DNA of 64,000 nucleotides. It comes from Adhaeribacter rhizoryzae. GTDB taxonomy: Bacteria; Bacteroidota; Bacteroidia; Cytophagales; Hymenobacteraceae. The position numbers and the translations under genes were made by a program. The stretch lies in assembly GCF_008629685.1 (NCBI RefSeq), contig NZ_VWSF01000018.1:62001-126000 (forward strand). Reading direction: 5' to 3'. This document shows, piece after piece, positions 1 through 64,000 of the stretch (the first letter of the stretch is position 1; every line of letters begins with the position of its first letter). Below the pieces are notes generated by a model that did not search any database, was not told the DNA's origin, and saw nothing but the letters and a program-made list of their open reading frames with translations.

Positions 1-1
1 T

Positions 2-574
2 TTTGGCGAGAAATTAGCCGCCGAAGGCGAAATCTGCTGGGCCGGCATGCACAGTTGGCGGGCCATGATTCAAACCTTAGAAGCCGTAGACCGGCCTAAC
101 ATGGGTTTCCAGGCCGATATGGCGCATACCCTGTTGTACCTGATGGGTTACAACAGCCCCGAAGACCGGATATTACCCGAAAACTACGACTGGAGCGACC
201 GGGCACCTTTAACCGCCGGTCTGAAGCAACTTACCGCTGCCTTGCGCCCCTGGACTATCGACTTCCACGTAGCCCAGAACGATGGCACCGTATTCGGCTC
301 CGGCTCACACGATAAAACTGGTCGCCATTGCCAAGCCCTCGACCCGAACGGTAAATTAAATATTGTAGAAGATGCCGGCCACTGGCTGCGCGACGAAAAC
401 GGCGAACTGACCAAAGCTTTCCAGCATATTTGCTGGGATGGCTGTATGTTCCCGAACCAGGTAATGAATAACCAGCAAACCTGGAACGATATTCTGGCTA
501 CCATGATAAAAGTACGGGAAGCGCACGGCTGGCAAGCACCGGTAAATGTAAATGCAGAATCTTTAATAAGATAA
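2..574 (+). CDS. Sugar phosphate isomerase/epimerase, TIM barrel (5' end missing)
   Basis: The reading frame is open from base 2 through the left edge, so the N-terminus lies outside the window and the ATG at 47 is internal. About 190 C-terminal residues are visible. They resemble the xylose-isomerase-like TIM-barrel family: a GFQADMAH segment and a later DFHVAQNDG segment supply the Asp and His expected to bind the divalent metal at the barrel mouth. The family isomerises or epimerises sugars, or cleaves keto-sugars, in the cytoplasm; the substrate cannot be told. The stop is 6 bp before a Gfo/Idh/MocA dehydrogenase, so the two are almost surely one operon. That pairing is typical of inositol, rare-sugar and keto-glycoside catabolism. 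Confidence 0.8.
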
Positions 575-580
575 TTAAGT

Positions 581-1777
581 ATGACCGCAAAAAAAGAATT
601 AAGAATAGGATTAATTGGCGGCGGTTTCATGGGCCGCACCCACTCTAATGGTTACAAGCGCGTAAGCGATTTTTTTCCGGAACTAGCTTATAAGCCCGTA
701 TTAAAAGCCGTTTGTACGCGCAACGCCGATAAAGTACGGGCTTTTGCCGAGCAATGGGGCTACGAGTCTTACGAAACCGACTGGCGCGCCGTTATTGCCC
801 GCGACGATATTGATGCGATTGATATTTGTACACCCAACGATACCCACGCCGAGATTGCCATTGCGGCAGCCGCAGCCGGTAAAATGATTCTGTGCGAAAA
901 GCCTTTGTCCAGGACTTTGGCCGAAGGTCAGCAAATGGTGGATGCCATTGAAAAAGCCGGCGTTCCTAATACCGTTTGGTATAACTATCGTCGTTTGCCG
1001 GCGGTTTCTTTAGCCAAGCAAATTATTGATTCGGGTAAACTGGGCCGGATTTTCCATTACCGGGCTAACTTTTTGCAGGACTGGACCATTAGCGCCGAAG
1101 TACCACAGGGTGGCGCCGGCACCTGGCGTTTGGACGTTGAAGCCGCTGGTTCAGGTGTTACCGGTGATTTATTGGCGCATTGCATCGATACGGCCATGTG
1201 GCTGAACGGCGGCATTACCGATGTCTCGGCGATGACCGAAACTTTTGTAAAAGAACGTACCCACGCGGTTACCGGTCAGAAACAAAAAGTAGGCATCGAT
1301 GATGCCTGTATTTTCCATTGCCATTTCGAGAACGGCTCGTTGGGCCTTTTTGAATCTACCCGTTATGCCCGCGGCCACAAAGCACTGTATACTTTTGAAA
1401 TTAACGGCGAACATGCTTCCATCCGTTGGGATTTGCACGACTTAAACCGCCTGGAATATTTCGATCACCGCGACGAATCGATTGTACGCGGCTGGCGCTC
1501 TATCCACGTTACCGACGGCGACCAACCTTACATGGATAAATGGTGGGTACCCGGTTTGGGTATTGGTTACGAACACAGCTTCGTGCACCAGGTAGCCGAC
1601 TTCCTGAAGAGTTTAGAAACCGGCGAGCCTTGCTCGCCTACTTTCCAGGAATCTTTAGAAACCCAGAAAGTTTGCGAAGCCGTGTTGGAATCGGCTGCTA
1701 CCAGAAGCTGGAAAGATACCGGCGTAACCAGCCAGGCTAACCTGCAAAATCAGGAAGTGGGCGCTGCCGCTGTGTAA
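581..1777 (+). CDS. Gfo/Idh/MocA family NAD(P)-dependent oxidoreductase
   Basis: A 398-residue cytoplasmic dehydrogenase. The N-terminal Rossmann fold opens with GLIGGGFMG (residues 10-18), the dinucleotide-binding glycine loop. CEKPLS (105-110) is the family EKP motif with the catalytic Lys near 107, and GDLLAHCID (195-203) carries the second conserved Asp/His pair at the start of the C-terminal alpha/beta domain. Members oxidise or reduce hydroxyls of sugars and inositols. It follows the isomerase gene with a 6-bp gap. The substrate is unknown; context favours oxidation of a sugar or glycoside. The start is the first ATG after the upstream stop, and the length fits the family. Confidence 0.9.
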
Positions 1778-1840
1778 TCAGTTTAACTAAAAGTAAAAAA
1801 TAGCAGCTTGGCTAAGCTGAACTGCTATTACCAATTAACG

Positions 1841-1895
1841 GGGCTGTTGAATACAGGAGGACCAAAAGGCTTTTCCTTTTTCAACAGCCCTTTTT
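1841..1895 (+). terminator. Intrinsic terminator after the Gfo/Idh gene
   Basis: A perfect 10-bp stem GGGCTGTTGA (1841-1850) pairs with TCAACAGCCC (1881-1890), followed by five T. The 30-nt loop is long and holds an AAAAGGCTTTT mini-hairpin. A second small stem, CAGCTT/AAGCTG, lies at 1804-1819. It lies 63 bp after the stop codon at 1777. Confidence 0.65.
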
Positions 1896-1931
1896 ACAAA
1901 TATTGTTTATTCCTACTTATTCCACCACGCT

Positions 1932-3074
1932 ATGCTATCCTTCTTACAACCGCTATTTCTATTACCGCTAGTTTTTTTATCGGCAAACCCACCGGAAGAA
2001 AAACCAGGAGCCGTTAAATTCCGGAAACAATTTATTTCGGCCGAAAGCTTTGAATCGGTGGGGGTATTTGATGTAAACGGCGATAAAGTACCGGATTTGG
2101 TTTCGGGTTGCTTTTGGTACGAAGGACCGGGCTACAGCAAACGCCATTTCATTACCGATGCAAAACGATTCGGTGAATATTACGACGATTTTGCGACCAT
2201 ACCCATGGATTTAAACGGCGACGGCAAGCTGGACTTTGTAACCGGCGGCTGGTTTGGCGAATCGCTTCGGTGGTACCAAAACTCCGGCAACGATAAACCC
2301 TGGCCCGAACAAATAATTGCCAAAACCGGCAATATTGAAACCGTACGGGCCTGGGATGTAGACGGCGATGGCAACTTAGAGCTAGTACCTAACACGCCCG
2401 GCAAACCGCTGGCCTTTTTTAAGGTTAAACCCGGCACCAACAGCGAACCTGTTTTTACCCGCACCGAAGTAGCTAAAACCCACGAACACGGTTTAGGCTT
2501 TGGCGACATTAATGACGATGGCCGCGGCGATTTTATTATCACTAATGGCTGGCTCGAAGGGCCTAAAAATCCGCTAACTGACTCCTGGATTATGCACTCG
2601 GAATTCTCCATCAGCCACGCCAGCGTGCCAATTATAGTAACTGATGTAAATAAAGACGGGCTCCCCGATCTGATTGCCGGCAAAGGCCACGATTACGGTT
2701 TATTTTGGTTTGAGCAACGCAAAGACCGTAAAGGCAAACGTACCTGGCACCAACACCCCATCGACCTGAACAACTCACAATTTCACGAAATGCAATGGGT
2801 AGATATTACCGGCGACGGCCAACCCGAACTTATTACCGGCAAGCGTTACCGCGCCCACAACGGCAAAGACCCCGGTGCCGATGATAATCTGGGCTTGTAT
2901 TACTATACCTGGAACGGCGAAAGCTTCACCAAAAATGTAATCAGCTACGGCCCACTGGGTGAAGGTGTAGGCACCGGCATATTTTTCAGCATAGCCGATT
3001 TACGCGGTACCGGTCGCAAAGACATTATTGTAGCCGGCAAGCAGGGGTTGTATGTTTTTTATAATGAGGGGTAA
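1932..3074 (+). CDS. Secreted FG-GAP/VCBS seven-repeat propeller protein
   Basis: 380 residues with a hydrophobic N-terminal export signal (about 1-19, ending near LSANP). The mature part holds seven Ca-loop repeats of the form D-x-N-x-D-G-x-x-D at about residues 47, 93, 142, 192, 238, 291 and 356 (for example DLNGDGKLDF, DVDGDGNLEL, DVNKDGLPDL). This matches FG-GAP/VCBS repeats, which usually fold as a calcium-stabilised seven-bladed beta propeller. No catalytic motif is visible; such proteins often accompany sugar-processing loci in Bacteroidota and Planctomycetota. It has its own upstream terminator, so it is probably transcribed separately from the dehydrogenase. Confidence 0.85.
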   Translation: MLSFLQPLFLLPLVFLSANPPEEKPGAVKFRKQFISAESFESVGVFDVNGDKVPDLVSGCFWYEGPGYSKRHFITDAKRFGEYYDDFATIPMDLNGDGKLDFVTGGWFGESLRWYQNSGNDKPWPEQIIAKTGNIETVRAWDVDGDGNLELVPNTPGKPLAFFKVKPGTNSEPVFTRTEVAKTHEHGLGFGDINDDGRGDFIITNGWLEGPKNPLTDSWIMHSEFSISHASVPIIVTDVNKDGLPDLIAGKGHDYGLFWFEQRKDRKGKRTWHQHPIDLNNSQFHEMQWVDITGDGQPELITGKRYRAHNGKDPGADDNLGLYYYTWNGESFTKNVISYGPLGEGVGTGIFFSIADLRGTGRKDIIVAGKQGLYVFYNEG

Positions 3075-3082
3075 ATAGAATT

Positions 3083-3130
3083 CATAGGGCTACACCCTAT
3101 GCTAAGATATTTCGCCCTTTCAGGGCTAGC
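3083..3130 (+). repeat. REP-like double-hairpin element A
   Basis: Two adjacent small palindromes: CATAGGG-ctaca-CCCTATG (3083-3101) and GCCCT-ttc-AGGGC (3114-3126), joined by a short AT-rich linker with GATATTTC. The same unit recurs inverted at 3234-3278, in part at 3306-3330, and diverged at 3801-3866, all around the Y1 transposase gene. It starts 9 bp after the stop of the VCBS gene. Confidence 0.8.
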
Positions 3131-3233
3131 ATGGCAATCAACAAGAGCAATATTTAAAATATTTGTTATTTACAGTAATGAACATTCCTGCTATTGGCTA
3201 CAGTAGCTTACCGCAATCTAGTATATTCCGCAC

Positions 3234-3278
3234 AGCCCTGAAAGGGCGAAATATCCTAGCGTAGGGTGTAGCCCTATG
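3234..3278 (-). repeat. REP-like element B, inverted copy of A
   Basis: Read on the minus strand this repeats element A with only about three changes over 45 bp. It ends on the plus strand with GGGTGTAGCCCTATG. Elements A and B face each other across about 100 bp, which is the arrangement called a BIME in other bacteria. Confidence 0.8.
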
Positions 3279-3305
3279 ACTACGACAAAAATTAAGCATT
3301 GTAAA

Positions 3306-3330
3306 AGCCCTGAATGGGCGAAATATTCTG
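3306..3330 (-). repeat. Partial REP-like element C before the transposase
   Basis: AGCCCTGAATGGGCGAAATA and the next few bases match one half of elements A/B (the GCCC..GGGC hairpin plus the AT linker). It ends 17 bp before the transposase start codon. The other half-hairpin is absent. Confidence 0.65.
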
Positions 3331-3347
3331 GTTAGAACTAATCAAGT

Positions 3348-3800
3348 ATGGGGCAATCACTGGTAAAGAACTACATTCATCTAGTATTCAGTACCAAGCA
3401 CCGGGAACCGCTTATACACCCACCTGTAGAAGCAGAACTGCATCAATACTTAGGCGGCATCTGTAACAATTTAGAATGCCTACTCATTAAGGTAGGCGGT
3501 TATACCGACCATATTCATATTTTGTGCTTGCTCTCGAAGAAAATAGCTTTGGTTAAGTTGGTGGAAGAAGTAAAGTCGCATTCTTCTAAATGGATAAAAG
3601 CTAAAGGAGAGGATTATGCAAATTTTTACTGGCAGGATGGTTATGGTGCTTTCTCTATTAATCCCAGCGAAGTTGATGCGGTAGCGACATATATTTCTAA
3701 CCAAAAAGAACATCACCAAAATAAAACTTTTCAGGAAGAGTATCGAGCATTCCTAAGGAAATACCAGGTTGCGTACGACGAGCGTTATGTGTGGGATTAA
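3348..3800 (+). CDS. IS200/RAYT-like Y1 HUH transposase
   Basis: A compact 150-residue Y1_Tnp (TnpA) protein. HIH at residues 55-57 (GYTDHIHIL) is the metal-binding HUH motif. Tyr115 in ATYISNQ is the expected catalytic tyrosine, with Gln119 four residues on, as in IS608 TnpA. Both active-site elements are intact. No tnpB is next to it. The gene is embedded in REP-like palindromes at 3083-3330 and 3801-3866, which favours a REP-associated tyrosine transposase over a free insertion sequence; the 150-residue size is equally typical of IS200. It acts on single-stranded hairpin DNA. Confidence 0.85.
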   Translation: MGQSLVKNYIHLVFSTKHREPLIHPPVEAELHQYLGGICNNLECLLIKVGGYTDHIHILCLLSKKIALVKLVEEVKSHSSKWIKAKGEDYANFYWQDGYGAFSINPSEVDAVATYISNQKEHHQNKTFQEEYRAFLRKYQVAYDERYVWD

Positions 3801-3866
3801 ATATTTCGCCCTTTCCATAACACAGGGCTGCACCCTGTGCTGGTGTATACCGCCCATTCAGGGCTA
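3801..3866 (+). repeat. REP-like element D after the transposase
   Basis: A partial unit, ATATTTCGCCCTTTCC (3801-3816), begins right after the transposase stop. It is followed by a full unit 3821-3866: CACAGGG-ctgca-CCCTGTG then a GCCC-attca-GGGC hairpin. Compared with element A the first stem has changed on both sides together (CATAGGG/CCCTATG to CACAGGG/CCCTGTG), so pairing is conserved. Confidence 0.75.
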
Positions 3867-3906
3867 CAGAGGCACAAAGCCAATTGCTACTTACTTCAAC
3901 AAGCCT

Positions 3907-3952
3907 AAACAAAAGAACGCTAACCGGGTAACCAGTTAGCGTTCTTTTGTTT
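3907..3952. terminator. Bidirectional intrinsic terminator
   Basis: A perfect 18-bp stem, AAACAAAAGAACGCTAAC (3907-3924) with its complement at 3935-3952, and a 10-nt loop. The A- and T-rich outer parts make it work in either direction. It sits between the transposase region and the 3' end of the minus-strand cytochrome gene (stop at 3994). Confidence 0.85.
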
Positions 3953-3993
3953 AAATATTCTTAATCAGTTTTAATCTGATTGGTGGTACGAAC

Positions 3994-6777
3994 TTACTTT
4001 TTAGTGGTGTTCGTCGTGTTGGTTGAACCAGTTGAATTTTGTGCCAGGAACACTTTATGCTCTTTGTTACCGCCAGCCATCAGGTAAGCCATTAAATCTT
4101 TCAGTTCTTCTTCGTTTAACCGGTTAATCATGCCCGGCATCATAATAGAAACGTTAGAGATTTTGGTATTTACTACGTCTTTTTTCGGAACCTCGCGAAG
4201 TTGTTCTGGGGCAAATGGGTTCTGCGATACCATATACTTATCGTTATCTTCATTAATGAGGCGACCTACTACCGAGCTGCCGTCTTTTAAAGTAAAGATA
4301 GTAGCAGCATACTGATCCGAAACAACTTTGCTTGGGTGAATAATGGATTCGAGCATGTCTTTGGCCGAGAAGCGGGTACCTAACTGGGTTAAATCCGGGC
4401 CAACATTGCTGCCTTCGCCGCGCATATTGTGGCAGGAAATACAACGAGTGGCCGCAAACATGGCTTTACCCTGCTCAAAATTACGGTTAGCTAATCCGGA
4501 TTCTACCAAAGGTAAGGCAGCTTCCATGGTCCACTGGCGGCCGGGGCCTTTGGGGTTAGGGGCGTTATTAGCCAGGTCATTACCATTACTGCTCAGCATT
4601 CCTTCACCCGACAGGGTTTTATAATATTCCAGTTTATCCTGGGGTACATTGGCCAGCGCCATTTGCCGCGATTTGTTAATAAAGCCTACGTAGCTTAAGC
4701 CACCTTTGTAGTTAAAGGCATTCTTGATCCAGGCAAAATATTTCTCGTAAAGCTCGGGGGTCCAGCCGGTTTTAGCACCGCCTAAAACGGTGGCATAATA
4801 CATTTGTTGGGCAGGTGGTGCTTTGGCCAGCATATTGGCAATATCAAGACCATACTGCGGGTTGCGCAAAATTAAATCCGAAGAAGCCGAGAAAGTTTTC
4901 TGGTAAGAAGCATCGTCTTTGGCAGTAGCCATTAAGGCCAGCGTTTTCTGCACGGCAGTTGGTGCGCCCAGGTAAACGAGTACTTTGCTTAAATCGCGGT
5001 TTAAATTATTTGTAGAAGCCGGAAATTTACTATCCAGGTAAGCAATTACTTGGTTCTTTACAGCCGCATCCGGCTGACCCATACGTGCAATTACCAACTC
5101 GAAAGCCCTAATCAGGTCGATCTGCTGCGATTCTGATAACTGATCGTACTTAATATTATTAACCATAGTGGTTAGCAGTTGGTCGCGAACGCCCTGGTCG
5201 CCGTGCCGGGCTAAAGCAATGCTGGCCTGGGTTAAAGTAATGGGATCTTTCTCCTGCAATACGCGGTTCTGCCATTGGCTTACGGGTTGGTGTTCTACGG
5301 CAATCCGGGCGGCATAACGCACAAACCGGTCTTCGTGGTTCAAATATGGCCAGGCAAAGTCTACGCCGCCCGCTTTGGCTGGTGTAGCATGATACTCTTC
5401 CAGTTGTTTCCGGATTTTCTGCGCCTTTTTTACATCTTTCGGAAATTTAACCGAAGCTAATTTACCGTTGCTCAGGTTATTGTTGCCGTAAGTTACCCGG
5501 TAAAGATCAGATTCCAGGCGACGACCACCAGTCAGGAAATAAAGCGCGCCATCCGGGCCAATAACCCCATCGGTTAAAGGTAACGGCGAACCCGAGATAA
5601 ATTCTTCGGCATCGGCCGTGTAAGTAGACCCTTCTGGTTTCAGGTGTACCGCGTAAATAATACCAAAGCTCCAGTCGAAAGCGTATAATGCCCGGCGATA
5701 TTTTTCGGGGAAACGGGCATTTTTGCCGTGAATCAGGTTAGTAGGTGAGCCCTGCCCAATATTTATAGCCGGCGGTAAATTATCCGGAAAATTCGGCGAC
5801 CATTTGCTGTTACCGGTACGCCAGCCTAATTCGCTGCCGCTGGTTACGTGGTTAATGCGGGTAGGCCGGTACCAGGGCATGCCAAAGTCCCATTCCATAT
5901 CGGCATCATAGGCAAAAAGTTCGCCATCTTCGTTAAAAGCCATGTCAAAAGCATTCCGGTAGCCGGCGCTTATCAGTTCCCAGTTAGTACCTGCCGGATC
6001 AATTTTGGCAATCCAGCCACCAGGTGCCATGCGGTCGTTGGCATGGCCGCGCGGGTCTTTAATTAACGGAAACAGGTTGTCTTCTTTCCAAACTTTAGGC
6101 AACCGGTAGGCATTCATTTCCGGTACGTCGGTATGGTTACCGGCTATTACATAAAGCGATTTTTGGTCGGGCGATAATAAAATACTGTGCGGACCGTGCT
6201 CGCCTTCGCCTTTTAATTGTTTTATTAAGGTTACTTTATCAAACTGATCGTCGGCGTTGGTATCTTCTAACCGGTAAAGGCCGCTAGTTTTGCTAAACTC
6301 TTCGTTGCCCCGGTGGTTTACCATTACATACAGGCTGTTAAAAGCGTACAAAAGCCCTTGGGCATAACCCATACCAACTTTCGGTCGGCCATCGGCCGTA
6401 GTAGATGTACCTTCTACCGGAATATTCAATTTTTCTATGGTTGGCTTTCCGCCACCGGAACCTACTGCCGGCAGTTGCACCCGGTACAAAGCGCCGTACT
6501 GGTCAGAGGTAATCATGCGGCCTTTATCGTCGAAGGTCATGGCTACCCAAGAGCCCTGCTTATTTTCCGATGGGCTGTAAAGGTGTTCGGCCCGGAAGCC
6601 GGCCGGTAATTTTAGTTTTGCTACTTTAGGGTCTAATGATTGCGCTGCCTGGGCATCAGCGGCTGTTTCCTGGACGTTGTTAATATTCCCCTCTTTTGCG
6701 TTACGACAGGAATTCGCAAAAAACAGCGATACTGACAACGACAGGACCACTATTAATGGTGATTTGTTCCGATTCAT
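3994..6777 (-). CDS. PVC-type lipoprotein: beta-propeller, HEAT-like region, cytochrome c
   Basis: 927 residues. The N-terminus is a lipoprotein signal (lipobox FFANSC, Cys24). Residues about 50-440 form a glucose/sorbosone-dehydrogenase-like beta propeller, about 460-700 is helical and HEAT-like, and the C-terminus is a haem domain of the planctomycete type with CISCH (Cys779, Cys782, His783), followed by GPDL and a Met-rich MMPGM stretch that may supply the distal ligand. The family is thought to oxidise sugars or related substrates in the periplasm and pass electrons on through haem; the substrate is not known. It stands alone on the minus strand and is preceded by the composite promoter at 6884-6928. 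Confidence 0.85.
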   Translation of the reverse strand: MNRNKSPLIVVLSLSVSLFFANSCRNAKEGNINNVQETAADAQAAQSLDPKVAKLKLPAGFRAEHLYSPSENKQGSWVAMTFDDKGRMITSDQYGALYRVQLPAVGSGGGKPTIEKLNIPVEGTSTTADGRPKVGMGYAQGLLYAFNSLYVMVNHRGNEEFSKTSGLYRLEDTNADDQFDKVTLIKQLKGEGEHGPHSILLSPDQKSLYVIAGNHTDVPEMNAYRLPKVWKEDNLFPLIKDPRGHANDRMAPGGWIAKIDPAGTNWELISAGYRNAFDMAFNEDGELFAYDADMEWDFGMPWYRPTRINHVTSGSELGWRTGNSKWSPNFPDNLPPAINIGQGSPTNLIHGKNARFPEKYRRALYAFDWSFGIIYAVHLKPEGSTYTADAEEFISGSPLPLTDGVIGPDGALYFLTGGRRLESDLYRVTYGNNNLSNGKLASVKFPKDVKKAQKIRKQLEEYHATPAKAGGVDFAWPYLNHEDRFVRYAARIAVEHQPVSQWQNRVLQEKDPITLTQASIALARHGDQGVRDQLLTTMVNNIKYDQLSESQQIDLIRAFELVIARMGQPDAAVKNQVIAYLDSKFPASTNNLNRDLSKVLVYLGAPTAVQKTLALMATAKDDASYQKTFSASSDLILRNPQYGLDIANMLAKAPPAQQMYYATVLGGAKTGWTPELYEKYFAWIKNAFNYKGGLSYVGFINKSRQMALANVPQDKLEYYKTLSGEGMLSSNGNDLANNAPNPKGPGRQWTMEAALPLVESGLANRNFEQGKAMFAATRCISCHNMRGEGSNVGPDLTQLGTRFSAKDMLESIIHPSKVVSDQYAATIFTLKDGSSVVGRLINEDNDKYMVSQNPFAPEQLREVPKKDVVNTKISNVSIMMPGMINRLNEEELKDLMAYLMAGGNKEHKVFLAQNSTGSTNTTNTTKK

Positions 6778-6883
6778 ACTGATTTATAAGTTTGTTTATT
6801 TTAAATGTGGTGGATATTTAAATTTAGCTGTATCTGTGGTTTAGTTAGTTTACAAATTTTAAGTAGCACAGTTAAATAATCTC

Positions 6884-6928
6884 TTAAGATAAAAAAGATA
6901 ATTAGCATCCCTATCCTGTTGTGTCCTG
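6884..6928 (-). promoter_or_regulatory. Composite promoter, copy 1 (tandem CAGGAYA plus TAnnTTA)
   Basis: On the minus strand CAGGACA (6928-6922) and CAGGATA (6918-6912) start 10 bp apart. After exactly 20 bp comes TATCTTA (6891-6885), close to the Bacteroidota -7 element TAnnTTTG. It would start transcription about 100 bp before the 927-residue cytochrome gene. Three further copies with the same spacing occur at 17985, 23234 and 29962. I see nothing else definable in the gap 6778-7279, which also contains the leader of the divergent ABC transporter. Confidence 0.65.
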
Positions 6929-7279
6929 CCCACTTAAATTAGGTGCAGATTTACAGTTAAATAACGCTGAAAAATCATTCTGTTAATAAATATCTAAAAC
7001 CAAAAACTTAAGGTTTTGCGGCTAGGGCTAACATTGTTTGGTAGTTGATAAAACCTTAAATGCTTTAAGTGCTTTGCTCCGATTAATTAAATATAACCTA
7101 AAACCCAACTAAACAGAACTATATTTCCTGAATTTTTATCTGGTTTAATTTTAGGTTAACACGAATAATTTAAACTGTTTTAGCAAAATATTTACTTTTT
7201 TTAGGTCCAGAATCCCGACTGTTTTTTTAGATTACCAGCTATTAAGGTTTACAGCATATATTTATTCTTAAAGTTTTTC

Positions 7280-8779
7280 ATGAGTTTAAAGCAGCATTAT
7301 ATTCTGGAAGTACAAAACCTTTCCAAAAACTTTTCGGGGGTTAAAGCCTTGGATCAGGTGCAGCTTAAAATCCGGGAAGGCGAAGTACACGCCTTAATGG
7401 GCGAAAATGGCGCCGGAAAATCTACCTTAATGAAAATTCTGGCCGGTATGCTTACGCCGGATAGCGGTGAAATATTTTTTGAAGGCAACGCGCTGCACAG
7501 CCACCGGGATTTAAAAATATTAAGTGCCGGTATTGCCATGATTCACCAGGAAATGCTGCTGGTACCGGAGCTAACCGTGGCGCAAAATATATTTTTGGGT
7601 AAAGAAATCCGGAGAGGAAAAACCTGGTGGCTCGATGACCGAAGTTTAAACCAGAAGGCAACCGAACTGCTGGCCCAGGTAGGCATAGCGCTGGATGCCC
7701 GTACGCCCATGAAAAACCTGAGTGTGGCGGAGATGCAGATGGTAGAAATAGTAAAAGCTATTTCAAAAAATGCCAAAATCATTATTATGGATGAGCCCAC
7801 CTCCGCCATATCGGACAAAGAAGTAAAATCGCTGTTTAATATTATCTCGGATTTAAAAGCCCGGGGCGTAGCTATTATTTATATCTCGCATAAAATGGAC
7901 GAAATATTCCGGATAGCCGATACTATTACGGTTTTGCGCGATGGCAAATATATCCAGACCAAACCGGCCGCCGAGCTAAACCAGGATTCTTTAATCTCCC
8001 TGATGGTGGGCCGCGAGCTAGATACTATGTTTCCGGAGCACACCGAAGCGAAGGGGAATATATTGTTATCGGTGCAAGGGTTGGGCCGGCAAGGCAAATT
8101 TTCGGATATTAATTTTGAGGTGAGCGCCGGCGAAGTACTAGGCATTGCTGGCTTAATGGGTGCCGGTCGCACCGAAATTGCCCGCGCCATTAACGGTTTA
8201 GATGCGCCCGACACCGGCAATATTTATATTAAAGGCCAGAAGACAAAAATTAATTCGCCGCAGGATGCCATTAAAAACCGAATTGGGTACGTGAGCGAAG
8301 ACCGCAAAGAAGTTGGGCTGGTGCTGGGCATGTCGGTGAAAGAAAATATTACCCTGGCCAGTATAAAAAAGCACAAACGCGGGCTTTTTGTAGATGATGC
8401 CAGCGAACGCACTGCTGTTGCCAACATGATAGAAGCGCTGCGTATTAAAACGCCGCACCCCGATCAGCCGGTTAAGAACTTAAGCGGCGGTAATCAGCAA
8501 AAAGTGGCAATTGCCAAGGTTTTACTATCCTCCCCCGAAATTATTATCCTAGACGAGCCTACCCGCGGCATAGACGTAGGGGCCAAATTCGAAATATATA
8601 AACTAGTAAAAGACCTGGCCGCCCAGGGCCTGGCTATTATTATGATTTCATCGGAGTTACCGGAAATATTAGGCATGAGCGACCGGATTCTGGTGATGGC
8701 CGAAGGCAAACAAACGGCTACCTTACAAAAAGCAGAAGCCACCCAGGAATTAATAATGCAGTACGCCATGCCGCAATAG
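7280..8779 (+). CDS. Sugar ABC transporter ATP-binding protein, RbsA/XylG/MglA type
   Basis: 499 residues with two tandem ABC domains, the usual layout for monosaccharide importers. The first domain has Walker A GENGAGKST (41-49) and a Walker B ending MDEPTSA. The second has a degenerate P-loop (GLMGAGRTE), as is normal for this family, but a good signature LSGGNQQKV and Walker B LDEPTRGIDVG. It is a cytoplasmic ATPase that powers uptake of a ribose-, xylose- or galactose-like sugar. The permease follows after 25 bp. Sugar specificity cannot be read from the sequence. Confidence 0.95.
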   Translation: MSLKQHYILEVQNLSKNFSGVKALDQVQLKIREGEVHALMGENGAGKSTLMKILAGMLTPDSGEIFFEGNALHSHRDLKILSAGIAMIHQEMLLVPELTVAQNIFLGKEIRRGKTWWLDDRSLNQKATELLAQVGIALDARTPMKNLSVAEMQMVEIVKAISKNAKIIIMDEPTSAISDKEVKSLFNIISDLKARGVAIIYISHKMDEIFRIADTITVLRDGKYIQTKPAAELNQDSLISLMVGRELDTMFPEHTEAKGNILLSVQGLGRQGKFSDINFEVSAGEVLGIAGLMGAGRTEIARAINGLDAPDTGNIYIKGQKTKINSPQDAIKNRIGYVSEDRKEVGLVLGMSVKENITLASIKKHKRGLFVDDASERTAVANMIEALRIKTPHPDQPVKNLSGGNQQKVAIAKVLLSSPEIIILDEPTRGIDVGAKFEIYKLVKDLAAQGLAIIMISSELPEILGMSDRILVMAEGKQTATLQKAEATQELIMQYAMPQ

Positions 8780-8804
8780 CGCTTTATCTCAAAATATTCA
8801 CCAC

Positions 8805-9779
8805 ATGAAAGACACTATTCCCAACCTTACGCAAAACGGACCGAAAATTAATTTAAATATTGGCAAATACGGCCTTCTGGTGGCGCTCCTGCTATTGTGC
8901 ACCGCCTTAACCATTATTACTCCTAAGTTTTTAACCCTGCCCAATATTATGATTATTGTTACGCAGGTTACCATTAATGCGCTACTGGCTTTTGGCGTTA
9001 CCTTTATAATTATTACGGGCGGCATTGATCTTTCAGTAGGTTCGGTAGTGGCAGTTACAAGCGTAGCAACGGCCACCTTTGCCCGCGCCGATAATTACCC
9101 GCTGGTAGTACCGCTGGCAATGGGTTTACTCGTGGGTCTGGGTTTTGGGGCACTAAACGGCCTAGCTATTACCAAAGGCAAAGTGCCACCCTTTATTGTT
9201 ACCTTAGGCACCATGACTATTGGCCGGGGCCTCGCCCTGATTCTGAGCAAAGGCCGCCCTATTTCTAATTTATCGGATAGTTTTAATTACATTGGCAGTG
9301 GCAGTTTATTGGGTATTCCGCTGCCTATCTTAATATTAATTGTTGTTTTTATCGTCTGTACGCTACTCTTAAGAAAAACGGTTATGGGCCGGTACGTGTA
9401 TGCCGTAGGCGGTAACGAACAGGCAGCCCGCGCGTCGGGCATCAATGTAAATAAAGTAAAGCTTTTTGTATATACCTTAGGCGGTGGACTGGCGGCTTTG
9501 GCCGGTATTATTTTAACCTCCCGTATTTCCACGGGTCAGCCTAATGTAGGTATTGGTTTTGAGTTAAGCGCTATTGCCGCCGCTATTATCGGGGGCACCA
9601 GTACTTCGGGCGGCGTGGGCACCATAACCGGTACTTTGCTGGGTGCTTTGCTCATTGGGGTTATCAGCAACAGCCTCGATTTACTCAATGTTAGCTCATA
9701 TTACCAGCAGGTAGTCATGGGGCTCATTATTATTGGCGCTGTGCTGCTCGATAGTTTAAATAAGAATAAGGGGAATTAG
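8805..9779 (+). CDS. Sugar ABC transporter permease, RbsC type
   Basis: 324 residues, strongly hydrophobic, with about eight to ten membrane segments. The conserved loop GGNEQAARASGINV (about 202-215) matches the cytoplasmic coupling region of the RbsC/AraH/XylH family, and TGGIDLSVGS is another family signature. It forms the inner-membrane channel of the importer with the ATPase encoded 25 bp upstream. The binding-protein gene comes only after a 341-bp gap that holds two repeat elements. Confidence 0.95.
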   Translation: MKDTIPNLTQNGPKINLNIGKYGLLVALLLLCTALTIITPKFLTLPNIMIIVTQVTINALLAFGVTFIIITGGIDLSVGSVVAVTSVATATFARADNYPLVVPLAMGLLVGLGFGALNGLAITKGKVPPFIVTLGTMTIGRGLALILSKGRPISNLSDSFNYIGSGSLLGIPLPILILIVVFIVCTLLLRKTVMGRYVYAVGGNEQAARASGINVNKVKLFVYTLGGGLAALAGIILTSRISTGQPNVGIGFELSAIAAAIIGGTSTSGGVGTITGTLLGALLIGVISNSLDLLNVSSYYQQVVMGLIIIGAVLLDSLNKNKGN

Positions 9780-9783
9780 GTGT

Positions 9784-9818
9784 CTGGACGTTGGATGCTG
9801 GATATTGGATGTTGGATG
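9784..9818 (+). repeat. Five-unit heptamer tandem repeat
   Basis: Five consecutive 7-bp units CTGGACG, TTGGATG, CTGGATA, TTGGATG, TTGGATG (consensus YTGGAYR) begin 5 bp after the permease stop codon. This is a short tandem repeat with imperfect units; no function is evident. Confidence 0.7.
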
Positions 9819-9922
9819 TTCGCGTACTAAATAGTTGTTAGATACTAAATATTCAAATGGCACAAAGTATTACTACTGTTATGCAAAATGGAACAGTTTA
9901 CTTTTATTTGGACTTTAGCGCC

Positions 9923-9991
9923 CACCGGTGTCATTCAGGAGGAAACTATTTAGCAGGTAGCCAACAAGTTTCCTTCTGAATGACACCGGTG
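9923..9991. repeat. Long palindromic repeat, copy 1 (TCATTCAGGAGGAA family)
   Basis: Arms of 24 bp (9923-9946 and 9968-9991) match with a single mismatch around a 21-nt loop. The outer ends read CACCGGTGTCATTCAG. The same inner sequence TGTCATTCAGGAGGAA heads the palindromes at 27490 and 28805, so this is a dispersed element. It lies between the permease and binding-protein genes of the ABC transporter and could act as a terminator or mRNA stabiliser. Confidence 0.75.
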
Positions 9992-10120
9992 AATTACTTG
10001 AACCTTTCTGCTTTTAAGCAACGACAATAATCATTCAAAATGGTTCTATATTCAAGCGTAGATAACATTTATGACTTGGTACTGTATTTTTAAATTGATA
10101 GTTCTTTAAAATACCCACTT

Positions 10121-11065
10121 ATGCACCACAAATTGTTAAAGAAAACCTCATTTGCTGCTTTATTTACCCTTATCCTGTTCTCCGGCTGTAACCGCGGAAC
10201 AACCGAAGAAGCCGGCGGTGAAAAGCTGGTAATTGGCGCTACCATGCTGAGTATGCAGAACGAATTTATTGTAAACATTGCCGACGAGATGCAAAAGAAA
10301 GCCGACGAATTAGGTGTAGAACTAGTTTCGGTAGATGCGGAGCGCTCGGCTTTAAAGCAGGTAGAGCAGGTAGAAAGCTTTATTGCGCAGGGCGTTGATG
10401 CGATTATTCTAAACCCCTGCGAAGTAGAAGCCAGTTCGGCAGCCGTGCAAAAAGCGAAGGCGGCCAATATTCCCATCATCAATGTTAACTCCGCTACCAG
10501 CGCCACGCCTAATGCTTTTGTGGGCTCCGATGATGTAGAATCCGGCCGTATTGCCATGAAGCACATTGCCGAGAAGCTGGGCGGCAAAGGCAACGTATTT
10601 ATTATTCACGGCTACATGGGTCAGGCGGCGCAGCTACAGCGCGATAAAGGTGCTAAAGAAGTTTTAAAAGAATACCCCAATATAAAGCTGGTAGCCGAAC
10701 AAACCGGCGAGTGGGATCGTGCCAAAGCTATGTCGCTTACCGAAAACTGGATTCAATCGCACGGAAATAAAATAGACGCCATTTTTGCCCACAACGACGA
10801 GATGGGTATGGGTGCCGTAAAAGCCCTCGAAAATGCTAACCTAAACGATAAAGTTATTGTGGTAAGCATTGATGCCATAGCCGATGCCGTGCAAGCCGTG
10901 CAAAAAGGCCGCTTAGATGCTACCGTATTTCAGAATGCCCAGGAACAAGGCAGCAAAGCCATCGAAACCGCGGTAAAAATAGCCAAAGGCGAACAGTTCG
11001 ACAAAGAGGTAATGGTGCCTTTTAAATTAATTACCCAAGCCAATGTGGCCGAGATTGCCAAGTAA
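10121..11065 (+). CDS. Sugar ABC transporter substrate-binding lipoprotein, RbsB type
   Basis: 314 residues with a lipoprotein signal (FSGC, Cys23) and a type I periplasmic-binding fold (Peripla_BP_4). The early strand LVIGATMLSMQNEF and the hinge region AIFAHNDEMGMGAVKAL are typical of ribose/allose/xylose-binding proteins. In Bacteroidota such a lipoprotein would be anchored in the inner membrane facing the periplasm. It completes the importer of the two genes upstream, although 341 bp with repeats separate it from the permease. The ligand is not predictable. Confidence 0.93.
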   Translation: MHHKLLKKTSFAALFTLILFSGCNRGTTEEAGGEKLVIGATMLSMQNEFIVNIADEMQKKADELGVELVSVDAERSALKQVEQVESFIAQGVDAIILNPCEVEASSAAVQKAKAANIPIINVNSATSATPNAFVGSDDVESGRIAMKHIAEKLGGKGNVFIIHGYMGQAAQLQRDKGAKEVLKEYPNIKLVAEQTGEWDRAKAMSLTENWIQSHGNKIDAIFAHNDEMGMGAVKALENANLNDKVIVVSIDAIADAVQAVQKGRLDATVFQNAQEQGSKAIETAVKIAKGEQFDKEVMVPFKLITQANVAEIAK

Positions 11066-11617
11066 GTTTTAAAGACATTAAAAATATACTTCTAACCTTG
11101 AGCAAGCCAAGAGTATATTTTGATTGATACTTATCAGACATTTATCGAACCTGTTTAGCATTTATTCCAAAGAGTTAGTTAGCCGCCATGGGTGGTGTTA
11201 TCACCGCCCATTCTTGAAGATCAGTCCATTACTTGCCAGTGATAACACGCAGCAAGAGCTTCTCGGATTTAGATTTTTAAATAATAATTAGGTTCATTGT
11301 TTAAAACATATCAACGTACTTATTCAATAAGAAATAAAGCAGGCAAGTCTTGCCTATCCATATATGTTTCCTGCATAAGTCCTTTTAATCATTCTGCTAA
11401 ATCACCCAGCCAATCTTTACTTCTTTAAAAATTTTAGAAAACTTTTAAATATTTAACTTTTAATTCATACATTAAGGATTATTATTTTACCGCTTACCCG
11501 TATTTCTGCATTTTTCGCAGGAATATTCTTTTTATTGAAATTTTCTTAATTATATAAAATCGCAGGAGTACGCTTATAGAAACTTTTATTTCATTTTAAT
11601 TAAAAAGTGCTTTGCTG
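11066..11617. other. Gene-free interval with inverted repeats
   Basis: No credible gene is seen in these 552 bp. An AT-rich stem AAAATATACT (11081-11090) with AGTATATTTT (11112-11121) just after the binding-protein gene may be a weak terminator. GTGTTATCAC (11195-11204) and GTGATAACAC (11239-11248) are perfect 10-bp inverted repeats, and the left one also lies inside a GGGTGGTG/CACCGCCC hairpin. AGGCAAG-t-CTTGCCT (11341-11355) is a perfect operator-like palindrome. The last 150 bp are very AT-rich and probably hold the promoter of the next gene, but I cannot place it. Confidence 0.5.
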
Positions 11618-13933
11618 ATGACCAGAAGGCTATATTTTTATCTGGGAATAATTGCAGTTACTGGTTTAGGACAAGCTTGTAATTCCGGCGTAGCCAACCA
11701 GGCTTCCGAAGAAAAGCTACCCGAAAAAGTTAGCTATAACTTTGATGTCCGGCCCATATTATCAGATAATTGTTTTGCCTGCCACGGTCCGGATGCAAAC
11801 AAGCGCGAAGCCGGCTTACGCCTGGATATTGCCGAAGAAGCTTACAAAGCCTTAGAAGAGAACCCCACCGCCCACGCCTTAGTCCCTGGTAAACCCGAAT
11901 TATCGGCCGTATTTCAGCGTATTTCGAGCGAGGACACCGCTATGGTAATGCCCCCAGCCGGTTCAAACCTTAAATTAACTCCTCGCGAAATAAAAATTAT
12001 TCAGAAATGGATAAAACAAGGCGCTATATACGAATCGCACTGGGCTTTTGTACCGCCAAAAAAACCAGCTTTACCCCAGGTAAATCAGCAGGATTGGCCC
12101 CGCAACGCCATAGATTATTTTGTACTGGAAAAGCAAGAGCAGAAAGGCTTAAAACCTAACCCGGAAGCCGATAAAGAACGATTACTGAAGCGGGTTAGCC
12201 TGGATTTGATTGGCTTGCCACCCTCCATTGAGATGATGGACCGCTTTCTGGCCGATACCAGCGCCAAGGCTTACGAAAAAATAGTAGACGAACTGCTGCA
12301 GAACCCGGCTTACGGTGAAAAAATGGCCGTTAGCTGGCTCGATGTGGCCCGCTACGCCGATTCACACGGTTTTCAGGACGATGGCTACCGCACGCAATGG
12401 CCCTGGCGCGACTGGGTAATTCATGCCCTGAACCAGAACATGCCTTATAAAGATTTTATTACCTGGCAATTAGCCGGCGATTTAATGCCCAATGCTACCA
12501 AAGAACAAATATTAGCCACCGGTTTTAACCGCAACCACAAAATTACGGAAGAAGGTGGCGTAGTAGACGAAGAATACCGGGTAATGTACGTAACCGACCG
12601 CAGCGATACTTTTGGCAAATCCTTGATTGGCGTTACCATGGAGTGCGCCCGTTGCCACGACCATAAATACGATCCGTTTTCGCAGAAGGAATATTACCAG
12701 CTTTACTCCTTTTTTAACAACGTAAAAGAAGTAGGAATAGAATCGGTAATTGGCGGCCCCGAAACTTACGCCAAAAAACCCTTCATCGAAATCAGCAACG
12801 AAGAAGTAAAAAATATTCTGACCTTTATAAATAAACAGGACACCAGCCGGCTGATTGTTTCGGTGATGGGCGACCTGGACTCGTTACGCAAAACCCACAT
12901 TCTGAACCGGGGCGCTTACGATGCGCCCGGCGAAGAAGTACAGCCCGCTACCCCCAAAGCTATATTACCTTTCAATAATTTATACCCTAAAAACCGGCTG
13001 GGCCTGGCGCAATGGTTATTCGATAAAAAGAATCCGTTAACCGCTCGCGTGTACGTTAACAGAGTTTGGCAAGAATTTTTCGGGAAAGGCTTGGTTAAAA
13101 CGTCCGGCGATTTTGGCATGCAGGGCGAACTACCTTCCCACCCGGCCCTACTCGACTGGCTGGCCGTAGATTTCCGGGACAACGGCTGGAATATCAAGCG
13201 CCTCGTGAAACAACTGGTTACCTCTGCTACTTACCGCCAATCGGCAATAATACCGCCCGATATACTAAAAGCCGATCCGGATAATATTTTACTCGCGCGG
13301 GCACCCCGTTACCGGGTTGCCGCCGAATTTGTGCGCGATTTAGTATTAGCGAGCAGCGGCTTACTAAATAAAACCATTGGTGGCCCCAGTGTAAAACCTT
13401 ACCAACCGCCGGGTTTATGGGAAGGCGCTACTTCGGGCCGGGGCTTGCTTTCGGTTTATAAACAAGACCATGGTTCCAGTCTATACCGCCGGGGCATGTA
13501 CACGCTAATTAAAAGAACCGTGCCCCCGCCCAGCATGAGTATTTTCGATGCCAGCAACCGCGATCAGTGCGAAGTAAAAAGACTCAATACCAATACGCCG
13601 CTGCAAGCCTTAATTATGATGAACGACCCCACCGTTCTGGAAGCTTCGCGGGTACTGGCTGCTAAATTATTAATGGAAAAAAGTAGCACTACTGACAAAA
13701 TCCGGAAGGCTTTTAGGGGTATTGTTTGCCGGCAACCAAACGAAAAAGAAATACAACTCCTGGGTAAATATTACCAGGATGAGCTAAAAACTTTGAAAAA
13801 TTCGCTTGCGGAGAAAAGATTAGCTGTTGGCGAATACCCGTTACCGGAAAAAGCTGATAAAATGAAGCTGGCCGCCCTGATGCAGGTAGTAACCACTATT
13901 TATAATTTAGAAGAAACGCTTTCAAAATCCTGA
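11618..13933 (+). CDS. Exported PSCyt1/DUF1549/DUF1553 cytochrome c protein
   Basis: About 771 residues from the ATG at 11618; the in-frame TTG at 11612 is a less likely start. The N-terminus looks like a lipoprotein signal (LGQAC). A PSCyt1 domain carries CFACH near residue 52 followed by GPDANKREAGLRLD. DUF1549 (about 160-370) carries a second haem motif CARCHDHKYDP near 343, and DUF1553 occupies about 450-770. It is shorter than the roughly 900-1100 residues usual in Planctomycetota because the linker between the two DUFs is compact. It is presumably a periplasmic dihaem redox protein; the substrate is unknown. A DUF1501 gene follows after 3 bp, the usual partner. Confidence 0.88.
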   Translation: MTRRLYFYLGIIAVTGLGQACNSGVANQASEEKLPEKVSYNFDVRPILSDNCFACHGPDANKREAGLRLDIAEEAYKALEENPTAHALVPGKPELSAVFQRISSEDTAMVMPPAGSNLKLTPREIKIIQKWIKQGAIYESHWAFVPPKKPALPQVNQQDWPRNAIDYFVLEKQEQKGLKPNPEADKERLLKRVSLDLIGLPPSIEMMDRFLADTSAKAYEKIVDELLQNPAYGEKMAVSWLDVARYADSHGFQDDGYRTQWPWRDWVIHALNQNMPYKDFITWQLAGDLMPNATKEQILATGFNRNHKITEEGGVVDEEYRVMYVTDRSDTFGKSLIGVTMECARCHDHKYDPFSQKEYYQLYSFFNNVKEVGIESVIGGPETYAKKPFIEISNEEVKNILTFINKQDTSRLIVSVMGDLDSLRKTHILNRGAYDAPGEEVQPATPKAILPFNNLYPKNRLGLAQWLFDKKNPLTARVYVNRVWQEFFGKGLVKTSGDFGMQGELPSHPALLDWLAVDFRDNGWNIKRLVKQLVTSATYRQSAIIPPDILKADPDNILLARAPRYRVAAEFVRDLVLASSGLLNKTIGGPSVKPYQPPGLWEGATSGRGLLSVYKQDHGSSLYRRGMYTLIKRTVPPPSMSIFDASNRDQCEVKRLNTNTPLQALIMMNDPTVLEASRVLAAKLLMEKSSTTDKIRKAFRGIVCRQPNEKEIQLLGKYYQDELKTLKNSLAEKRLAVGEYPLPEKADKMKLAALMQVVTTIYNLEETLSKS

Positions 13934-13936
13934 TTT

Positions 13937-15391
13937 ATGGACAAAGAAATTCTTGAGCACGGCTTTAATTTTAACCGCCGCCACTTCTTATCCAAACTAA
14001 GTTTAGGATTGGGCAGCGTAGCTTTGGGCTCTTTGTTAATTCCGGATTTGTTTAAAGGCAGCGGCCTGGATGAATCTGGTTTAACGCCGGGCATTCCGCA
14101 TTTTGCGCCCAAAGCCAAAAGGGTAATATATTTGTTTCAGAACGGCGCGCCCTCGCAACTCGAATCCTTCGACTACAAGCCCAAACTGCGCGAAATGAAC
14201 GGGCAAGAAATTCCGGCTTCGGTGCGGGGCAACCAGCGCTTAACCGGCATGACCGCTAACCAAGCGTCTTTTCCACTAGCTGGTTCCTTTATCGATTTCA
14301 AGCAATACGGCGAGTCGCGGGCCTGGGTAAGCGATTTGTTTCCGCATACGGCTAAAATTGTAGATGATATCTGTATTGTAAAATCCATGTTTACCGAGGC
14401 CATTAATCACGATCCGGCGCTGACTTTTGTGCAAACCGGTTCGCAGCAAGGCAACCGGCCCAGTATGGGCGCCTGGCTGAGTTACGGATTGGGCAGCGAG
14501 AACAAAAACTTACCGGCTTTTACCGTGCTGCTTTCCCGCGGCATTGGAAACGGACAAGGGGTTTATTCTAAACTCTGGACCAACGGCTTCCTCGATTCTA
14601 TTCACCAGGGCGTACAATTTAGCAAAGGCGATGACCCGGTGCTTTACATCAAGGATCCGGAAGGCATGGACCGCATGGCCCGCCGGAAAATGCTGGATAA
14701 TTTATCGGAACTAAACCAACTGGCTTACAACGAATTCGGCGACCCCGAAATAACTACCAAAGTGCAGCAGTACGAGATGGCGTACCGTATGCAAACCGCC
14801 GTGCCCGAAGTAATGGATGTTTCTAAGGAACCCGATGATGTCATAAAATTATATGGTCCGGAGTGTTTGGTGCCGGGCACGTTTGCCGCTAATTGTCTGC
14901 TGGCCCGCAAGCTATCTGAAAATGGCGTCCGGTTTGTGCAGCTATACCACCAGGGCTGGGATCAGCACGGCAATTTGCCCTACGAGATTACCAGCCAGGC
15001 CAAAGACGTAGACCAGGCCTCGGCTGCTTTGGTTACTGATTTAAAACAGCGGGGCTTACTCGACGAAACCCTGGTAATCTGGGGAGGTGAGTTTGGCCGC
15101 ACCAGTTACAGCCAGGGTAAACTTACCAAAGACAATTACGGCCGCGATCACCATCCGCGCTGCTTTAGCATCTGGATGGCCGGCGGCGGCGTGAAGCCCG
15201 GCATTGTGTACGGCGATACCGATGATTTTGGGTATAACGTGATAAAAGACCCGGTGCACGTGCACGATTTTCAAGCTACCGTTATGCACCAATTAGGCCT
15301 TGACCACGAAAAACTAATCTTTAAACACCTGGGCCGCCGCTACCGGCTTACCGACGTAGCCGGCAAAGTAGTGAAAGATATTCTGGTGTAA
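13937..15391 (+). CDS. DUF1501 domain protein, Tat-like signal
   Basis: 484 residues. The N-terminus NRRHFLSKLSLGLGSVALGSLL resembles a twin-arginine signal. DUF1501 belongs to the alkaline phosphatase/sulfatase superfamily, and probable metal-ligand segments are visible: GWDQHGN near 338, IWGGEFGRT near 380, GRDHHPRCFS near 399 and HVHDFQATVMHQLGLDH near the C-terminus. No specific reaction is established for the family. It is coupled to the upstream DUF1549/DUF1553 cytochrome with a 3-bp gap, and that pair is duplicated at 23338-27446. Confidence 0.88.
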   Translation: MDKEILEHGFNFNRRHFLSKLSLGLGSVALGSLLIPDLFKGSGLDESGLTPGIPHFAPKAKRVIYLFQNGAPSQLESFDYKPKLREMNGQEIPASVRGNQRLTGMTANQASFPLAGSFIDFKQYGESRAWVSDLFPHTAKIVDDICIVKSMFTEAINHDPALTFVQTGSQQGNRPSMGAWLSYGLGSENKNLPAFTVLLSRGIGNGQGVYSKLWTNGFLDSIHQGVQFSKGDDPVLYIKDPEGMDRMARRKMLDNLSELNQLAYNEFGDPEITTKVQQYEMAYRMQTAVPEVMDVSKEPDDVIKLYGPECLVPGTFAANCLLARKLSENGVRFVQLYHQGWDQHGNLPYEITSQAKDVDQASAALVTDLKQRGLLDETLVIWGGEFGRTSYSQGKLTKDNYGRDHHPRCFSIWMAGGGVKPGIVYGDTDDFGYNVIKDPVHVHDFQATVMHQLGLDHEKLIFKHLGRRYRLTDVAGKVVKDILV

Positions 15392-15490
15392 AGAAGTTTT
15401 AAGTTGTATGTAATAAGTAGTAAGTGAAAAAATGAAGCGAAATAAATTAACGGCTCATTTGCTACTAAAAAATGAGATAACTCGTTTGCT

Positions 15491-15653
15491 GGCGCAAGTG
15501 TTAAGCGGAGCGTCACTTGTGCCTTTACATAAAGTAAAGTCTCTGACTTTACTCAGGCCAGCGGCCTGAAGAAACCTTCACGAGCGAGGACGCTCGCGAA
15601 AGAAATTACGAAGGAAATATTATCCTCTTGTTGTTCAGGCTACCTGACAACAA
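15491..15653. repeat. Array of five consecutive hairpins
   Basis: Five palindromes stand head to tail in a 306-bp gap (15392-15697): GGCGCAAGTG/CACTTGTGCC (15491-15523, one mismatch), AGTAAAGT/ACTTTACT (15533-15553), TCAGGCC/GGCCTGA (15553-15569), CGAGCG/CGCTCG (15581-15596), and TTGTTCAGG/CCTGACAA (15631-15650). The first may end transcription from the DUF1501 gene. The rest have no obvious role; the block could be a decayed mobile or REP-type cluster, or a structured leader for the gene at 15698. Confidence 0.6.
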
Positions 15654-15697
15654 AACCTATTTACCAGCAATAAATAAAAAAACACTTTTCATTAACC

Positions 15698-17869
15698 ATG
15701 AACAGCAACCTGAAAGGTTATGCCGAAAACTTACTTTTTGCTTTCAATATTTTCATTCTATTCTTAGTAGTTTTTGAAAGCAAAATAACCGTACCAACCT
15801 GGCTGCAACCGGTGGGTCGGATGCATCCGTTGTTGCTGCACTTCCCAATTGTGCTGCTGCTGCTGGCCATGGTACTGGAGTTTTTTAGGTTTAAGACTAA
15901 ATACCGCACCCAGGAATTTTACGAAACCTTTACGGCTAATTTATTTCTGGCTGGGCTGCTGTTTTCGGCAATTACCATTTTAATGGGCCTGTTTTTATCG
16001 AAAGAAGGCGGGTACGAAGGCGCGGCGCTGCAATGGCATAAGTGGCTGGGGGTAGGCTTGCTGTTTTTTACGTCATTTATATACTGGAGCCGCAATGCCC
16101 GCTGGTACAACGACCGGACGGCCAAAGCCGGAGCCTTGGTTACTACCTTTTCGCTCATTTTTGTGGGGCATTACGGGGCCGTACTCACCCACGGCGAAAA
16201 TTTTATTCTGGAACCTGTAACAATTGCCGAAAAGCCCGTTGTCCCCCTGGAAGAAGCTGTTGTTTTTGACCATGTAATTCAGCCAATTTTCGAAAAGAAA
16301 TGCGTTAGCTGCCACAACCCCGATAAAGTAAAAGGTAAATTAATGCTAACCAATGCCGAATCGGTACAGAAAGGGGGCAAAACCGGCAAATTATTTGAAC
16401 CCGGCAAACCAGAACTGAGCTTGCTCTTAAAACGGATTCATTTGCCGGTAGAAGACAAAAAGCACATGCCCCCGAAAGGCAAGGCGCAACTCACCGCCGA
16501 AGAAACTACCATTTTAAATTTATGGGTTAAAGCCAACGCCGACTTTGAGAAGAAAGTTATTGATTTACCCGCCCAGGATTCGCTTAGGTTACTGGCGGCA
16601 AACTTCTTAAAACCCACGGCCAATGAAGTAGAATATTCGTTTGCCGCAGCTGATGACCGGGCTGTTCAGAAACTGAACACCAATTACCGGGTGGTTGCGC
16701 CGTTGGCCAAAGAGTCGCCGGCCTTAGCGGTAAATGTTTACAACAAGCAAGCTTACGCCCCCAATACTTTAGCCGAGTTAAAAGAGGTAAAAGAGCAAAT
16801 AATATCGCTGGACTTAAATAAAATGCCGGTAAAAGATGCCGATGTAAAAAATATTAGCCAGTTCCAGAACCTTCGCCGCTTAAACCTGAACTTTACTGAT
16901 ATTACCGGCAGCGGATTAGCCGAACTAGCTACGTTACCACACCTTACCAGTTTGTCGCTGGCTGGTACTGGTATTCGCTATAAAGACCTGCAAAAACAAC
17001 TACCGGCTTTTAAGAGCTTAAAAACCATTGTACTTTGGAATACCGCCTTAACTACTGCCGAAATAACCCAATTGCAAAAAGCGCATGCTAATATTAATTT
17101 TATTTCGGGCTTTAAAGACGATGGCACCAATTTAATTAAGCTAAATCCGCCGCAGCTTAAAAACAACTCTCCTATTTTCCGGCAAACCATGGACTTACAG
17201 CTACACCACCCCATAAAAGGTGTGGCTATCCGGTACACCACCGACGGCTCTGAACCCGACAGCGTTCATTCGCCAATTTTTAAGCCCGGTACCACTTTAG
17301 CCAACATGACCACAATGAAAGCCAAGGCTTACAAAACCGGTTGGCTGGGCAGCGATGTAGCAATATTTAACTTTTACCGGAGTGCCTACAAACCCGATAG
17401 TGTGCGTTTGGTTTATCCGCTAAACCGGGTACACCAGGCCAATGGTGCTAAAACCTTTTTCGACGGCGAACTAGGTACTTTTAATGCCAACAGCCCGGCT
17501 TGGGCCAATAATTGGGGTGGTTTTTATAAACACCAGATGGAGCTGATTTCAGAATTCAAGCAGCCCATTAACTTATCGGCCATTGCGTTGAATATTCTGG
17601 TAGAATCTGAAAACAATATTTTCCCGCCGGCGGTGGTGGAAGTTTGGGGCGGTACTACAAAAGATAAACTGCAATTATTAACTACCTTAAAACCAGAACA
17701 ACCGCAGGAAGTAAAAAAGCCAATTATTAAATTGATAGAAGGGAAATTCAAGCCGCAGCAAGTTTCTTACTTAAAAATAATAGCCAAACCAGTGGCAGAA
17801 TTACCAATCTGGCACCGCAGCAAAGGCAAACCAGCTTTACTTTTAATTGACGAAATATTTCTAAACTAG
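15698..17869 (+). CDS. Membrane cytochrome: DUF2231-like, PSCyt1, LRR and chitobiase-like C-terminus
   Basis: 723 residues. About five membrane segments (12-30, 43-62, 80-100, 112-130, 145-165) form a DUF2231-like domain with conserved histidines in MHPLLLHFP (43, 48), WHKW (114) and GHYGAVLTHG (158, 165). A PSCyt1 haem domain follows with CVSCH (202-206). Then come leucine-rich repeats (about 350-480), a chitobiase/hexosaminidase C-terminal-like segment with YTTDGSEPD (about 521-529), and a discoidin-like end. I infer a membrane electron carrier with an external recognition region. It lies between the DUF1501 gene and the first SusC. In the second module the same head is fused to DUF1549/DUF1553. 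Confidence 0.82.
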   Translation: MNSNLKGYAENLLFAFNIFILFLVVFESKITVPTWLQPVGRMHPLLLHFPIVLLLLAMVLEFFRFKTKYRTQEFYETFTANLFLAGLLFSAITILMGLFLSKEGGYEGAALQWHKWLGVGLLFFTSFIYWSRNARWYNDRTAKAGALVTTFSLIFVGHYGAVLTHGENFILEPVTIAEKPVVPLEEAVVFDHVIQPIFEKKCVSCHNPDKVKGKLMLTNAESVQKGGKTGKLFEPGKPELSLLLKRIHLPVEDKKHMPPKGKAQLTAEETTILNLWVKANADFEKKVIDLPAQDSLRLLAANFLKPTANEVEYSFAAADDRAVQKLNTNYRVVAPLAKESPALAVNVYNKQAYAPNTLAELKEVKEQIISLDLNKMPVKDADVKNISQFQNLRRLNLNFTDITGSGLAELATLPHLTSLSLAGTGIRYKDLQKQLPAFKSLKTIVLWNTALTTAEITQLQKAHANINFISGFKDDGTNLIKLNPPQLKNNSPIFRQTMDLQLHHPIKGVAIRYTTDGSEPDSVHSPIFKPGTTLANMTTMKAKAYKTGWLGSDVAIFNFYRSAYKPDSVRLVYPLNRVHQANGAKTFFDGELGTFNANSPAWANNWGGFYKHQMELISEFKQPINLSAIALNILVESENNIFPPAVVEVWGGTTKDKLQLLTTLKPEQPQEVKKPIIKLIEGKFKPQQVSYLKIIAKPVAELPIWHRSKGKPALLLIDEIFLN

Positions 17870-17984
17870 AAATAAAAATTTTAGCTTAATATTTTATAAA
17901 ATATTCAAGAATAAAGTTAAACCAGAATATTTTTTTTACTTAAATATTTATTGCGTTAATAAATCTGCATAAATACCTAATAAA

Positions 17985-18028
17985 CAGGACACAGCAGGAT
18001 TGATTACTCGAAATTATTCTATACATTA
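17985..18028 (+). promoter_or_regulatory. Composite promoter, copy 2 (tandem CAGGAYA plus TAnnTTA)
   Basis: CAGGACA (17985-17991) and CAGGATT (17995-18001) start 10 bp apart; after exactly 20 bp comes TACATTA (18022-18028). Predicted transcription would begin near 18036, giving an unusually long leader of about 285 bp before the SusC gene. The rest of the gap 17870-18320 is AT-rich with nothing else I can define. Confidence 0.65.
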
Positions 18029-18320
18029 TAAAATTAATTAAGAAAGCTTATTCCAGCGGCTGATAAAGAATTAAAACCGCTCTTTTCTCAAAACCGGAAT
18101 AAAATACGTGCTTTAAACATCAACTAGCTTCCCCGGGGAGCTTCTTAAAAAATTAAGATATAATCTTTACCGAATTGCCTTTTACCGGGCAGCCGGATTG
18201 GAGATTATTTGCCATAATCAGATACAATTTATTACCAGCGTACTATTTACCTGATTTTGTATTACCCAAGCTTATTTCCTAACATTCTTAATTTTTCTAC
18301 CAAACTTTAAATAATGTTCT

Positions 18321-21300
18321 ATGAAGGATTATTTACAACCCAAGCTGAAGTACTTGCTGCTACTTCAACTAATCTTAATTTCCTCTGCCAGCGTCTGGGC
18401 GCAGAGTCTCTCGGTTTCGGGCAAAGTAGCAGATGATAAAGGCGAAGGTTTACCGGGCGTAACGTTATTATTAAAAGGCACTACCAATGGTACCACCACC
18501 GATCCTAATGGTAATTATAGCATTAACCTGCCTAGTGGCGCCGGTGCTCTGGTTGTTTCGTTTGTAGGGTATCTTACGCAGGAAGTACCGGTTAATAACC
18601 GGAGTAACATTAATATTACCCTGGCTTCAGATGCCAAAGCCCTGGAAGAAGTAGTGGTAGTGGGTTATGGTACCCAGCGCAAACGCGACATTACCGCGGC
18701 GGTATCTAATATTAACATGGAAGATATTGGGGAAGTACCCGCCACTAACGTAACCCGGCTTATTCAAGGCCAAGCGCCCGGCGTTGCCGTGAAGCAGAAA
18801 AACGGCACACCCGGCGGCCAGTTTGAAGTGCGCGTGCGGGGCATTAGTTCTTTGGGGGCTGGCAGCGACCCATTGTATGTAATAGATGGTTTTGCGGTGG
18901 GTACCAGCGTAGGCCAGAACTTAAACCCGAACGACATTGAAAGTATTACCATCCTGAAAGATGCGGCCTCTACCGCTATTTACGGTGCCCGGGGTTCTAA
19001 CGGGGTAGTACTCATTACCACTAAAAATGCCCAGGAAGGCAAAGTAAATTTATCGTTTACCGCCGATTACGGAGTACAGAATGTGCCGGACTCCCGCCGG
19101 GTAAAAGTGCTGAATGGGGTAGAATTTGCCCAGTTTAAAAAAGAAGTTTTCGAGGATAATTTCCGGTACTTCCAAGGTCGGGAACCAGCCCTGGAAGATG
19201 TTCCCATCGGGTACCGTTATCCGGAGCAAACCAAATATTCTACTGACTGGTTCGACGAAATTATGAACAATAATGCGCCCTACCAGGATTATAACTTAAC
19301 CCTTTCGTCCGGTAAAGGTCCTATTAAATCTTTATTATCGGTTGGGTATTTTAAAGAACAAGGCTCAATTATTAAAACCAATTACGAGCGGATTTCGGCC
19401 CGTGCCAATATTGCCGGCGAAATAAATAAATTTATTTCAATGGGCTTCAATATTAACGGCAGCCACTCCAAGCAAAACGTTGCCAATACCGATGGCCGCA
19501 GCGCCTTGGTAGGTTCTACTTTAATCATGGACCCGCGCGAACCCGTGCGTAACGAAGACGGCACCTTACGCCCTTACATTGGTGGCACCGATGGTGTATT
19601 TGGTTTCCCTAATCCGGTATTTATGCTGCACAATATTATGCGGCGCCGGAATATTGCCGATGCTTTGGCCAACGGTTATTTAGAATTTACCCTGCTGAAA
19701 GGATTAAAATTCCGGTCGGCGGTTAATGCCAAAATTAACTTTAATACCTACAAAGAATATGTGCCATCTACCATTGGCTTGGCTGTAGCCTCCGGAACTT
19801 CGGGTGCGCCGCCGCGTATTGCCACCGCCCGTGAAATTAACGAACAGCTTTACAACCTCTCTACCGACCAGTTGCTGACTTACGCCCCCGAACTGGGTGC
19901 CAACCACCACCTGGATTTACTGGTTGGTTTTACCGGACAGAAAGAAACCGTGCGGGGCATTGATGGCTCGGGCAATACTTTCCCCGACGATTTAGTACCT
20001 TATTTAGGAGCGGCTTCTTTGCGTTCGTCTAACTCTTACGAAAACGGCTGGACTTTACTGGCTTACCTAAGCCGGGTAAATTATTCTTTTAAAGATAAAT
20101 ATTTATTCTCGGCTTCTATGCGGCGCGAAGGCAGTTCGCGGTTTGGGGCCGGCAATAAATACGGCAATTTCCCGGCCCTTTCGCTGGGCTGGCGCTTATC
20201 CGAAGAATCGTTTATGCCGCAGTATAGCTGGTTGAGCGACTTAAAACTACGCGGTAGCTGGGGTATGACCGGTAACAACAATATTGGTAACTACTCGCAC
20301 CTGGCTTTCATGAACGCCAACAACTATATTTTAGGCAATGCTTTTGCGCCGGGCAAAGTAGTAAGCCAATTTGCCAACGAAGAACTGGGTTGGGAAAAAT
20401 CGAACCAGCTAGACTTAGGCTTAGACTTAGCGTTGCTCGATAATAAAATTGTTTTCACCGCCGAGTATTACAAAAAAATTACCGACGACATGCTGCTGCC
20501 TATCTCCATCCCATCCGTATCGGGCTTTACCAGCAGCTTAGCCAATATTGGTAAGGTAGAAAACAAAGGTTTCGAATTTGGCCTGGATTTCAGAACCAAT
20601 ATTGGTCCGGTAAATATTCGCACCAGCCCCAATATTGCCTTTAACCGCAACAAAATATTAGCCATTAAAGGCGAAAACGACATGCTTTGGTACGGTGGTT
20701 TCTACGGCGGCTACAACGTGCAAAAAGTAGGCCGGCCCATTGGTATGATTTACGGCTACCGCAAACTGGGTATTTTTAACACCCAGGCCGAAATTGATGC
20801 CGCCCCCAAACAAGACGGCGTAATTCCGGGCGGTATGAAATTCTGGGATGCTGATGGGAATGGCGAAATCACGTATGATACCAAAGATATGGTAGAAATC
20901 GGCAACCCTAACCCATCCTTTACCTGGGGCTGGAACTTTGCCGCCGATTACAAACGCTTCGATTTTAGTATTTTGTTTATGGGCGCTCATAACTACGATG
21001 TATACCGCAATATTGAGGCCTCAACCATGAACATGGACGGCGTATTTAACGTGCTGGACAAAGCCAAAGATCGCTGGCGGTCGCCCGAAAATCCGGGTTC
21101 TAACCCTAATCACAAAAACTCGCAGGGCGGTACCAATTACTTTAAATGGTCTAGAGAAAGCAGCGAACGCTACGTGTACGATGCCAGCCACCTATGGGTA
21201 AAAAATATTACCCTGGGCTACACATTGCCTAAAATGAAATCTTTCCTGACCGATGCCCGCATTTTTGTGAATGCTGCCAACATGTTCCTGATTACCGACT

Positions 21301-21413
21301 ACCCTGGCAATAACCCGGATGCCGGCGTAAGAGGCGGAACCGAGCTGAACAACGACGATGAGTCTTACCCTGTTCCAAGAACATTCTCTGTAGGTGCCAG
21401 AATTAACTTCTAA
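18321..21413 (+). CDS. SusC/RagA family TonB-linked outer-membrane protein (first pair)
   Basis: 1030 residues with a signal peptide ending near VWAQ (residue 28). A carboxypeptidase-regulatory-like beta-sandwich (about 30-105) precedes the TonB-box region ALEEVVVVGYGTQRK (107-121), the plug (about 122-235) and a large beta barrel. The C-terminus ends in an aromatic, as outer-membrane barrels do (RINF). It imports oligosaccharides or other large ligands, powered by TonB, with its SusD lid encoded 12 bp downstream. No glycoside hydrolase is nearby; haem proteins surround the pair. The composite promoter at 17985-18028 lies upstream. Confidence 0.96.
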   Translation: MKDYLQPKLKYLLLLQLILISSASVWAQSLSVSGKVADDKGEGLPGVTLLLKGTTNGTTTDPNGNYSINLPSGAGALVVSFVGYLTQEVPVNNRSNINITLASDAKALEEVVVVGYGTQRKRDITAAVSNINMEDIGEVPATNVTRLIQGQAPGVAVKQKNGTPGGQFEVRVRGISSLGAGSDPLYVIDGFAVGTSVGQNLNPNDIESITILKDAASTAIYGARGSNGVVLITTKNAQEGKVNLSFTADYGVQNVPDSRRVKVLNGVEFAQFKKEVFEDNFRYFQGREPALEDVPIGYRYPEQTKYSTDWFDEIMNNNAPYQDYNLTLSSGKGPIKSLLSVGYFKEQGSIIKTNYERISARANIAGEINKFISMGFNINGSHSKQNVANTDGRSALVGSTLIMDPREPVRNEDGTLRPYIGGTDGVFGFPNPVFMLHNIMRRRNIADALANGYLEFTLLKGLKFRSAVNAKINFNTYKEYVPSTIGLAVASGTSGAPPRIATAREINEQLYNLSTDQLLTYAPELGANHHLDLLVGFTGQKETVRGIDGSGNTFPDDLVPYLGAASLRSSNSYENGWTLLAYLSRVNYSFKDKYLFSASMRREGSSRFGAGNKYGNFPALSLGWRLSEESFMPQYSWLSDLKLRGSWGMTGNNNIGNYSHLAFMNANNYILGNAFAPGKVVSQFANEELGWEKSNQLDLGLDLALLDNKIVFTAEYYKKITDDMLLPISIPSVSGFTSSLANIGKVENKGFEFGLDFRTNIGPVNIRTSPNIAFNRNKILAIKGENDMLWYGGFYGGYNVQKVGRPIGMIYGYRKLGIFNTQAEIDAAPKQDGVIPGGMKFWDADGNGEITYDTKDMVEIGNPNPSFTWGWNFAADYKRFDFSILFMGAHNYDVYRNIEASTMNMDGVFNVLDKAKDRWRSPENPGSNPNHKNSQGGTNYFKWSRESSERYVYDASHLWVKNITLGYTLPKMKSFLTDARIFVNAANMFLITDYPGNNPDAGVRGGTELNNDDESYPVPRTFSVGARINF

Positions 21414-21425
21414 ATTTTGATTAAG

Positions 21426-22931
21426 ATGAAAAAAATAACTGCTATAGGTATTATTTGTCTCAGCCTGATTGGGTATTCGTGCGACGATGACTTTTTGGTT
21501 ACCACCGACCCCACCCGTATTGGCTCCGACCTTTTCTATAAAAATCAGACTCAGGTAGAACAAGCCCTGAACGGTGTTTACGGCCAATTGCAAGGCATTA
21601 CCAACACGGCCTACCTTTTCAAAGAATTTACCTCCGATAATACCACCCTCGATTTTAACCCCTTAGACCGGGGCGGGGCCAGCGGCTGGGAAGCTTTTGA
21701 GTTCTCAACGGTAAATTCGGGTAACGGCGAAATTTCTAATATGTGGAACGGGTATTACTCGGCCATCTACAACGTAAACTTTACCCTCGAAAAACTAGCG
21801 GCCAGCACTACCATCGATCAAGCGGCCAAAGGCCCCTTAGAAGGACAATTAAAATTTATTCGGGCTTTTTATTATTTCGATTTGGTGCAATATTTCGGCG
21901 ATGTGGTTTTAACAACGGCTACCTTAAAAAAGCCCGAAGAAGCTTTTGCTTTGCTGCGCACCCCGCAAGCCGATGTTTATGCCCAGATTGAAAAAGACTT
22001 AAAAGAAGCCGCTGCGGCCCTGCCCGATAAATACAACGCCGCCAATGCCGGCCGGGTAACCAAGGGGGCCGCTTTAACCCTGCTGGGCAAAATGTATTTA
22101 ACCAAAAAACAATACGCCGAAGCCGTAACTACCCTGCAGCAAGTTTTGCCTTTGGGTTATGCCTTAAATACTAACTATGCCGATAATTTCGACCCAACCA
22201 AAAAGAACGGTGTAGAATCTATTTTTGAAGTGCAGTACCAGGGTGGCAACGATTTGGGCGAATGGAGCAGCTTTATGTATACCTTTGCGCCCCGGCTATC
22301 GGCGGCGGCTGTCACGGGTTTTGGCAACGTGGTACCGGGCGGGCGCAATATTCCAACCAACGATATGATAGCGGCTTACGAACCCAACGATATCCGGAAA
22401 GATATTTCTTTAAAAACTGGCTACACCAATGCCAAAGGCGAATTTGTACCCGTGCCGTTTATTAATAAATATCGCCACCAGCATACCATTGCCGGCCGCA
22501 CCGATAATAACTGGCCCGTGTTAAGATATGCCGATGTATTGCTGATGCTGGCCGAAGCCATGAACGAAGTATCGGGACCTACGACCGAAGCTTACGGCTA
22601 CCTGAATCAGGTGCGCAAACGGGCAAAACTAGACGAACTGGCAAACCTCGACAAAACTACTTTCCGGGAAAAAGTGCTGCACGAAAGACGCGTAGAACTG
22701 GCCTTTGAAAACCACCGGTGGTTCGATTTAAAACGCACCAAATCCCCGGCCGAACTAGCGCAGTTTATGAATGCGTACGCAACCAAAGAAAAAGCAAACC
22801 CCACCGTGCCCCGCGGCGGCGTAGCGTTTAATGCCCTCGATTATGTTTATGTCGAAAACGAACATGTGTTTCCCATACCAGCTCCGCAAATTTTAATTAA
22901 TGATAAACTAAGCCAGAACGTGGGCTATTAA
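21426..22931 (+). CDS. RagB/SusD family nutrient-uptake lipoprotein (first pair)
   Basis: About 501 residues starting at the ATG at 21426 (MKKITAIG); a TTG at 21417 is a possible but poorer start. Lipoprotein signal with LIGYSC, followed by DDDF as in outer-surface lipoproteins of the phylum. TPR-like helices in the first half and the C-terminal segments ENHRWFDLKRT and FPIPAPQILINDKLSQNVGY mark a complete SusD. It is the surface lid that captures substrate for the SusC encoded 12 bp upstream. Confidence 0.95.
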   Translation: MKKITAIGIICLSLIGYSCDDDFLVTTDPTRIGSDLFYKNQTQVEQALNGVYGQLQGITNTAYLFKEFTSDNTTLDFNPLDRGGASGWEAFEFSTVNSGNGEISNMWNGYYSAIYNVNFTLEKLAASTTIDQAAKGPLEGQLKFIRAFYYFDLVQYFGDVVLTTATLKKPEEAFALLRTPQADVYAQIEKDLKEAAAALPDKYNAANAGRVTKGAALTLLGKMYLTKKQYAEAVTTLQQVLPLGYALNTNYADNFDPTKKNGVESIFEVQYQGGNDLGEWSSFMYTFAPRLSAAAVTGFGNVVPGGRNIPTNDMIAAYEPNDIRKDISLKTGYTNAKGEFVPVPFINKYRHQHTIAGRTDNNWPVLRYADVLLMLAEAMNEVSGPTTEAYGYLNQVRKRAKLDELANLDKTTFREKVLHERRVELAFENHRWFDLKRTKSPAELAQFMNAYATKEKANPTVPRGGVAFNALDYVYVENEHVFPIPAPQILINDKLSQNVGY

Positions 22932-22945
22932 ATTATCTTAGTTTT

Positions 22946-22992
22946 AAAAGCAGACAACCCGGCCGGATTCCGGTTCAGGGTTGTCTGCTTTT
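22946..22992 (+). terminator. Strong intrinsic terminator after SusD
   Basis: A perfect 15-bp stem AAAAGCAGACAACCC (22946-22960) pairs with 22978-22992 and ends in TTTT. The 17-nt loop has an inner CCGG/CCGG pair. It lies 14 bp after the SusD stop and separates the first SusCD pair from the next gene. Confidence 0.88.
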
Positions 22993-23233
22993 ATTTAGTA
23001 TAAGTCTTCCCTTTTTCCAGGTCCTGCTTTCCCAAAAATATTCCGGCTCCCGACAAGTAAAATAATAGAGAAAATATTGATTCCGGTATAGCTTCCTTAG
23101 AAGTCCTTCGAAGCTTTATGATTGATTATCAATCTGGTAAATAAATATTAATTAGCACTATTGCTTGCATTAGTCAGAAAAATTACGGATACTTAAGGTT
23201 AAGCCGCTCTTTTGCGTTCTCGTACCCGCTAAG

Positions 23234-23278
23234 CAGGATAGTACAGGATAGTTATTTTGCTGTAGTTAATTATATTAG
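23234..23278 (+). promoter_or_regulatory. Composite promoter, copy 3 (tandem CAGGATA plus TAnnTTA)
   Basis: Two identical CAGGATA half-sites (23234-23240, 23244-23250), then exactly 20 bp, then TATATTAG (23271-23278), a near match to TAnnTTTG. It would start transcription about 50 bp before the fused cytochrome gene at 23338. The remainder of the gap 22993-23337 shows nothing further. Confidence 0.7.
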
Positions 23279-23337
23279 AAATTGATTTAAGCCGAAACGA
23301 CCCGAATAATTTCTCCAGGATTTATAACACCACCTAA

Positions 23338-25845
23338 ATGAATCTGAAAAGTATTAATTCTTATAAATTCTTTGCCCTCTTTGTTGTTTTAGTGGCTATT
23401 ACCTTTTGCCCTTTATTTTTAGCAGAAGGTCTCGCCGACCCGGTTGTTGCGGCGGCTTCGGGCACCGAAAATAATACCTTTTGGTTCTTTAAATTATTAG
23501 GCCGCTTGCACCCGCTGGCGGTGCATTTTCCGGTAACTTTATTGTGTCTGGCTGCTTTGTTAGAAGTAGTTACGCTAAAAGATTTTAATTCCCGGCTCCG
23601 GCCCGGTATCGATTTGCTGGTAATATTAGGTGCGGCAGGAGCGGTGCTTTCGGCCATTCTGGGCTGGATGCTGGCTGGCCAGGAAGATTACGGCGGCGAT
23701 ACCCTCGCCATTCACCGCTGGACCGGTGTAGCTACGGCCGTGCTGGGTATTATTTCGGCTTACTTTCTTTATATTATCGAGAAAAAAGATCGCTGGAATT
23801 TAATTAAATATTACCGGGCGATTATTTTGTTTACGGCAGTAGGCGTTACAGCGGCTGGTCATTACGGCGCTTCCTTAACCCACGGCGATGTGTACCTCAC
23901 CAGCGTTATTCCCTGGAGCCAAGATTACGAAGGCGAACCAAAAGGCAAAAGCAGTTTCAGTCTGGTTTCGCTTAAAGGTAATAAATTAAGCCACGAGCAG
24001 GAAATAGAATTAAATACCCAGGTAAGGGCAATATTTGCCCACAACTGCTATAAATGCCACAGCTCCGATAAAATTAAAGGCGAACTGCGCCTCGACGAGC
24101 GGGATTTGGTATTTAAAGGCGGCAAACACGGGCCAATAATAGAACCCGGTAAGCCGCACCAAAGCGAAATAATCCGACGGATAAACCTGCCCCGCAGCCA
24201 CAAAGAAGCCATGCCGGGCAAAGGCAAACCCCTGAGCAAAGAAGATATTCAGCTAATTACTTATTGGGTAGAAAAAGGGGCTCCGTGGCCGGACAAAGGG
24301 CAGAAAAGTATTTTTAGGGTAGCCGAGCTAAAACCCCGGAACCCCGCCTTACCCGAAGCCACGCAAAGCTTACAAAACCCTGTAGATTTATGGGTAAACG
24401 AATATTTTAAGAAGACCCAGGTAACCTGGCCCGCCGTGGTCAGCGACCGGATTTATTTAAGAAGAATATACCTCGATATTATTGGGATGGTACCCACACC
24501 GGAAGAGCTAAATGCCTTTGCCCAGGATACCCGCCCCGATAAACGCAATATTTGGGTACGGCAATTATTAAACCGCAACGACGATTACGCCCTGCACTGG
24601 CTTACTTTCTGGAACGATGCCCTTCGCAACGATTATTCCGGCACCGGCTATATTACCAACGGCCGCTCTAATATTTCGGATTGGTTGTACAAATCACTGC
24701 AATCAAACAAGCCCTATAACCAGTTTGTAAAAGAACTGTTGAACCCGAGTAAAGGATCAGAAGGGTTTATTAATGGCATTAAATGGCGCGGGGCGGTAAA
24801 TGCCAGCCAGCGCACCGAAATGCAGGCGGCCCAAAACGTATCGCAGGTATTATTGGGACTTAACTTAAAATGTACTTCCTGCCACGATAGCTTTATTAGC
24901 GACTGGAAACTGAAAGATGCTTACGCTTTTGCGAATATTTTTGCTGACAGCACCCTGGAAATAAACCGCTGCGATGTGCCCACCGGTAAAATGGCCGAAA
25001 CCAAAATATTATGGGAAGAACTGGGTACCATAGACGAAGCGGCCCCGGTGAAAGAAAAACTACGGCAACTGGCCGAAAACCTGACTAAACCGGCCAACGG
25101 GCGCCTGTACCGCACTATTGTAAACCGCATCTGGGCCCAGTTTTTAGGCAGAGGCATTGTAGCGCCCGTAGATGCCATGGATAACGAGCCCTGGAGCCAG
25201 GATCTGTTGGATTGGCTGGCCTCAGATTTTGTAGCCCGCAATTATGATTTGAAAGAACTGATTTACCTGATCACCACCTCCAAAACTTACCAGTTACCAT
25301 CAGTAAAAATTCAGGACGAACAAAAAATAAATGCCCAGGATTTCCGGTTCACGGGCATGTTGCGGAAGCGAATGTCGGCGGAACAATTTGCCGATGCCGT
25401 GAGCCGCGCTATTCAACCGGTTTACGCCGATTCGGCGGTACAGTACAAACATTTTCCTGAATTAAAGCCCGAAGAAGCCAATGCACCTTTTGTACGGGCC
25501 TCTTTGGTGAAAAACGATGGTTTCCTGACTGCTTTAGGCCGGCCAAACCGCGAAACCGTAATTACGGGCCGCGATTCACAGGCTAACCTGCTGCAAGCCC
25601 TGGAACTAACCAATGGCAAAGCTTTTAACGCCGTGCTAAAAAGAGGTGCCGAAAGCTGGGTTTCCCGCTACAAAGACAGCGATACCATTGTGCGGCAAGT
25701 TTACCGCAAAGCACTGGGCCGAACACCTTTACCTAAAGAATTGCAGGTAGCGAAACAAGTGCTGGGCGAAACCCCGGACACCGCCGCGGTGCAGGATTTC
25801 CTATGGGCCGTGGTGCTGCTACCCGAGTTTCAGTTGATATATTAA
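23338..25845 (+). CDS. Membrane-anchored DUF2231/PSCyt1/DUF1549/DUF1553 fused cytochrome
   Basis: 835 residues. The N-terminus (about 1-185) has roughly five membrane segments of DUF2231 type with LHPLAVHFP (His58, His63), IHRW (His126) and GHYGASLTHG (His175, His182), the same histidine pattern as the 723-residue protein at 15698. PSCyt1 follows with CYKCH (237-241), then DUF1549 (about 345-540) with CTSCHDSF (512-519), then DUF1553 to the end. It therefore joins in one chain what the first module splits into two proteins. I infer a membrane-bound redox enzyme with two c-type haems; the substrate is unknown. Composite promoter at 23234-23278; a DUF1501 gene follows after 83 bp. Confidence 0.85.
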   Translation: MNLKSINSYKFFALFVVLVAITFCPLFLAEGLADPVVAAASGTENNTFWFFKLLGRLHPLAVHFPVTLLCLAALLEVVTLKDFNSRLRPGIDLLVILGAAGAVLSAILGWMLAGQEDYGGDTLAIHRWTGVATAVLGIISAYFLYIIEKKDRWNLIKYYRAIILFTAVGVTAAGHYGASLTHGDVYLTSVIPWSQDYEGEPKGKSSFSLVSLKGNKLSHEQEIELNTQVRAIFAHNCYKCHSSDKIKGELRLDERDLVFKGGKHGPIIEPGKPHQSEIIRRINLPRSHKEAMPGKGKPLSKEDIQLITYWVEKGAPWPDKGQKSIFRVAELKPRNPALPEATQSLQNPVDLWVNEYFKKTQVTWPAVVSDRIYLRRIYLDIIGMVPTPEELNAFAQDTRPDKRNIWVRQLLNRNDDYALHWLTFWNDALRNDYSGTGYITNGRSNISDWLYKSLQSNKPYNQFVKELLNPSKGSEGFINGIKWRGAVNASQRTEMQAAQNVSQVLLGLNLKCTSCHDSFISDWKLKDAYAFANIFADSTLEINRCDVPTGKMAETKILWEELGTIDEAAPVKEKLRQLAENLTKPANGRLYRTIVNRIWAQFLGRGIVAPVDAMDNEPWSQDLLDWLASDFVARNYDLKELIYLITTSKTYQLPSVKIQDEQKINAQDFRFTGMLRKRMSAEQFADAVSRAIQPVYADSAVQYKHFPELKPEEANAPFVRASLVKNDGFLTALGRPNRETVITGRDSQANLLQALELTNGKAFNAVLKRGAESWVSRYKDSDTIVRQVYRKALGRTPLPKELQVAKQVLGETPDTAAVQDFLWAVVLLPEFQLIY

Positions 25846-25928
25846 CCTAAGCAGCATCCTTGGTAAAGGACAGTTGGGAAATATTTCAGATTTGTAAATT
25901 TTAGAAATTATTTAAATTAATTATTGCC

Positions 25929-27446
25929 ATGCAATCCAAATGGAACCGAAGAGAATTTTTAAAAACGGCTAGTACGGCAACCCTGGGCGCGTTGGCGGCT
26001 GGTGCTCCGGTAGCCGGTTTGTTATCCTCGTGCAGCAGCAGTAGCGATAAAAATAAAAAACTACTGGAATCAGATACGGTTAAACAGCGCTTAGCCAATT
26101 CAACCGCCGATACCGTAATTTTGCTTTGGATGGCCGGCGGCATGGCCCATACCGATACCTTCGACCCAAAACAATATACTCCCTTCGAAAAAGGCCTGGA
26201 CTCTAACCGGGTGCTGAGTACGTTTAAAGCAGTGCCTACGGTGCTCGATGGTGTAAATTTTTCGGAAGGCCTGGAATCAATTGGTAAAGTAATGGATAAA
26301 GGCACTTTAATCCGGTCTTACGTAGCCGCCGATTTAGGTCATATTTTGCATTCGCGACACCAATACCACTGGCACACTTGTTACGAACCGCCGCAATCGG
26401 TAGCCGCGCCCCATATGGGTGCCTGGATTGCCAAAGAGTTAGGTGCTAAAAACCCGGTAATTCCGGCTTTTATTGATATTGGGCAACGCTTAACTTTAGG
26501 CGAAGGCGAAGAATTAAAAGCTTTTCATACCTCCGGCTTTTTGGGCAATGAATTTGGGCCGTTTATGATTCCGGACCCAACTACGGGCCTCGACAGCGTA
26601 AAACCACCGGTAGGTATGTCGTACAAACGTTTCGAAAAGCGCAACGAATTATACAACAAACTGATTAGCGAAAGTGCCTTCGGCGAATTTGGCAGCGATT
26701 ACCAAAAAGAATCCCTGCGTCGGGCTATGGAGCAATCGTATATGTTGCTCAACTCACCCGAAGCCAAAGCTTTTGATTTAAGCACCGAACCAAAAGAAAG
26801 CTACGATATTTACAATACCGGCAAGTTTGGTTTAGGCTGTTTACTGGCCCGTCGCCTCACTGAAAAAGGTGCCCGCTTTATAAGTGTAACCACCGAGTAT
26901 GTACCTTTTATGGGTTGGGATACGCACGAAAACGGCCATACCCGCCTGAAGGACATGAAAAAAGAAATAGATGCCCCGGTGGCCCAGTTAATCAAAGACC
27001 TGGAACGTACCGGCCATTTGGATCGTACCTTGGTAATATTAGCCAGTGAGTTCAGCCGCGACATGATGCTGGAAGGCCGTCCGGGCGCCGAAGTAAAACA
27101 TCAGGTAGATCAGCCTACCATTATTAACGATATTAAGAATTATGGTATGCACCGCCACTTTACCGATGGCTGCTCTATTCTAATGTTTGGTGGCGGCATT
27201 CAAAAAGGTCATGTGTACGGCAAAACTGCCGACGAACGCCCCTGCAAAACCATTGAAAAACCAATAAAAATTGACCAGGTTCACCAATCTATTTACCATG
27301 CGTTGGGCATACCCGAAGATGCACACGCCATTGTGGAAGAGCGGCCTTTTTACACCACCCCCGATGGCGTGGCTAAACCGGTAATGGAATTATTTGGTAA
27401 GAAAGAAGTAAAAGCAGACGCCGGAGAAGAGGTTAAAGAAGCCTAA
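25929..27446 (+). CDS. DUF1501 domain protein, Tat-exported lipoprotein
   Basis: 505 residues. NRREFLKTAS is a good twin-arginine motif, followed by a hydrophobic stretch and a lipobox-like LLSSC, so it is probably a Tat-dependent lipoprotein. The DUF1501 fold shows its expected segments: LWMAGGMAHTDTFDP (about 62-76), MGWDTHENGH, ILASEFSRDM, HRHFTDGCSILMFGGGIQKG and DQVHQSIYHALGIP. It is the second DUF1501 in the window and, like the first, directly follows a DUF1549/DUF1553 cytochrome. The reaction is unknown. Confidence 0.88.
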   Translation: MQSKWNRREFLKTASTATLGALAAGAPVAGLLSSCSSSSDKNKKLLESDTVKQRLANSTADTVILLWMAGGMAHTDTFDPKQYTPFEKGLDSNRVLSTFKAVPTVLDGVNFSEGLESIGKVMDKGTLIRSYVAADLGHILHSRHQYHWHTCYEPPQSVAAPHMGAWIAKELGAKNPVIPAFIDIGQRLTLGEGEELKAFHTSGFLGNEFGPFMIPDPTTGLDSVKPPVGMSYKRFEKRNELYNKLISESAFGEFGSDYQKESLRRAMEQSYMLLNSPEAKAFDLSTEPKESYDIYNTGKFGLGCLLARRLTEKGARFISVTTEYVPFMGWDTHENGHTRLKDMKKEIDAPVAQLIKDLERTGHLDRTLVILASEFSRDMMLEGRPGAEVKHQVDQPTIINDIKNYGMHRHFTDGCSILMFGGGIQKGHVYGKTADERPCKTIEKPIKIDQVHQSIYHALGIPEDAHAIVEERPFYTTPDGVAKPVMELFGKKEVKADAGEEVKEA

Positions 27447-27489
27447 ATTAATTTGATTATTTAGCTGTAAAAAGCTAAGTTTAAGGAAC

Positions 27490-27578
27490 CCACTCTTGTC
27501 ATTCAGGAGGAAACTTTTTAGCAGGCAGCCAAATAGGTTCCTCCTGGAATCCTCGGATTCCCAGAATGACAAGAGTGG
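27490..27578. repeat. Long palindromic repeat, copy 2, with a nested hairpin
   Basis: Outer arms CCACTCTTGTCATTC (27490-27504) and GAATGACAAGAGTGG (27564-27578) pair perfectly over 15 bp. The inner AGGAGGAA pairs with TTCCTCCT. The right arm carries an extra hairpin GGAATCC-tc-GGATTCC (27546-27561) absent from the other two copies. It lies 44 bp after the DUF1501 stop. Confidence 0.72.
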
Positions 27579-27664
27579 ATTACTAAGAAAATTGATTCTT
27601 TTGCCTAACCTACCTAGATAAATATTCAGCTCCCAAAAGATAAAATATTAACCAGTAACAAATA

Positions 27665-28735
27665 ATGGAAAACACCACCACTAACAAAAGACGTGAATTT
27701 CTAAAAAAAACCGGTACTGCTTTGGCCGTCAGTGCTTTCTTCCCGACTATTTGGGTAAAAAAAAGTTTTGGTCAAAAAATGGGAGCCACGCTGGGGCATA
27801 ATTCGCATCGTTACCGGGTAGTAGAAGGCTGGGGCGTTTTGGATGCCGGTAAAAATCCGGTAAACGACTGCCACGAAATGGTAGAAGATGCCAAAGGCCG
27901 CTTAATTATGCTGACGAACGAAACCCGCAATAATATTTTAATTTACGACAAATCGGGCAAACTGCTGGAGACCTGGGGCAACAGCTACCCTGGTGGGCAT
28001 GGCTTAACGTTAAGTAACGAAGGCGGCGAACAATTTCTGCTGATTACCGATACCGACCGCAACCAGGTAATTAAAACTGACCTAAAAGGGAAAGAAATAT
28101 TTAAAATTGATTATCCCCGCCAAATTAAAGAATATAACCATCCCGGCGAATTTAAACCCACCGAAACTGCCGTAAACCCGGCCAACGGCGATATTTACGT
28201 AGCCGACGGTTACGGCCGGAACTTTGTAACCCAGTATAACAGCAAAGGCGAATATATCCGGCATTTTGGTGGCAAAGGCGCCACCGACGGTACTTTTGAA
28301 TGTTGCCACGGCGTACTAGTAGATACCCGCGACGCGAAAAACCCCACGTTGCTGATAACTGACCGCTCGCACACCAGCCTGAAACGATTTACTTTAGACG
28401 GAAAATATTTGGCTACTATTCCGGTGCCGGGGTCGTTTATTTGCCGGCCCGTATTAAAAGGCAAAAACCTGTACGCGGCCGTTTACCGCAGCACTTCCCA
28501 GGATTATAAAGACTCGGGCTACATTACCATTTTCAATGAGAAAGACCAGGTAATTTCTACACCGGGCGGCACCGAGCCGAAGTACGTAAAGAATGTGTTA
28601 CAAGAGCAGCGCAAAGATCGCTCCTTTATGGGATTTCTGCATCCGCACGATGTTTGCGTAGATTCCGACGAGAGTATTTACGTACCGCAGTGGGCTTCCG
28701 GCAAAACTTATCCGGTTAAATTAGAAAGGATTTAA
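27665..28735 (+). CDS. Tat-exported NHL-type six-bladed beta-propeller protein
   Basis: 356 residues with a twin-arginine signal RREFLKKTGTALAVSAFFP near residues 9-27. The mature part has repeated propeller strands of NHL type (NNILIYDKSGKLLETWG, NPANGDIYVADGYGRNFV, GKYLATIPVPGSFICRPV, HPHDVCVDSDESIYVPQW), similar to peptidyl-alpha-hydroxyglycine-lyase-like proteins of unknown function. It follows the DUF1501 gene after 218 bp, which contain a palindromic repeat. Tat export suggests that it folds or takes up a ligand before export. A role as periplasmic partner of the cytochromes is inference. Confidence 0.8.
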   Translation: MENTTTNKRREFLKKTGTALAVSAFFPTIWVKKSFGQKMGATLGHNSHRYRVVEGWGVLDAGKNPVNDCHEMVEDAKGRLIMLTNETRNNILIYDKSGKLLETWGNSYPGGHGLTLSNEGGEQFLLITDTDRNQVIKTDLKGKEIFKIDYPRQIKEYNHPGEFKPTETAVNPANGDIYVADGYGRNFVTQYNSKGEYIRHFGGKGATDGTFECCHGVLVDTRDAKNPTLLITDRSHTSLKRFTLDGKYLATIPVPGSFICRPVLKGKNLYAAVYRSTSQDYKDSGYITIFNEKDQVISTPGGTEPKYVKNVLQEQRKDRSFMGFLHPHDVCVDSDESIYVPQWASGKTYPVKLERI

Positions 28736-28804
28736 GGCAAGAGACCGACTCCTGATGAAATATTAACTTTAAAATTCTAAAGTAAGAAAAGTATATTTCA
28801 CCAT

Positions 28805-28965
28805 TGTCATTCAGGAGGAACCTATTTGGCTGATTCAGTTTTGATTGCCAAGAATTATTCTGCCTTGGTAAATGGATAGATTTTGTAAAACAAACTATTG
28901 TTAGACTTGGATTTACCAGTAGCTAAAGCCATTGAATCAGCTAAATAGGTTCCTCCTGAATGACA
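28805..28965. repeat. Long palindromic repeat, copy 3 (33-bp arms)
   Basis: Arms at 28805-28837 and 28933-28965 match over 33 bp with one mismatch and enclose 95 bp of unrelated DNA. The ends start TGTCATTCAGGAGGAACC, the sequence shared with the copies at 9923 and 27490. The size and terminal inverted repeats resemble a small MITE. It fills most of the 307-bp gap between the NHL gene and the DUF4468 gene (28736-29042), where I see nothing else. Confidence 0.75.
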
Positions 28966-29042
28966 CGAGAGGATGCATTTACATTGCCTTTGGTTTAATC
29001 ACCATAAGTTTTTCTTTATTTTTATAGCCATTCCTGCTCCTT

Positions 29043-29591
29043 CTAAAGCATACTCTTTTTAAAATCTTTAATTAAAGCTACTATGCTATCATAAGCCGAA
29101 CTTTCCAACGATTTATGAAATATTACCTTCTCTCCTTTTAACGCTACTTCGTTTTTAGCTAATACCAATTCTTCTAAAGGCACTTTAGCTGCCTTAAGTT
29201 CTTTTGTTCCTGCTTCTTTTGTTGATTGTATTTCCTGCAACTGGAAATCTGTAATGCTATACCAGTAGTGGTCATCTTCCATTTCTATCTTAACGGTGAA
29301 CCATAGCCGGAATTTCTGGGCTTGGTGCCCCTCGCGTACCAAAAGCACCCGATAACTAGCCCCGATTATTAACCCATTTGCTAAATCATCAACTTGTAAA
29401 GCTTTTTTGTTTTGAACAGAGGAAGAAAACCAGGCTTTGGCCCGGTTATACAAATCAAACTGCGGGCCGTCCTTTACCAGCACTTCTTCGGCGTAATATA
29501 TTTTACCCGAAAGCGCATCTACCGGAAAAACCTGCGCGGAAGCATGAAAGGGCATTAGCAGAAAAAAAAGCGAAAGAATTTTTACAAGCAT
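29043..29591 (-). CDS. DUF4468 domain protein, secreted
   Basis: 182 residues with a signal peptide ending near ASAQ (residue 19). The body matches the DUF4468 pattern (a TBP-like fold found in Bacteroidota): KAWFSSSVQN, the turn GLIIGASYRVLL, FRLWFTVKIEMEDDHYWYSITDFQLQ, then a charged helical tail. Its function is unknown. It is the only minus-strand gene within the central redox/SusCD block, and no partner gene is evident. Confidence 0.8.
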   Translation of the reverse strand: MLVKILSLFFLLMPFHASAQVFPVDALSGKIYYAEEVLVKDGPQFDLYNRAKAWFSSSVQNKKALQVDDLANGLIIGASYRVLLVREGHQAQKFRLWFTVKIEMEDDHYWYSITDFQLQEIQSTKEAGTKELKAAKVPLEELVLAKNEVALKGEKVIFHKSLESSAYDSIVALIKDFKKSML

Positions 29592-29961
29592 AAAATACGA
29601 AGATACACTTTCAGCGACCTAATTTAGAATGAGCGCTAAATATTTGTAACAGTAAGAACGCTGGCCAGTCCTGTTCTGGCTAAGCAATTAATAATTCTTG
29701 GCGATAATTATAAAATATAAGCTACTACTTACGCCCATAAAACTTTTAAAATCAATATTCTGATGCTTTTCCTGCTTTCAGATTGCCTTCTTACCTATAA
29801 ATATTAAATAAACTTAGCCTGCCGGGCTATTCAACTTAAAATTAGAAATATTCTATACAAAAAATATAATTGTTTATTATTCAACAGAAAACGTTGCCGC
29901 TTTAAAATTATTCAACCAACCCCCTTTAATTAGATAAGTTTTAATAAATATTCTCAAAAGG

Positions 29962-30006
29962 CAGGATAGCACAGGATAGTTAACGAACACACACCTTATA
30001 AATTAG
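29962..30006 (+). promoter_or_regulatory. Composite promoter, copy 4 (tandem CAGGATA plus TAnnTTA)
   Basis: CAGGATA (29962-29968) and CAGGATA (29972-29978), exactly 20 bp, then TAAATTAG (29999-30006). It is the best-conserved of the four together with the copy at 23234. Transcription would start about 100 bp before the second SusC. The rest of the gap 29592-30113 is AT-rich with nothing else I can define. Confidence 0.7.
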
Positions 30007-30113
30007 AAAATATCTAACGAAACTCTTAACCTGAAAGTGGTACCCGGAAGTTCGGGACTAGCTACTCAGAGATTAAACCGGCAATATTCACCTTCACCTA
30101 AACCACAAGATTT

Positions 30114-33100
30114 ATGAAAGACAATTTACTTAAAAGAGCGGGGTATTGGTTGATACTTCCACTTGTCCTGTTGGCTACAGCAGGTGCCTGGGCCCAAAGC
30201 GCTGGCATAAAAGGCAAAGTAACCGATGAGCAAGGCGGCGGATTACCCGGCGTTACGGTTTTACTAAAAGGCACTACCAATGGCACGACCACCGATGCAA
30301 GCGGCACTTATGCCTTAAATATACCCAATGGCGGCGGTACCCTGGTAGTTTCCTTTATTGGTTACCAAACCAAAGAAGTAGCCATTAACAACCAGACTAC
30401 CATAAATATTACCTTGTCTCCGGATGCCAAAGCCCTGGAGGAAGTAGTGGTAGTAGGCTACGGTACCCAGCGTAAATCCGACATGACCGGCGCGGTAAGT
30501 TCGGTAAAAGCCGAAGCTTTGCAGGAACGGCCGGCGGCGTCGCTGAATCAGGCTTTAGCCGGTCGGGTAACGGGTGCCAACGTTTCGGTTAACTCCGGCC
30601 GGCCCGGCGGTCGTGCCAATATTCGTATTCGCGGCAATACTTCGGTAAGCGTTACCAACAACCCACTTTATGTAATAGACGGGGTAATCCTGAACGTAAC
30701 CAACCTGGCCAACGGCAGCACCCCCATCGATTATATTAATCCCAACGACATTGCTTCTATTGAGGTGTTAAAAGATGCTTCGGCCACGGCTATTTACGGG
30801 GCACGGGGCGCTAACGGGGTAATATTGGTAACTACCAAACGGGGCAGCCAGGACGGCGGCCGCGTAAACTACGACACCGACTGGAGCATGGGTGTACTAG
30901 CCCGCAAAATGGATCTCCTGAACTCCAAAGAATTTTTAATGGTAGAAGATATTGCTTACCAGAACGCCCAAAAGTTTGACCCGGTAGGCTGGGCCGGCGG
31001 CAAGTACAAAGACCCTAAACTCAAAAGAACCGATCCCCGGCTTTTCGACGCGAACGGCAACCCATTATATGATACTGATTGGCAGGAAGAAGCTACCCAG
31101 AAAGCAATCAGCCAAAACCATCAGTTATCTTTTACCGGCGGCAGAGACAAAGACAGCTACGGCGTGTACATGGGTTACCGCAACGAAAACGGTTTAATGC
31201 GCGGCTCCTGGCTGAAGCGTTATTCCGGTCGCTTTGTGTTCGACAGCCAGGTGAAAAACTGGCTGAAAGTAGGCGGTACGCTCAGCTACAACGACCAAAA
31301 CGAAAACCAGATTGACCCATTGGGTGCCGGCGGTATTATTGCCATGCGCCAGGTTTTGGAAGCATTACCCATAATTCCGGTAAAATACCCCGATGGCAAA
31401 TGGGCCGGCAACGAAGACTACCCCGGAATGGAAGGCGGCGGTAACCCCTTAGATATTATTGCAAACCGCAAATACGAACTCAAGACCCAAACCATGCTGG
31501 GTAACGTGTTTACCAATATTACTTTGGCCGAAGGTTTGGAACTGCGAACTACGCTGGGCACCAATATTATTAACCAACGCATTGATTATTACGGTGGCCG
31601 CACGCTTAACTACATTTCCCGGAACCAGGGCGGCGATGCCTCGGTAAGCAACGCCCGGCACAACTCCTGGCAGTTCGAAAACTACCTGACTTACAACAAA
31701 CGGTTCCGCGAAATGCATTCTTTTACCGGTATGTTAGGTTTGTCGTGGCAGCACGTAGATGCGTTTACCGCAACCGCGCAGTCGCAGCGTTTCCAGGACG
31801 ATTACTTTGGGGTTAATAATTTAGGCGCCGGTGCCAACCCGGTAGCCCCAAGTTCCGGCACCAGTGCCTACGGGCTAAACTCTTACTTCGGTCGTTTTAA
31901 CTATGGCTTAAAAGACAAGTATTTGGTTACTTTCACGGGCCGCGCCGATGGTTCGTCTAAATTTGGTTCGGCTAACCGCTACGCGTTCTTCCCTTCTGCA
32001 GCGGTAGCCTGGCGGGTTTCCGAAGAAGAATTTCTTAAAAGTATTCCGGCTATCTCTAACTTAAAATTGCGGGCCAGCTACGGCGTAACGGGTAACTCCG
32101 AAATTACCGCTTACCAGGCGCTGGCCGGTTTGGGTAACTACTCCGTAATATTTAACGGTTCCCGTACCATTGGTATTGGTATCAGCCGGTTGGCTAACCC
32201 CGATTTGCGCTGGGAAAAAACCCACCAGGTTGATGCCGGTTTAGAACTGGGCTTATTCGACAACCGCGTTTCCTTGGAATTTGACGTGTACCGCAAGTTG
32301 ACCACCGATATGCTGTTGAGCGCACCGGTACCATCCAGCAGCGGCTATACCACCGTTACCCGCAATGTGGGCAGCATGGAGAACCGGGGCGTGGAGTTTG
32401 GCATTAATACGGTAAATATTAATGCCGGCGACTTTGGCTGGAATACTACTTTCAATATTTCGGCTAATAGAAACAAAGTAATTGCCTTAACTGGTGGGGC
32501 CGATATTTTCCAAGGGCCGACTATTATCCGGGAAGGTGAGCCGGTAGGTTCTTTCTTTGGCTACGTGCACCAGGGCACCTGGGGTACCACCGAAGCCGAT
32601 ATGGCCGCTAAATATTTAAAGAAGCCCGGCGATATTAAATACCAGGATGTAAACGAAGATGGCCAGATTAACCAGCTCGATCGGGTAATTATTGGTAAAG
32701 GTATTCCGGATGGTTTCGGCTCCATGATTAACACCTTCCGCTTCAAAAACTTCGACCTGACTTTGGATTTGCAGTACATGTTCGGCAACGATGTTTTGTT
32801 CCGGACGAAGCACTCCACCGAAGACCGCCAGGGTATTGCCAACAGCTTAGGCACCGTGCTTAACGCCTGGACACCCGAAAACCAGAATACCAATATTGCC
32901 CAGTTACGGCCGGTATCAGCCGGGTACAACACCAACGAAGATTCTGACCGGATCATGGATGCTTCCTTTATCCGGGGCCGCAACCTGCTGCTGGCTTACC
33001 GCTTCGCGCCTGAGTTAACCCAAAAGTTAAAGTTAAACCGCCTGCGGATTTACGCCTCGGCCCAGAACTTCTTCCTGAGCACCAAATACACCGGTTACGA

Positions 33101-33203
33101 CCCGGAAGCTTCTACCTCGGGCGGTACTTTCGAGCAAGGCGTGGTATTGTACGACTATCCGAAGCCCCGGGTATTTATGATGGGTCTGAACATTGGTCTT
33201 TAG
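30114..33203 (+). CDS. SusC/RagA family TonB-linked outer-membrane protein (second pair)
   Basis: 1029 residues: signal peptide ending near AWAQ (28), regulatory beta-sandwich (30-105), the TonB-box region ALEEVVVVGYGTQRK identical to the first SusC, plug, then barrel. The plug and barrel are clearly diverged from the first copy, so the two transporters probably take different ligands. The SusD partner follows after 27 bp. The composite promoter at 29962-30006 implies shared control with the first SusC. Confidence 0.96.
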   Translation: MKDNLLKRAGYWLILPLVLLATAGAWAQSAGIKGKVTDEQGGGLPGVTVLLKGTTNGTTTDASGTYALNIPNGGGTLVVSFIGYQTKEVAINNQTTINITLSPDAKALEEVVVVGYGTQRKSDMTGAVSSVKAEALQERPAASLNQALAGRVTGANVSVNSGRPGGRANIRIRGNTSVSVTNNPLYVIDGVILNVTNLANGSTPIDYINPNDIASIEVLKDASATAIYGARGANGVILVTTKRGSQDGGRVNYDTDWSMGVLARKMDLLNSKEFLMVEDIAYQNAQKFDPVGWAGGKYKDPKLKRTDPRLFDANGNPLYDTDWQEEATQKAISQNHQLSFTGGRDKDSYGVYMGYRNENGLMRGSWLKRYSGRFVFDSQVKNWLKVGGTLSYNDQNENQIDPLGAGGIIAMRQVLEALPIIPVKYPDGKWAGNEDYPGMEGGGNPLDIIANRKYELKTQTMLGNVFTNITLAEGLELRTTLGTNIINQRIDYYGGRTLNYISRNQGGDASVSNARHNSWQFENYLTYNKRFREMHSFTGMLGLSWQHVDAFTATAQSQRFQDDYFGVNNLGAGANPVAPSSGTSAYGLNSYFGRFNYGLKDKYLVTFTGRADGSSKFGSANRYAFFPSAAVAWRVSEEEFLKSIPAISNLKLRASYGVTGNSEITAYQALAGLGNYSVIFNGSRTIGIGISRLANPDLRWEKTHQVDAGLELGLFDNRVSLEFDVYRKLTTDMLLSAPVPSSSGYTTVTRNVGSMENRGVEFGINTVNINAGDFGWNTTFNISANRNKVIALTGGADIFQGPTIIREGEPVGSFFGYVHQGTWGTTEADMAAKYLKKPGDIKYQDVNEDGQINQLDRVIIGKGIPDGFGSMINTFRFKNFDLTLDLQYMFGNDVLFRTKHSTEDRQGIANSLGTVLNAWTPENQNTNIAQLRPVSAGYNTNEDSDRIMDASFIRGRNLLLAYRFAPELTQKLKLNRLRIYASAQNFFLSTKYTGYDPEASTSGGTFEQGVVLYDYPKPRVFMMGLNIGL

Positions 33204-33230
33204 TAACATTCTTAAAAGCGTAAAATCAAC

Positions 33231-34736
33231 ATGAAAAATATACTTAAAACCACCAGCCAAATATTCCTTTGCGGGGCCCTGCTGCTCAGCGCCAGCGGGT
33301 GCGAAAAATTCCTGGAAGAGCCCGACAAATCGAATTTTACGATGGAGAACTATTTTACCAAGCCGGAGCATGCCGAAAGCGTGGTGAACTCTATTTACGA
33401 AAGCTTAAGAGCCACCACCGGCGGCGGCTTTAACGGCGCTCCCTGGATGATGCTGGAATTCTCTACCGGTTTAGCCAACACCGAACTGGGCCAGGCCCAA
33501 AGCAGCATTAACGTACGCAACCTGGTAAATAATGCCGACAACGAATATGGCAATACCTGGTGGGTAAGCAGCTACCGGGCCATTGGCAACGCCAACCTGG
33601 CGATTGCTAAAATTCCGGAAATCTCGATGGATGAAGCCCAGAAAAAGAAATATTTAGGTGAAGCGCGGTTCCTGCGGGCTTTTAATTACTATAACCTGGT
33701 ACGCATCTTCGGAAAGGTGCCGCTCATTGATAAACCCGTGGATCTGACCTCGCCGGAACTCTACCCCGATCCGGCCACCGAAGAAGCGGTATACGGGTTA
33801 ATTGTAGCGGATTTGATTGAGGCTGAAGCATCTGGTTTACCAATGTCTGATGTAAGTGGCCGGGCTACTTTAGGAGCGGTTAAATCTTTACTGGCGAGCG
33901 TGTATCTGACCATGGCGGGCCATCCGCTGCAAAAAGGAGCTGAATATTACCAGAAAGCGGCCGAAAAAGCCAAAGAAGTGATTGATTCGGGTAAATTCAA
34001 ATTGTTTGGTTCTTACGACGATCTGCACAGCTACGCCACCAAAAACCGGGACGAGAATATTTTTATGGTACAATTCGTGCCCAACGTGCTGGCCTCTAAC
34101 TGGCAAACTTCTATTATTCCTTACAACCAGGGTATCTCGGCTTATTCCGACGAAACCGGGGCTATTTTTGCCAATAAAGAATTTGTAGAATCGTATGAGC
34201 CGAATGATAAGCGCGCCAAAGAAAAGCAGTTTTACTACCGTACCTATACCTTAAGCAGCGACCGTAGCAAAACCGTAGACCTGGGTGGGTATTACATTTT
34301 CAAGCATTTCGATACCGAAGCGCACCTAACTACCACCAGCAGCGGACTGAATTGGCCACTAATCCGCTACGCCGAAGTACTGCTGACCTATGCCGAAGCA
34401 GCCAACGAAGCGAGCGGCCCGACAGAAGCTGCCTACCAGGCCGTGAACGCCATTCGTAGCCGGGCCGAATTGCAACCTTTACAAGGCCTGACCAAAGACC
34501 AGTTCCGGGAAGCTGTTTGGAAAGAACGCTGGCATGAGTTGAGCTTCGAAAACAAAACCTGGTTTGATATGGTACGGCTGCGGAAAGCGTTTAACGTAAA
34601 AACCAAAACCTTCGATAATTACGTGGGCCATACGTTTTCTTACGGGCCAACCCTAAAAGAGCGGGAACTGTTATTTCCTATTCCTACAGCCGAAATCCGC
34701 AACAACAACAAACTGGTGCAGAATAAAGGTTATTAG
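33231..34736 (+). CDS. RagB/SusD family nutrient-uptake lipoprotein (second pair)
   Basis: 501 residues with lipoprotein signal LLLSASGC (Cys24) followed by EKFLEEPDKS, a common SusD start. Helical TPR-like region, then ENKTWFDMVRLRKAFN and a C-terminus LLFPIPTAEIRNNNKLVQNK typical of the family. It caps the SusC encoded 27 bp upstream. It differs widely from the SusD at 21426 except at these family motifs. Confidence 0.95.
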   Translation: MKNILKTTSQIFLCGALLLSASGCEKFLEEPDKSNFTMENYFTKPEHAESVVNSIYESLRATTGGGFNGAPWMMLEFSTGLANTELGQAQSSINVRNLVNNADNEYGNTWWVSSYRAIGNANLAIAKIPEISMDEAQKKKYLGEARFLRAFNYYNLVRIFGKVPLIDKPVDLTSPELYPDPATEEAVYGLIVADLIEAEASGLPMSDVSGRATLGAVKSLLASVYLTMAGHPLQKGAEYYQKAAEKAKEVIDSGKFKLFGSYDDLHSYATKNRDENIFMVQFVPNVLASNWQTSIIPYNQGISAYSDETGAIFANKEFVESYEPNDKRAKEKQFYYRTYTLSSDRSKTVDLGGYYIFKHFDTEAHLTTTSSGLNWPLIRYAEVLLTYAEAANEASGPTEAAYQAVNAIRSRAELQPLQGLTKDQFREAVWKERWHELSFENKTWFDMVRLRKAFNVKTKTFDNYVGHTFSYGPTLKERELLFPIPTAEIRNNNKLVQNKGY

Positions 34737-34808
34737 ATGCTAAAGATTAATGCGTTACGAAGTTAATTTTTAATTCTATGCTAAGTTCATTAACTTAAAC
34801 AGATCAAA

Positions 34809-34855
34809 TAACAGCAGAAACTACCCTGGCCCTGCCCGGATAGTTTTTGCTGTTA
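34809..34855 (+). terminator. Hairpin terminator after the second SusD
   Basis: An 18-bp stem with two non-Watson-Crick positions: TAACAGCAGAAACTACCC (34809-34826) and 34838-34855, with an 11-nt loop. It lies 72 bp after the SusD stop. The T-run is weak, so readthrough into the next gene is likely. Confidence 0.6.
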
Positions 34856-34954
34856 ATATTGAACCAGCTAAAAAACTATCAAGGTACCTTATTTAAGGTA
34901 CAGCGCTTTACAATAATATTTTTATTAAAATTATAATTCTAATTTATTAAGCCC

Positions 34955-37900
34955 ATGCGGTATATAGTTAAAATCTTTGTAGGTGTTTTGATCCTGGTGG
35001 GCTGTAAAGCCGCCGTGACTAGCCTCACTGAGAGCAACCAAAATGCTCTTAAATTCAGGAAAGGGTCGCATATTGTTTTAATTGGCAATAACCTGGGTTC
35101 CCGAATGATGAACTACGGCCATTTCGAAACCGAAATGCACCTGCGCTACCCCGATAGCTTGCTGTTTATCCGTAACATGTGCGATCCGGGTAACACGCCT
35201 GGCTTTCGGCCGCATTCCAGCCGCAATTCGCCGTGGGCATTTCCGGGAGCCGAAAAATTCCAGACCGAGCTGGCACAGAACTCCGGCAGCGAAGGCCATT
35301 TTGATACCGAAGACCAGTGGCTTACCCGCCTGAAAGCCGATGTAATTATTGCCTTCTTTGGCTACAACGAGTCTTTTCAGGGTGAAGAAGGTTTGCAAAA
35401 TTATAAAGCCGAGCTAGACGCTTTTGTGCAGTATAATTTAAACCAAAAATACAACGGCACGGCGGCTCCGCAACTGGCGCTGGTATCGCCTATTGCTTTC
35501 GAAGATTTATCGAAACAGTACGATTTACCCAACGGCAAAAAGGAAAACGCCAATCTGGCCATGTATGCCGAAGCCATGAAAGAAATTGCCGCCCGGCACA
35601 AAATACACTTTATAGATGCTTTTACCCCTACCAAAGAATGGTTCGCCAGCACCGATAAACCGCTTACGATTGATGGTTCGCAACTGTCTGATGCTGGTTA
35701 CGCCAGATTCTCGAAATTACTCGCCGACGAAACTTTCGGCAAAACTGCTCCTAAAGCCGAAAAGAACCGGGCTTTGGTGCATGCGGCTGTAATGGAGAAA
35801 AACTGGATGTGGCACAACGATATTAAAATACCCAATGGCGTGCATGCTTACGGCCGTCGTTACAACCCGTTTGGCCCCGACAATTACCCCGACGAGATAA
35901 AGAAAACCCGCGAACTAACTGCCATCCGGGACGAAGCCATCTGGCAGGCGACTAAAGGCAAAAAAATGGATATTGCCGCTGCCGATAAAAATACTACCCA
36001 GTTACAATCGGTAAAAACCAATTACAATCCCGAAAAAAATGGCAGCCTGGAATATTTGTACGGCCAGGATGCGCTTAATAAATTAAAAGTAGCACCCGGG
36101 TACAAAATAGAGCTTTTTGCCTCCGAAAAAGAATTTCACGATCTGGCTAATCCGGTGCAGATTACTTTCGATAATAAAGGCCGCTTGTGGGTAGCCACCA
36201 TGCCTACTTACCCGCATTACCGGCCTGGCGATGCCAAACCAAACGATAAAATTATTATTCTGGAAGATACCAACAACGATGGCAAAGCCGATAAACAAAC
36301 CGTTTTTGCCGAAAACTTACACTTACCGGTTGGTTTTGAATTGGCGCCCGAAGGTGTTTACTTGTCGCAAGGCACCAACATGGTACTCTTAAAAGACACC
36401 AACGGCGACGACAAAGCCGACTCTAAGGAAATATTATTAAGCGGCTTCGACGACCACGACACGCACCATGCGCACCACGTGTATACGCTCGACCCATCCG
36501 GCGCCATTTACATGGGCGAAGGTGTTTTCCTGCATACCAACGTCGAAACTTCTTATGGTCCGGTACGGGGCACTAACGGTGGCTTTTACCGCTACAATCC
36601 GCAGCGCAAAATGCTTGAGCGCACTGCCCAGCTTTCTATTCCTAACCCCTGGGGTATTATGTTTGACGAATGGGGGCAGAACTTTTTTGCCGAAACCTCC
36701 AGCCCCGATGTACGCTGGATGATGCCGGGTTCTGTGAAGTCTCGCTATGGCGTTGCCACGCATAAATCAGTACAATTAATAGAAGACAAACACCGGGTAC
36801 GGCCTACTTCCGGTATCGAAATTATTTCCAGCCGCCACTTCCCGGACGAGGCCCAAGGCGATTTTCTGATTAATAACACCATTGGTTTTTTAGGCACGAA
36901 ACAACACAGTTTGGTAGACGATGGTACCGGTTACAAAAGCCAGCACCGCCAGGATTTGTTGCAGTCCGAAGACCGTAATTTCCGGCCGGTTGATATGGAG
37001 TTTGCCCCCGATGGCTCACTTTATATTGCCGACTGGCACAACGTATTAATTGGCCATATGCAGCACAATGCCCGCGACCCGCTCCGCGACCACGTACACG
37101 GCCGGATTTACCGCATTACTTATCCATCGCGGCCATTAATTAAGCCGGCTAAAGTAGCCGGTGCCAGCATCAACGAGTTACTGGATTACCTGAAACTGCC
37201 CGAATACCGGACCCGCTACCGCACCAAACGCGAACTCCGTGGTCGTCCTACTGCCGAAGTATTGGCCAGCGTGAAAACCTGGGTAGCCAACCTGGATAAA
37301 AACGATCCAAGATACGAGCACCATTTATTAGAAGCGCTCTGGGTAACCTGGGGCCACAATAAAATAGACGAAACTTTGCTGCGCCAATTATTACAGGCCA
37401 AAGATTACCGGGCCCGTACCGCCGCCGTACGCGTGGTGCGCTACACCGGCCATCAGGTTAATGACCAAGCCGATTTATTGATGCAGGCTGCCCGCGATGA
37501 AAACAGCCGGGTGCGGCTGGAAGCCATTGTGGCTGCTTCGTGGCTCGACAAAGAAAAAGGCCTGGCTATTGTAAACGAAGCCGCCAAAAAACCTTTGGAT
37601 GACTGGATGATACACGCCCACGAAACCGCTGTAGCCCACCTGAATGGCCGCGCCGTGGAAGCGAAAAAGCCCGAAGCCATAACCACCAATTTAAAAGGAG
37701 CCGAACGCGATTTGTTTGTTAAAGGCAAAGCCATTTACGCCCAGGAAGGTTTCTGCGGCACTTGCCACCAGCCCGATGGCAAAGGCTTAACGGCGTCTGG
37801 CTTCCCGCCGCTTTCTGGCACGCCTTGGGTAACCGGTAACGATGAGCGCCTGATTAAGATTGTGCTAAAAGGACTGCATGGCCCGATTGAAGTAGCTGGT

Positions 37901-38125
37901 CAGAAGTACGCCGGGCAAGTACCCATGACGCCGTTTGGCGGTATGCTGAAAGACGAGGATGTTGCCGCCGTACTTACCTATGTGCGCAACTCCTTTGGTA
38001 ACAAAGCCGCTGCTATCTCGCCGGATAAAGTTAAAGAAGTGCGGGCCGCTACTAAAAACAAAACAGGCTTTTATTCGCCTACCGAATTGCTTAAACTACA
38101 CCCCATGGAAACTGGTGTTCAGTAA
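34955..38125 (+). CDS. PVC-type lipoprotein: SGNH-like domain, propeller, HEAT, cytochrome c
   Basis: 1056 residues with lipobox LVGC (Cys18). Residues about 35-270 form an SGNH/GDSL-like domain, but block I reads IGNNLGSRM where the catalytic Ser (GDS) should be, and the block V His is not seen (DGSQLSDAGY). A beta propeller with DTNNDGKADK-type calcium loops spans about 375-740, HEAT-like repeats about 760-900, and a cytochrome c domain carries CGTCHQPDGKG (Cys934, Cys937, His938). It is presumably a cell-envelope dehydrogenase that passes electrons to its own haem. It lies 218 bp after the second SusD and 45 bp before a ThuA gene. Confidence 0.85.
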   Translation: MRYIVKIFVGVLILVGCKAAVTSLTESNQNALKFRKGSHIVLIGNNLGSRMMNYGHFETEMHLRYPDSLLFIRNMCDPGNTPGFRPHSSRNSPWAFPGAEKFQTELAQNSGSEGHFDTEDQWLTRLKADVIIAFFGYNESFQGEEGLQNYKAELDAFVQYNLNQKYNGTAAPQLALVSPIAFEDLSKQYDLPNGKKENANLAMYAEAMKEIAARHKIHFIDAFTPTKEWFASTDKPLTIDGSQLSDAGYARFSKLLADETFGKTAPKAEKNRALVHAAVMEKNWMWHNDIKIPNGVHAYGRRYNPFGPDNYPDEIKKTRELTAIRDEAIWQATKGKKMDIAAADKNTTQLQSVKTNYNPEKNGSLEYLYGQDALNKLKVAPGYKIELFASEKEFHDLANPVQITFDNKGRLWVATMPTYPHYRPGDAKPNDKIIILEDTNNDGKADKQTVFAENLHLPVGFELAPEGVYLSQGTNMVLLKDTNGDDKADSKEILLSGFDDHDTHHAHHVYTLDPSGAIYMGEGVFLHTNVETSYGPVRGTNGGFYRYNPQRKMLERTAQLSIPNPWGIMFDEWGQNFFAETSSPDVRWMMPGSVKSRYGVATHKSVQLIEDKHRVRPTSGIEIISSRHFPDEAQGDFLINNTIGFLGTKQHSLVDDGTGYKSQHRQDLLQSEDRNFRPVDMEFAPDGSLYIADWHNVLIGHMQHNARDPLRDHVHGRIYRITYPSRPLIKPAKVAGASINELLDYLKLPEYRTRYRTKRELRGRPTAEVLASVKTWVANLDKNDPRYEHHLLEALWVTWGHNKIDETLLRQLLQAKDYRARTAAVRVVRYTGHQVNDQADLLMQAARDENSRVRLEAIVAASWLDKEKGLAIVNEAAKKPLDDWMIHAHETAVAHLNGRAVEAKKPEAITTNLKGAERDLFVKGKAIYAQEGFCGTCHQPDGKGLTASGFPPLSGTPWVTGNDERLIKIVLKGLHGPIEVAGQKYAGQVPMTPFGGMLKDEDVAAVLTYVRNSFGNKAAAISPDKVKEVRAATKNKTGFYSPTELLKLHPMETGVQ

Positions 38126-38170
38126 CCTTACTTAAGATTCTGATTTGCTTATTTATTCTTTTAATACACT

Positions 38171-39070
38171 ATGAAAAAATTAAAAAATTTAAAGTACCTG
38201 TTCTTATTATCGTATTTCTTTATTGCGGTTTCCTGCGCTAATGCGCAGCCTAAAGCAAAAGCCAACGCTAAAAAGCCCCTCATCGTATTCGTGGCCGGCG
38301 ACCATGAATACAGCGGGGAAGGCACCTTGCCACTTTTAGCAGCAGAATTAGAGAAGAACTACGGCTTTAGAACCAAAGTACTCAATGCTTACCCAGACCA
38401 AAATGCGGAAGAAAATATTCCGGGTTTAGAAGCTTTGAAAGAAGCTGATTTAGCCGTGTTTTTCCTGCGCTGGCGGCGTTTACCCGCCGATCAGGTGAAA
38501 CATATTGAGGATTATTTAAAAACCGGTAAACCCGTTGTTGGTTTCCGGACCACTACCCACGCCTTTAATTACCCCAAAGGCCACGAACTGGAAAAATGGA
38601 ACGCTTTCGGCGAAATGGCTTTTAACTCGCCTCCCGGCTGGGGCGGTGCTGCCAAACATACGCACTACGGCCACAACTCCAGCACTGATGTTACCATTAT
38701 ACCAGAAGCTGCTAAAAACCCAATCCTGACCGGGGTAGATAATAAATTTCATGTCCGCTCCTGGTTATACCGGGTGCTGCCCGATTACCCGACCAAAGGC
38801 TCTACCTGGTTATTAATGGGCCACGCCGTAAACCCCGATAAAGCAGCTATAGACAACCCGGTTGCCTGGACTGGCAAGAACTCGTTTGGCGGTAATTTTT
38901 TCATGACCACGCTAGGGCACCCGGAGGATTTTGATTTAGAGCCTTTTCAGCGGCTGGTAGTTAATAGCATTCATTGGGCGGCCGGCAAACCGGTACCTAA
39001 AAAATGGGCCGGTAAAATTCAGATGAATGTACCTTATCACGGTATTCAAACGAGTAAATCGAGTAAGTAA
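38171..39070 (+). CDS. ThuA domain lipoprotein
   Basis: 299 residues with lipobox AVSC (Cys22). The ThuA-like fold (a class I glutamine-amidotransferase-like flavodoxin fold) shows LIVFVAGDHEYSGE at the first strand, PGLEALKEADLAVFF, and GKPVVGFRTTTHAF. ThuA takes part in trehalose use through 3-keto intermediates in rhizobia; secreted relatives are frequent beside PVC-type cytochromes. It follows the SGNH/cytochrome gene by 45 bp, so it is probably in the same operon. The exact reaction is not established. Confidence 0.88.
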   Translation: MKKLKNLKYLFLLSYFFIAVSCANAQPKAKANAKKPLIVFVAGDHEYSGEGTLPLLAAELEKNYGFRTKVLNAYPDQNAEENIPGLEALKEADLAVFFLRWRRLPADQVKHIEDYLKTGKPVVGFRTTTHAFNYPKGHELEKWNAFGEMAFNSPPGWGGAAKHTHYGHNSSTDVTIIPEAAKNPILTGVDNKFHVRSWLYRVLPDYPTKGSTWLLMGHAVNPDKAAIDNPVAWTGKNSFGGNFFMTTLGHPEDFDLEPFQRLVVNSIHWAAGKPVPKKWAGKIQMNVPYHGIQTSKSSK

Positions 39071-39143
39071 TATTAAGTTTACGGCATTAACCGGCTTGTT
39101 TACCCAGAATATTGTTGATTACTTACAAAAATTTAACGCAAGT

Positions 39144-39184
39144 GCGTTGCCTACAGCAAATATTATGTTCGCTGCAGGCAACGC
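39144..39184 (+). terminator. Inverted repeat between ThuA and isomerase genes
   Basis: GCGTTGCCTACAGC (39144-39157) and GCTGCAGGCAACGC (39171-39184) form a 14-bp stem with one mismatch and a 13-nt loop. No T-run follows directly, so it may attenuate or process the transcript rather than end it. Confidence 0.45.
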
Positions 39185-39241
39185 ATATTTATTACAATTT
39201 ATTTACCCCAATAATTTATTAAATAACTGCTTCTACAAACT

Positions 39242-40093
39242 ATGAATAAAATTGGCTTTAATGTTTTGGCTTGGTCGGCTGTAATTTCTGATGATTTAAT
39301 GCCTATTCTGGATAGGCTAAAAGCAATTGGCTACGATGGTGTGGAGTTTTTTGTTGGATCGCCGGATGAAGCGGCTTATAAAAGAATAGGTAATTACGCC
39401 AAGAATATTGGCTTAGAAACTACTGCTGTTTTTGTAGTAGGCCAGGACGATAACCCCATTAGCGACGATGCCGCCACCCGGGGAAAAGCGCTGGATAGAA
39501 TTAAATGGGCCATCGACCGGGCACATGATTTAAATGCCAGCGTCATTTGCGGTCCTTTCCACTCGGGGCACGGTATTTTTGCTAAGCGGGCGCCCCTGGA
39601 TCAGGAATATATTTATGGTGCCGAAGTTTTGCGCGTTGCCGGCGATTATGCCGCTAAAGCCAATATTGTAATGGGTTTAGAAGCCCTTAACCGGTTTGAG
39701 TGTTATCTGTGTAATACCATGGAACAACTAACCCGACTGCTAAAAACCGCCGATCATCCTAACGTAAGAGCCATGTTCGATACGCACCACGCCAACATCG
39801 AAGAAAAAACTTTTACCCAGGCAATTCAAACCATTGCCCCGTATCTGGCCCACGTACACATCAGCGAAAACGACCGCGGCACCCCCGGCGAAGGCCACAT
39901 AAATTTCGACGAGGCTTTTGCAGCTTTAGCCGGCATTAATTACAAAGGCTGGCTTACCATAGAAGCCTTTTCCCGGAACGATCCGGATTTTGCGAATTCG
40001 ATCGGCGTTTGGCGGGAATATTCCAAGCCCTGGGATATTGCGGAAAAAGGCCTGAAATTTATTCAGGAGATGGGCCAGAAGCACGGGCTATAA
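39242..40093 (+). CDS. D-tagatose 3-epimerase/hydroxypyruvate isomerase-like TIM barrel
   Basis: 283 residues, no signal peptide, so cytoplasmic. The four metal ligands of the ketose 3-epimerase family are all visible: Glu147 (MGLEALNRFE), Asp180 (MFDTHHANIE), His206 (HVHISEND) and Glu241 (TIEAF). They sit five residues earlier than the known Glu152/Asp185/His211/Glu246 of D-tagatose 3-epimerase, with identical spacing. It likely epimerises a ketose or a keto-sugar derived from the imported substrate. It lies 171 bp after the ThuA gene. The exact substrate is not predictable. Confidence 0.88.
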   Translation: MNKIGFNVLAWSAVISDDLMPILDRLKAIGYDGVEFFVGSPDEAAYKRIGNYAKNIGLETTAVFVVGQDDNPISDDAATRGKALDRIKWAIDRAHDLNASVICGPFHSGHGIFAKRAPLDQEYIYGAEVLRVAGDYAAKANIVMGLEALNRFECYLCNTMEQLTRLLKTADHPNVRAMFDTHHANIEEKTFTQAIQTIAPYLAHVHISENDRGTPGEGHINFDEAFAALAGINYKGWLTIEAFSRNDPDFANSIGVWREYSKPWDIAEKGLKFIQEMGQKHGL

Positions 40094-40194
40094 ATATTGA
40101 TACCGGCGTTTGCCCAACAACTTTATAATAAATACAACAGGTTACCCAATAATTATACTCTGACCGATAAAAAGTAGCCTTCGTGTTTCAAAAC

Positions 40195-40235
40195 AAAATC
40201 AGGCAGGTAATTAAATAATTTACCTGCCTGATTTT
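40195..40235. terminator. Bidirectional intrinsic terminator
   Basis: A perfect 16-bp stem AAAATCAGGCAGGTAA (40195-40210) with 40220-40235 and a 9-nt AT loop, flanked by A and T tracts. It lies between the convergent isomerase gene and the small membrane-protein gene at 40272. Confidence 0.88.
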
Positions 40236-40271
40236 ATTTTTGATATTGTTTCATCAGAAAATGCGGCTATT

Positions 40272-40631
40272 CTAGCGTTCTCTTTCTTCTAACGAAACAT
40301 TTTCCATCAGGAAAAACCAGTACCATTTGCGCTGTACTACATTGTAACCGTTATTCGGAATAAAATAAATATTTTTACTATCGAACCGCGATAATATAGC
40401 CGAACGGGTTTTACCGGTTAGTTTCCAGATTTGAATAATATCGCCGGAACGAAAGTACCGGATGGCTTTATTGTAACGCCTTCTGGCTATCCAGTAAAGC
40501 AATACCAACGCTAAGAACGCCGCCGCTACAGTAAGTTTATTTTGGTAAATAATATTTAAAAGATAATCCCAATTACTTTTTTCAGTTACAAATTCTAAAT
40601 AATAATCCCAACTTTTAAGCTCCAGATTCAT
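40272..40631 (-). CDS. Small membrane protein, paralogue of the gene at 40880
   Basis: 119 residues of no family I recognise. One membrane segment (about 30-48, LTVAAAFLALVLLYWIA) is followed by a basic cytoplasmic tail. The tail aligns with the neighbour at 40880: RSGDIIQ, KxxGKxRSxxLSxFD, IPxNGxxxVQRKWYWFxL. The predicted topology is a single anchor with a small compact basic/aromatic domain. The start is the first ATG of the frame. It is transcribed toward the terminator at 40195. Confidence 0.7.
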   Translation of the reverse strand: MNLELKSWDYYLEFVTEKSNWDYLLNIIYQNKLTVAAAFLALVLLYWIARRRYNKAIRYFRSGDIIQIWKLTGKTRSAILSRFDSKNIYFIPNNGYNVVQRKWYWFFLMENVSLEERER

Positions 40632-40879
40632 TAGTTAACTTATTGGTTTGCTGCTATAACGCTAAAATACTAAGAACAAGTATTTACGAAATTCCGGACG
40701 AATTGGATAACGTACCCAAATTGAACCTGCATAACACCTGCACCCGGTAAGCCAGATACTTAGATGTAACTGCAGCAGAATATTTAAAACCGGAGGAATT
40801 TATTGCCCCAGAGCGGTTATGTAAAAAGCCTCCAAAACGAGGTAGCATCTTTAAACAAGTTCGGGCGGGAACAGGCGGC

Positions 40880-41149
40880 TTACTTTGTTCGTTGGTTGAA
40901 GGAAATATTCGTGATCAGGTAAAACCAATACCATTTGCGTTGCACCAAATCAAAACCATTATCCGGGATATACGAAATCCGGTCTTCATCGAATTTTGAT
41001 AAAGTGCCCGACCGCATTTTGCCAAATAACTTGCGCTCCTGAATAATATCGCCGGAACGGAAAAGGATTATTTTGCGCTTGTAATGCCACCTGGCTAAAG
41101 CAAAAACCACAATTAAAAAAACTAAAAAAATAAGCAAATAAATAAACAT
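40880..41149 (-). CDS. Small membrane protein, paralogue of the gene at 40272
   Basis: 89 residues of unknown family. An N-terminal membrane helix (about 2-21) is followed by HYKRKIILFRSGDIIQERKL and a C-terminus QRKWYWFYL like that of the 119-residue paralogue 248 bp downstream. Over the shared 65 or so residues about half are identical by eye. The shorter copy lacks the long N-terminal region. The pair looks like a tandem duplication; the function is unknown. Confidence 0.68.
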   Translation of the reverse strand: MFIYLLIFLVFLIVVFALARWHYKRKIILFRSGDIIQERKLFGKMRSGTLSKFDEDRISYIPDNGFDLVQRKWYWFYLITNISFNQRTK

Positions 41150-41247
41150 ACTTTTAAAATACGCTAATTACACCTAAAGGCTTTCCGAACAAATATTGCT
41201 TGCTTTTAACAGCAATTATGGCCTATAGCCAAAATTCAAACACAAAT

Positions 41248-42057
41248 TTATTTTGCTTCTGCTACATCCGGTACAAAAGCTATTATTCTTAAGGGACCGC
41301 CGCTGCCGCCTTTAATTTTCAGGGGTAGGGCGATAACCTGCGCTCCGGTTATGGGCACACGATTCAGGTTAGCTACATTCTCGAAAGCCGGTATATTTTG
41401 CTCCAGTAGCGCTACGTGGCTATCATAAGTCTGCGACTGCCCAAAATCGATGCTGGCAGTATCTATGCCAACGGCTTTAACCTTGCGATTTTTAACTAAC
41501 CAAATAGCTGCGACTGGCGCTAAACCCGGAAAATGCAGCGCGGCTACGCCGGCTTCTCCGCGGGTAGCGGTACCCAAGTACTTTGCCGGATCGGGCCAAT
41601 ATTTTCCGAAACCGGTATACAACAAAACAATACTGCTATCGGGAATTTGGCCGTGCTCGGCTTCCCAAGCCAGAAAATCTTCTACGGTAATCTGGTAATC
41701 GCGGTTGGTAGCAGCCTGGTGCGATACATCTATTTTTACAGTCGGGCCAATTAATTGTGTTAAAGGAATCTGGTCAACGGTTTTCCGGTTTTCGGCAAAA
41801 TGAATGGGCGCATCTATGTGGGTGCCGCCATGTTCCGATGCGCAAAAATCAAATGCCGTGTAATAATAGCCTTTATCGGTCCGGCCCGCGGCTACGGTAT
41901 CTAGTTGAAAGGGCTTCGAAGTGGGCCAGGTAATGGTTTGGGCCGAAAGGTCGTACGATAAATCAAGCCATTGCCCGGCCGGGAAGGTGGCAGACTGGTT
42001 GCAGCTAGCGCCTACGGAGCAAAGCAGCAACAGCAGCGCAATTCTTTTGGTTAACAT
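41248..42057 (-). CDS. Cyclase family lipoprotein (kynurenine formamidase-like)
   Basis: 269 residues with lipobox VGASC (Cys19), so it is exported, which is less common for this family. The metal-binding signature HGGTHIDAPIHF (76-87) is intact. VKAVGIDTASIDFGQS and the C-terminal RVPITGAQVIALPLKI fit the cyclase/arylformamidase fold. Members hydrolyse amide or ester bonds using Zn or Mn. The substrate is unknown. It appears to be a single gene with no linked partner. Confidence 0.85.
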   Translation of the reverse strand: MLTKRIALLLLLCSVGASCNQSATFPAGQWLDLSYDLSAQTITWPTSKPFQLDTVAAGRTDKGYYYTAFDFCASEHGGTHIDAPIHFAENRKTVDQIPLTQLIGPTVKIDVSHQAATNRDYQITVEDFLAWEAEHGQIPDSSIVLLYTGFGKYWPDPAKYLGTATRGEAGVAALHFPGLAPVAAIWLVKNRKVKAVGIDTASIDFGQSQTYDSHVALLEQNIPAFENVANLNRVPITGAQVIALPLKIKGGSGGPLRIIAFVPDVAEAK

Positions 42058-42235
42058 ATACCACGTAATTAAATTTTATATGCTTCCGGTTAATGCACCA
42101 TTATTTAACTGTTTAACCATTTGCCGGAATTATTTTTGCCGAAACGCGCCTTTCTTTAATTTACTTTAAAAAGCTTATAAAACCAACTTATTTACCAAAC
42201 CCGTACGCTTATGGCAATCTGCTCGCCAATGCTGA

Positions 42236-44548
42236 TTAATTTTTGTTTTTATAAAATAGCTGCTCGCCCAGGCCGGCCAGTTCCTGTTTGTCTTCTTTAA
42301 ACTGGTTATGTTCATATATAATCATGTTTAGCAAAGGTAATCCGCTTTTGGGCACTTCGTTTACCACATCGGTTAGTACAGAACCCTGCGCCGCATTATT
42401 GCGGTAAATTACGCCAAACATAAAAGGCCCCTGGGTAGCTACTTGTTTACCATGGTTCGGGAAAGCCCAGTTTTTAATGGCCCACCGGCAGTTAATAAAT
42501 TTGTTATTCAGGTACAAATGAAAAAAGTTGGGGTCGTGGCCGGTATTATGCTGAATGGCAAAATTAGCAATGCCGGCCCGTAAACTTTGCAGGGTATTTT
42601 CAGCAGCAATAAAATTGAGCACTCCGCCAAATGGCTCAATGCCGGCGGTTGCGGTATGCTCTTCTGAGGTAACTGCCCGGGTTTTGCCATCCAGGAAATT
42701 CTGGTAAACCACAATGCGGTCGTGAAAATCGCCGATTACCACATGGCTGCTGCTATCGGGTATAACCCGCCAGGGCTGATGCAGCGTTATAGTGCCGTTG
42801 TGATTGCGAATAATGCGCCGGGACTGGCCAAAACCTTTGCCTTTGGTAATTACGGCATAGTGTATATCGGGCGTTTTCTGGTCGTAACCCGAAATGGTAA
42901 TAGTATCTTCGTTGGCGGCTTTAACATATCCGGCCCATTTGCCTTCGCCGCCTTCCCACATAAACTGCTCACCCGAATTTTGGTCCGGATCTTCGCCATG
43001 CCGGATGGGGTTGTGCGCGGGCCTTACGGTTAAGTCGGTGGTCGTATTCTGGCCCAAGTAGGTATTGCGGCAACTTCCCCAAATGCCATTACCCGTAAAA
43101 AAACGACCTTTGCCCCAGCCGGCGCCACTATCTAAGTCACGGTTATCTAAATCCTGGCAGGTATTGCGCGTTAAACTAATCCCTACGCCGCCCCAGCTAT
43201 GCAAAGCCATATCGGTATCGTTGGTTAGTTTAAAGCTATTTTCATCGAAAAATAATTGGGAGCCTTTACCTAAAAACGACGCCTTGCCAATAAATTCGCA
43301 CTGGTTAAAAAAAATATAGCGGCAATCGTGTAAGTCCAGTAAATCGTAGCCCTGAAAAGAAAAACCAACGTTGGTAAATCTTACTTGTGTGCTATGCCGC
43401 AGAAAAACGGGTTTATCTATGGCACCTCTAAAGTTTTTGTTTGTATCGAATGTTAAACTACTTACCCCAAAGTTTTTTACGGCACCAGAAACTAAGCCCT
43501 GGGCCGATTTAGAAAAAGTAGCCGCGCATTTTATATAAGTTTTGTCTTTACCGGCACCACGCCACCGGGTATTAGGTGTAGCCGGTAAATAATCGTTTAC
43601 GAAATAAACACCCGCCGGAAAAACTACGGTACCGCCCGCTGCATTTTTAGCCGCCTCTATGGCCTTCCGGATGGCCGTTGTATTTGCTTCTGGTGTAGCC
43701 GTGGATGAAGCACCAAAATCTTTAATATTAAATTCCTTGCCCGCAAACTTTACGGCCGGCTTAACGGTAAGCGGCAGCGGGGCCGCCCAACCAAAATTAC
43801 TACCTACCCCATTATACGCCCAAATCTCATATTCTCCAGCCGGTAATACGGCGGGCACAATAAAATCTATTTTATAAGGATTTACCTCTTTTACGTTGGC
43901 CCAATAGCCTTTACCGTGCGCCGAGGTTAGATACACGTAAGCGGCCAAACTTCCCCGGCCATTATTCTGCGCCAGGTTACACCCATACACCGACATAGTT
44001 TGCCCCGGACTCGCATTATCTGGCCCCAGCCACCAAGCATCCGTTTTGTTTATAGCTACCGGCAACCCGTAGCCAGCCTTATTAACTGGCCATACCAAGT
44101 ACATCTGCCATTTAGGTAAATCTTTGGGCAGGGTAATAATGGCCCTATCGGGTAATATGCGTTGGATAACCGCATCTTTAATCTGGTCTGAAGCATAAAC
44201 CACAAAACGCGTATCGGGGGTAAAGTTTATCCCGGTTAGTACCACCGATTCATCGGGGCCGGCCGTGCGGGTCCATTCGGCAATTTCAGGCGTGTTAATG
44301 CCGGTAGTTTGGGGTGCCGGCGGGGTAAAAGCTTTACCAGGCGTAACAGGCGTTGGTTTGGGCTGATTTACTTTTAAGCTAGCCGGAAATGTTCTGGTTT
44401 TCTGCAAGGTAAGCTGGTTTGTACCAGAATTATTCTGGTAATCTGCCGCCCAGTAGCTGGCAGCATTATTTACGGTATGTTCTGGCCCGGCAGCACGTTC
44501 TAGCCCAAATATTGGTAATGGTGGCGTATTCGCTCCTTTATCTATCAT
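42236..44548 (-). CDS. Pectate-lyase-superfamily right-handed beta-helix protein
   Basis: 770 residues. The middle carries the Pectate_lyase_3 entry motif NIKDFGAS, then TTAIRKAIEAAKNAAGGTVVFPAGVYFV and GAGKDKTYIKC, followed by a long beta-helix. The N-terminal 250 residues look like Ig/IPT-type beta modules (AGPDESVVLTGINF). No signal peptide is visible, and in-frame TAG codons lie directly before the ATG, so either the true 5' end has been lost or export is atypical. LERAAGPEHTVNN near residue 16 echoes RTAGPDESVVL near 95, as if an upstream module were cut. It is probably a polysaccharide lyase or hydrolase of unknown specificity. Confidence 0.7.
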   Translation of the reverse strand: MIDKGANTPPLPIFGLERAAGPEHTVNNAASYWAADYQNNSGTNQLTLQKTRTFPASLKVNQPKPTPVTPGKAFTPPAPQTTGINTPEIAEWTRTAGPDESVVLTGINFTPDTRFVVYASDQIKDAVIQRILPDRAIITLPKDLPKWQMYLVWPVNKAGYGLPVAINKTDAWWLGPDNASPGQTMSVYGCNLAQNNGRGSLAAYVYLTSAHGKGYWANVKEVNPYKIDFIVPAVLPAGEYEIWAYNGVGSNFGWAAPLPLTVKPAVKFAGKEFNIKDFGASSTATPEANTTAIRKAIEAAKNAAGGTVVFPAGVYFVNDYLPATPNTRWRGAGKDKTYIKCAATFSKSAQGLVSGAVKNFGVSSLTFDTNKNFRGAIDKPVFLRHSTQVRFTNVGFSFQGYDLLDLHDCRYIFFNQCEFIGKASFLGKGSQLFFDENSFKLTNDTDMALHSWGGVGISLTRNTCQDLDNRDLDSGAGWGKGRFFTGNGIWGSCRNTYLGQNTTTDLTVRPAHNPIRHGEDPDQNSGEQFMWEGGEGKWAGYVKAANEDTITISGYDQKTPDIHYAVITKGKGFGQSRRIIRNHNGTITLHQPWRVIPDSSSHVVIGDFHDRIVVYQNFLDGKTRAVTSEEHTATAGIEPFGGVLNFIAAENTLQSLRAGIANFAIQHNTGHDPNFFHLYLNNKFINCRWAIKNWAFPNHGKQVATQGPFMFGVIYRNNAAQGSVLTDVVNEVPKSGLPLLNMIIYEHNQFKEDKQELAGLGEQLFYKNKN

Positions 44549-44840
44549 CTACTATTTAAAACCTGAAAAACACACAATATATTGCCTTTACAATATATAA
44601 TATTCTTTCACCTAAAAACAAACGGCGCTTATAAATATCACGCAATTAAATCTAAACACCTACTGCCCTAGCCAACTAACCTGTGGTTTTAAATTTATGG
44701 AGGATATTTAAAGGTAAATATTACCGCGGTTTTACGGATAGCAGTTTCCGTATTTATTCCGGAACGCCTTTAACTAGTCAGCGTACAATCTTCGCAGGGA
44801 TTTAAACCCAGTTTCGGTAATAATTTAAATTAAATATATC

Positions 44841-45755
44841 ATGACCAATAATTTTGTTATTGTTATTCATGGCGGCGCCGAAGATAAAACCCGGGAAGAT
44901 ATAGGTCCGGAAAAAGAAGCGGGTTACCGGAAAGGCCTGGCCGAAGCCCTGGAAGCAGGCTGGAATATTTTAAATAATGGCGGCTCGGCCGTAGAAGCGG
45001 TAGAAGCCGCTGTTCGCAGCCTAGAAGATAATTCTTTGTTTAATGCGGGCCGCGGCGGGGCTCTTACCATTGATGGGGAGCATGAATTTGATGCGGCTAT
45101 TATGGATGGTAAAACCTTAAAGGCTGGCTCGGTAGCTGGTGTTAAAAGCGTAAAGAACCCCATTACCCTGGCCCGGACCATTATGGAACGCAGCGAGCAT
45201 GTAATTATTAGCGGCGAAGGGGCCAAAGCTTTTGCCGAGAAAGAAAATCTGGAGCTAATTGCAAACGATAATTATTTTACCACCGCTGAAAAAGTAGAAG
45301 AGCTGGAAAAAGAAAAGCAGCATAAACAAGAGGAAGTTACAAAAGATACCGTTGGGGCGGTTGCCTTAGACAAAAACGGCAATTTGGCGGCAGCTACTTC
45401 TACGGGCGGACTTACGGGGCAACACAAGGGCCGGATTGGCGATAGCCCCCTGATTGGCTGCGGTACTTACGCAAATAACGAAGTTTGTGCCGTTTCGTGT
45501 ACCGGCGATGGCGAGAGCATAATCCGGGCGGTGATTGCCCACGAAGTATATGCCTTGATGAAGTACAAAGGTTTACCTGTTGCCGAAGCCGCCCGGCAGG
45601 CCCGCGAAATGTACCACGATAAGATTGAGAAAGATCGCAACCTGATAGCTATTGATCCGGCAGGAAATATTGCCCTGGAATACGAAACCAAGTTAATGTT
45701 CAGGGGCTACCGCAAAGGCAACAACGCGCCTTTTATTGCGATTTGGGAAGACTAA
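44841..45755 (+). CDS. Isoaspartyl peptidase/L-asparaginase, Ntn hydrolase
   Basis: 304 residues of the plant/EcAIII type. VIHGGAE opens the alpha subunit. The autocleavage site is before Thr170 in [11 protein letters not shown], which becomes the N-terminal nucleophile; [25 protein letters not shown] contains the substrate and stabilisation loops. It cleaves isoaspartyl dipeptides and asparagine. There is no signal peptide, so it is cytoplasmic. The last 23 bp overlap the 3' end of the convergent J-domain gene. Confidence 0.93.
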
Positions 45756-46860
45756 ACGTTTGACTATTTTCGCGGCAATACCGCTGAATATCGCCCATAG
45801 CTGCCAGATAACCTAAATTAAAAGCTTTTTCGAAGTTTTGGCAGGCCGCAGTTGTGCTGTCCATTTCTACCTGGGCTTTGCCTATCAGAAAAAATACCCG
45901 GGCATTTTTATTATCTTGTTTTAACAACTGCCGGTAATCCTGCAAAGCGGCGGTATTTTGTAAGGTAAGATAATAACTAAAACCCCGGTAATACAAGGCA
46001 TCTTTCTGCTTTGCAATATCAGGTATACCAACAGCCAGGAACTGGGTAAAATCTTTAATTGCTTCCGGAAATTTGTTTAGAAACCTGGCTCTGAGCATAC
46101 CCCGGTCGTAATAAGCTTCGGCAAAGTTGGTATTCAGGCGAATACTACTGGTTAAATCGGCTTCGGCACCATTGTAATTGCGCAACTGTTGGTAACATTG
46201 GCTACGGAGGTAATACATTTGAGCCGTTGTCTGCTCGGCGTTGGTTATGGTAGCATCTAAATCGGCCAAGGCCGCCGAGTAATCTTGCCGCACCTCCATG
46301 GCAATTTTAGCCCGTTTCATATACGCGGCGGCGTAAGAAGGCTTAAAATAAATAGCTTCGGTTAAATGGCTATGCGCCGAACTCCATCTTTCTTCTTCTA
46401 TTTCGGTAAGCGCTTTTTCGTAATTATCCAGGGCAGTAATATGGTCCATTATTAATTTCAGAATAAGAGAGAAAATAATAATGCCTCCAAATATAGCCCC
46501 CACAATATACCAGTCTTTTTTAATAAACTGCGATTTTGGAATAGGGCGATAATGGCGCTCAGAAACGGAAGAAGGACGACGCACCGGCCCCTGGTAGCGG
46601 TAATGCGGCTGGTGCGTAGCTTGCTGCCGGAGTTTTAATTGCAGTAAATATTGCAGCTTTAAATCGTAAGCGGCACGTTTTTGCGAATTAGATAAAACCT
46701 GGTAAGCCTCATTTACCTGCTTAAACTTTTCCTCAAAATACGTGTTTCCCTGGTGCTTATCCGGATGATATTGAATAGCCAGCTTTTTATAAGCCAGTTT
46801 AATCTCCCGAACAGTTGCCGAGGCCGGAACACCAAGAATATGATAGTAATTCAAATGCAA
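45733..46860 (-). CDS. J-domain membrane protein with TPR repeats
   Basis: 375 residues beginning with a DnaJ domain ([11 protein letters not shown] at about 33-35 in YHPDKHQG). A membrane helix (about 120-140) follows a basic linker, then four or more TPR units (about 150-365). The frame has no ATG before the J domain and an in-frame stop 33 bp upstream, so the start is a TTG at 46860 (or 46854). The layout suggests an Hsp70 recruiter at the inner membrane with TPRs on the other side or in the same compartment. The tail overlaps the asparaginase gene. Confidence 0.85.
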
Positions 46861-47055
46861 GTAAGTATAACCTGAAACTTTTAATTCTTATTAATTACGT
46901 AAAAATTCAGACCATCTGTTTTCTTTTTCGTAATACAATTTTTGAATATTATAGTATTTATCTAATATATTCAGTTACCCATAAACTTGTTTGTTTACGA
47001 ACCTGTAAAATATATTATAATGTTCCCGAATTTGTAAATAAAAGAAAATAAAACT

Positions 47056-47430
47056 ATGATGAACGAAGAAAAAAACTCACGAACGGATAGCATGATTGGC
47101 AACCTAATGGGTTATATAGATACGCGCATCGACCTGATAAAGCTCGAACTGCAAATGAAAATAAAAAGCAGCTTTATTGGGTTGCTGCATGCTGTTTTAT
47201 TAGGCGTTGCCGGATTAATGGCGCTCCTCTTTTTTAACATTTTCCTGGGCTTGTTATTGAACCATCTGCTCGACAGTAGTTTCTGGGGTTTTGGTATACT
47301 AACGCTGTTTTACATTATTTTATTTGTAATATTGATTTTAGGTGTAGATAAAAAAGTTTTCCAGGGCATTGCCGATAAAACCTTTGACAATACAATTTAT
47401 AAACACGATAAACGAAACGAGCCACTATGA
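47056..47430 (+). CDS. Phage-holin-family/YqjE-like small membrane protein
   Basis: 124 residues with an N-terminal amphipathic helix (IDTRIDLIKLELQMKIKS) and two membrane segments (about 38-60 and 70-92), the pattern of Phage_holin_3_6/YqjE proteins. Despite the name these are ordinary chromosomal membrane proteins and no phage genes are nearby. The stop overlaps the next gene as ATGA, so the two are translationally coupled. Confidence 0.85.
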   Translation: MMNEEKNSRTDSMIGNLMGYIDTRIDLIKLELQMKIKSSFIGLLHAVLLGVAGLMALLFFNIFLGLLLNHLLDSSFWGFGILTLFYIILFVILILGVDKKVFQGIADKTFDNTIYKHDKRNEPL

Positions 47431-48014
47431 GCGAACTGAACAACCCCTTGTTTGAAGATCAGAGAGAATTTTTAGAGAGACAAAAACAAGAATATAAGAA
47501 TGCTTTACTAAGCGATGTAACCGACCTGAAGCAGCAATCGCAGAAAATAGGTAAAACGGTGCTAATTGCCGGCGGCGCCTTGGCGGGTGTTTGGCTGGTA
47601 AGTACCATGTTTAGAGGTAAAAAAAAAAGCAGTAAACGCCTGAAAGCACGCCCGGCTCCGTTGTTGCTAAACGCACCCGAAAACCGCACCTCCGATGATG
47701 TAGTGCAACCGGACGGCAGCCTGAACTATACTGATGCCCTAAACCAGGCGCATGATTATACGGCAGGGCCGCAGGCAAACGCACAATCAACAACGGCTCG
47801 CGAACCATCGGCCGTTGAAAGTATTGCTACCGCCTTTTTCCAATCCGATATGGCGAAGGCGCTTTCGCAGCAGCTAACGGCGTTTTTACTGGTTTACCTT
47901 ACTAAAAAAGCCGAAGAATTCCTGCATGCGGATAAAAATACCGATATTGCGGTTTCGAATGAACCCGAAATCAGAGATATTGATTTTTCCTACCACGAAG
48001 AGGATGCCGTTTAG
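47427..48014 (+). CDS. Hypothetical membrane-associated protein, coupled to the YqjE-like gene
   Basis: 195 residues of no firm family. The charged coil at 10-40 is followed by a membrane segment (about 44-61, VLIAGGALAGVWLVSTMF) and a lysine-rich stop-transfer sequence GKKKSSKRLK. A low-complexity Ala/Pro/Asp region and a helix at about 135-160 follow. Such YtxH/DUF883-like partners often accompany YqjE-like proteins. It overlaps the upstream gene by 4 bp and the downstream pcrB by 11 bp. Confidence 0.75.
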   Translation: MSELNNPLFEDQREFLERQKQEYKNALLSDVTDLKQQSQKIGKTVLIAGGALAGVWLVSTMFRGKKKSSKRLKARPAPLLLNAPENRTSDDVVQPDGSLNYTDALNQAHDYTAGPQANAQSTTAREPSAVESIATAFFQSDMAKALSQQLTAFLLVYLTKKAEEFLHADKNTDIAVSNEPEIRDIDFSYHEEDAV

Positions 48015-48768
48015 TCTTTTAGAACAGAAACATACGCTTAAAAATACAACCGGACGAAAAGCTTTTGCCGTCCTTTTAGATCCAGACAACCTTGACGAAA
48101 ATGGTTGTCTGGATATAATTCAGCATTGCAATGCCCATGCTGTCGATTACATTTTGGTGGGGGGCAGCCTGGTAACGCAAACCAATCAAACTTCCTTAAT
48201 CCGGCTCATAAAAAAGAATACGGCTATTCCGGTAATATTATTTCCGAGCAGCAGCCTGCACATTGATACCCACGCCGATGGCATTCTGTTTCTCTCACTT
48301 ATTTCGGGCCGCAATCCCGAATTTTTAATTGGGCAACACGTTATTGCCGCGCCACTACTTAAAGCCAGTCAGCTTAAAATTATTCCTACGGGCTATATGA
48401 TCGTAGATTCGGGCCGGCAAACTACTGCTTCTTACATGAGCGGTACTACTCCCCTGCCTTACAATAAGCCCGCTATTGCCGCCAGTACCGCTTTAGCCGG
48501 CGAGCTATTGGGTTTACAAGTAATTTACCTCGATGCCGGTAGCGGTGCGCAATACCCGGTTACCCCCGAAATGATTGCCACTGTTAGGCAAACCATAAAT
48601 ATACCTTTAATAGTGGGCGGTGGCATAAATAACGTTCAAAAAGCGGCGGCTGCTTTAGCTGCCGGCGCCGACATTATTGTAGTAGGTAACCATATAGAAA
48701 GCGACCCGGTATTTATACGTAAAGTAGCCCAGCTAGTGCAGGAATATAATAATCAAATAGCAGTATAA
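48004..48768 (+). CDS. pcrB: Geranylgeranylglyceryl/heptaprenylglyceryl phosphate synthase
   Basis: 254 residues from the ATG at 48004, chosen because the frame upstream lies inside the preceding gene. TIM-barrel PcrB/GGGPS signatures are clear: AVLLDPDNLD, GGSLVT, LFPSS, YLDAGSGAQYPV, VGGGINN and GADIIVVGNHIE (phosphate site). It joins a polyprenyl diphosphate to sn-glycerol-1-phosphate by an ether bond, the archaeal-type lipid step. Bacteroidota enzymes form a separate bacterial group, and the role of the product there is not settled. It overlaps the upstream membrane-protein gene by 11 bp, suggesting one operon. Confidence 0.92.
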   Translation: MPFSLLEQKHTLKNTTGRKAFAVLLDPDNLDENGCLDIIQHCNAHAVDYILVGGSLVTQTNQTSLIRLIKKNTAIPVILFPSSSLHIDTHADGILFLSLISGRNPEFLIGQHVIAAPLLKASQLKIIPTGYMIVDSGRQTTASYMSGTTPLPYNKPAIAASTALAGELLGLQVIYLDAGSGAQYPVTPEMIATVRQTINIPLIVGGGINNVQKAAAALAAGADIIVVGNHIESDPVFIRKVAQLVQEYNNQIAV

Positions 48769-48957
48769 TTAGCTATTCTAATTCTTACACGTACGTATTA
48801 ATACAATATTAAAATTTCTATATATTTACTTTTTTTCACTGGCTAAATAAACCTGCTATTATAATAAAGTCCTAAATATATTTTTTTACTATTCTTTATT
48901 TTATTATATTTTTAGGCTGCAAAAAATAATTTTTATTTTTTTTAACGGCATAAAAGC

Positions 48958-48989
48958 AAAAAGCCCTGGCCAAATGGTCAGGGCTTTTT
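48958..48989. terminator. Intrinsic terminator between pcrB and the AraC gene
   Basis: AAAAAGCCCTGGCC (48958-48971) pairs with GGTCAGGGCTTTTT (48976-48989) with one mismatch and a 4-nt loop. It lies 20 bp from the 3' end of the minus-strand AraC gene and is symmetrical enough to serve both directions. Confidence 0.85.
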
Positions 48990-49009
48990 ATTAAAAAATT
49001 ACGTCTTTT

Positions 49010-49933
49010 CTATTCGTTCATTGCTGATTCCCGGCGTCTCATTTTACCGGCTGGTATCCCAAACATCATCTTAAACCGGCGGCAGAAGTAAGCGGTATCT
49101 TTGTAACCAACTTCTTTCCCAATTTCGCGGATGCTCTTTTTGGTGGTACGCAGCAGGAATACGGCCCGCTCCATGCGCTGATATTCGATATAATCCTGGG
49201 GATTAATACCGGTAAGCATTTTAAAATATTGCCCTACGTAGTCTTCTGAAACATTGGCAACATTAGATAATACTTTGTTTGATAAATCGCCGCCAATATT
49301 CTCTTTAATGTAATTAAACAGGTCTATGAGGCGAGGATCTTTAAAGTACGTGCTGTTGGTGGCTAACTGCTCCACAAACATTTTGTTACGTAAGATGTAG
49401 CGTACAATTTCTACTACAATATTTTCGGTGTAAATATTTATCAGGCGCTCTTTACCGGGCAAATCCTGCATGCTTTCCTCAATAACCTTAATAATTAGGT
49501 TAGCGAGTTTAGAATTTCCCGAAATTAAAAAGGCTGGAACATCCAGCGAGGCAAAGAAATTTACCGAATCAAACACTTTGGCTTCAAAGCTTACCAAACT
49601 ATGGCTGTCATCGGCATCGCCAATTAAGTCTAGTTCGTTGTTGCTTTTAAAGAATTTATCACGGTTGGTAATTAAATCGTCGTTCGAAATCGTTCGTCCA
49701 TCTAGTTCGCCGTAATAAACTTTTGTGCTGCGCCCGCCTGGTATAAAGAGCATTTCTCCTTCTTCAACTACTTGTTGTTCATCGCCGAAGGCAATCATGC
49801 CTTTATGCAGTAATATAAGATTGTTCCCTACATCATAAAAGTTACGCACCATAAATGGCTGTTGCAGAACTTGGTTCTTAGATTTGATATATCGTACGCC
49901 AAGCGACTCAATCACCTTATTGTAATCTTCCAT
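49010..49933 (-). CDS. AraC family transcriptional regulator
   Basis: 307 residues. The N-terminal half is a cupin-like sensing region (MIAFGDEQQVVEEGEMLFIPGG). The C-terminal half (about 205-300) is a two-helix-turn-helix AraC domain (SNKVLSNVANVSEDYVGQYF and SIREIGKEVGYKDTAYFCRRF). It is the only clear DNA-binding regulator in the window. AraC proteins often bind direct repeats about one helical turn apart, but nothing links it to the composite promoters 19-43 kb away. The signal it senses is unknown. Confidence 0.93.
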   Translation of the reverse strand: MEDYNKVIESLGVRYIKSKNQVLQQPFMVRNFYDVGNNLILLHKGMIAFGDEQQVVEEGEMLFIPGGRSTKVYYGELDGRTISNDDLITNRDKFFKSNNELDLIGDADDSHSLVSFEAKVFDSVNFFASLDVPAFLISGNSKLANLIIKVIEESMQDLPGKERLINIYTENIVVEIVRYILRNKMFVEQLATNSTYFKDPRLIDLFNYIKENIGGDLSNKVLSNVANVSEDYVGQYFKMLTGINPQDYIEYQRMERAVFLLRTTKKSIREIGKEVGYKDTAYFCRRFKMMFGIPAGKMRRRESAMNE

Positions 49934-50093
49934 GATGTTTTAAATTTAGTTTTTTTCCCTTAAAGTTATATTTTTCGATATAAAGGTACTAGTATTCTTT
50001 TAATAATTCAAATTATATTGAATAATTTTCACAATAACCGGCTCAACCCCATATTTATTGCATACCAAAATACTCCAACATCCCAAATTATTC

Positions 50094-51233
50094 TTATTTT
50101 AATAATTCTCTCGAAATTACTATTTTCTGAATTTCAGAAGTTCCCTCGTAAATTTGGGTTATTTTGGCATCGCGCATCAACCTTTCTACATGGTATTCTT
50201 TTACAAAACCGTAGCCGCCGTGTATCTGTACAGCTTCAATAGTAGTTTCCATAGCTACCCGCGAGGCAAAAAGCTTGGCCATAGCGCCAGACTTAGCATA
50301 ATCGCGGCCAGCATCTTTATCCGAAGCAGCCTGTAAGCACAGCAACCGGGCTGCATCAATATTGGTTGCCATATCGGCCAGTTTAAACTGAATTGCCTGA
50401 TGCTTAGCTATTTCCACGCCAAAAGACTTGCGTTGCCTGGCATAGTTAAGCGCCAATTCATAAGCTCCGGAAGCAATGCCTAAAGCCTGAGAAGCAATAC
50501 CAATCCGGCCGCCGTTTAAAACACTCATGGCAAATCTAAAACCAAAACCATCTTCACCTATCCGGTTTTCCTTGGGTACTTTTACATCTGTAAACAATAA
50601 CGAGTGGGTATCTGATCCGCGTATACCTAACTTGTTTTCTTTCGCGCCAACTTCAAAGCCCGGCATGGTGCGCTCTACAATTAACGCATTAATACCTTTA
50701 TGCCTAAGCTCCGGGTGCGTTTGGGCCATCACCAGGTAAACCGAAGCGGTGCTGCCGTTGGTAATCCAGTTTTTTGTGCCATTTAGTAAATAATAATCAC
50801 CTTTGTCTTCGGCGGTGGTGCGCTGCATCGTCGCATCTGAGCCGGCTTCGGGTTCCGATAAGCAAAAAGCACCTAATATTTCGCCGCTTGCCAACCGGGT
50901 TAAATATTTCTGTTTTTGTTCTTCGGTACCGTACTTTTCTAAACCCCAACACACCAACGAATTATTAACCGACATAACCACCGAAGCAGAAGCATCCACC
51001 TTAGATATTTCTTCCATAGCCAGTACATAAGAAACCGTATCCATGCCGCCGCCATTGTATTGCGGGTCTACCATCATGCCTAAAAACCCCAGCTCACCCA
51101 TTTTTTTTACTTGTTCTGCCGGAAATTTCTGGTGCTCGTCGCGTTCAATTACACCGGGTAGCAGTTCGGTCTGGGCAAAGTCGCGGGCGGCTTCCTGCAC
51201 CGCCAGATGTTCTTCGGTTAGTTCAAAATTCAT
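50094..51233 (-). CDS. Acyl-CoA dehydrogenase
   Basis: 379 residues, full-length. FAD/substrate segments CLSEPEAGSDA and NWITNG are present, as is the C-terminal signature IYEGTSEIQKIVISR with the catalytic Glu at about 363, in the position used by short- and medium-chain enzymes. It oxidises acyl-CoA to enoyl-CoA in beta-oxidation. It is separated from its neighbours by more than 150 bp on each side and is probably monocistronic. Chain-length specificity is not certain. Confidence 0.95.
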   Translation of the reverse strand: MNFELTEEHLAVQEAARDFAQTELLPGVIERDEHQKFPAEQVKKMGELGFLGMMVDPQYNGGGMDTVSYVLAMEEISKVDASASVVMSVNNSLVCWGLEKYGTEEQKQKYLTRLASGEILGAFCLSEPEAGSDATMQRTTAEDKGDYYLLNGTKNWITNGSTASVYLVMAQTHPELRHKGINALIVERTMPGFEVGAKENKLGIRGSDTHSLLFTDVKVPKENRIGEDGFGFRFAMSVLNGGRIGIASQALGIASGAYELALNYARQRKSFGVEIAKHQAIQFKLADMATNIDAARLLCLQAASDKDAGRDYAKSGAMAKLFASRVAMETTIEAVQIHGGYGFVKEYHVERLMRDAKITQIYEGTSEIQKIVISRELLK

Positions 51234-51351
51234 ATAGGGCTGTTATTTTGGTGGATATATAGTTATAACTTGAAATTTATTAAAGTAAAAATTAGTATGC
51301 AAGCATACCATTATTAACGCTTTAGATTCTTTTAAAGTACGATATATTCTT

Positions 51352-51392
51352 AAAAAAAACGCTGCACCCGATTTTATTCAGATGCAGCGTTT
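51352..51392 (-). terminator. Intrinsic terminator of the panC operon
   Basis: On the minus strand AAACGCTGCA (51392-51383) pairs with TGCAGCGTTT (51366-51357), followed by a run of T through 51352. It lies 30 bp beyond the metallopeptidase stop. Confidence 0.8.
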
Positions 51393-51422
51393 ATTAAGCT
51401 TTTATTTTTCTGATACTGTTAC

Positions 51423-52109
51423 TTAGTCGCGACGGCCGCCGCCCAGCAATAATGATGCATAATAGAGTAAAGAAGCCAATGAACCAAGCGCGGCTACTAC
51501 ATACGTCATGGCAGCCCATTTAAGCGAATCTTTCGCCATGGCGTGTTCCTGCGTAGTTACAATACCGCGGGTATCCATCCAAACTAGAGCCCGACGGCTG
51601 GCATCAAACTCAACCGGCAAAGTAATAAAACTAAACAAGGTAGTTAAGGCAAATAATGCCACACCTACGGCCAACGGTATTAGCGTAGTTTGAATCATTA
51701 AAATACCGATTAACAGAATCCACTGCATGTACCGCGACGTTACACTCAGGGCTGGCACCATGGCCGACCGGAATTTAAGCATACTGTAAGCCGTAGCGTG
51801 CTGCACGGCGTGTCCGCACTCGTGGGCCGCTACCGCGGCTGCGGCAGCACTCCGTGAGGCATACACGCCTTCGCTCAGGTTTACCGTTTTGTTAGTCGGG
51901 TCGTAGTGGTCAGTCAGCATACCTTCGGTAGAAATAACCCGCACGTCGGTAATATTATTATCGGCCAGCATCATTTCGGCCACTTCTCTTCCGCTTAAAC
52001 CAGAGCGCAAGCCTATTTCTGAATATTTTTTAAATTTACTTTTTAGCGTCCAACTCACCGCCATGCTCGCCAGCATGAAGAGGATCATTATTATATATAT
52101 ACCAGCCAT
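51423..52109 (-). CDS. Zinc metallopeptidase, YugP/DUF2268-like membrane family
   Basis: 228 residues with a membrane helix at 1-20 and two to three more after residue 120. The zinc motif HECGH (96-100, AAHECGHAVQHA) and the upstream VNLSEGVYASRS are the hallmarks of the YugP-type neutral zinc metallopeptidases. The substrate is unknown. It is the last gene of the operon starting at panC, 6 bp after rfaE2, and is followed by a clear terminator. Confidence 0.9.
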   Translation of the reverse strand: MAGIYIIMILFMLASMAVSWTLKSKFKKYSEIGLRSGLSGREVAEMMLADNNITDVRVISTEGMLTDHYDPTNKTVNLSEGVYASRSAAAAAVAAHECGHAVQHATAYSMLKFRSAMVPALSVTSRYMQWILLIGILMIQTTLIPLAVGVALFALTTLFSFITLPVEFDASRRALVWMDTRGIVTTQEHAMAKDSLKWAAMTYVVAALGSLASLLYYASLLLGGGRRD

Positions 52110-52115
52110 TTTCTT

Positions 52116-52604
52116 TTATCCTTTTAATTGTTGTTTTATTTTATCTACTATCCCTGATGTTGAATACCCTTTTACGAGCGCAATGGTTTTAACTTCGCCG
52201 CTATTATTTAAAACGATGTCGTGCCCTACAATATTTTCGATGGCGTAATCGTCGCCTTTAACTAAAATATTGGGCATTACTGCTTTAATCAGTTCGTAAG
52301 GTGTTTCTTCATCAAATAGTACTACGGCATCAATAAACAATAAGGATGCCATAATGCGGGCCCGTGACATTTCGTCTTGTAAAGGCCGGCTTGGCCCCTT
52401 TAAACGACTTACCGAAGCATCGGTATTAACCCCAACTAACAATTTGTCACCTAAGGCTTTTGCTTTCTCCAGGTAATCTACGTGACCCAGGTGCAATAAA
52501 TCGAAGCAACCGTTTGTGAAAACGATGCGCAAGCCTTGGGCTTTCCAATCGGCTACCTGTTGTAGCAGTTCAGAGCGGGTAAATATTTTATCCGTGGATA
52601 TCAT
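52116..52604 (-). CDS. rfaE2: D-glycero-beta-D-manno-heptose 1-phosphate adenylyltransferase
   Basis: 162 residues of the nucleotidyltransferase fold: FTNGCFDLLHLGHVDYL carries the HxGH motif, KGPSRPLQ and VKGDDYAIENIVG complete the site. It makes ADP-heptose from heptose-1-phosphate for LPS core synthesis. It is the stand-alone adenylyltransferase; the kinase half (RfaE1) is elsewhere. It overlaps the upstream flippase-like gene by 17 bp. Confidence 0.93.
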   Translation of the reverse strand: MISTDKIFTRSELLQQVADWKAQGLRIVFTNGCFDLLHLGHVDYLEKAKALGDKLLVGVNTDASVSRLKGPSRPLQDEMSRARIMASLLFIDAVVLFDEETPYELIKAVMPNILVKGDDYAIENIVGHDIVLNNSGEVKTIALVKGYSTSGIVDKIKQQLKG

Positions 52605-53640
52605 GGGACGGGGTAGCCATATTTATAACCGGACCAGGCGTATTTTTCTTCGACAAACTTATAATAAAACTGATACCGCCGAGTAAAACCACCATTAAGG
52701 TTTGAGAGGTATGATTAATCAGCGCAAAGGCCATTCCGGCTTCCTTGGCTACGCCGTACAAAAGCAACGTATTGGTAACCATCATGTGAAATACGCCAAT
52801 ACCACCCTGCACCGGCACACTCATGCCTAAGCTACCAATTACCAATACGGCAAAAGCTGCCATGGGGCTTAACCCAGCCGTAGCCGGCAAAGCAAAAAAC
52901 GACAAGTACCCCATCAGGTAATAAGTAAGCCAAACAAATAAAGTGTGGGCGATAAAAACCGGTTTGTTATCTAACTTGGCAATGCTAAATATTCCGTTCA
53001 GAAAACCTCTTACCAGCGCTTCTACTTTCAGGTAAAATTTGTTTTGCCGCAGGCTGTTCAGGAAAAATACCAGTGTAATTATTAGAGCTAATCCTCCTAC
53101 CACAAACAATCCTATTACCACATAAATTAGCGTACTATTTTGCTGCACAGAGTTATAGCGGTCGGTAAGTAAACCCAGAAAATACGTGTGTAAGCGGTCG
53201 AACTCCACCAGAAAGGCAATCCCCATGAGCGATAAAAGCATTACCATATCTATTAACCGCTCGGTAATTACCGTACCAAAGGAAGCCTGAATCGGAATAT
53301 TGCTGCTTTTTTTAAGAATCGAACACCGGAATACTTCGCCCATGCGGGGCAAAACCAAATTGGCCAGGTACCCGATCATCATGGCATGATAGGTATTGGT
53401 AAAAGTTACTTTGGGGTTTATTGGCTGTAGCTGCATTTTCCAGCGGTAAGCCCGGCTCAGAAAACCCGAAAGCGCAATTGACAGCGATAATCCCAGCCAG
53501 TAAAAATTAGTTTGATATAGTTGGGCCCGGAGCAGCTCGAAGTTTATACCTTTTAAGGCATACCACATTAAAAACACCGACAGGCCTAAAACCACTACAT
53601 ACTTAACAATATCCAGCAGTTTTTTTAGGAGTGGGCTCAT
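52588..53640 (-). CDS. Lysylphosphatidylglycerol synthase TM-region/UPF0104 flippase-like protein
   Basis: 350 residues with about eight membrane helices and the family segments [32 protein letters not shown] and [13 protein letters not shown]. It lacks the soluble aminoacyl-transferase domain of MprF, so it is the membrane half only, possibly a lipid flippase. It overlaps panD by 4 bp (ATGA) and rfaE2 by 17 bp. The order panC, panD, this gene appears repeatedly in Bacteroidota. Confidence 0.88.
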
Positions 53641-53984
53641 ACTAATCGGTTATGCTGGTCCGGAAAAACCAAAGTTGGTTGGTGTTCTTTGGCTTTACTG
53701 AATTCTATCTGGCAATAAGAGAATATAATTACCACATCGCCTACCTGTACTTTACGCGCCGCCGGCCCGTTCAGGCAAATGGTACCGGTACCGCGTTCAC
53801 CTTTTATGATGTACGTTTCAAAGCGCTCGCCATTATTTATATTTACGATGGTAACTTTTTCATTTTCTACCATATTAGCGGCATCAATCAGGTCTTCGTC
53901 AATGGTTACGCTTCCCACATAATGCAGCTCCGCCTGTGTAACTTTTACACGGTGTATTTTGGATTTTAAAACCTCAATTAACAT
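53637..53984 (-). CDS. panD: Aspartate 1-decarboxylase proenzyme
   Basis: 115 residues. The self-cleavage site Gly24-Ser25 lies in [10 protein letters not shown], producing the pyruvoyl group on Ser25, and Lys9 is present. It converts L-aspartate to beta-alanine for pantothenate. It sits 86 bp after panC, which uses that beta-alanine, and overlaps the next gene by 4 bp. Confidence 0.96.
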
Positions 53985-54070
53985 GTGTTTATCTTAAATA
54001 AAATACAAAGGTAGGTAATTTTAGATAAGATTACGCGGGCTTTGCGGTGGCTGGTTAAAGCAATAATCTG

Positions 54071-54916
54071 TTAGCCGGCAATTACCAGATTATCAATCAG
54101 GCGAACTTCGCCCACGTAGGCAGCAATGCACAAGGCCGTATTCCGTTTGCTTTGTAAGTTACTAACCGGTTGTAATGTAAGGGCATCGGCAATCTCAAAA
54201 TATTCGAGCCGGATGGGTTCGTATTGTGCTAAATAATTAATAACGGCTGTTTTTACTTCCGGTACTGATTGATGCGGCAAGGTTTGTGCGGCTAATTGCA
54301 GCGCTTTGTATAAATGGGTAGCTACCTCGCGTTCATCCGGGGCCAACCGCCGGTTCCGCGACGACATGGCTAATCCATCGGGTTCCCGTACAATGGGATG
54401 GCACACCAGTTCCAAGTCAAAACTTAAGTCAGTTACCAGCCGGTTAATAATGGCAAACTGCTGCAAATCTTTCTGGCCAAAATATGCTTTGTGCGGCTTA
54501 ATTAAGTGAAACAACTTACTTACAACGGCTGCTACGCCCGTAAAGTGGCCTGGCCTAAATTGCCCTTCCATTACCGTTTCCAAAGCGCCAAAGTCAAACT
54601 TTAACTGCAAGGCTTCGGTGTACATTTCGGCTACTGCCGGGGCAAATAATACCTGGCAATTATTTTCCTTTAATAATTGAGCATCAGCTTCCAGCAACCG
54701 GGGGTATAACTTAAAATCTTCGGCATTGTTAAACTGCGTGGGGTTCACAAAAATACTGCAAACGGCAACACTGTTTTCTTGGGCGGCCGTACGCAATAAT
54801 TGCAAGTGGCCTTCGTGCAAAGCGCCCATGGTAGGCACCAATCCAATGGTTTTACCGGAACTACGAATTTGTTCGGTTTGTTGTTTTATAGCAGCCGCAG
54901 AAGAAATAATTTGCAT
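54071..54916 (-). CDS. panC: Pantoate--beta-alanine ligase
   Basis: 281 residues, full-length. PTMGALHEGHLQLL carries the HxGH motif, and NPTQFN, FGQKDLQQFAI and MSSRNRRL are family segments. It condenses pantoate and beta-alanine with ATP to pantothenate in the cytoplasm. It is the first gene of the minus-strand operon panC-panD-flippase-rfaE2-metallopeptidase and is divergent from the starch-synthase-like gene 134 bp away. Confidence 0.97.
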   Translation of the reverse strand: MQIISSAAAIKQQTEQIRSSGKTIGLVPTMGALHEGHLQLLRTAAQENSVAVCSIFVNPTQFNNAEDFKLYPRLLEADAQLLKENNCQVLFAPAVAEMYTEALQLKFDFGALETVMEGQFRPGHFTGVAAVVSKLFHLIKPHKAYFGQKDLQQFAIINRLVTDLSFDLELVCHPIVREPDGLAMSSRNRRLAPDEREVATHLYKALQLAAQTLPHQSVPEVKTAVINYLAQYEPIRLEYFEIADALTLQPVSNLQSKRNTALCIAAYVGEVRLIDNLVIAG

Positions 54917-54974
54917 GTAAATGGTTTAAAATTAAATATTAAAACGGCGTAAAGGTATATTTCACCGAATAAAA

Positions 54975-55005
54975 TTGAAAGTTTGATAAAAAATATGTAA
55001 TTTTG
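54975..55005 (+). promoter_or_regulatory. Bacteroidota-type promoter of the GT5-like gene
   Basis: TTG (54975-54977), 20 bp, then TAATTTTG (54998-55005), an exact TAnnTTTG -7 element. It is 45 bp before the start codon at 55051. Confidence 0.65.
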
Positions 55006-55050
55006 TGCTGCCGAATTTTGTGCCTTATCTAACCCTTACTTTTCAAGTCT

Positions 55051-55863
55051 ATGTCTAAACTTAGAATCTTATACGCTGCCACCGAAATCAATCCTTTCTT
55101 ACAAACCACAAAAGTAGCGGAATTCCTGAGAATGCTGCCCCAAGCCATGCAGGAAAGAGGTATGGAAATACGCATTTTTGTTCCCCGCTTTGGTTTGATT
55201 AACGAAAGAAAGAACCGGTTGCACGAAGTAGTAAGACTATCCGGAATAAATATTGCGGTGGGCGAAGAAGAAAAACCGCTTATTATTAAGGTGGCCTCTA
55301 TTCCAAATGCCAAACTTCAGGTATATTTTATCGACAACGAAGACTATTTTCACCGCAAGTCCGTTCTGGTAGACAAAGACAATAAATTTCATGCAGATAA
55401 CGATGAGCGGGCAATATTTTTCTGCAAAGGCGTGCTGGAAACAGTTAAAAAATTAGGCTGGCAACCCGATATTGTACATTGCAACGACTGGATGACTGGT
55501 CTGATTCCGATGTATTTGAAAACGACTTATAAAAAAGATCCGATTTTTAAAGATGCCAAGTCTATCTTTACGGTTTACAACAACAACTTCGACCATAAAT
55601 TTGACGGCGACCTGCTCGAAAAAGTAAAAATGCTGGACATTGAAGACAGCATGCTTACCGGCTTACAATCCGCTGACTTTGAAGGTTTCGTTAAAGTAGG
55701 TATGGAATATGCTGATATGGTGGTAAAATCGCACGAAGATGGTTTCAGCGAAAATATTAATGCTTTGTTTACCGATTTTACCAAAGCCCGTGAGGTTAGC
55801 GCCGATACGGATGAAAACTTTTTAGATTCTTACTACAATCTTTATAATGAATTGGCCAACTAG
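55051..55863 (+). CDS. Glycogen/starch synthase N-domain-like protein (GT5, half-length)
   Basis: 270 residues corresponding only to the N-terminal GT-B domain of glycogen synthase (about 480 residues when complete). ILYAATEINPF, PDIVHCNDWMTGLIPMYL and FTVYNNNFDHKF match the family. The usual KxGGL nucleotide-sugar motif is replaced by LQTTKVAEFLRML, and the C-terminal domain is absent, so glycosyl transfer is doubtful. The short form next to panC, DUF4270 and glmS is widespread in Bacteroidota as far as I know. The last 17 bp overlap the DUF4270 gene. Confidence 0.85.
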   Translation: MSKLRILYAATEINPFLQTTKVAEFLRMLPQAMQERGMEIRIFVPRFGLINERKNRLHEVVRLSGINIAVGEEEKPLIIKVASIPNAKLQVYFIDNEDYFHRKSVLVDKDNKFHADNDERAIFFCKGVLETVKKLGWQPDIVHCNDWMTGLIPMYLKTTYKKDPIFKDAKSIFTVYNNNFDHKFDGDLLEKVKMLDIEDSMLTGLQSADFEGFVKVGMEYADMVVKSHEDGFSENINALFTDFTKAREVSADTDENFLDSYYNLYNELAN

Positions 55864-57226
55864 GACCACTGTTCTTTTTATTTTTTCTTTGTTTACCCTT
55901 TTTTCCTGTGAAGAATCCGGCGAAATTGGCTTAGATATTGACGAGACTAAACTTGGTACTGCTTTTACCGATACCATAACGGTAAAAGCATCCACCATTT
56001 TAGCTCCCGATTCCATTGTGGCCCGTAACCGGGGTAATCTGTTAACCGGCAGCGTTACCAATTCATCTTTTGGCTTGGTTTCGGCTAAATCGTTTTTGGA
56101 AGTTGGTATTACGTCGGGGGTAGGATTTGAAGATGCCGCCAATGCCCGCATCGATTCTACGGTGCTGGTGCTGGACTATAACGAATATTACGGCGATACT
56201 ACCCAAAACCTGACGGTGAATGTTCATAAACTGCAGCAAGGTTTCCGCGACGACGTTACTTATTTTACCAACAGCACGTTGCCCCACGATGCAGCAGTAA
56301 TCGGGACGGCTACTTTTAAGCCTACTCCCCGCAAAACAGTTAAAAAAGTACTTACCAACACTACCGTAAACGCTTCTATACCGGTGCGCATTCGCATGAC
56401 GCCGGCTTTTGGTGCCGAAATGCTGGCGCAAAGCGGTAAAACACCATTGTCTAACCCTACCGAATTCCTAAAGTTTTTACCGGGTATTGCACTTACCAGC
56501 GGCAACGATGCTAAATCGGCGTTAGGTTTTACTTTTTCCGATAGTACTTACTTTAAAATTTATTACACCGCCGGCGGCAAAAAACTGCAATACAACTTTA
56601 TTATTAGCAGCACCAATAACCGGTTTACCCAACTCTCCGCCGATCGCAATAATTCGTCGTTAGCTGGCTTGCAGCAGACCGGCGATTCTATACCGGCGGC
56701 AAATGCTGGTAATACTGCTTTTCTGCAGGAATCGGTGGGCGTAAAAACAAAGCTTACTTTCCCTTATTTAAATAAATTTAAGCAAGCCTTAGGTACAGTA
56801 GCTATTAACCGGGCCGAACTAATAATACCCGTAAAATCAGCCACAGCATTCCCGCCGTCGCCTTATCTTTACCTGTTCGAAACCAATAAAAGCAACCGCA
56901 TTGGGCGGCAAAACGGTGTACCAATTGGTATTTCGGCTAATGGTTCCAGTTTAGCTAATTTTAGCCAGCCGGTTGCGGCAACTTACAACAGCACTACCCA
57001 AAGCTATACGGTAAATATTACAGCTTACCTGCAGGCTGTACTTTATAATAACCGCATTAATGGCGGGCGCCTCATTCAGAACCGGGGTTTACTCGTATCG
57101 CCGGCTTCTTTGGGCCAGCTAACCAGTTTAGAAGCTTTATCGTTACAAGGGCTAAACCAAACCTTGTTAAATTTAGCACCTGGTTCAGGCGTAAAACTGC
57201 GGGTCTACTATTCCACCAATCAATAA
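55847..57226 (+). CDS. DUF4270 family lipoprotein
   Basis: 459 residues with a lipoprotein signal (LFTLFSC, Cys21) followed by EESGEIGLDIDE, the typical DUF4270 start. The body is beta-rich with repeated threonine/serine strands (TDTITVKASTI, LTGSVTNSSFGLVSA). Its function is not known; it is an envelope lipoprotein. The start codon lies inside the preceding GT5-like gene (17-bp overlap), which indicates translational coupling. glmS follows after 68 bp. Confidence 0.9.
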   Translation: MNWPTRTTVLFIFSLFTLFSCEESGEIGLDIDETKLGTAFTDTITVKASTILAPDSIVARNRGNLLTGSVTNSSFGLVSAKSFLEVGITSGVGFEDAANARIDSTVLVLDYNEYYGDTTQNLTVNVHKLQQGFRDDVTYFTNSTLPHDAAVIGTATFKPTPRKTVKKVLTNTTVNASIPVRIRMTPAFGAEMLAQSGKTPLSNPTEFLKFLPGIALTSGNDAKSALGFTFSDSTYFKIYYTAGGKKLQYNFIISSTNNRFTQLSADRNNSSLAGLQQTGDSIPAANAGNTAFLQESVGVKTKLTFPYLNKFKQALGTVAINRAELIIPVKSATAFPPSPYLYLFETNKSNRIGRQNGVPIGISANGSSLANFSQPVAATYNSTTQSYTVNITAYLQAVLYNNRINGGRLIQNRGLLVSPASLGQLTSLEALSLQGLNQTLLNLAPGSGVKLRVYYSTNQ

Positions 57227-57294
57227 TTATTATCCTATCTTAAAACAAAAGATATTTATATTCTTAATAAGATATTTCCTTTAACAAATTTATT

Positions 57295-59130
57295 ATGTGC
57301 GGAATTGTAGCATACATTGGGCATAGAGAAGCATGCCCAATTATTATTAAAGGTTTAAAACGTTTAGAATACCGGGGCTACGACAGTGCCGGTGTTGCAC
57401 TTTTAAACGGTGACTTAAATGTTTACAAGAAGAAAGGCAAAGTAAGCGACTTACAAGCGTTTATAGGCGATAAAGATACCCATAGCCATATTGGTATGGG
57501 CCATACCCGTTGGGCTACCCACGGTGAACCTAATGATTCTAATGCGCACCCGCATTATTCCAGTTCCGGGCGCATTGCCATTATTCATAATGGTATTATC
57601 GAAAACTACGCTTCTTTAAAAACCTTATTACAATCTAAAGGCTTTACTTTTTACAGCGATACCGATACCGAGGTATTTATAAACCTGATTGAGGATATCC
57701 AGAACGAGAATAACTGTACCCTGGAAGAAGCTGTGCGGTTAGCATTGCACGAAGTAGTAGGTGCCTATGCCATTGTGGTACTTTCTAAGGAAGAGCCTAA
57801 CCAATTAATAGCTGCTCGCAAAGGTAGCCCGCTAGTAATTGGTGTGGGCAAAGACGAGTTTTTCCTGGCTTCGGATGCTACCCCCATTATTGAGTATACC
57901 AACGAGGTAGTTTATGTAAACGACTACGAAATTGTTGTTATTAAAGACGGTAAACTCAATATTAAAACCCGCGAAGATGTTCCGACTACGCCTTACATCC
58001 AAACTTTGCAAATAGAACTGGATTCCATTGAAAAAGGTGGCTACGAACATTTTATGCTGAAAGAAATATTCGAGCAGCCACGTTCTATTCATGATAGTAT
58101 GCGGGGCCGGTTAGTGGCCGCCAGCAACCACTTAGTACTAGGCGGTTTTCTGGAGTTCGAAAAGAAATTTGTAAAAGCCAAACGCATTATTATTGTGGCT
58201 TGCGGCACCTCGTGGCACGCGGGTTTGGTAGCCGAATATTTGATTGAAGATTTAGCCCGCATTCCGGTAGAAGTAGAATATGCTTCGGAGTTCCGGTACC
58301 GCAACCCTATTATTAAAGAAGGCGATATTGTAATTGCTATTTCCCAGTCAGGCGAAACCGCCGATACTTTAGCGGCAATTGAACTGGCTAAATCTAAAGG
58401 CGCTACTATTTTCGGTATTTGTAACGTAGTAGGTTCTTCTATTGCCCGCGCTTCTGATGCCGGCGCTTATACCCACGCGGGTCCGGAAATTGGGGTGGCC
58501 AGTACCAAAGCTTTCACGGCCCAGGTTACTGCCCTTACCTTATTGGCCATGATGATTGGCAGCAAACGCGGCACCATCGAAGACAGCAAACTACGCCAAT
58601 TAATGATTGAGCTGGAAAATATTCCGGCCAAAGTAGAAAAAGCGCTCGAACTGAACGATAAAATTGTAGAGATTTCGGAAGAGTTTAAAGATGCGCCTAA
58701 TTGCTTGTACTTAGGCCGCGGCTATAACTTCCCGGTGGCACTGGAAGGTGCTTTAAAGCTGAAAGAAATTTCTTATATCCACGCCGAAGGTTACCCGGCG
58801 GCAGAAATGAAACACGGTCCGATTGCTTTGATTGATGAGAACATGCCGGTAGTAGTAATTGCTACCCGCGATAGTTCTTACGAAAAAATTGTATCGAATA
58901 TTCAGGAAGTAAAAGCCCGTAAAGGCCGCATTATTGCCATTGTAACCGAAGGCGACCAGGTAATTCCGGCTATGGCAGAATACGTAATTGAAGTTCCCGA
59001 AACCAGCGAAATCCTGACGCCATTGGTATCGGTTATTCCGTTGCAGTTACTTTCTTACCACATTGCCGTAATGCGGGGCTGCAACGTAGACCAGCCGCGT
59101 AACTTAGCCAAATCGGTAACGGTAGAGTAA
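57295..59130 (+). CDS. glmS: Glutamine--fructose-6-phosphate aminotransferase (isomerizing)
   Basis: 611 residues, full-length. MCGIVAYIG supplies the Cys2 nucleophile of the glutaminase domain (about 1-220), with LEYRGYDSAG following. Two SIS domains (about 285-420 and 455-595) bind fructose-6-phosphate, and the C-terminus ends PRNLAKSVTVE as in the family. It makes glucosamine-6-phosphate for peptidoglycan and LPS. It lies 68 bp after DUF4270 and ends at a strong terminator. Confidence 0.98.
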   Translation: MCGIVAYIGHREACPIIIKGLKRLEYRGYDSAGVALLNGDLNVYKKKGKVSDLQAFIGDKDTHSHIGMGHTRWATHGEPNDSNAHPHYSSSGRIAIIHNGIIENYASLKTLLQSKGFTFYSDTDTEVFINLIEDIQNENNCTLEEAVRLALHEVVGAYAIVVLSKEEPNQLIAARKGSPLVIGVGKDEFFLASDATPIIEYTNEVVYVNDYEIVVIKDGKLNIKTREDVPTTPYIQTLQIELDSIEKGGYEHFMLKEIFEQPRSIHDSMRGRLVAASNHLVLGGFLEFEKKFVKAKRIIIVACGTSWHAGLVAEYLIEDLARIPVEVEYASEFRYRNPIIKEGDIVIAISQSGETADTLAAIELAKSKGATIFGICNVVGSSIARASDAGAYTHAGPEIGVASTKAFTAQVTALTLLAMMIGSKRGTIEDSKLRQLMIELENIPAKVEKALELNDKIVEISEEFKDAPNCLYLGRGYNFPVALEGALKLKEISYIHAEGYPAAEMKHGPIALIDENMPVVVIATRDSSYEKIVSNIQEVKARKGRIIAIVTEGDQVIPAMAEYVIEVPETSEILTPLVSVIPLQLLSYHIAVMRGCNVDQPRNLAKSVTVE

Positions 59131-59175
59131 AACGTTTGAGGTAATACGTTTTAAGTATTACGTTTGTGTATAAAT

Positions 59176-59206
59176 AAAAAGGGAAGCTACTAAGCTTCCC
59201 TTTTTT
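59176..59206. terminator. Bidirectional terminator after glmS
   Basis: AAAAAGGGAAGCT-acta-AGCTTCCCTTTTTT: an 8-bp GC-containing stem (59181-59188 with 59193-59200) extended by the A and T tracts. The T-run overlaps the stop codon of the convergent gene at 59205. Confidence 0.88.
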
Positions 59207-59894
59207 ATTCCCCAATAGCTTCCTGCAAATATTTTTTTTTAAGCAACGGACAAATTTTATAGCGCTCATCCCGGGTATCGGTGTATAAAGCGTCCAATAA
59301 CTTATAAATATTTTTAATCCCTACTTTTTCAGTCCATTCAAAAGGGCCGTACGGGTAATTCGTGCCTAATTTCATCGCTAAATCAATATCGGTAGCTGTA
59401 GCCGTGTTCTCCTGCAGGGTGTAAAAAGCTTCGTTTATGAGCATGGCCAATACCCGCGGGGTAACCATTCCCACCCGATCCTCTACTAGCAAATATTCGG
59501 TACTTAGTTGCGCACAAACCTCTTGTAAAACTGGTTTATCTGCTTCTTTTAGCAAAGTAACTTCCAGGTAAGCCCGGTTCAGGAAAGTAGGCCAGCCGTT
59601 AAACCCAATTAGCGTACAGGCTAATTTCGTTTGGGCATTATACGCCAGTTGCGCCAGCGAAGCAGTAACAGCTTGGCAGAAAATAATTAGCCCTTCCCGG
59701 TCCTGGTACAAACGCAACCTATCCGGGTTATCGGCCAGGAAAAAATCAAATACAACTTCTGCTTCTTTTAAATTATTCCGGATTTGGTTGTAGTCTGTTA
59801 CAAAAATATAGTCATGGGTTGCGGTAAATTTCAACTCAAATTCAGGTTTAATTTCGGGCGGGGCTACAATAACTATCTGCATTTTCCTGTACAT
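59205..59894 (-). CDS. 3-hydroxyacyl-CoA dehydrogenase-like protein, degenerate NAD domain
   Basis: 229 residues (a second ATG at 59882 gives 225). The C-terminal part matches the 3HCDH C-domain: MLINEAFYTLQENTATATDIDLAMKLGTNYPYGPFEW. The N-terminal part (MQIVIVAPPE...) looks like a reduced Rossmann fold without the GxGxxG loop, so NAD binding and dehydrogenation are doubtful. Full enzymes are about 280-300 residues. It is divergent from ridA with 33 bp between the start codons. Confidence 0.78.
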   Translation of the reverse strand: MYRKMQIVIVAPPEIKPEFELKFTATHDYIFVTDYNQIRNNLKEAEVVFDFFLADNPDRLRLYQDREGLIIFCQAVTASLAQLAYNAQTKLACTLIGFNGWPTFLNRAYLEVTLLKEADKPVLQEVCAQLSTEYLLVEDRVGMVTPRVLAMLINEAFYTLQENTATATDIDLAMKLGTNYPYGPFEWTEKVGIKNIYKLLDALYTDTRDERYKICPLLKKKYLQEAIGE

Positions 59895-59927
59895 TTAGGC
59901 CTTAAATTAAAGATAAAAATTATTCCT

Positions 59928-60311
59928 ATGCCTAATACTGTAATCAATTCTACTAATGCGCCGGCTCCTATCGGGCCGTATAGCCAGGCCGTTTTGGCCA
60001 ATGGTGTTTTGTATGTTTCCGGCCAAATTGCTTTAGATCCAGCTTCCGGTCAATTGGTGCAGGAAAATATTCAAACCGAAACGCACCAGGTAATGAAAAA
60101 CTTACAGGCCATTCTACAGGAAGCCGGCTTGAGCTTTGACCAAGTGGTTAAGTGCACCATTTTTGTAAAAGACCTGAATAATTTCGCCGCTATTAACGAC
60201 GTGTATGGCAGCTATTTTGGCCAAAACTCACCGGCCCGCGAAACCGTGGAAGTAAGTCGCCTGCCCAAAGATGTAAACGTAGAAATTTCGTGTATTGCCG
60301 TTGTGGCGTAG
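59928..60311 (+). CDS. ridA: RidA family enamine/imine deaminase
   Basis: 127 residues from the ATG at 59928; upstream in-frame codons read into the divergent neighbour and lack family similarity. APAPIGPYSQAV, LYVSGQIALDP and SPARETVEVSRLPKDVNVEI with the conserved Arg are all present. It is a trimer that hydrolyses reactive 2-aminoacrylate and other imines made by PLP enzymes, in the cytoplasm. Confidence 0.95.
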   Translation: MPNTVINSTNAPAPIGPYSQAVLANGVLYVSGQIALDPASGQLVQENIQTETHQVMKNLQAILQEAGLSFDQVVKCTIFVKDLNNFAAINDVYGSYFGQNSPARETVEVSRLPKDVNVEISCIAVVA

Positions 60312-60322
60312 TTAATAACCGG

Positions 60323-60354
60323 CAGTAGCAATATAAACTTAAATATTGCTACTG
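60323..60354. terminator. Hairpin between convergent ridA and yihY-like genes
   Basis: CAGTAGCAATAT (60323-60334) and ATATTGCTACTG (60343-60354) form a perfect 12-bp stem with an 8-nt loop. The right arm overlaps the last codons of the minus-strand gene. T-runs are short, so termination strength is uncertain. Confidence 0.55.
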
Positions 60355-61338
60355 TTGTCTTTTCTCTAACTGTTCAGGCTCTTTGTTTACGGCTGTTTTG
60401 CCGGCTTCTACTTCTTGCCTAATTACCCGCACCGCGTATGGCAACGGATAAATATTAGAACCAAACTTACGGCAATAAATTAGTGTGAAAATAGAGCCAA
60501 AAAATAATATTTGCGACGAGTAAAATACCCAAACCAGAATAACAATTACGGTACCGGCAGCGCCATATACACTGGCAATGCTACTGTTGCCTAAATACAA
60601 ACCAATTAAATATTTGCCTAACCCAAAGAGCAAAGCAGTAACAATAGAGCCCACCCACACATCACGCCAACGAATTTTAGCATCGGGCAAAAACTTAAAA
60701 ATAGCGGCAAACAGAAAAGTTACCACCGCCAGCGAAAACATTGTATTAAACATCTGAATCAGAATGGCCGCTGTTTCACCCAGAAAGCGAAATAAATAGT
60801 CACCAATTTTGGCCAACAAGGCGTGCACCACCAGCGAAACCAGCAGCAGAAAAGTAATACTCAAAATCATGGCAAAAGAAAGTAAACGGTCTTTCACCAA
60901 TTTCAGGTACTCGCGTTTGGGTTTGGGCTTTACCCCCCAAATTACGTTTAACGAACTTTGCATAGATATAAACATACCGGTAGCACTCAACATTAAAGTT
61001 ACCAAACCCACCACCGTCGAAAAAGTCAGCTCATTAGACTTGCTAATATTCTCGACCATGCGCTGCACCTCTAAAGCGCCCTCTGAGCCGATTAAGCCTT
61101 TAATCTGAAAATAAATTTCACCGCTAACGGCATCTTCGCCAAATACCCAGCCAATGGTATTAATAATAATAATCAGAATAGGTGGTAAAGCAAAAATGGT
61201 ATAGTACGCCAGAGCCGCGCCTTTATCAAAAGCATTGTCGTCTAAAAATTCGTACCAGGTATCGCGGAGTAAAACCCAGGAGCCTTTCCCAATTCTGGGC
61301 AACAGCCGTATAACAGGCCGGTTTGATTGTGTGGGCAT
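60349..61338 (-). CDS. YihY/BrkB family inner-membrane protein
   Basis: 329 residues with about six membrane helices. The family start KGAALAYYTIFALPPILIII and the segments RWRDVWVGSIVTALLFGLGKYLIGLYLG and GAAGTVIVILVWVFYSSQI are clear. The family was once called ribonuclease BN by mistake; a transport or lipid role is suspected but not established. It is a single gene, divergent from gltX. Confidence 0.92.
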   Translation of the reverse strand: MPTQSNRPVIRLLPRIGKGSWVLLRDTWYEFLDDNAFDKGAALAYYTIFALPPILIIIINTIGWVFGEDAVSGEIYFQIKGLIGSEGALEVQRMVENISKSNELTFSTVVGLVTLMLSATGMFISMQSSLNVIWGVKPKPKREYLKLVKDRLLSFAMILSITFLLLVSLVVHALLAKIGDYLFRFLGETAAILIQMFNTMFSLAVVTFLFAAIFKFLPDAKIRWRDVWVGSIVTALLFGLGKYLIGLYLGNSSIASVYGAAGTVIVILVWVFYSSQILFFGSIFTLIYCRKFGSNIYPLPYAVRVIRQEVEAGKTAVNKEPEQLEKRQQ

Positions 61339-61476
61339 GATAAAATTAACCTATTTAAATACCTGATACGTATTTACTTAAATTGGTGCTATAATCCTAT
61401 TGCTATATCTGGTTTGTAAAATTCTGTTCGATTAAGGCATGTAATCTAAATGAATAAAAATGAGCAATAGATTGTG

Positions 61477-61484
61477 TACCTTTG
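61477..61484 (+). promoter_or_regulatory. -7 element upstream of gltX
   Basis: TACCTTTG is an exact Bacteroidota -7 element, 44 bp before the gltX start. No clear -33 TTTG is found at the expected distance. Confidence 0.5.
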
Positions 61485-61528
61485 CACCAATTTTTAAACG
61501 ACCTGACTAGCGTCAGTATTATTTTGAC

Positions 61529-63070
61529 ATGGAAAGAGAAGTAAGAGTACGATTTGCTCCCAGCCCTACCGGGCCTTTACATATTGGCGGTGTGCGTACC
61601 GCTTTGTATAATTATTTATTTGCGAAAAAAATGGGCGGCAAAATGCTGCTGCGCATCGAAGACACCGACCAAAACCGCTTTGTACCCGGTGCCGAAAATT
61701 ATATATTTCAGTCGTTGGAATGGTGCGGCATTAAGCTGGATGAAAGCCCGGTCCACGGCGGCCCGCACGCGCCTTACCGCCAATCGGAGCGCAAACCCAT
61801 GTACATGGACTATGCCCTGAAACTGGTTAACGACGGCCACGCCTATTACGCTTTCGATACCGCCGAAGAACTGGATGCCATGCGCGAGCGCTTAAAAGCC
61901 GCCAAAGTAGCCACGCCGCAATATAATGCCATTACGCGCAACACCATGCGCAATTCGCTTACCTTACCCGAAGACGAAGTAAAAGAACTTCTGGAAAGTG
62001 GTACACCTTACGTTATCCGGTTAAAAGTACCGCGTAAAGAAGAAATTCGTCTGAAAGATTTAATCCGCGGTTGGGTATTGGTACACTCGTCTTCTATAGA
62101 TGATAAAGTGCTGATGAAATCGGATGGGATGCCTACTTACCACCTGGCAAATATTGTAGACGACCATTTAATGGATATTACGCACGTAATCCGGGGCGAA
62201 GAATGGTTGCCATCGGCGCCGCTGCACGTGTTACTGTACCGCTACCTGGGTTGGGAAAGCACCATGCCGGAATTTGCCCACTTACCACTGCTGTTGAAAC
62301 CCGACGGCAACGGCAAATTAAGCAAACGCGACGGCGATAAATTAGGCTTCCCAGTATTTCCGCTAGAATGGTACGACCCATTTACCAACGAAAAATCGAG
62401 TGGCTACCGCGAGAGCGGCTATTTGCCGGAGGCTTTTGTAAACTTTCTCGCGTTTTTAGGCTGGAACCCCGGTACCCACCAGGAAATATTCTCGATGGAC
62501 GAACTGGCCGAAGCTTTCTCGATTGAGCGCATTGGTAAATCCGGTACCCGTTTCGATATAAACAAAGCCCGCTGGTACAACGAGCAATATTTACGCGCCA
62601 AGCCCGATACCGAATTAGCCCAATATTTATCAGCCGCTTTAGCCGAGCATAATATTGCGTGTTCCGAAGAAAAAGCTGTAAAAATTGCCAGTGTTATGAA
62701 AGAGCGGGTTACCTTTCCGCAGGATTTCTGGCGCGAAGCCGCTTATTTCTTTGTTGCGCCCGAAACTTACAACGAGAAGGTAGCCGAAAAAAAATGGAAT
62801 AATGCCGCCGTTGCGGTATTCGAAGATTTTAAAAACCAGTTACCCAATATTCAGGAATATACCGCCGATAATATTAAAGCCTTGTTGTTGCAAACGCTGG
62901 AGCAGCACAACATGAAAATCGGGCAGGTGATGCAAGCTTTACGCTTAGCCCTAACTGGTTTAGAGGCAGGTCCTGATTTAATGGCGATTATTGAAATTAT
63001 TGGTCCCGACGAAACGGCCAAACGAATAGAAACGGCTACCGAAAAACTACAAACCTATATTTTAAGCTAA
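61529..63070 (+). CDS. gltX: Glutamate--tRNA ligase
   Basis: 513 residues, full-length class Ib synthetase. The HIGH motif appears as PSPTGPLHIGG (11-21) and the KMSKS motif as GKLSKRDGDKLG (about 252-263); LLRIEDTDQNR is a further signature. It charges tRNA-Glu, and tRNA-Gln too if a GatCAB pathway is used. It appears monocistronic and ends at the terminator at 63160. Confidence 0.97.
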   Translation: MEREVRVRFAPSPTGPLHIGGVRTALYNYLFAKKMGGKMLLRIEDTDQNRFVPGAENYIFQSLEWCGIKLDESPVHGGPHAPYRQSERKPMYMDYALKLVNDGHAYYAFDTAEELDAMRERLKAAKVATPQYNAITRNTMRNSLTLPEDEVKELLESGTPYVIRLKVPRKEEIRLKDLIRGWVLVHSSSIDDKVLMKSDGMPTYHLANIVDDHLMDITHVIRGEEWLPSAPLHVLLYRYLGWESTMPEFAHLPLLLKPDGNGKLSKRDGDKLGFPVFPLEWYDPFTNEKSSGYRESGYLPEAFVNFLAFLGWNPGTHQEIFSMDELAEAFSIERIGKSGTRFDINKARWYNEQYLRAKPDTELAQYLSAALAEHNIACSEEKAVKIASVMKERVTFPQDFWREAAYFFVAPETYNEKVAEKKWNNAAVAVFEDFKNQLPNIQEYTADNIKALLLQTLEQHNMKIGQVMQALRLALTGLEAGPDLMAIIEIIGPDETAKRIETATEKLQTYILS

Positions 63071-63159
63071 AAGCAACCAGTCTTTAATTTTTAGTTCTTT
63101 CTAATGCGGGCGCAGGAATTAATTAGCAATTCCGGAACGCTCCGATATTTAATTAAAAT

Positions 63160-63191
63160 AAAACCTGCTTCATCCGTGAAGCAGGTTTTTT
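63160..63191 (+). terminator. Intrinsic terminator after gltX
   Basis: AAAACCTGCTTCA (63160-63172), loop TCCG, TGAAGCAGGTTTT (63177-63189) with two further T. A perfect 13-bp stem 90 bp after the stop codon. Confidence 0.88.
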
Positions 63192-63263
63192 CGTTTTAGA
63201 ACCATACTGATTAGTGGCAATTAGTTTTTCCAAAATCAGATGAATTTTTAACCAGGTAAAACA

Positions 63264-63566
63264 ATGGCAAAGAAGAAGAAAACAACCGAAAAGAAAGCGC
63301 GGGTGCACAAAGACCTCGAAGGCTTCGAAATAAAAATAAATCCGCTGGGAGAAATTACTTCTAATTACGATATCGACCAAATAAATAAATTTTTAGATAA
63401 AAACGTGTACGATAAAAAGCTGGTGAACAAAGGCCCCGACGACGAAGATGAGGAATTCCCGCTGCAGGAATCCGACGAAAACGAAGACAACGAGGAAGAT
63501 ATTTTTAAAGGCCCGGCCAACGACGACGATGAAGATTTGCCGCCTAAAGCCAGAGGTAAGAAATAA
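63264..63566 (+). CDS. Small acidic conserved hypothetical protein
   Basis: 100 residues. A lysine-rich start (AKKKKTTEKKARVHKDLEGF) is followed by a short ordered core EIKINPLGEITSNYDIDQINKFLDKNVYDKKL and a very acidic, probably disordered tail with a basic end ARGKK. I recall similar proteins in Cytophagales but know no function. The charge split suggests nucleic-acid or protein binding, which is speculation. It lies 88 bp before the AIM24-like gene. Confidence 0.75.
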   Translation: MAKKKKTTEKKARVHKDLEGFEIKINPLGEITSNYDIDQINKFLDKNVYDKKLVNKGPDDEDEEFPLQESDENEDNEEDIFKGPANDDDEDLPPKARGKK

Positions 63567-63654
63567 ATATTATTGCCCCGCCGTTGGCTAAGCAGGTAAA
63601 AAGTAATTATTATTGCTTTATATCTGATAACCCGATAAACCAAGAAATAAAACT

Positions 63655-64000
63655 ATGCGCTCGCACGAAATAGATTACCGCATTATGGGCAACGACATCC
63701 AGGTGCTGGAAGTAGAATTAGACCAAAACGAAACGGTTATAGCCGAAGCCGGCGCTATGGTGTACATGGAAGACGGCATTACTTTTGAAACCAAAATGGG
63801 CGATGGCTCCGAACCGGAGCAAGGCTTTTTAGGCAAAATATTTTCGGCGGGCTCGCGCCTGCTTACCGGCGAATCTTTATTTATGACGCACTTTACTCAC
63901 CGCGGCCGCAATATTAAAAGCCGGGTTGCTTTTTCGGCACCTTACCCCGGCACCATTATGCCCGTAGATTTAAGCCAGATACCCGCCGGACTGATTGTGC
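63655..64000 (+). CDS. TIGR00266/AIM24 family protein (3' end missing)
   Basis: The reading frame opens at ATG 63655 and runs off the right edge; 115 residues are visible. [39 protein letters not shown] and [11 protein letters not shown] are typical of the AIM24/TIGR00266 family, beta-rich trimeric proteins of unknown function. The N-terminal layout is complete and no defect is visible. Confidence 0.85.

Follow-up and report, generated by a model that had tools for sequence, protein, structure and literature searches.

The four composite promoters in the window (the whole 64,000-nucleotide stretch of Adhaeribacter rhizoryzae DNA analysed here) look like places where a predicted sugar-sensing switch would bind to control genes for the use of rhamnose-rich polysaccharides. 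More specifically, the four sites are probably the putative operators and core promoters of an L-rhamnose/rhamnogalacturonan regulon under a class II activator of the GntR/LacI type. This reading is built on computation of the sites, their spacing, the genes behind them, their co-occurrence with a GntR protein and the covariation of operator and regulator. Each of the four copies of CAGGAYA-N3-CAGGATW-N20-TAnnTTA described in an earlier note is free of mismatches (4 of 4, by direct reading and pattern scan); the chance expectation for the composite pattern is 0.01 even when up to two mismatches are allowed, and none of 100 shuffles reached four matches. The downstream genes, namely those for the 927-aa heme protein, two SusC proteins and a DUF2231-PSCyt fusion, are as that note had them (Table 1). 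Its coordinates were correct for 17985-18028 on the plus strand and one base overlong in the remaining cases (6928-6884 on the minus strand, 23234-23278 and 29962-30006).

Table 1. Composite promoters and associated genes in the window (positions count from its first letter).
Feature	Positions	Strand	Remarks
Composite promoter CAGGACA-N3-CAGGATA-N20-TATCTTA	6885..6928	-	exact match; 927-aa heme protein downstream
Composite promoter CAGGACA-N3-CAGGATT-N20-TACATTA	17985..18028	+	exact match; SusC (ATG 18321) downstream
Composite promoter CAGGATA-N3-CAGGATA-N20-TATATTA	23234..23277	+	exact match; DUF2231-PSCyt fusion (ATG 23338) downstream
Composite promoter CAGGATA-N3-CAGGATA-N20-TAAATTA	29962..30005	+	exact match; SusC (ATG 30114) downstream
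927-aa PVC-type heme-binding protein	3994..6777	-	TIGR02603 above cut-off, TIGR02604 below
SusC (18321-21413) and SusD (21417-22931) pair	18321..22931	+	
DUF2231-PSCyt1-PSCyt2-PSD1 protein, DUF1501 protein, NHL/6-bladed propeller protein	23338..28735	+	
Second SusC (30114-33203) and SusD (33231-34736) pair	30114..34736	+	
DUF7133/GDSL/cytochrome c protein, ThuA-like protein, xylose-isomerase-like TIM-barrel protein	34955..40093	+	

Strict half-site pairs occur eight times in the whole genome, and the reversed pattern does not occur at all. Because most half-site matches with up to two mismatches (117 in the whole genome versus 29 for the reversed pattern) are noise, that scan was discarded and only near-strict sites were used. 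Exactly one mismatch is present in 10 half-site matches of the whole-genome scan, and four of these (C9:112912, C9:114235, C10:53899 and C14:85541, as contig and position) were retained because TAnnTTW is present at N20; the remaining six are without it there and were dropped. The count of 10 in 12 retained sites with TAnnTTW at N20 therefore includes four picked for having it, and the unbiased figure for this genome is 6 of 8 strict pairs, the exceptions being C9:114432 and C45:122501 (TAAATAA). Many random or intragenic matches, which the earlier note had named as the outcome that would count against it, were not encountered: of the 143 near-strict sites seen across 13 genomes, all from regions picked by the composite pattern, 137 lie outside open reading frames.

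The identity of the genes behind the sites is revealing of the regulon. In A. rhizoryzae itself, sites precede RhaEW-isomerase-kinase and RhaT (contig C9), RhaM-GH106 (C45), GH88 (C18), a 3-keto-disaccharide hydrolase with SusCD (C10) and tagaturonate reductase (C14). In the regions fetched from 13 genomes, which were picked for holding sites, core L-rhamnose catabolic genes are again preceded by them, directly so for RhaEW (7/7) and RhaT (7/8), as well as for the 3-keto-disaccharide hydrolase (7/7), all with TAnnTT at N20. For RhaM the count is 8 of 9, with five sites directly upstream (three at N20) and three further in the operon. RhaEW, RhaT and RhaM scored above their NCBIfam cut-offs, and the isomerase and kinase below. 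The sites genome-wide thus define an L-rhamnose/rhamnogalacturonan regulon to which, on sequence evidence, some heme proteins and SusCD pairs belong; the emphasis on redox and SusC in the regulon proposed earlier is unsupported.

Orthologs of the 927-aa heme protein in the fetched regions all have a site directly upstream (8 of 8), with the -7 box at N20 in six and at N21 in two. DUF7133 orthologs there have one directly upstream in 4 of 8 cases, in the operon in two and in neither place in two. Judging from their spacing, the genes from the DUF2231 fusion to the propeller protein would share one operon, and those that begin with the DUF7133 protein possibly continue the operon of the second SusCD pair. 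The notion that all PSCyt cytochromes belong to the regulon was rejected: the genome has six strong PSCyt1 genes, of which one has a site directly upstream and five do not, and in the fetched regions none of four PSCyt773 and none of four DUF2231-LRR proteins has a site. The functions of PSCyt/PVC-type cytochromes are called wholly unknown in the available text of a 2017 paper (PMC5615132), and the rhamnose operator that precedes one heme protein in all eight orthologs provides a functional handle on them. The main value of this analysis is that the predicted rhamnose regulon takes in one PSCyt protein as well as a PVC-type heme protein, by which a few cytochromes may be linked to a diet of rhamnose-rich polysaccharides.

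The distance between operator and -7 box is nearly invariant. Among 72 readable half-site pairs from relatives, selected without regard to the -7 box (4 unreadable pairs and 6 own-genome pairs were excluded), TAnnTTW stands at N20 in 49, and any other offset accounts for at most 2. The corresponding figures for the fetched regions (103 of 143 near-strict sites at N20, and 103 pairs at spacing 10) are biased upward, as are the gene counts from these regions, because the selection pattern fixes the 10-bp period and the -7 box. A repeat-only search without sequence found no excess of period 10 (642 versus 342-762 for other periods); this period stands out only in combination with the -7 box. The proposed operator is a tandem direct repeat of 10-bp period with variable spacer bases, and a matrix of the 143 sites contains no conserved -33 element other than the half-site. 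The -7 element in this matrix is TAnnTT(T/A)(A/G), close to the Bacteroidota housekeeping -7 consensus, TAnnTTTG. Spacing and position thus bear out the part of the earlier note that described a shared promoter class, with a repeat on one DNA face in the -33 place and a -7 box of the form TAnnTT(T/A); its dimeric activator stays a conjecture. They also support the prediction that the bound protein is probably an activator, and since the operator takes the -33 place at fixed spacing, a class II activator bound at about -49 to -33 is the most likely form.

The predicted regulator of the sites is likely a 338-aa GntR-family protein, a putative binder encoded beyond the window near RhaM-GH106 (G000:C45:119878-120891). 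It combines a GntR winged helix (PF00392, 44.6 bits against a cut-off of 27, residues 16-78) with a LacI-type sugar domain (PF13377, 42.6 bits against 26.5). No aminotransferase domain, as in MocR-type proteins, was matched in it, and the best NCBIfam match of its helix-turn-helix is PdxR, at 50.5 bits against a cut-off of 320. Its structural model (pLDDT 87.6) resembles known structures (LacI, PurR and AscG) with TM values of about 0.6-0.7, and one related PDB chain is labelled 'Arabinose metabolism transcriptional repressor'. Autoregulation was rejected: the fetched regions contain 11 GntR genes, and only 1 of them has a site directly in front.

This protein co-occurs with the sites. Among 58 relatives, 12 have a GntR ortholog of at least 59% identity, and 11 of these have at least four composite matches, versus 2 of the 46 others, kinship being ignored in this comparison; of these two exceptions, one is a genome that is 78% complete and the other has a GntR of 50% identity next to its sites. 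Across 294 class-level genomes, 8 have both GntR and motif, 16 GntR only, 5 the motif only and 265 neither (Fisher p 6e-7, uncorrected for shared ancestry), with three of the 8 depending on one three-mismatch match each and no motif detected for 16 of the 24 GntR homologs.

Operator and regulator also vary together. In seven genomes that are Hymenobacter-like and have a GntR of 46-49% identity, the promoter of the GntR-adjacent isomerase carries CAGGAGAGTTCAGAA(C/G)AGTT, followed 20-21 bp on by TAnnTTTG (counted by eye). Near paralogs, 5 of 7 loci carry another tandem repeat of 10 bp, which approximates (CAGTAGAGTA)(CAGTAGAGTT) and was not seen by eye at L240 and L242; at L152 and L237 a -7-like element lies, again by eye, about 16 bp past the second half-site. 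In the helix-turn-helix of two of these paralogs, which were aligned, AKVTVAKAY replaces SRDTVEKAY. The changed repeats beside the diverged orthologs and a paralog are roughly (CAGnnnAGTn)x2. Over 80 named GntR loci the relaxed motif gave 42 matches, versus 1, 1, 2 and 2 for the reversed and three shuffled patterns. Upstream scores of at least 16 were reached in 31 of 267 regions, belonging to 25 of the 80 loci (reversed, 0 of 267); these 25 range from Cytophagia to Flavobacteriia, and no score of at least 15 was found among 12 Dyadobacter or 5 Chitinophaga loci.

From these patterns we infer direct binding, activation by the GntR protein and the identity of its ligand. The operator would be approximately (CAGnnnAGTn)(CAGnnnAGTT), realised in A. 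rhizoryzae as CAGGAYA-N3-CAGGAYA, to which a pair of winged-helix domains would bind in head-to-tail order along a single face of the DNA, from about -49 to -33. The bound winged helices may substitute for the contact that the housekeeping sigma factor makes at -33, such that the GntR protein, once bound by its ligand (probably L-rhamnose or a derivative), would activate at the TAnnTT(T/A) -7 box in class II fashion. A wider reading is tentative and somewhat doubtful. It holds jointly that this GntR/LacI subfamily across Bacteroidota consists of tandem-repeat, sugar-gated activators and that its rhamnose member runs an oxidative route in Hymenobacteraceae. The subfamily would have abandoned palindromic repression for class II activation, with (CAGnnnAGTn)x2 replacing the -33 box and an operator code legible in the three middle bases; Gfo/Idh/MocA and 3-keto-glycoside enzymes would oxidise rhamnosides outside the cytoplasm, and the electrons would pass to PVC-type heme proteins.

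The same regulon and GntR protein might instead work by repression, the -33 region being blocked until rhamnose releases it. GntR/LacI hybrids such as AraR do repress, the AraR of Bacillus being released by sugar, and the label of the related PDB chain agrees with this. A Zobellia GntR of alginate catabolism is likewise a repressor by its title, as cited in PMC12323373 and PMC9296495, and polymerase would be blocked by a site over -33. However, repression does not need a near-fixed spacing to the -7 box, and no -33 consensus remains for unaided polymerase. A repressor is the main rival reading, though an unlikely one. It is also conceivable that a DeoR- or AraC-family rhamnose regulator from elsewhere binds the sites and that the GntR gene is a mere neighbour. 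In the available text of PMC3870299, RhaR of the DeoR type has direct-repeat motifs of 10-11 bp, that of Bacteroides is of AraC type, and an AraC gene lies close to the GntR gene in A. rhizoryzae and in genome G001. Yet clear DeoR helix-turn-helix matches (E below 1e-11) are absent from the site-rich genomes G006, G009, G012 and G033, which have weak ones only, and are found in the site-free G011, G022, G024 and G055; co-occurrence thus disfavours DeoR. The AraC neighbour was rejected, as its cluster covers, within the fetched regions, no more than 3 of the 13 genomes, plus the copy in G001, and AraC-type rhamnose motifs (PMC3870299, available text) have a 21-bp period, as against 10 bp at the sites. 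With operator variants adjoining GntR variants, a regulator of either family is quite improbable.

Two further explanations fare worse. The heme proteins and SusC genes that bear sites within the window could suggest that the regulon responds to redox state and consists of cytochrome and SusC genes; with sites beyond the window preceding rhamnose catabolic genes, and only one of the six strong PSCyt1 genes having a direct site, this is scarcely credible. The fixed distance to the -7 element would also suit a pattern read by an ECF sigma factor as its -35 element, in place of a regulator site, but the -7 element resembles the housekeeping consensus and a pair of equal half-sites spaced by one helical turn fits a repeated DNA-binding domain, leaving this very improbable.

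Several known systems come close to the one proposed here. AraR binds palindromes and represses, in contrast to the tandem direct repeat that forms the putative operator here at an activator-like position. The AraR-like GntR/LacI hybrids (PDB 4egy and kin) share with the candidate the winged helix and the LacI-type sugar domain. While GntR proteins in general bind inverted repeats, MocR-type GabR and PdxR have direct-repeat operators and frequently activate, as predicted for the candidate, although their sensor is an aminotransferase and not a LacI-type domain (PMC5320631, available text). In the accessible part of PMC3878776 on Bacteroides thetaiotaomicron, FucR (BT1272) belongs to the GntR family and regulates a deoxyhexose pathway, a likeness by family, whereas rhamnose is under RhaR (BT3768), which is of AraC type and has one target operon. 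The Zobellia galactanivorans alginate GntR (Dudek et al. 2020) is also a Bacteroidota regulator of polysaccharide use, described as a repressor in the paper's title as cited in PMC12323373 and PMC9296495. The main comparative study of rhamnose utilization (Rodionova et al. 2013, PMC3870299) describes, in its available text, regulators of AraC, DeoR or LacI types, and the word GntR is absent from its main text. Its RhaR/RhaS regulons likewise control rhamnose transport, mutarotase, isomerase, kinase, aldolase and rhamnogalacturonan genes, and the 10-11 bp repeats of its DeoR-type RhaR are like the present sites; they differ in regulator family, operator sequence and host range. Among the matches listed by the literature searches, no description of this operator or of a GntR rhamnose regulator in Bacteroidota was found. 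A hybrid of GntR and LacI type whose putative operator is a direct repeat placed as for an activator, in several Bacteroidota lineages, would add a regulatory design to those represented by these systems.

The composite pattern described in the earlier note, CAGGAYA-N3-CAGGATW-N20-TAnnTTA, in which two half-sites are followed 20 bp later by a -7 box, matches exactly on direct reading at all four of its places in the window (three of the ranges given there were one base too long). Chance would be expected to give 0.01 matches in the window even with two mismatches allowed. In the whole genome (6.5 Mb), where the window is part of contig C10, the scan finds eight strict half-site pairs; the reversed pattern yields zero. 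Ten more matches carry one mismatch; the four with TAnnTTW exactly 20 bp downstream were kept and the six without it were dropped, and the element is found at this distance in 10 of the 12 kept sites (6 of the 8 strict ones).

Location of the sites, the genes behind them and neighboring features (own genome)
Feature	Location	Strand	Remark
Composite site	window 6885-6928	-	
Composite site	window 17985-18028	+	
Composite site	window 23234-23277	+	
Composite site	window 29962-30005	+	
IS200-like Y1 transposase gene	window 3348-3800		adjoins the site-controlled heme gene
PVC-type heme-binding protein, 927 aa	window 3994-6777	-	
Sugar ABC transporter (ATPase, permease, binding protein)	window 7280-11065		ribose/xylose-like, below cut-offs; amid site-bearing genes, own site absent
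Rhamnogalacturonase/epimerase-like pectate-lyase-fold protein	window 42236-44548	-	no site
RhaEW-isomerase-kinase and RhaT	contig C9		behind sites
Perfect half-site pair	C9:114432 (L031:11433-11449)		-7 box absent at N20; in divergent orientation some 200 bp from the RhaT promoter site
RhaM and GH106	contig C45		behind site
GH106 rhamnosidase gene	C45 (L034:9939-12779)		behind the RhaM site; read as a pair of neighboring ORFs (216 and 720 aa)
GntR protein, 338 aa	C45:119878-120891		outside the window
GH88	contig C18		behind site
3-keto-disaccharide hydrolase and SusCD	contig C10, outside the window		behind sites
Tagaturonate reductase	contig C14		behind site

A larger set from relatives gave the N20 spacing in 103 of 143 cases, a figure biased because the fetch pattern contained the -7 box. 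A fair test therefore scanned 59 genomes for half-site pairs alone, yielding 82 strict pairs in 16 genomes against 2 in reversed controls. With the own genome left out, 72 pairs were readable; TAnnTTW lies exactly at N20 in 49 of them and at each other offset in at most two. The sites do not fall largely inside genes, the outcome that the earlier note had set against its reading: in the fetched regions 137 of 143 near-strict sites are outside ORFs, and the next ORF start is at a median of 143.5 bp (n=122 sites with a start within 450 bp). In the matrix of near-strict sites, no conserved element separates the half-site from the -7 box; thus the second half-site occupies the -33 place, as had been supposed. 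The perfect pair on contig C9 is perhaps an auxiliary operator.

Outside the window the sites precede genes for the use of L-rhamnose and rhamnogalacturonan, and the SusCD and heme proteins of the window are therefore placed in a rhamnose regulon. RhaEW, RhaT and RhaM score above their NCBIfam cut-offs, the isomerase reaches 515 bits (rhizobial type, 647) and the kinase falls well short of its cut-off. The split GH106 gene would reflect a frameshift, decay or an assembly error. In the regions fetched from 13 genomes, RhaEW and the 3-keto-disaccharide hydrolase each have a site (one mismatch at most) directly upstream in 7 of 7 cases (TAnnTT at N20 in all 7), as do RhaT in 7 of 8 (7), SusC in 25 of 37 (23) and RhaM in 5 of 9 (3); three more RhaM genes are in an operon with a site. 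Sites in other genomes also precede GH88, GH28, GH43, GH2 and sulfatase genes.

Orthologs of the 927-aa heme protein have a site directly upstream in 8 of 8 cases in the fetched regions, with TAnnTT at N20 in six and at N21 in two. Membership of all heme and PSCyt (cytochrome domain) proteins was rejected, as PSCyt773 and the DUF2231-LRR protein lack a site; of the own genome's six strong PSCyt1 genes, only a single one is directly preceded by a site. An excerpt of one study gives PSCyt functions as unknown (PMC5615132). From shared control only, one may speculate that heme proteins and 3-keto-glycoside enzymes oxidise rhamnosides. The orthologs in genomes G002, G007 and G046 have one or two in-frame stops in the match.

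The candidate regulator is the one transcription factor that the site-bearing regions have in common, in 11 of 13 genomes. This protein of 338 aa joins a GntR winged helix to a LacI-type sugar domain, also by fold comparison; in a twelfth genome, G001, its gene is just past the first fetched stretch. Among 58 relatives, at least four composite matches occur in 11 of the 12 genomes whose ortholog reaches 59% identity or more, versus 2 of the 46 others. The two exceptions with at least four matches are G007, which is incomplete, and G009, where a 50%-identical GntR protein lies beside the sites. The half-site pairs lacking TAnnTTW at N20 include all three from G019 and G038, two genomes in which the GntR protein is absent. 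Of 59 genomes, 13 encode the 927-aa heme protein; a full-length GntR homolog accompanies it in 12, and the thirteenth is G007, 78% complete. At class level, own genome left out, eight genomes have GntR protein and motif, 16 the protein only, five the motif only and 265 neither; the five motif-only genomes have one three-mismatch match each, similar to the three reversed-pattern matches, and three of the eight likewise rest on a single three-mismatch match.

A relaxed motif gave 42 matches in 80 named GntR loci against 1, 1, 2 and 2 in controls, with TAnnTT at N20 in 14 of the best 18. Scores of at least 16 were reached by 31 of 267 upstream regions in 25 of the 80 loci (reversed, 0 of 267), including Pontibacter, Hymenobacter, Algoriphagus, Arenibacter, Belliella, Mucilaginibacter and Flavihumibacter. 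No locus among 12 from Dyadobacter and 5 from Chitinophaga scored at least 15; thus either the code is not family-universal or those proteins act at other sites. A repeat-only search without sequence gave an excess solely when period 10 was combined with a -7 box at 20-21 bp (22 and 23, versus 2-9 at the other periods, with overlapping registers included).

Diverged GntR orthologs accompany a diverged repeat. By eye, the isomerase promoter adjoining the GntR gene in seven Hymenobacter-like genomes carries CAGGAGAGTTCAGAA(C/G)AGTT, with TAnnTTTG 20 or 21 bp past the second half-site; five named Hymenobacter loci have similar repeats there, scoring 17 or 18. GntR/LacI paralogs in the neighborhood of Gfo/Idh/MocA and sugar ABC genes (at L152 and L153 the hybrids adjoin Gfo/Idh/MocA-like and sugar ABC-like genes) have another 10-bp repeat, by eye close to (CAGTAGAGTA)(CAGTAGAGTT), at 5 of 7 loci (L152, L153/L237, L238, L239, L241) and exact at one, in G006; it was not seen by eye at the other two, L240 and L242. 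At two paralog loci a -7-like element appears by eye about 16 bp away, not 20, and two aligned paralogs have AKVTVAKAY in place of the rhamnose-type SRDTVEKAY.

The operator would span about -49 to -33 at a nearly fixed distance from the -7 box, a geometry that, judged from sequence, would be that of class II activation and would not be needed by a repressor. The 10-bp period suggests GntR domains paired head-to-tail on one DNA face, and we infer the ligand from the regulon content and the LacI-type domain. The literature matches listed contain no description of this operator. A GntR protein of Zobellia reportedly represses alginate genes, by the title of the study. Excerpts of the respective papers assign FucR, a GntR protein of Bacteroides, to fucose (PMC3878776), list AraC, DeoR and LacI proteins as the described rhamnose regulators (PMC3870299), and give inverted repeats as the general targets of GntR proteins, with direct repeats frequent for MocR types (PMC5320631).
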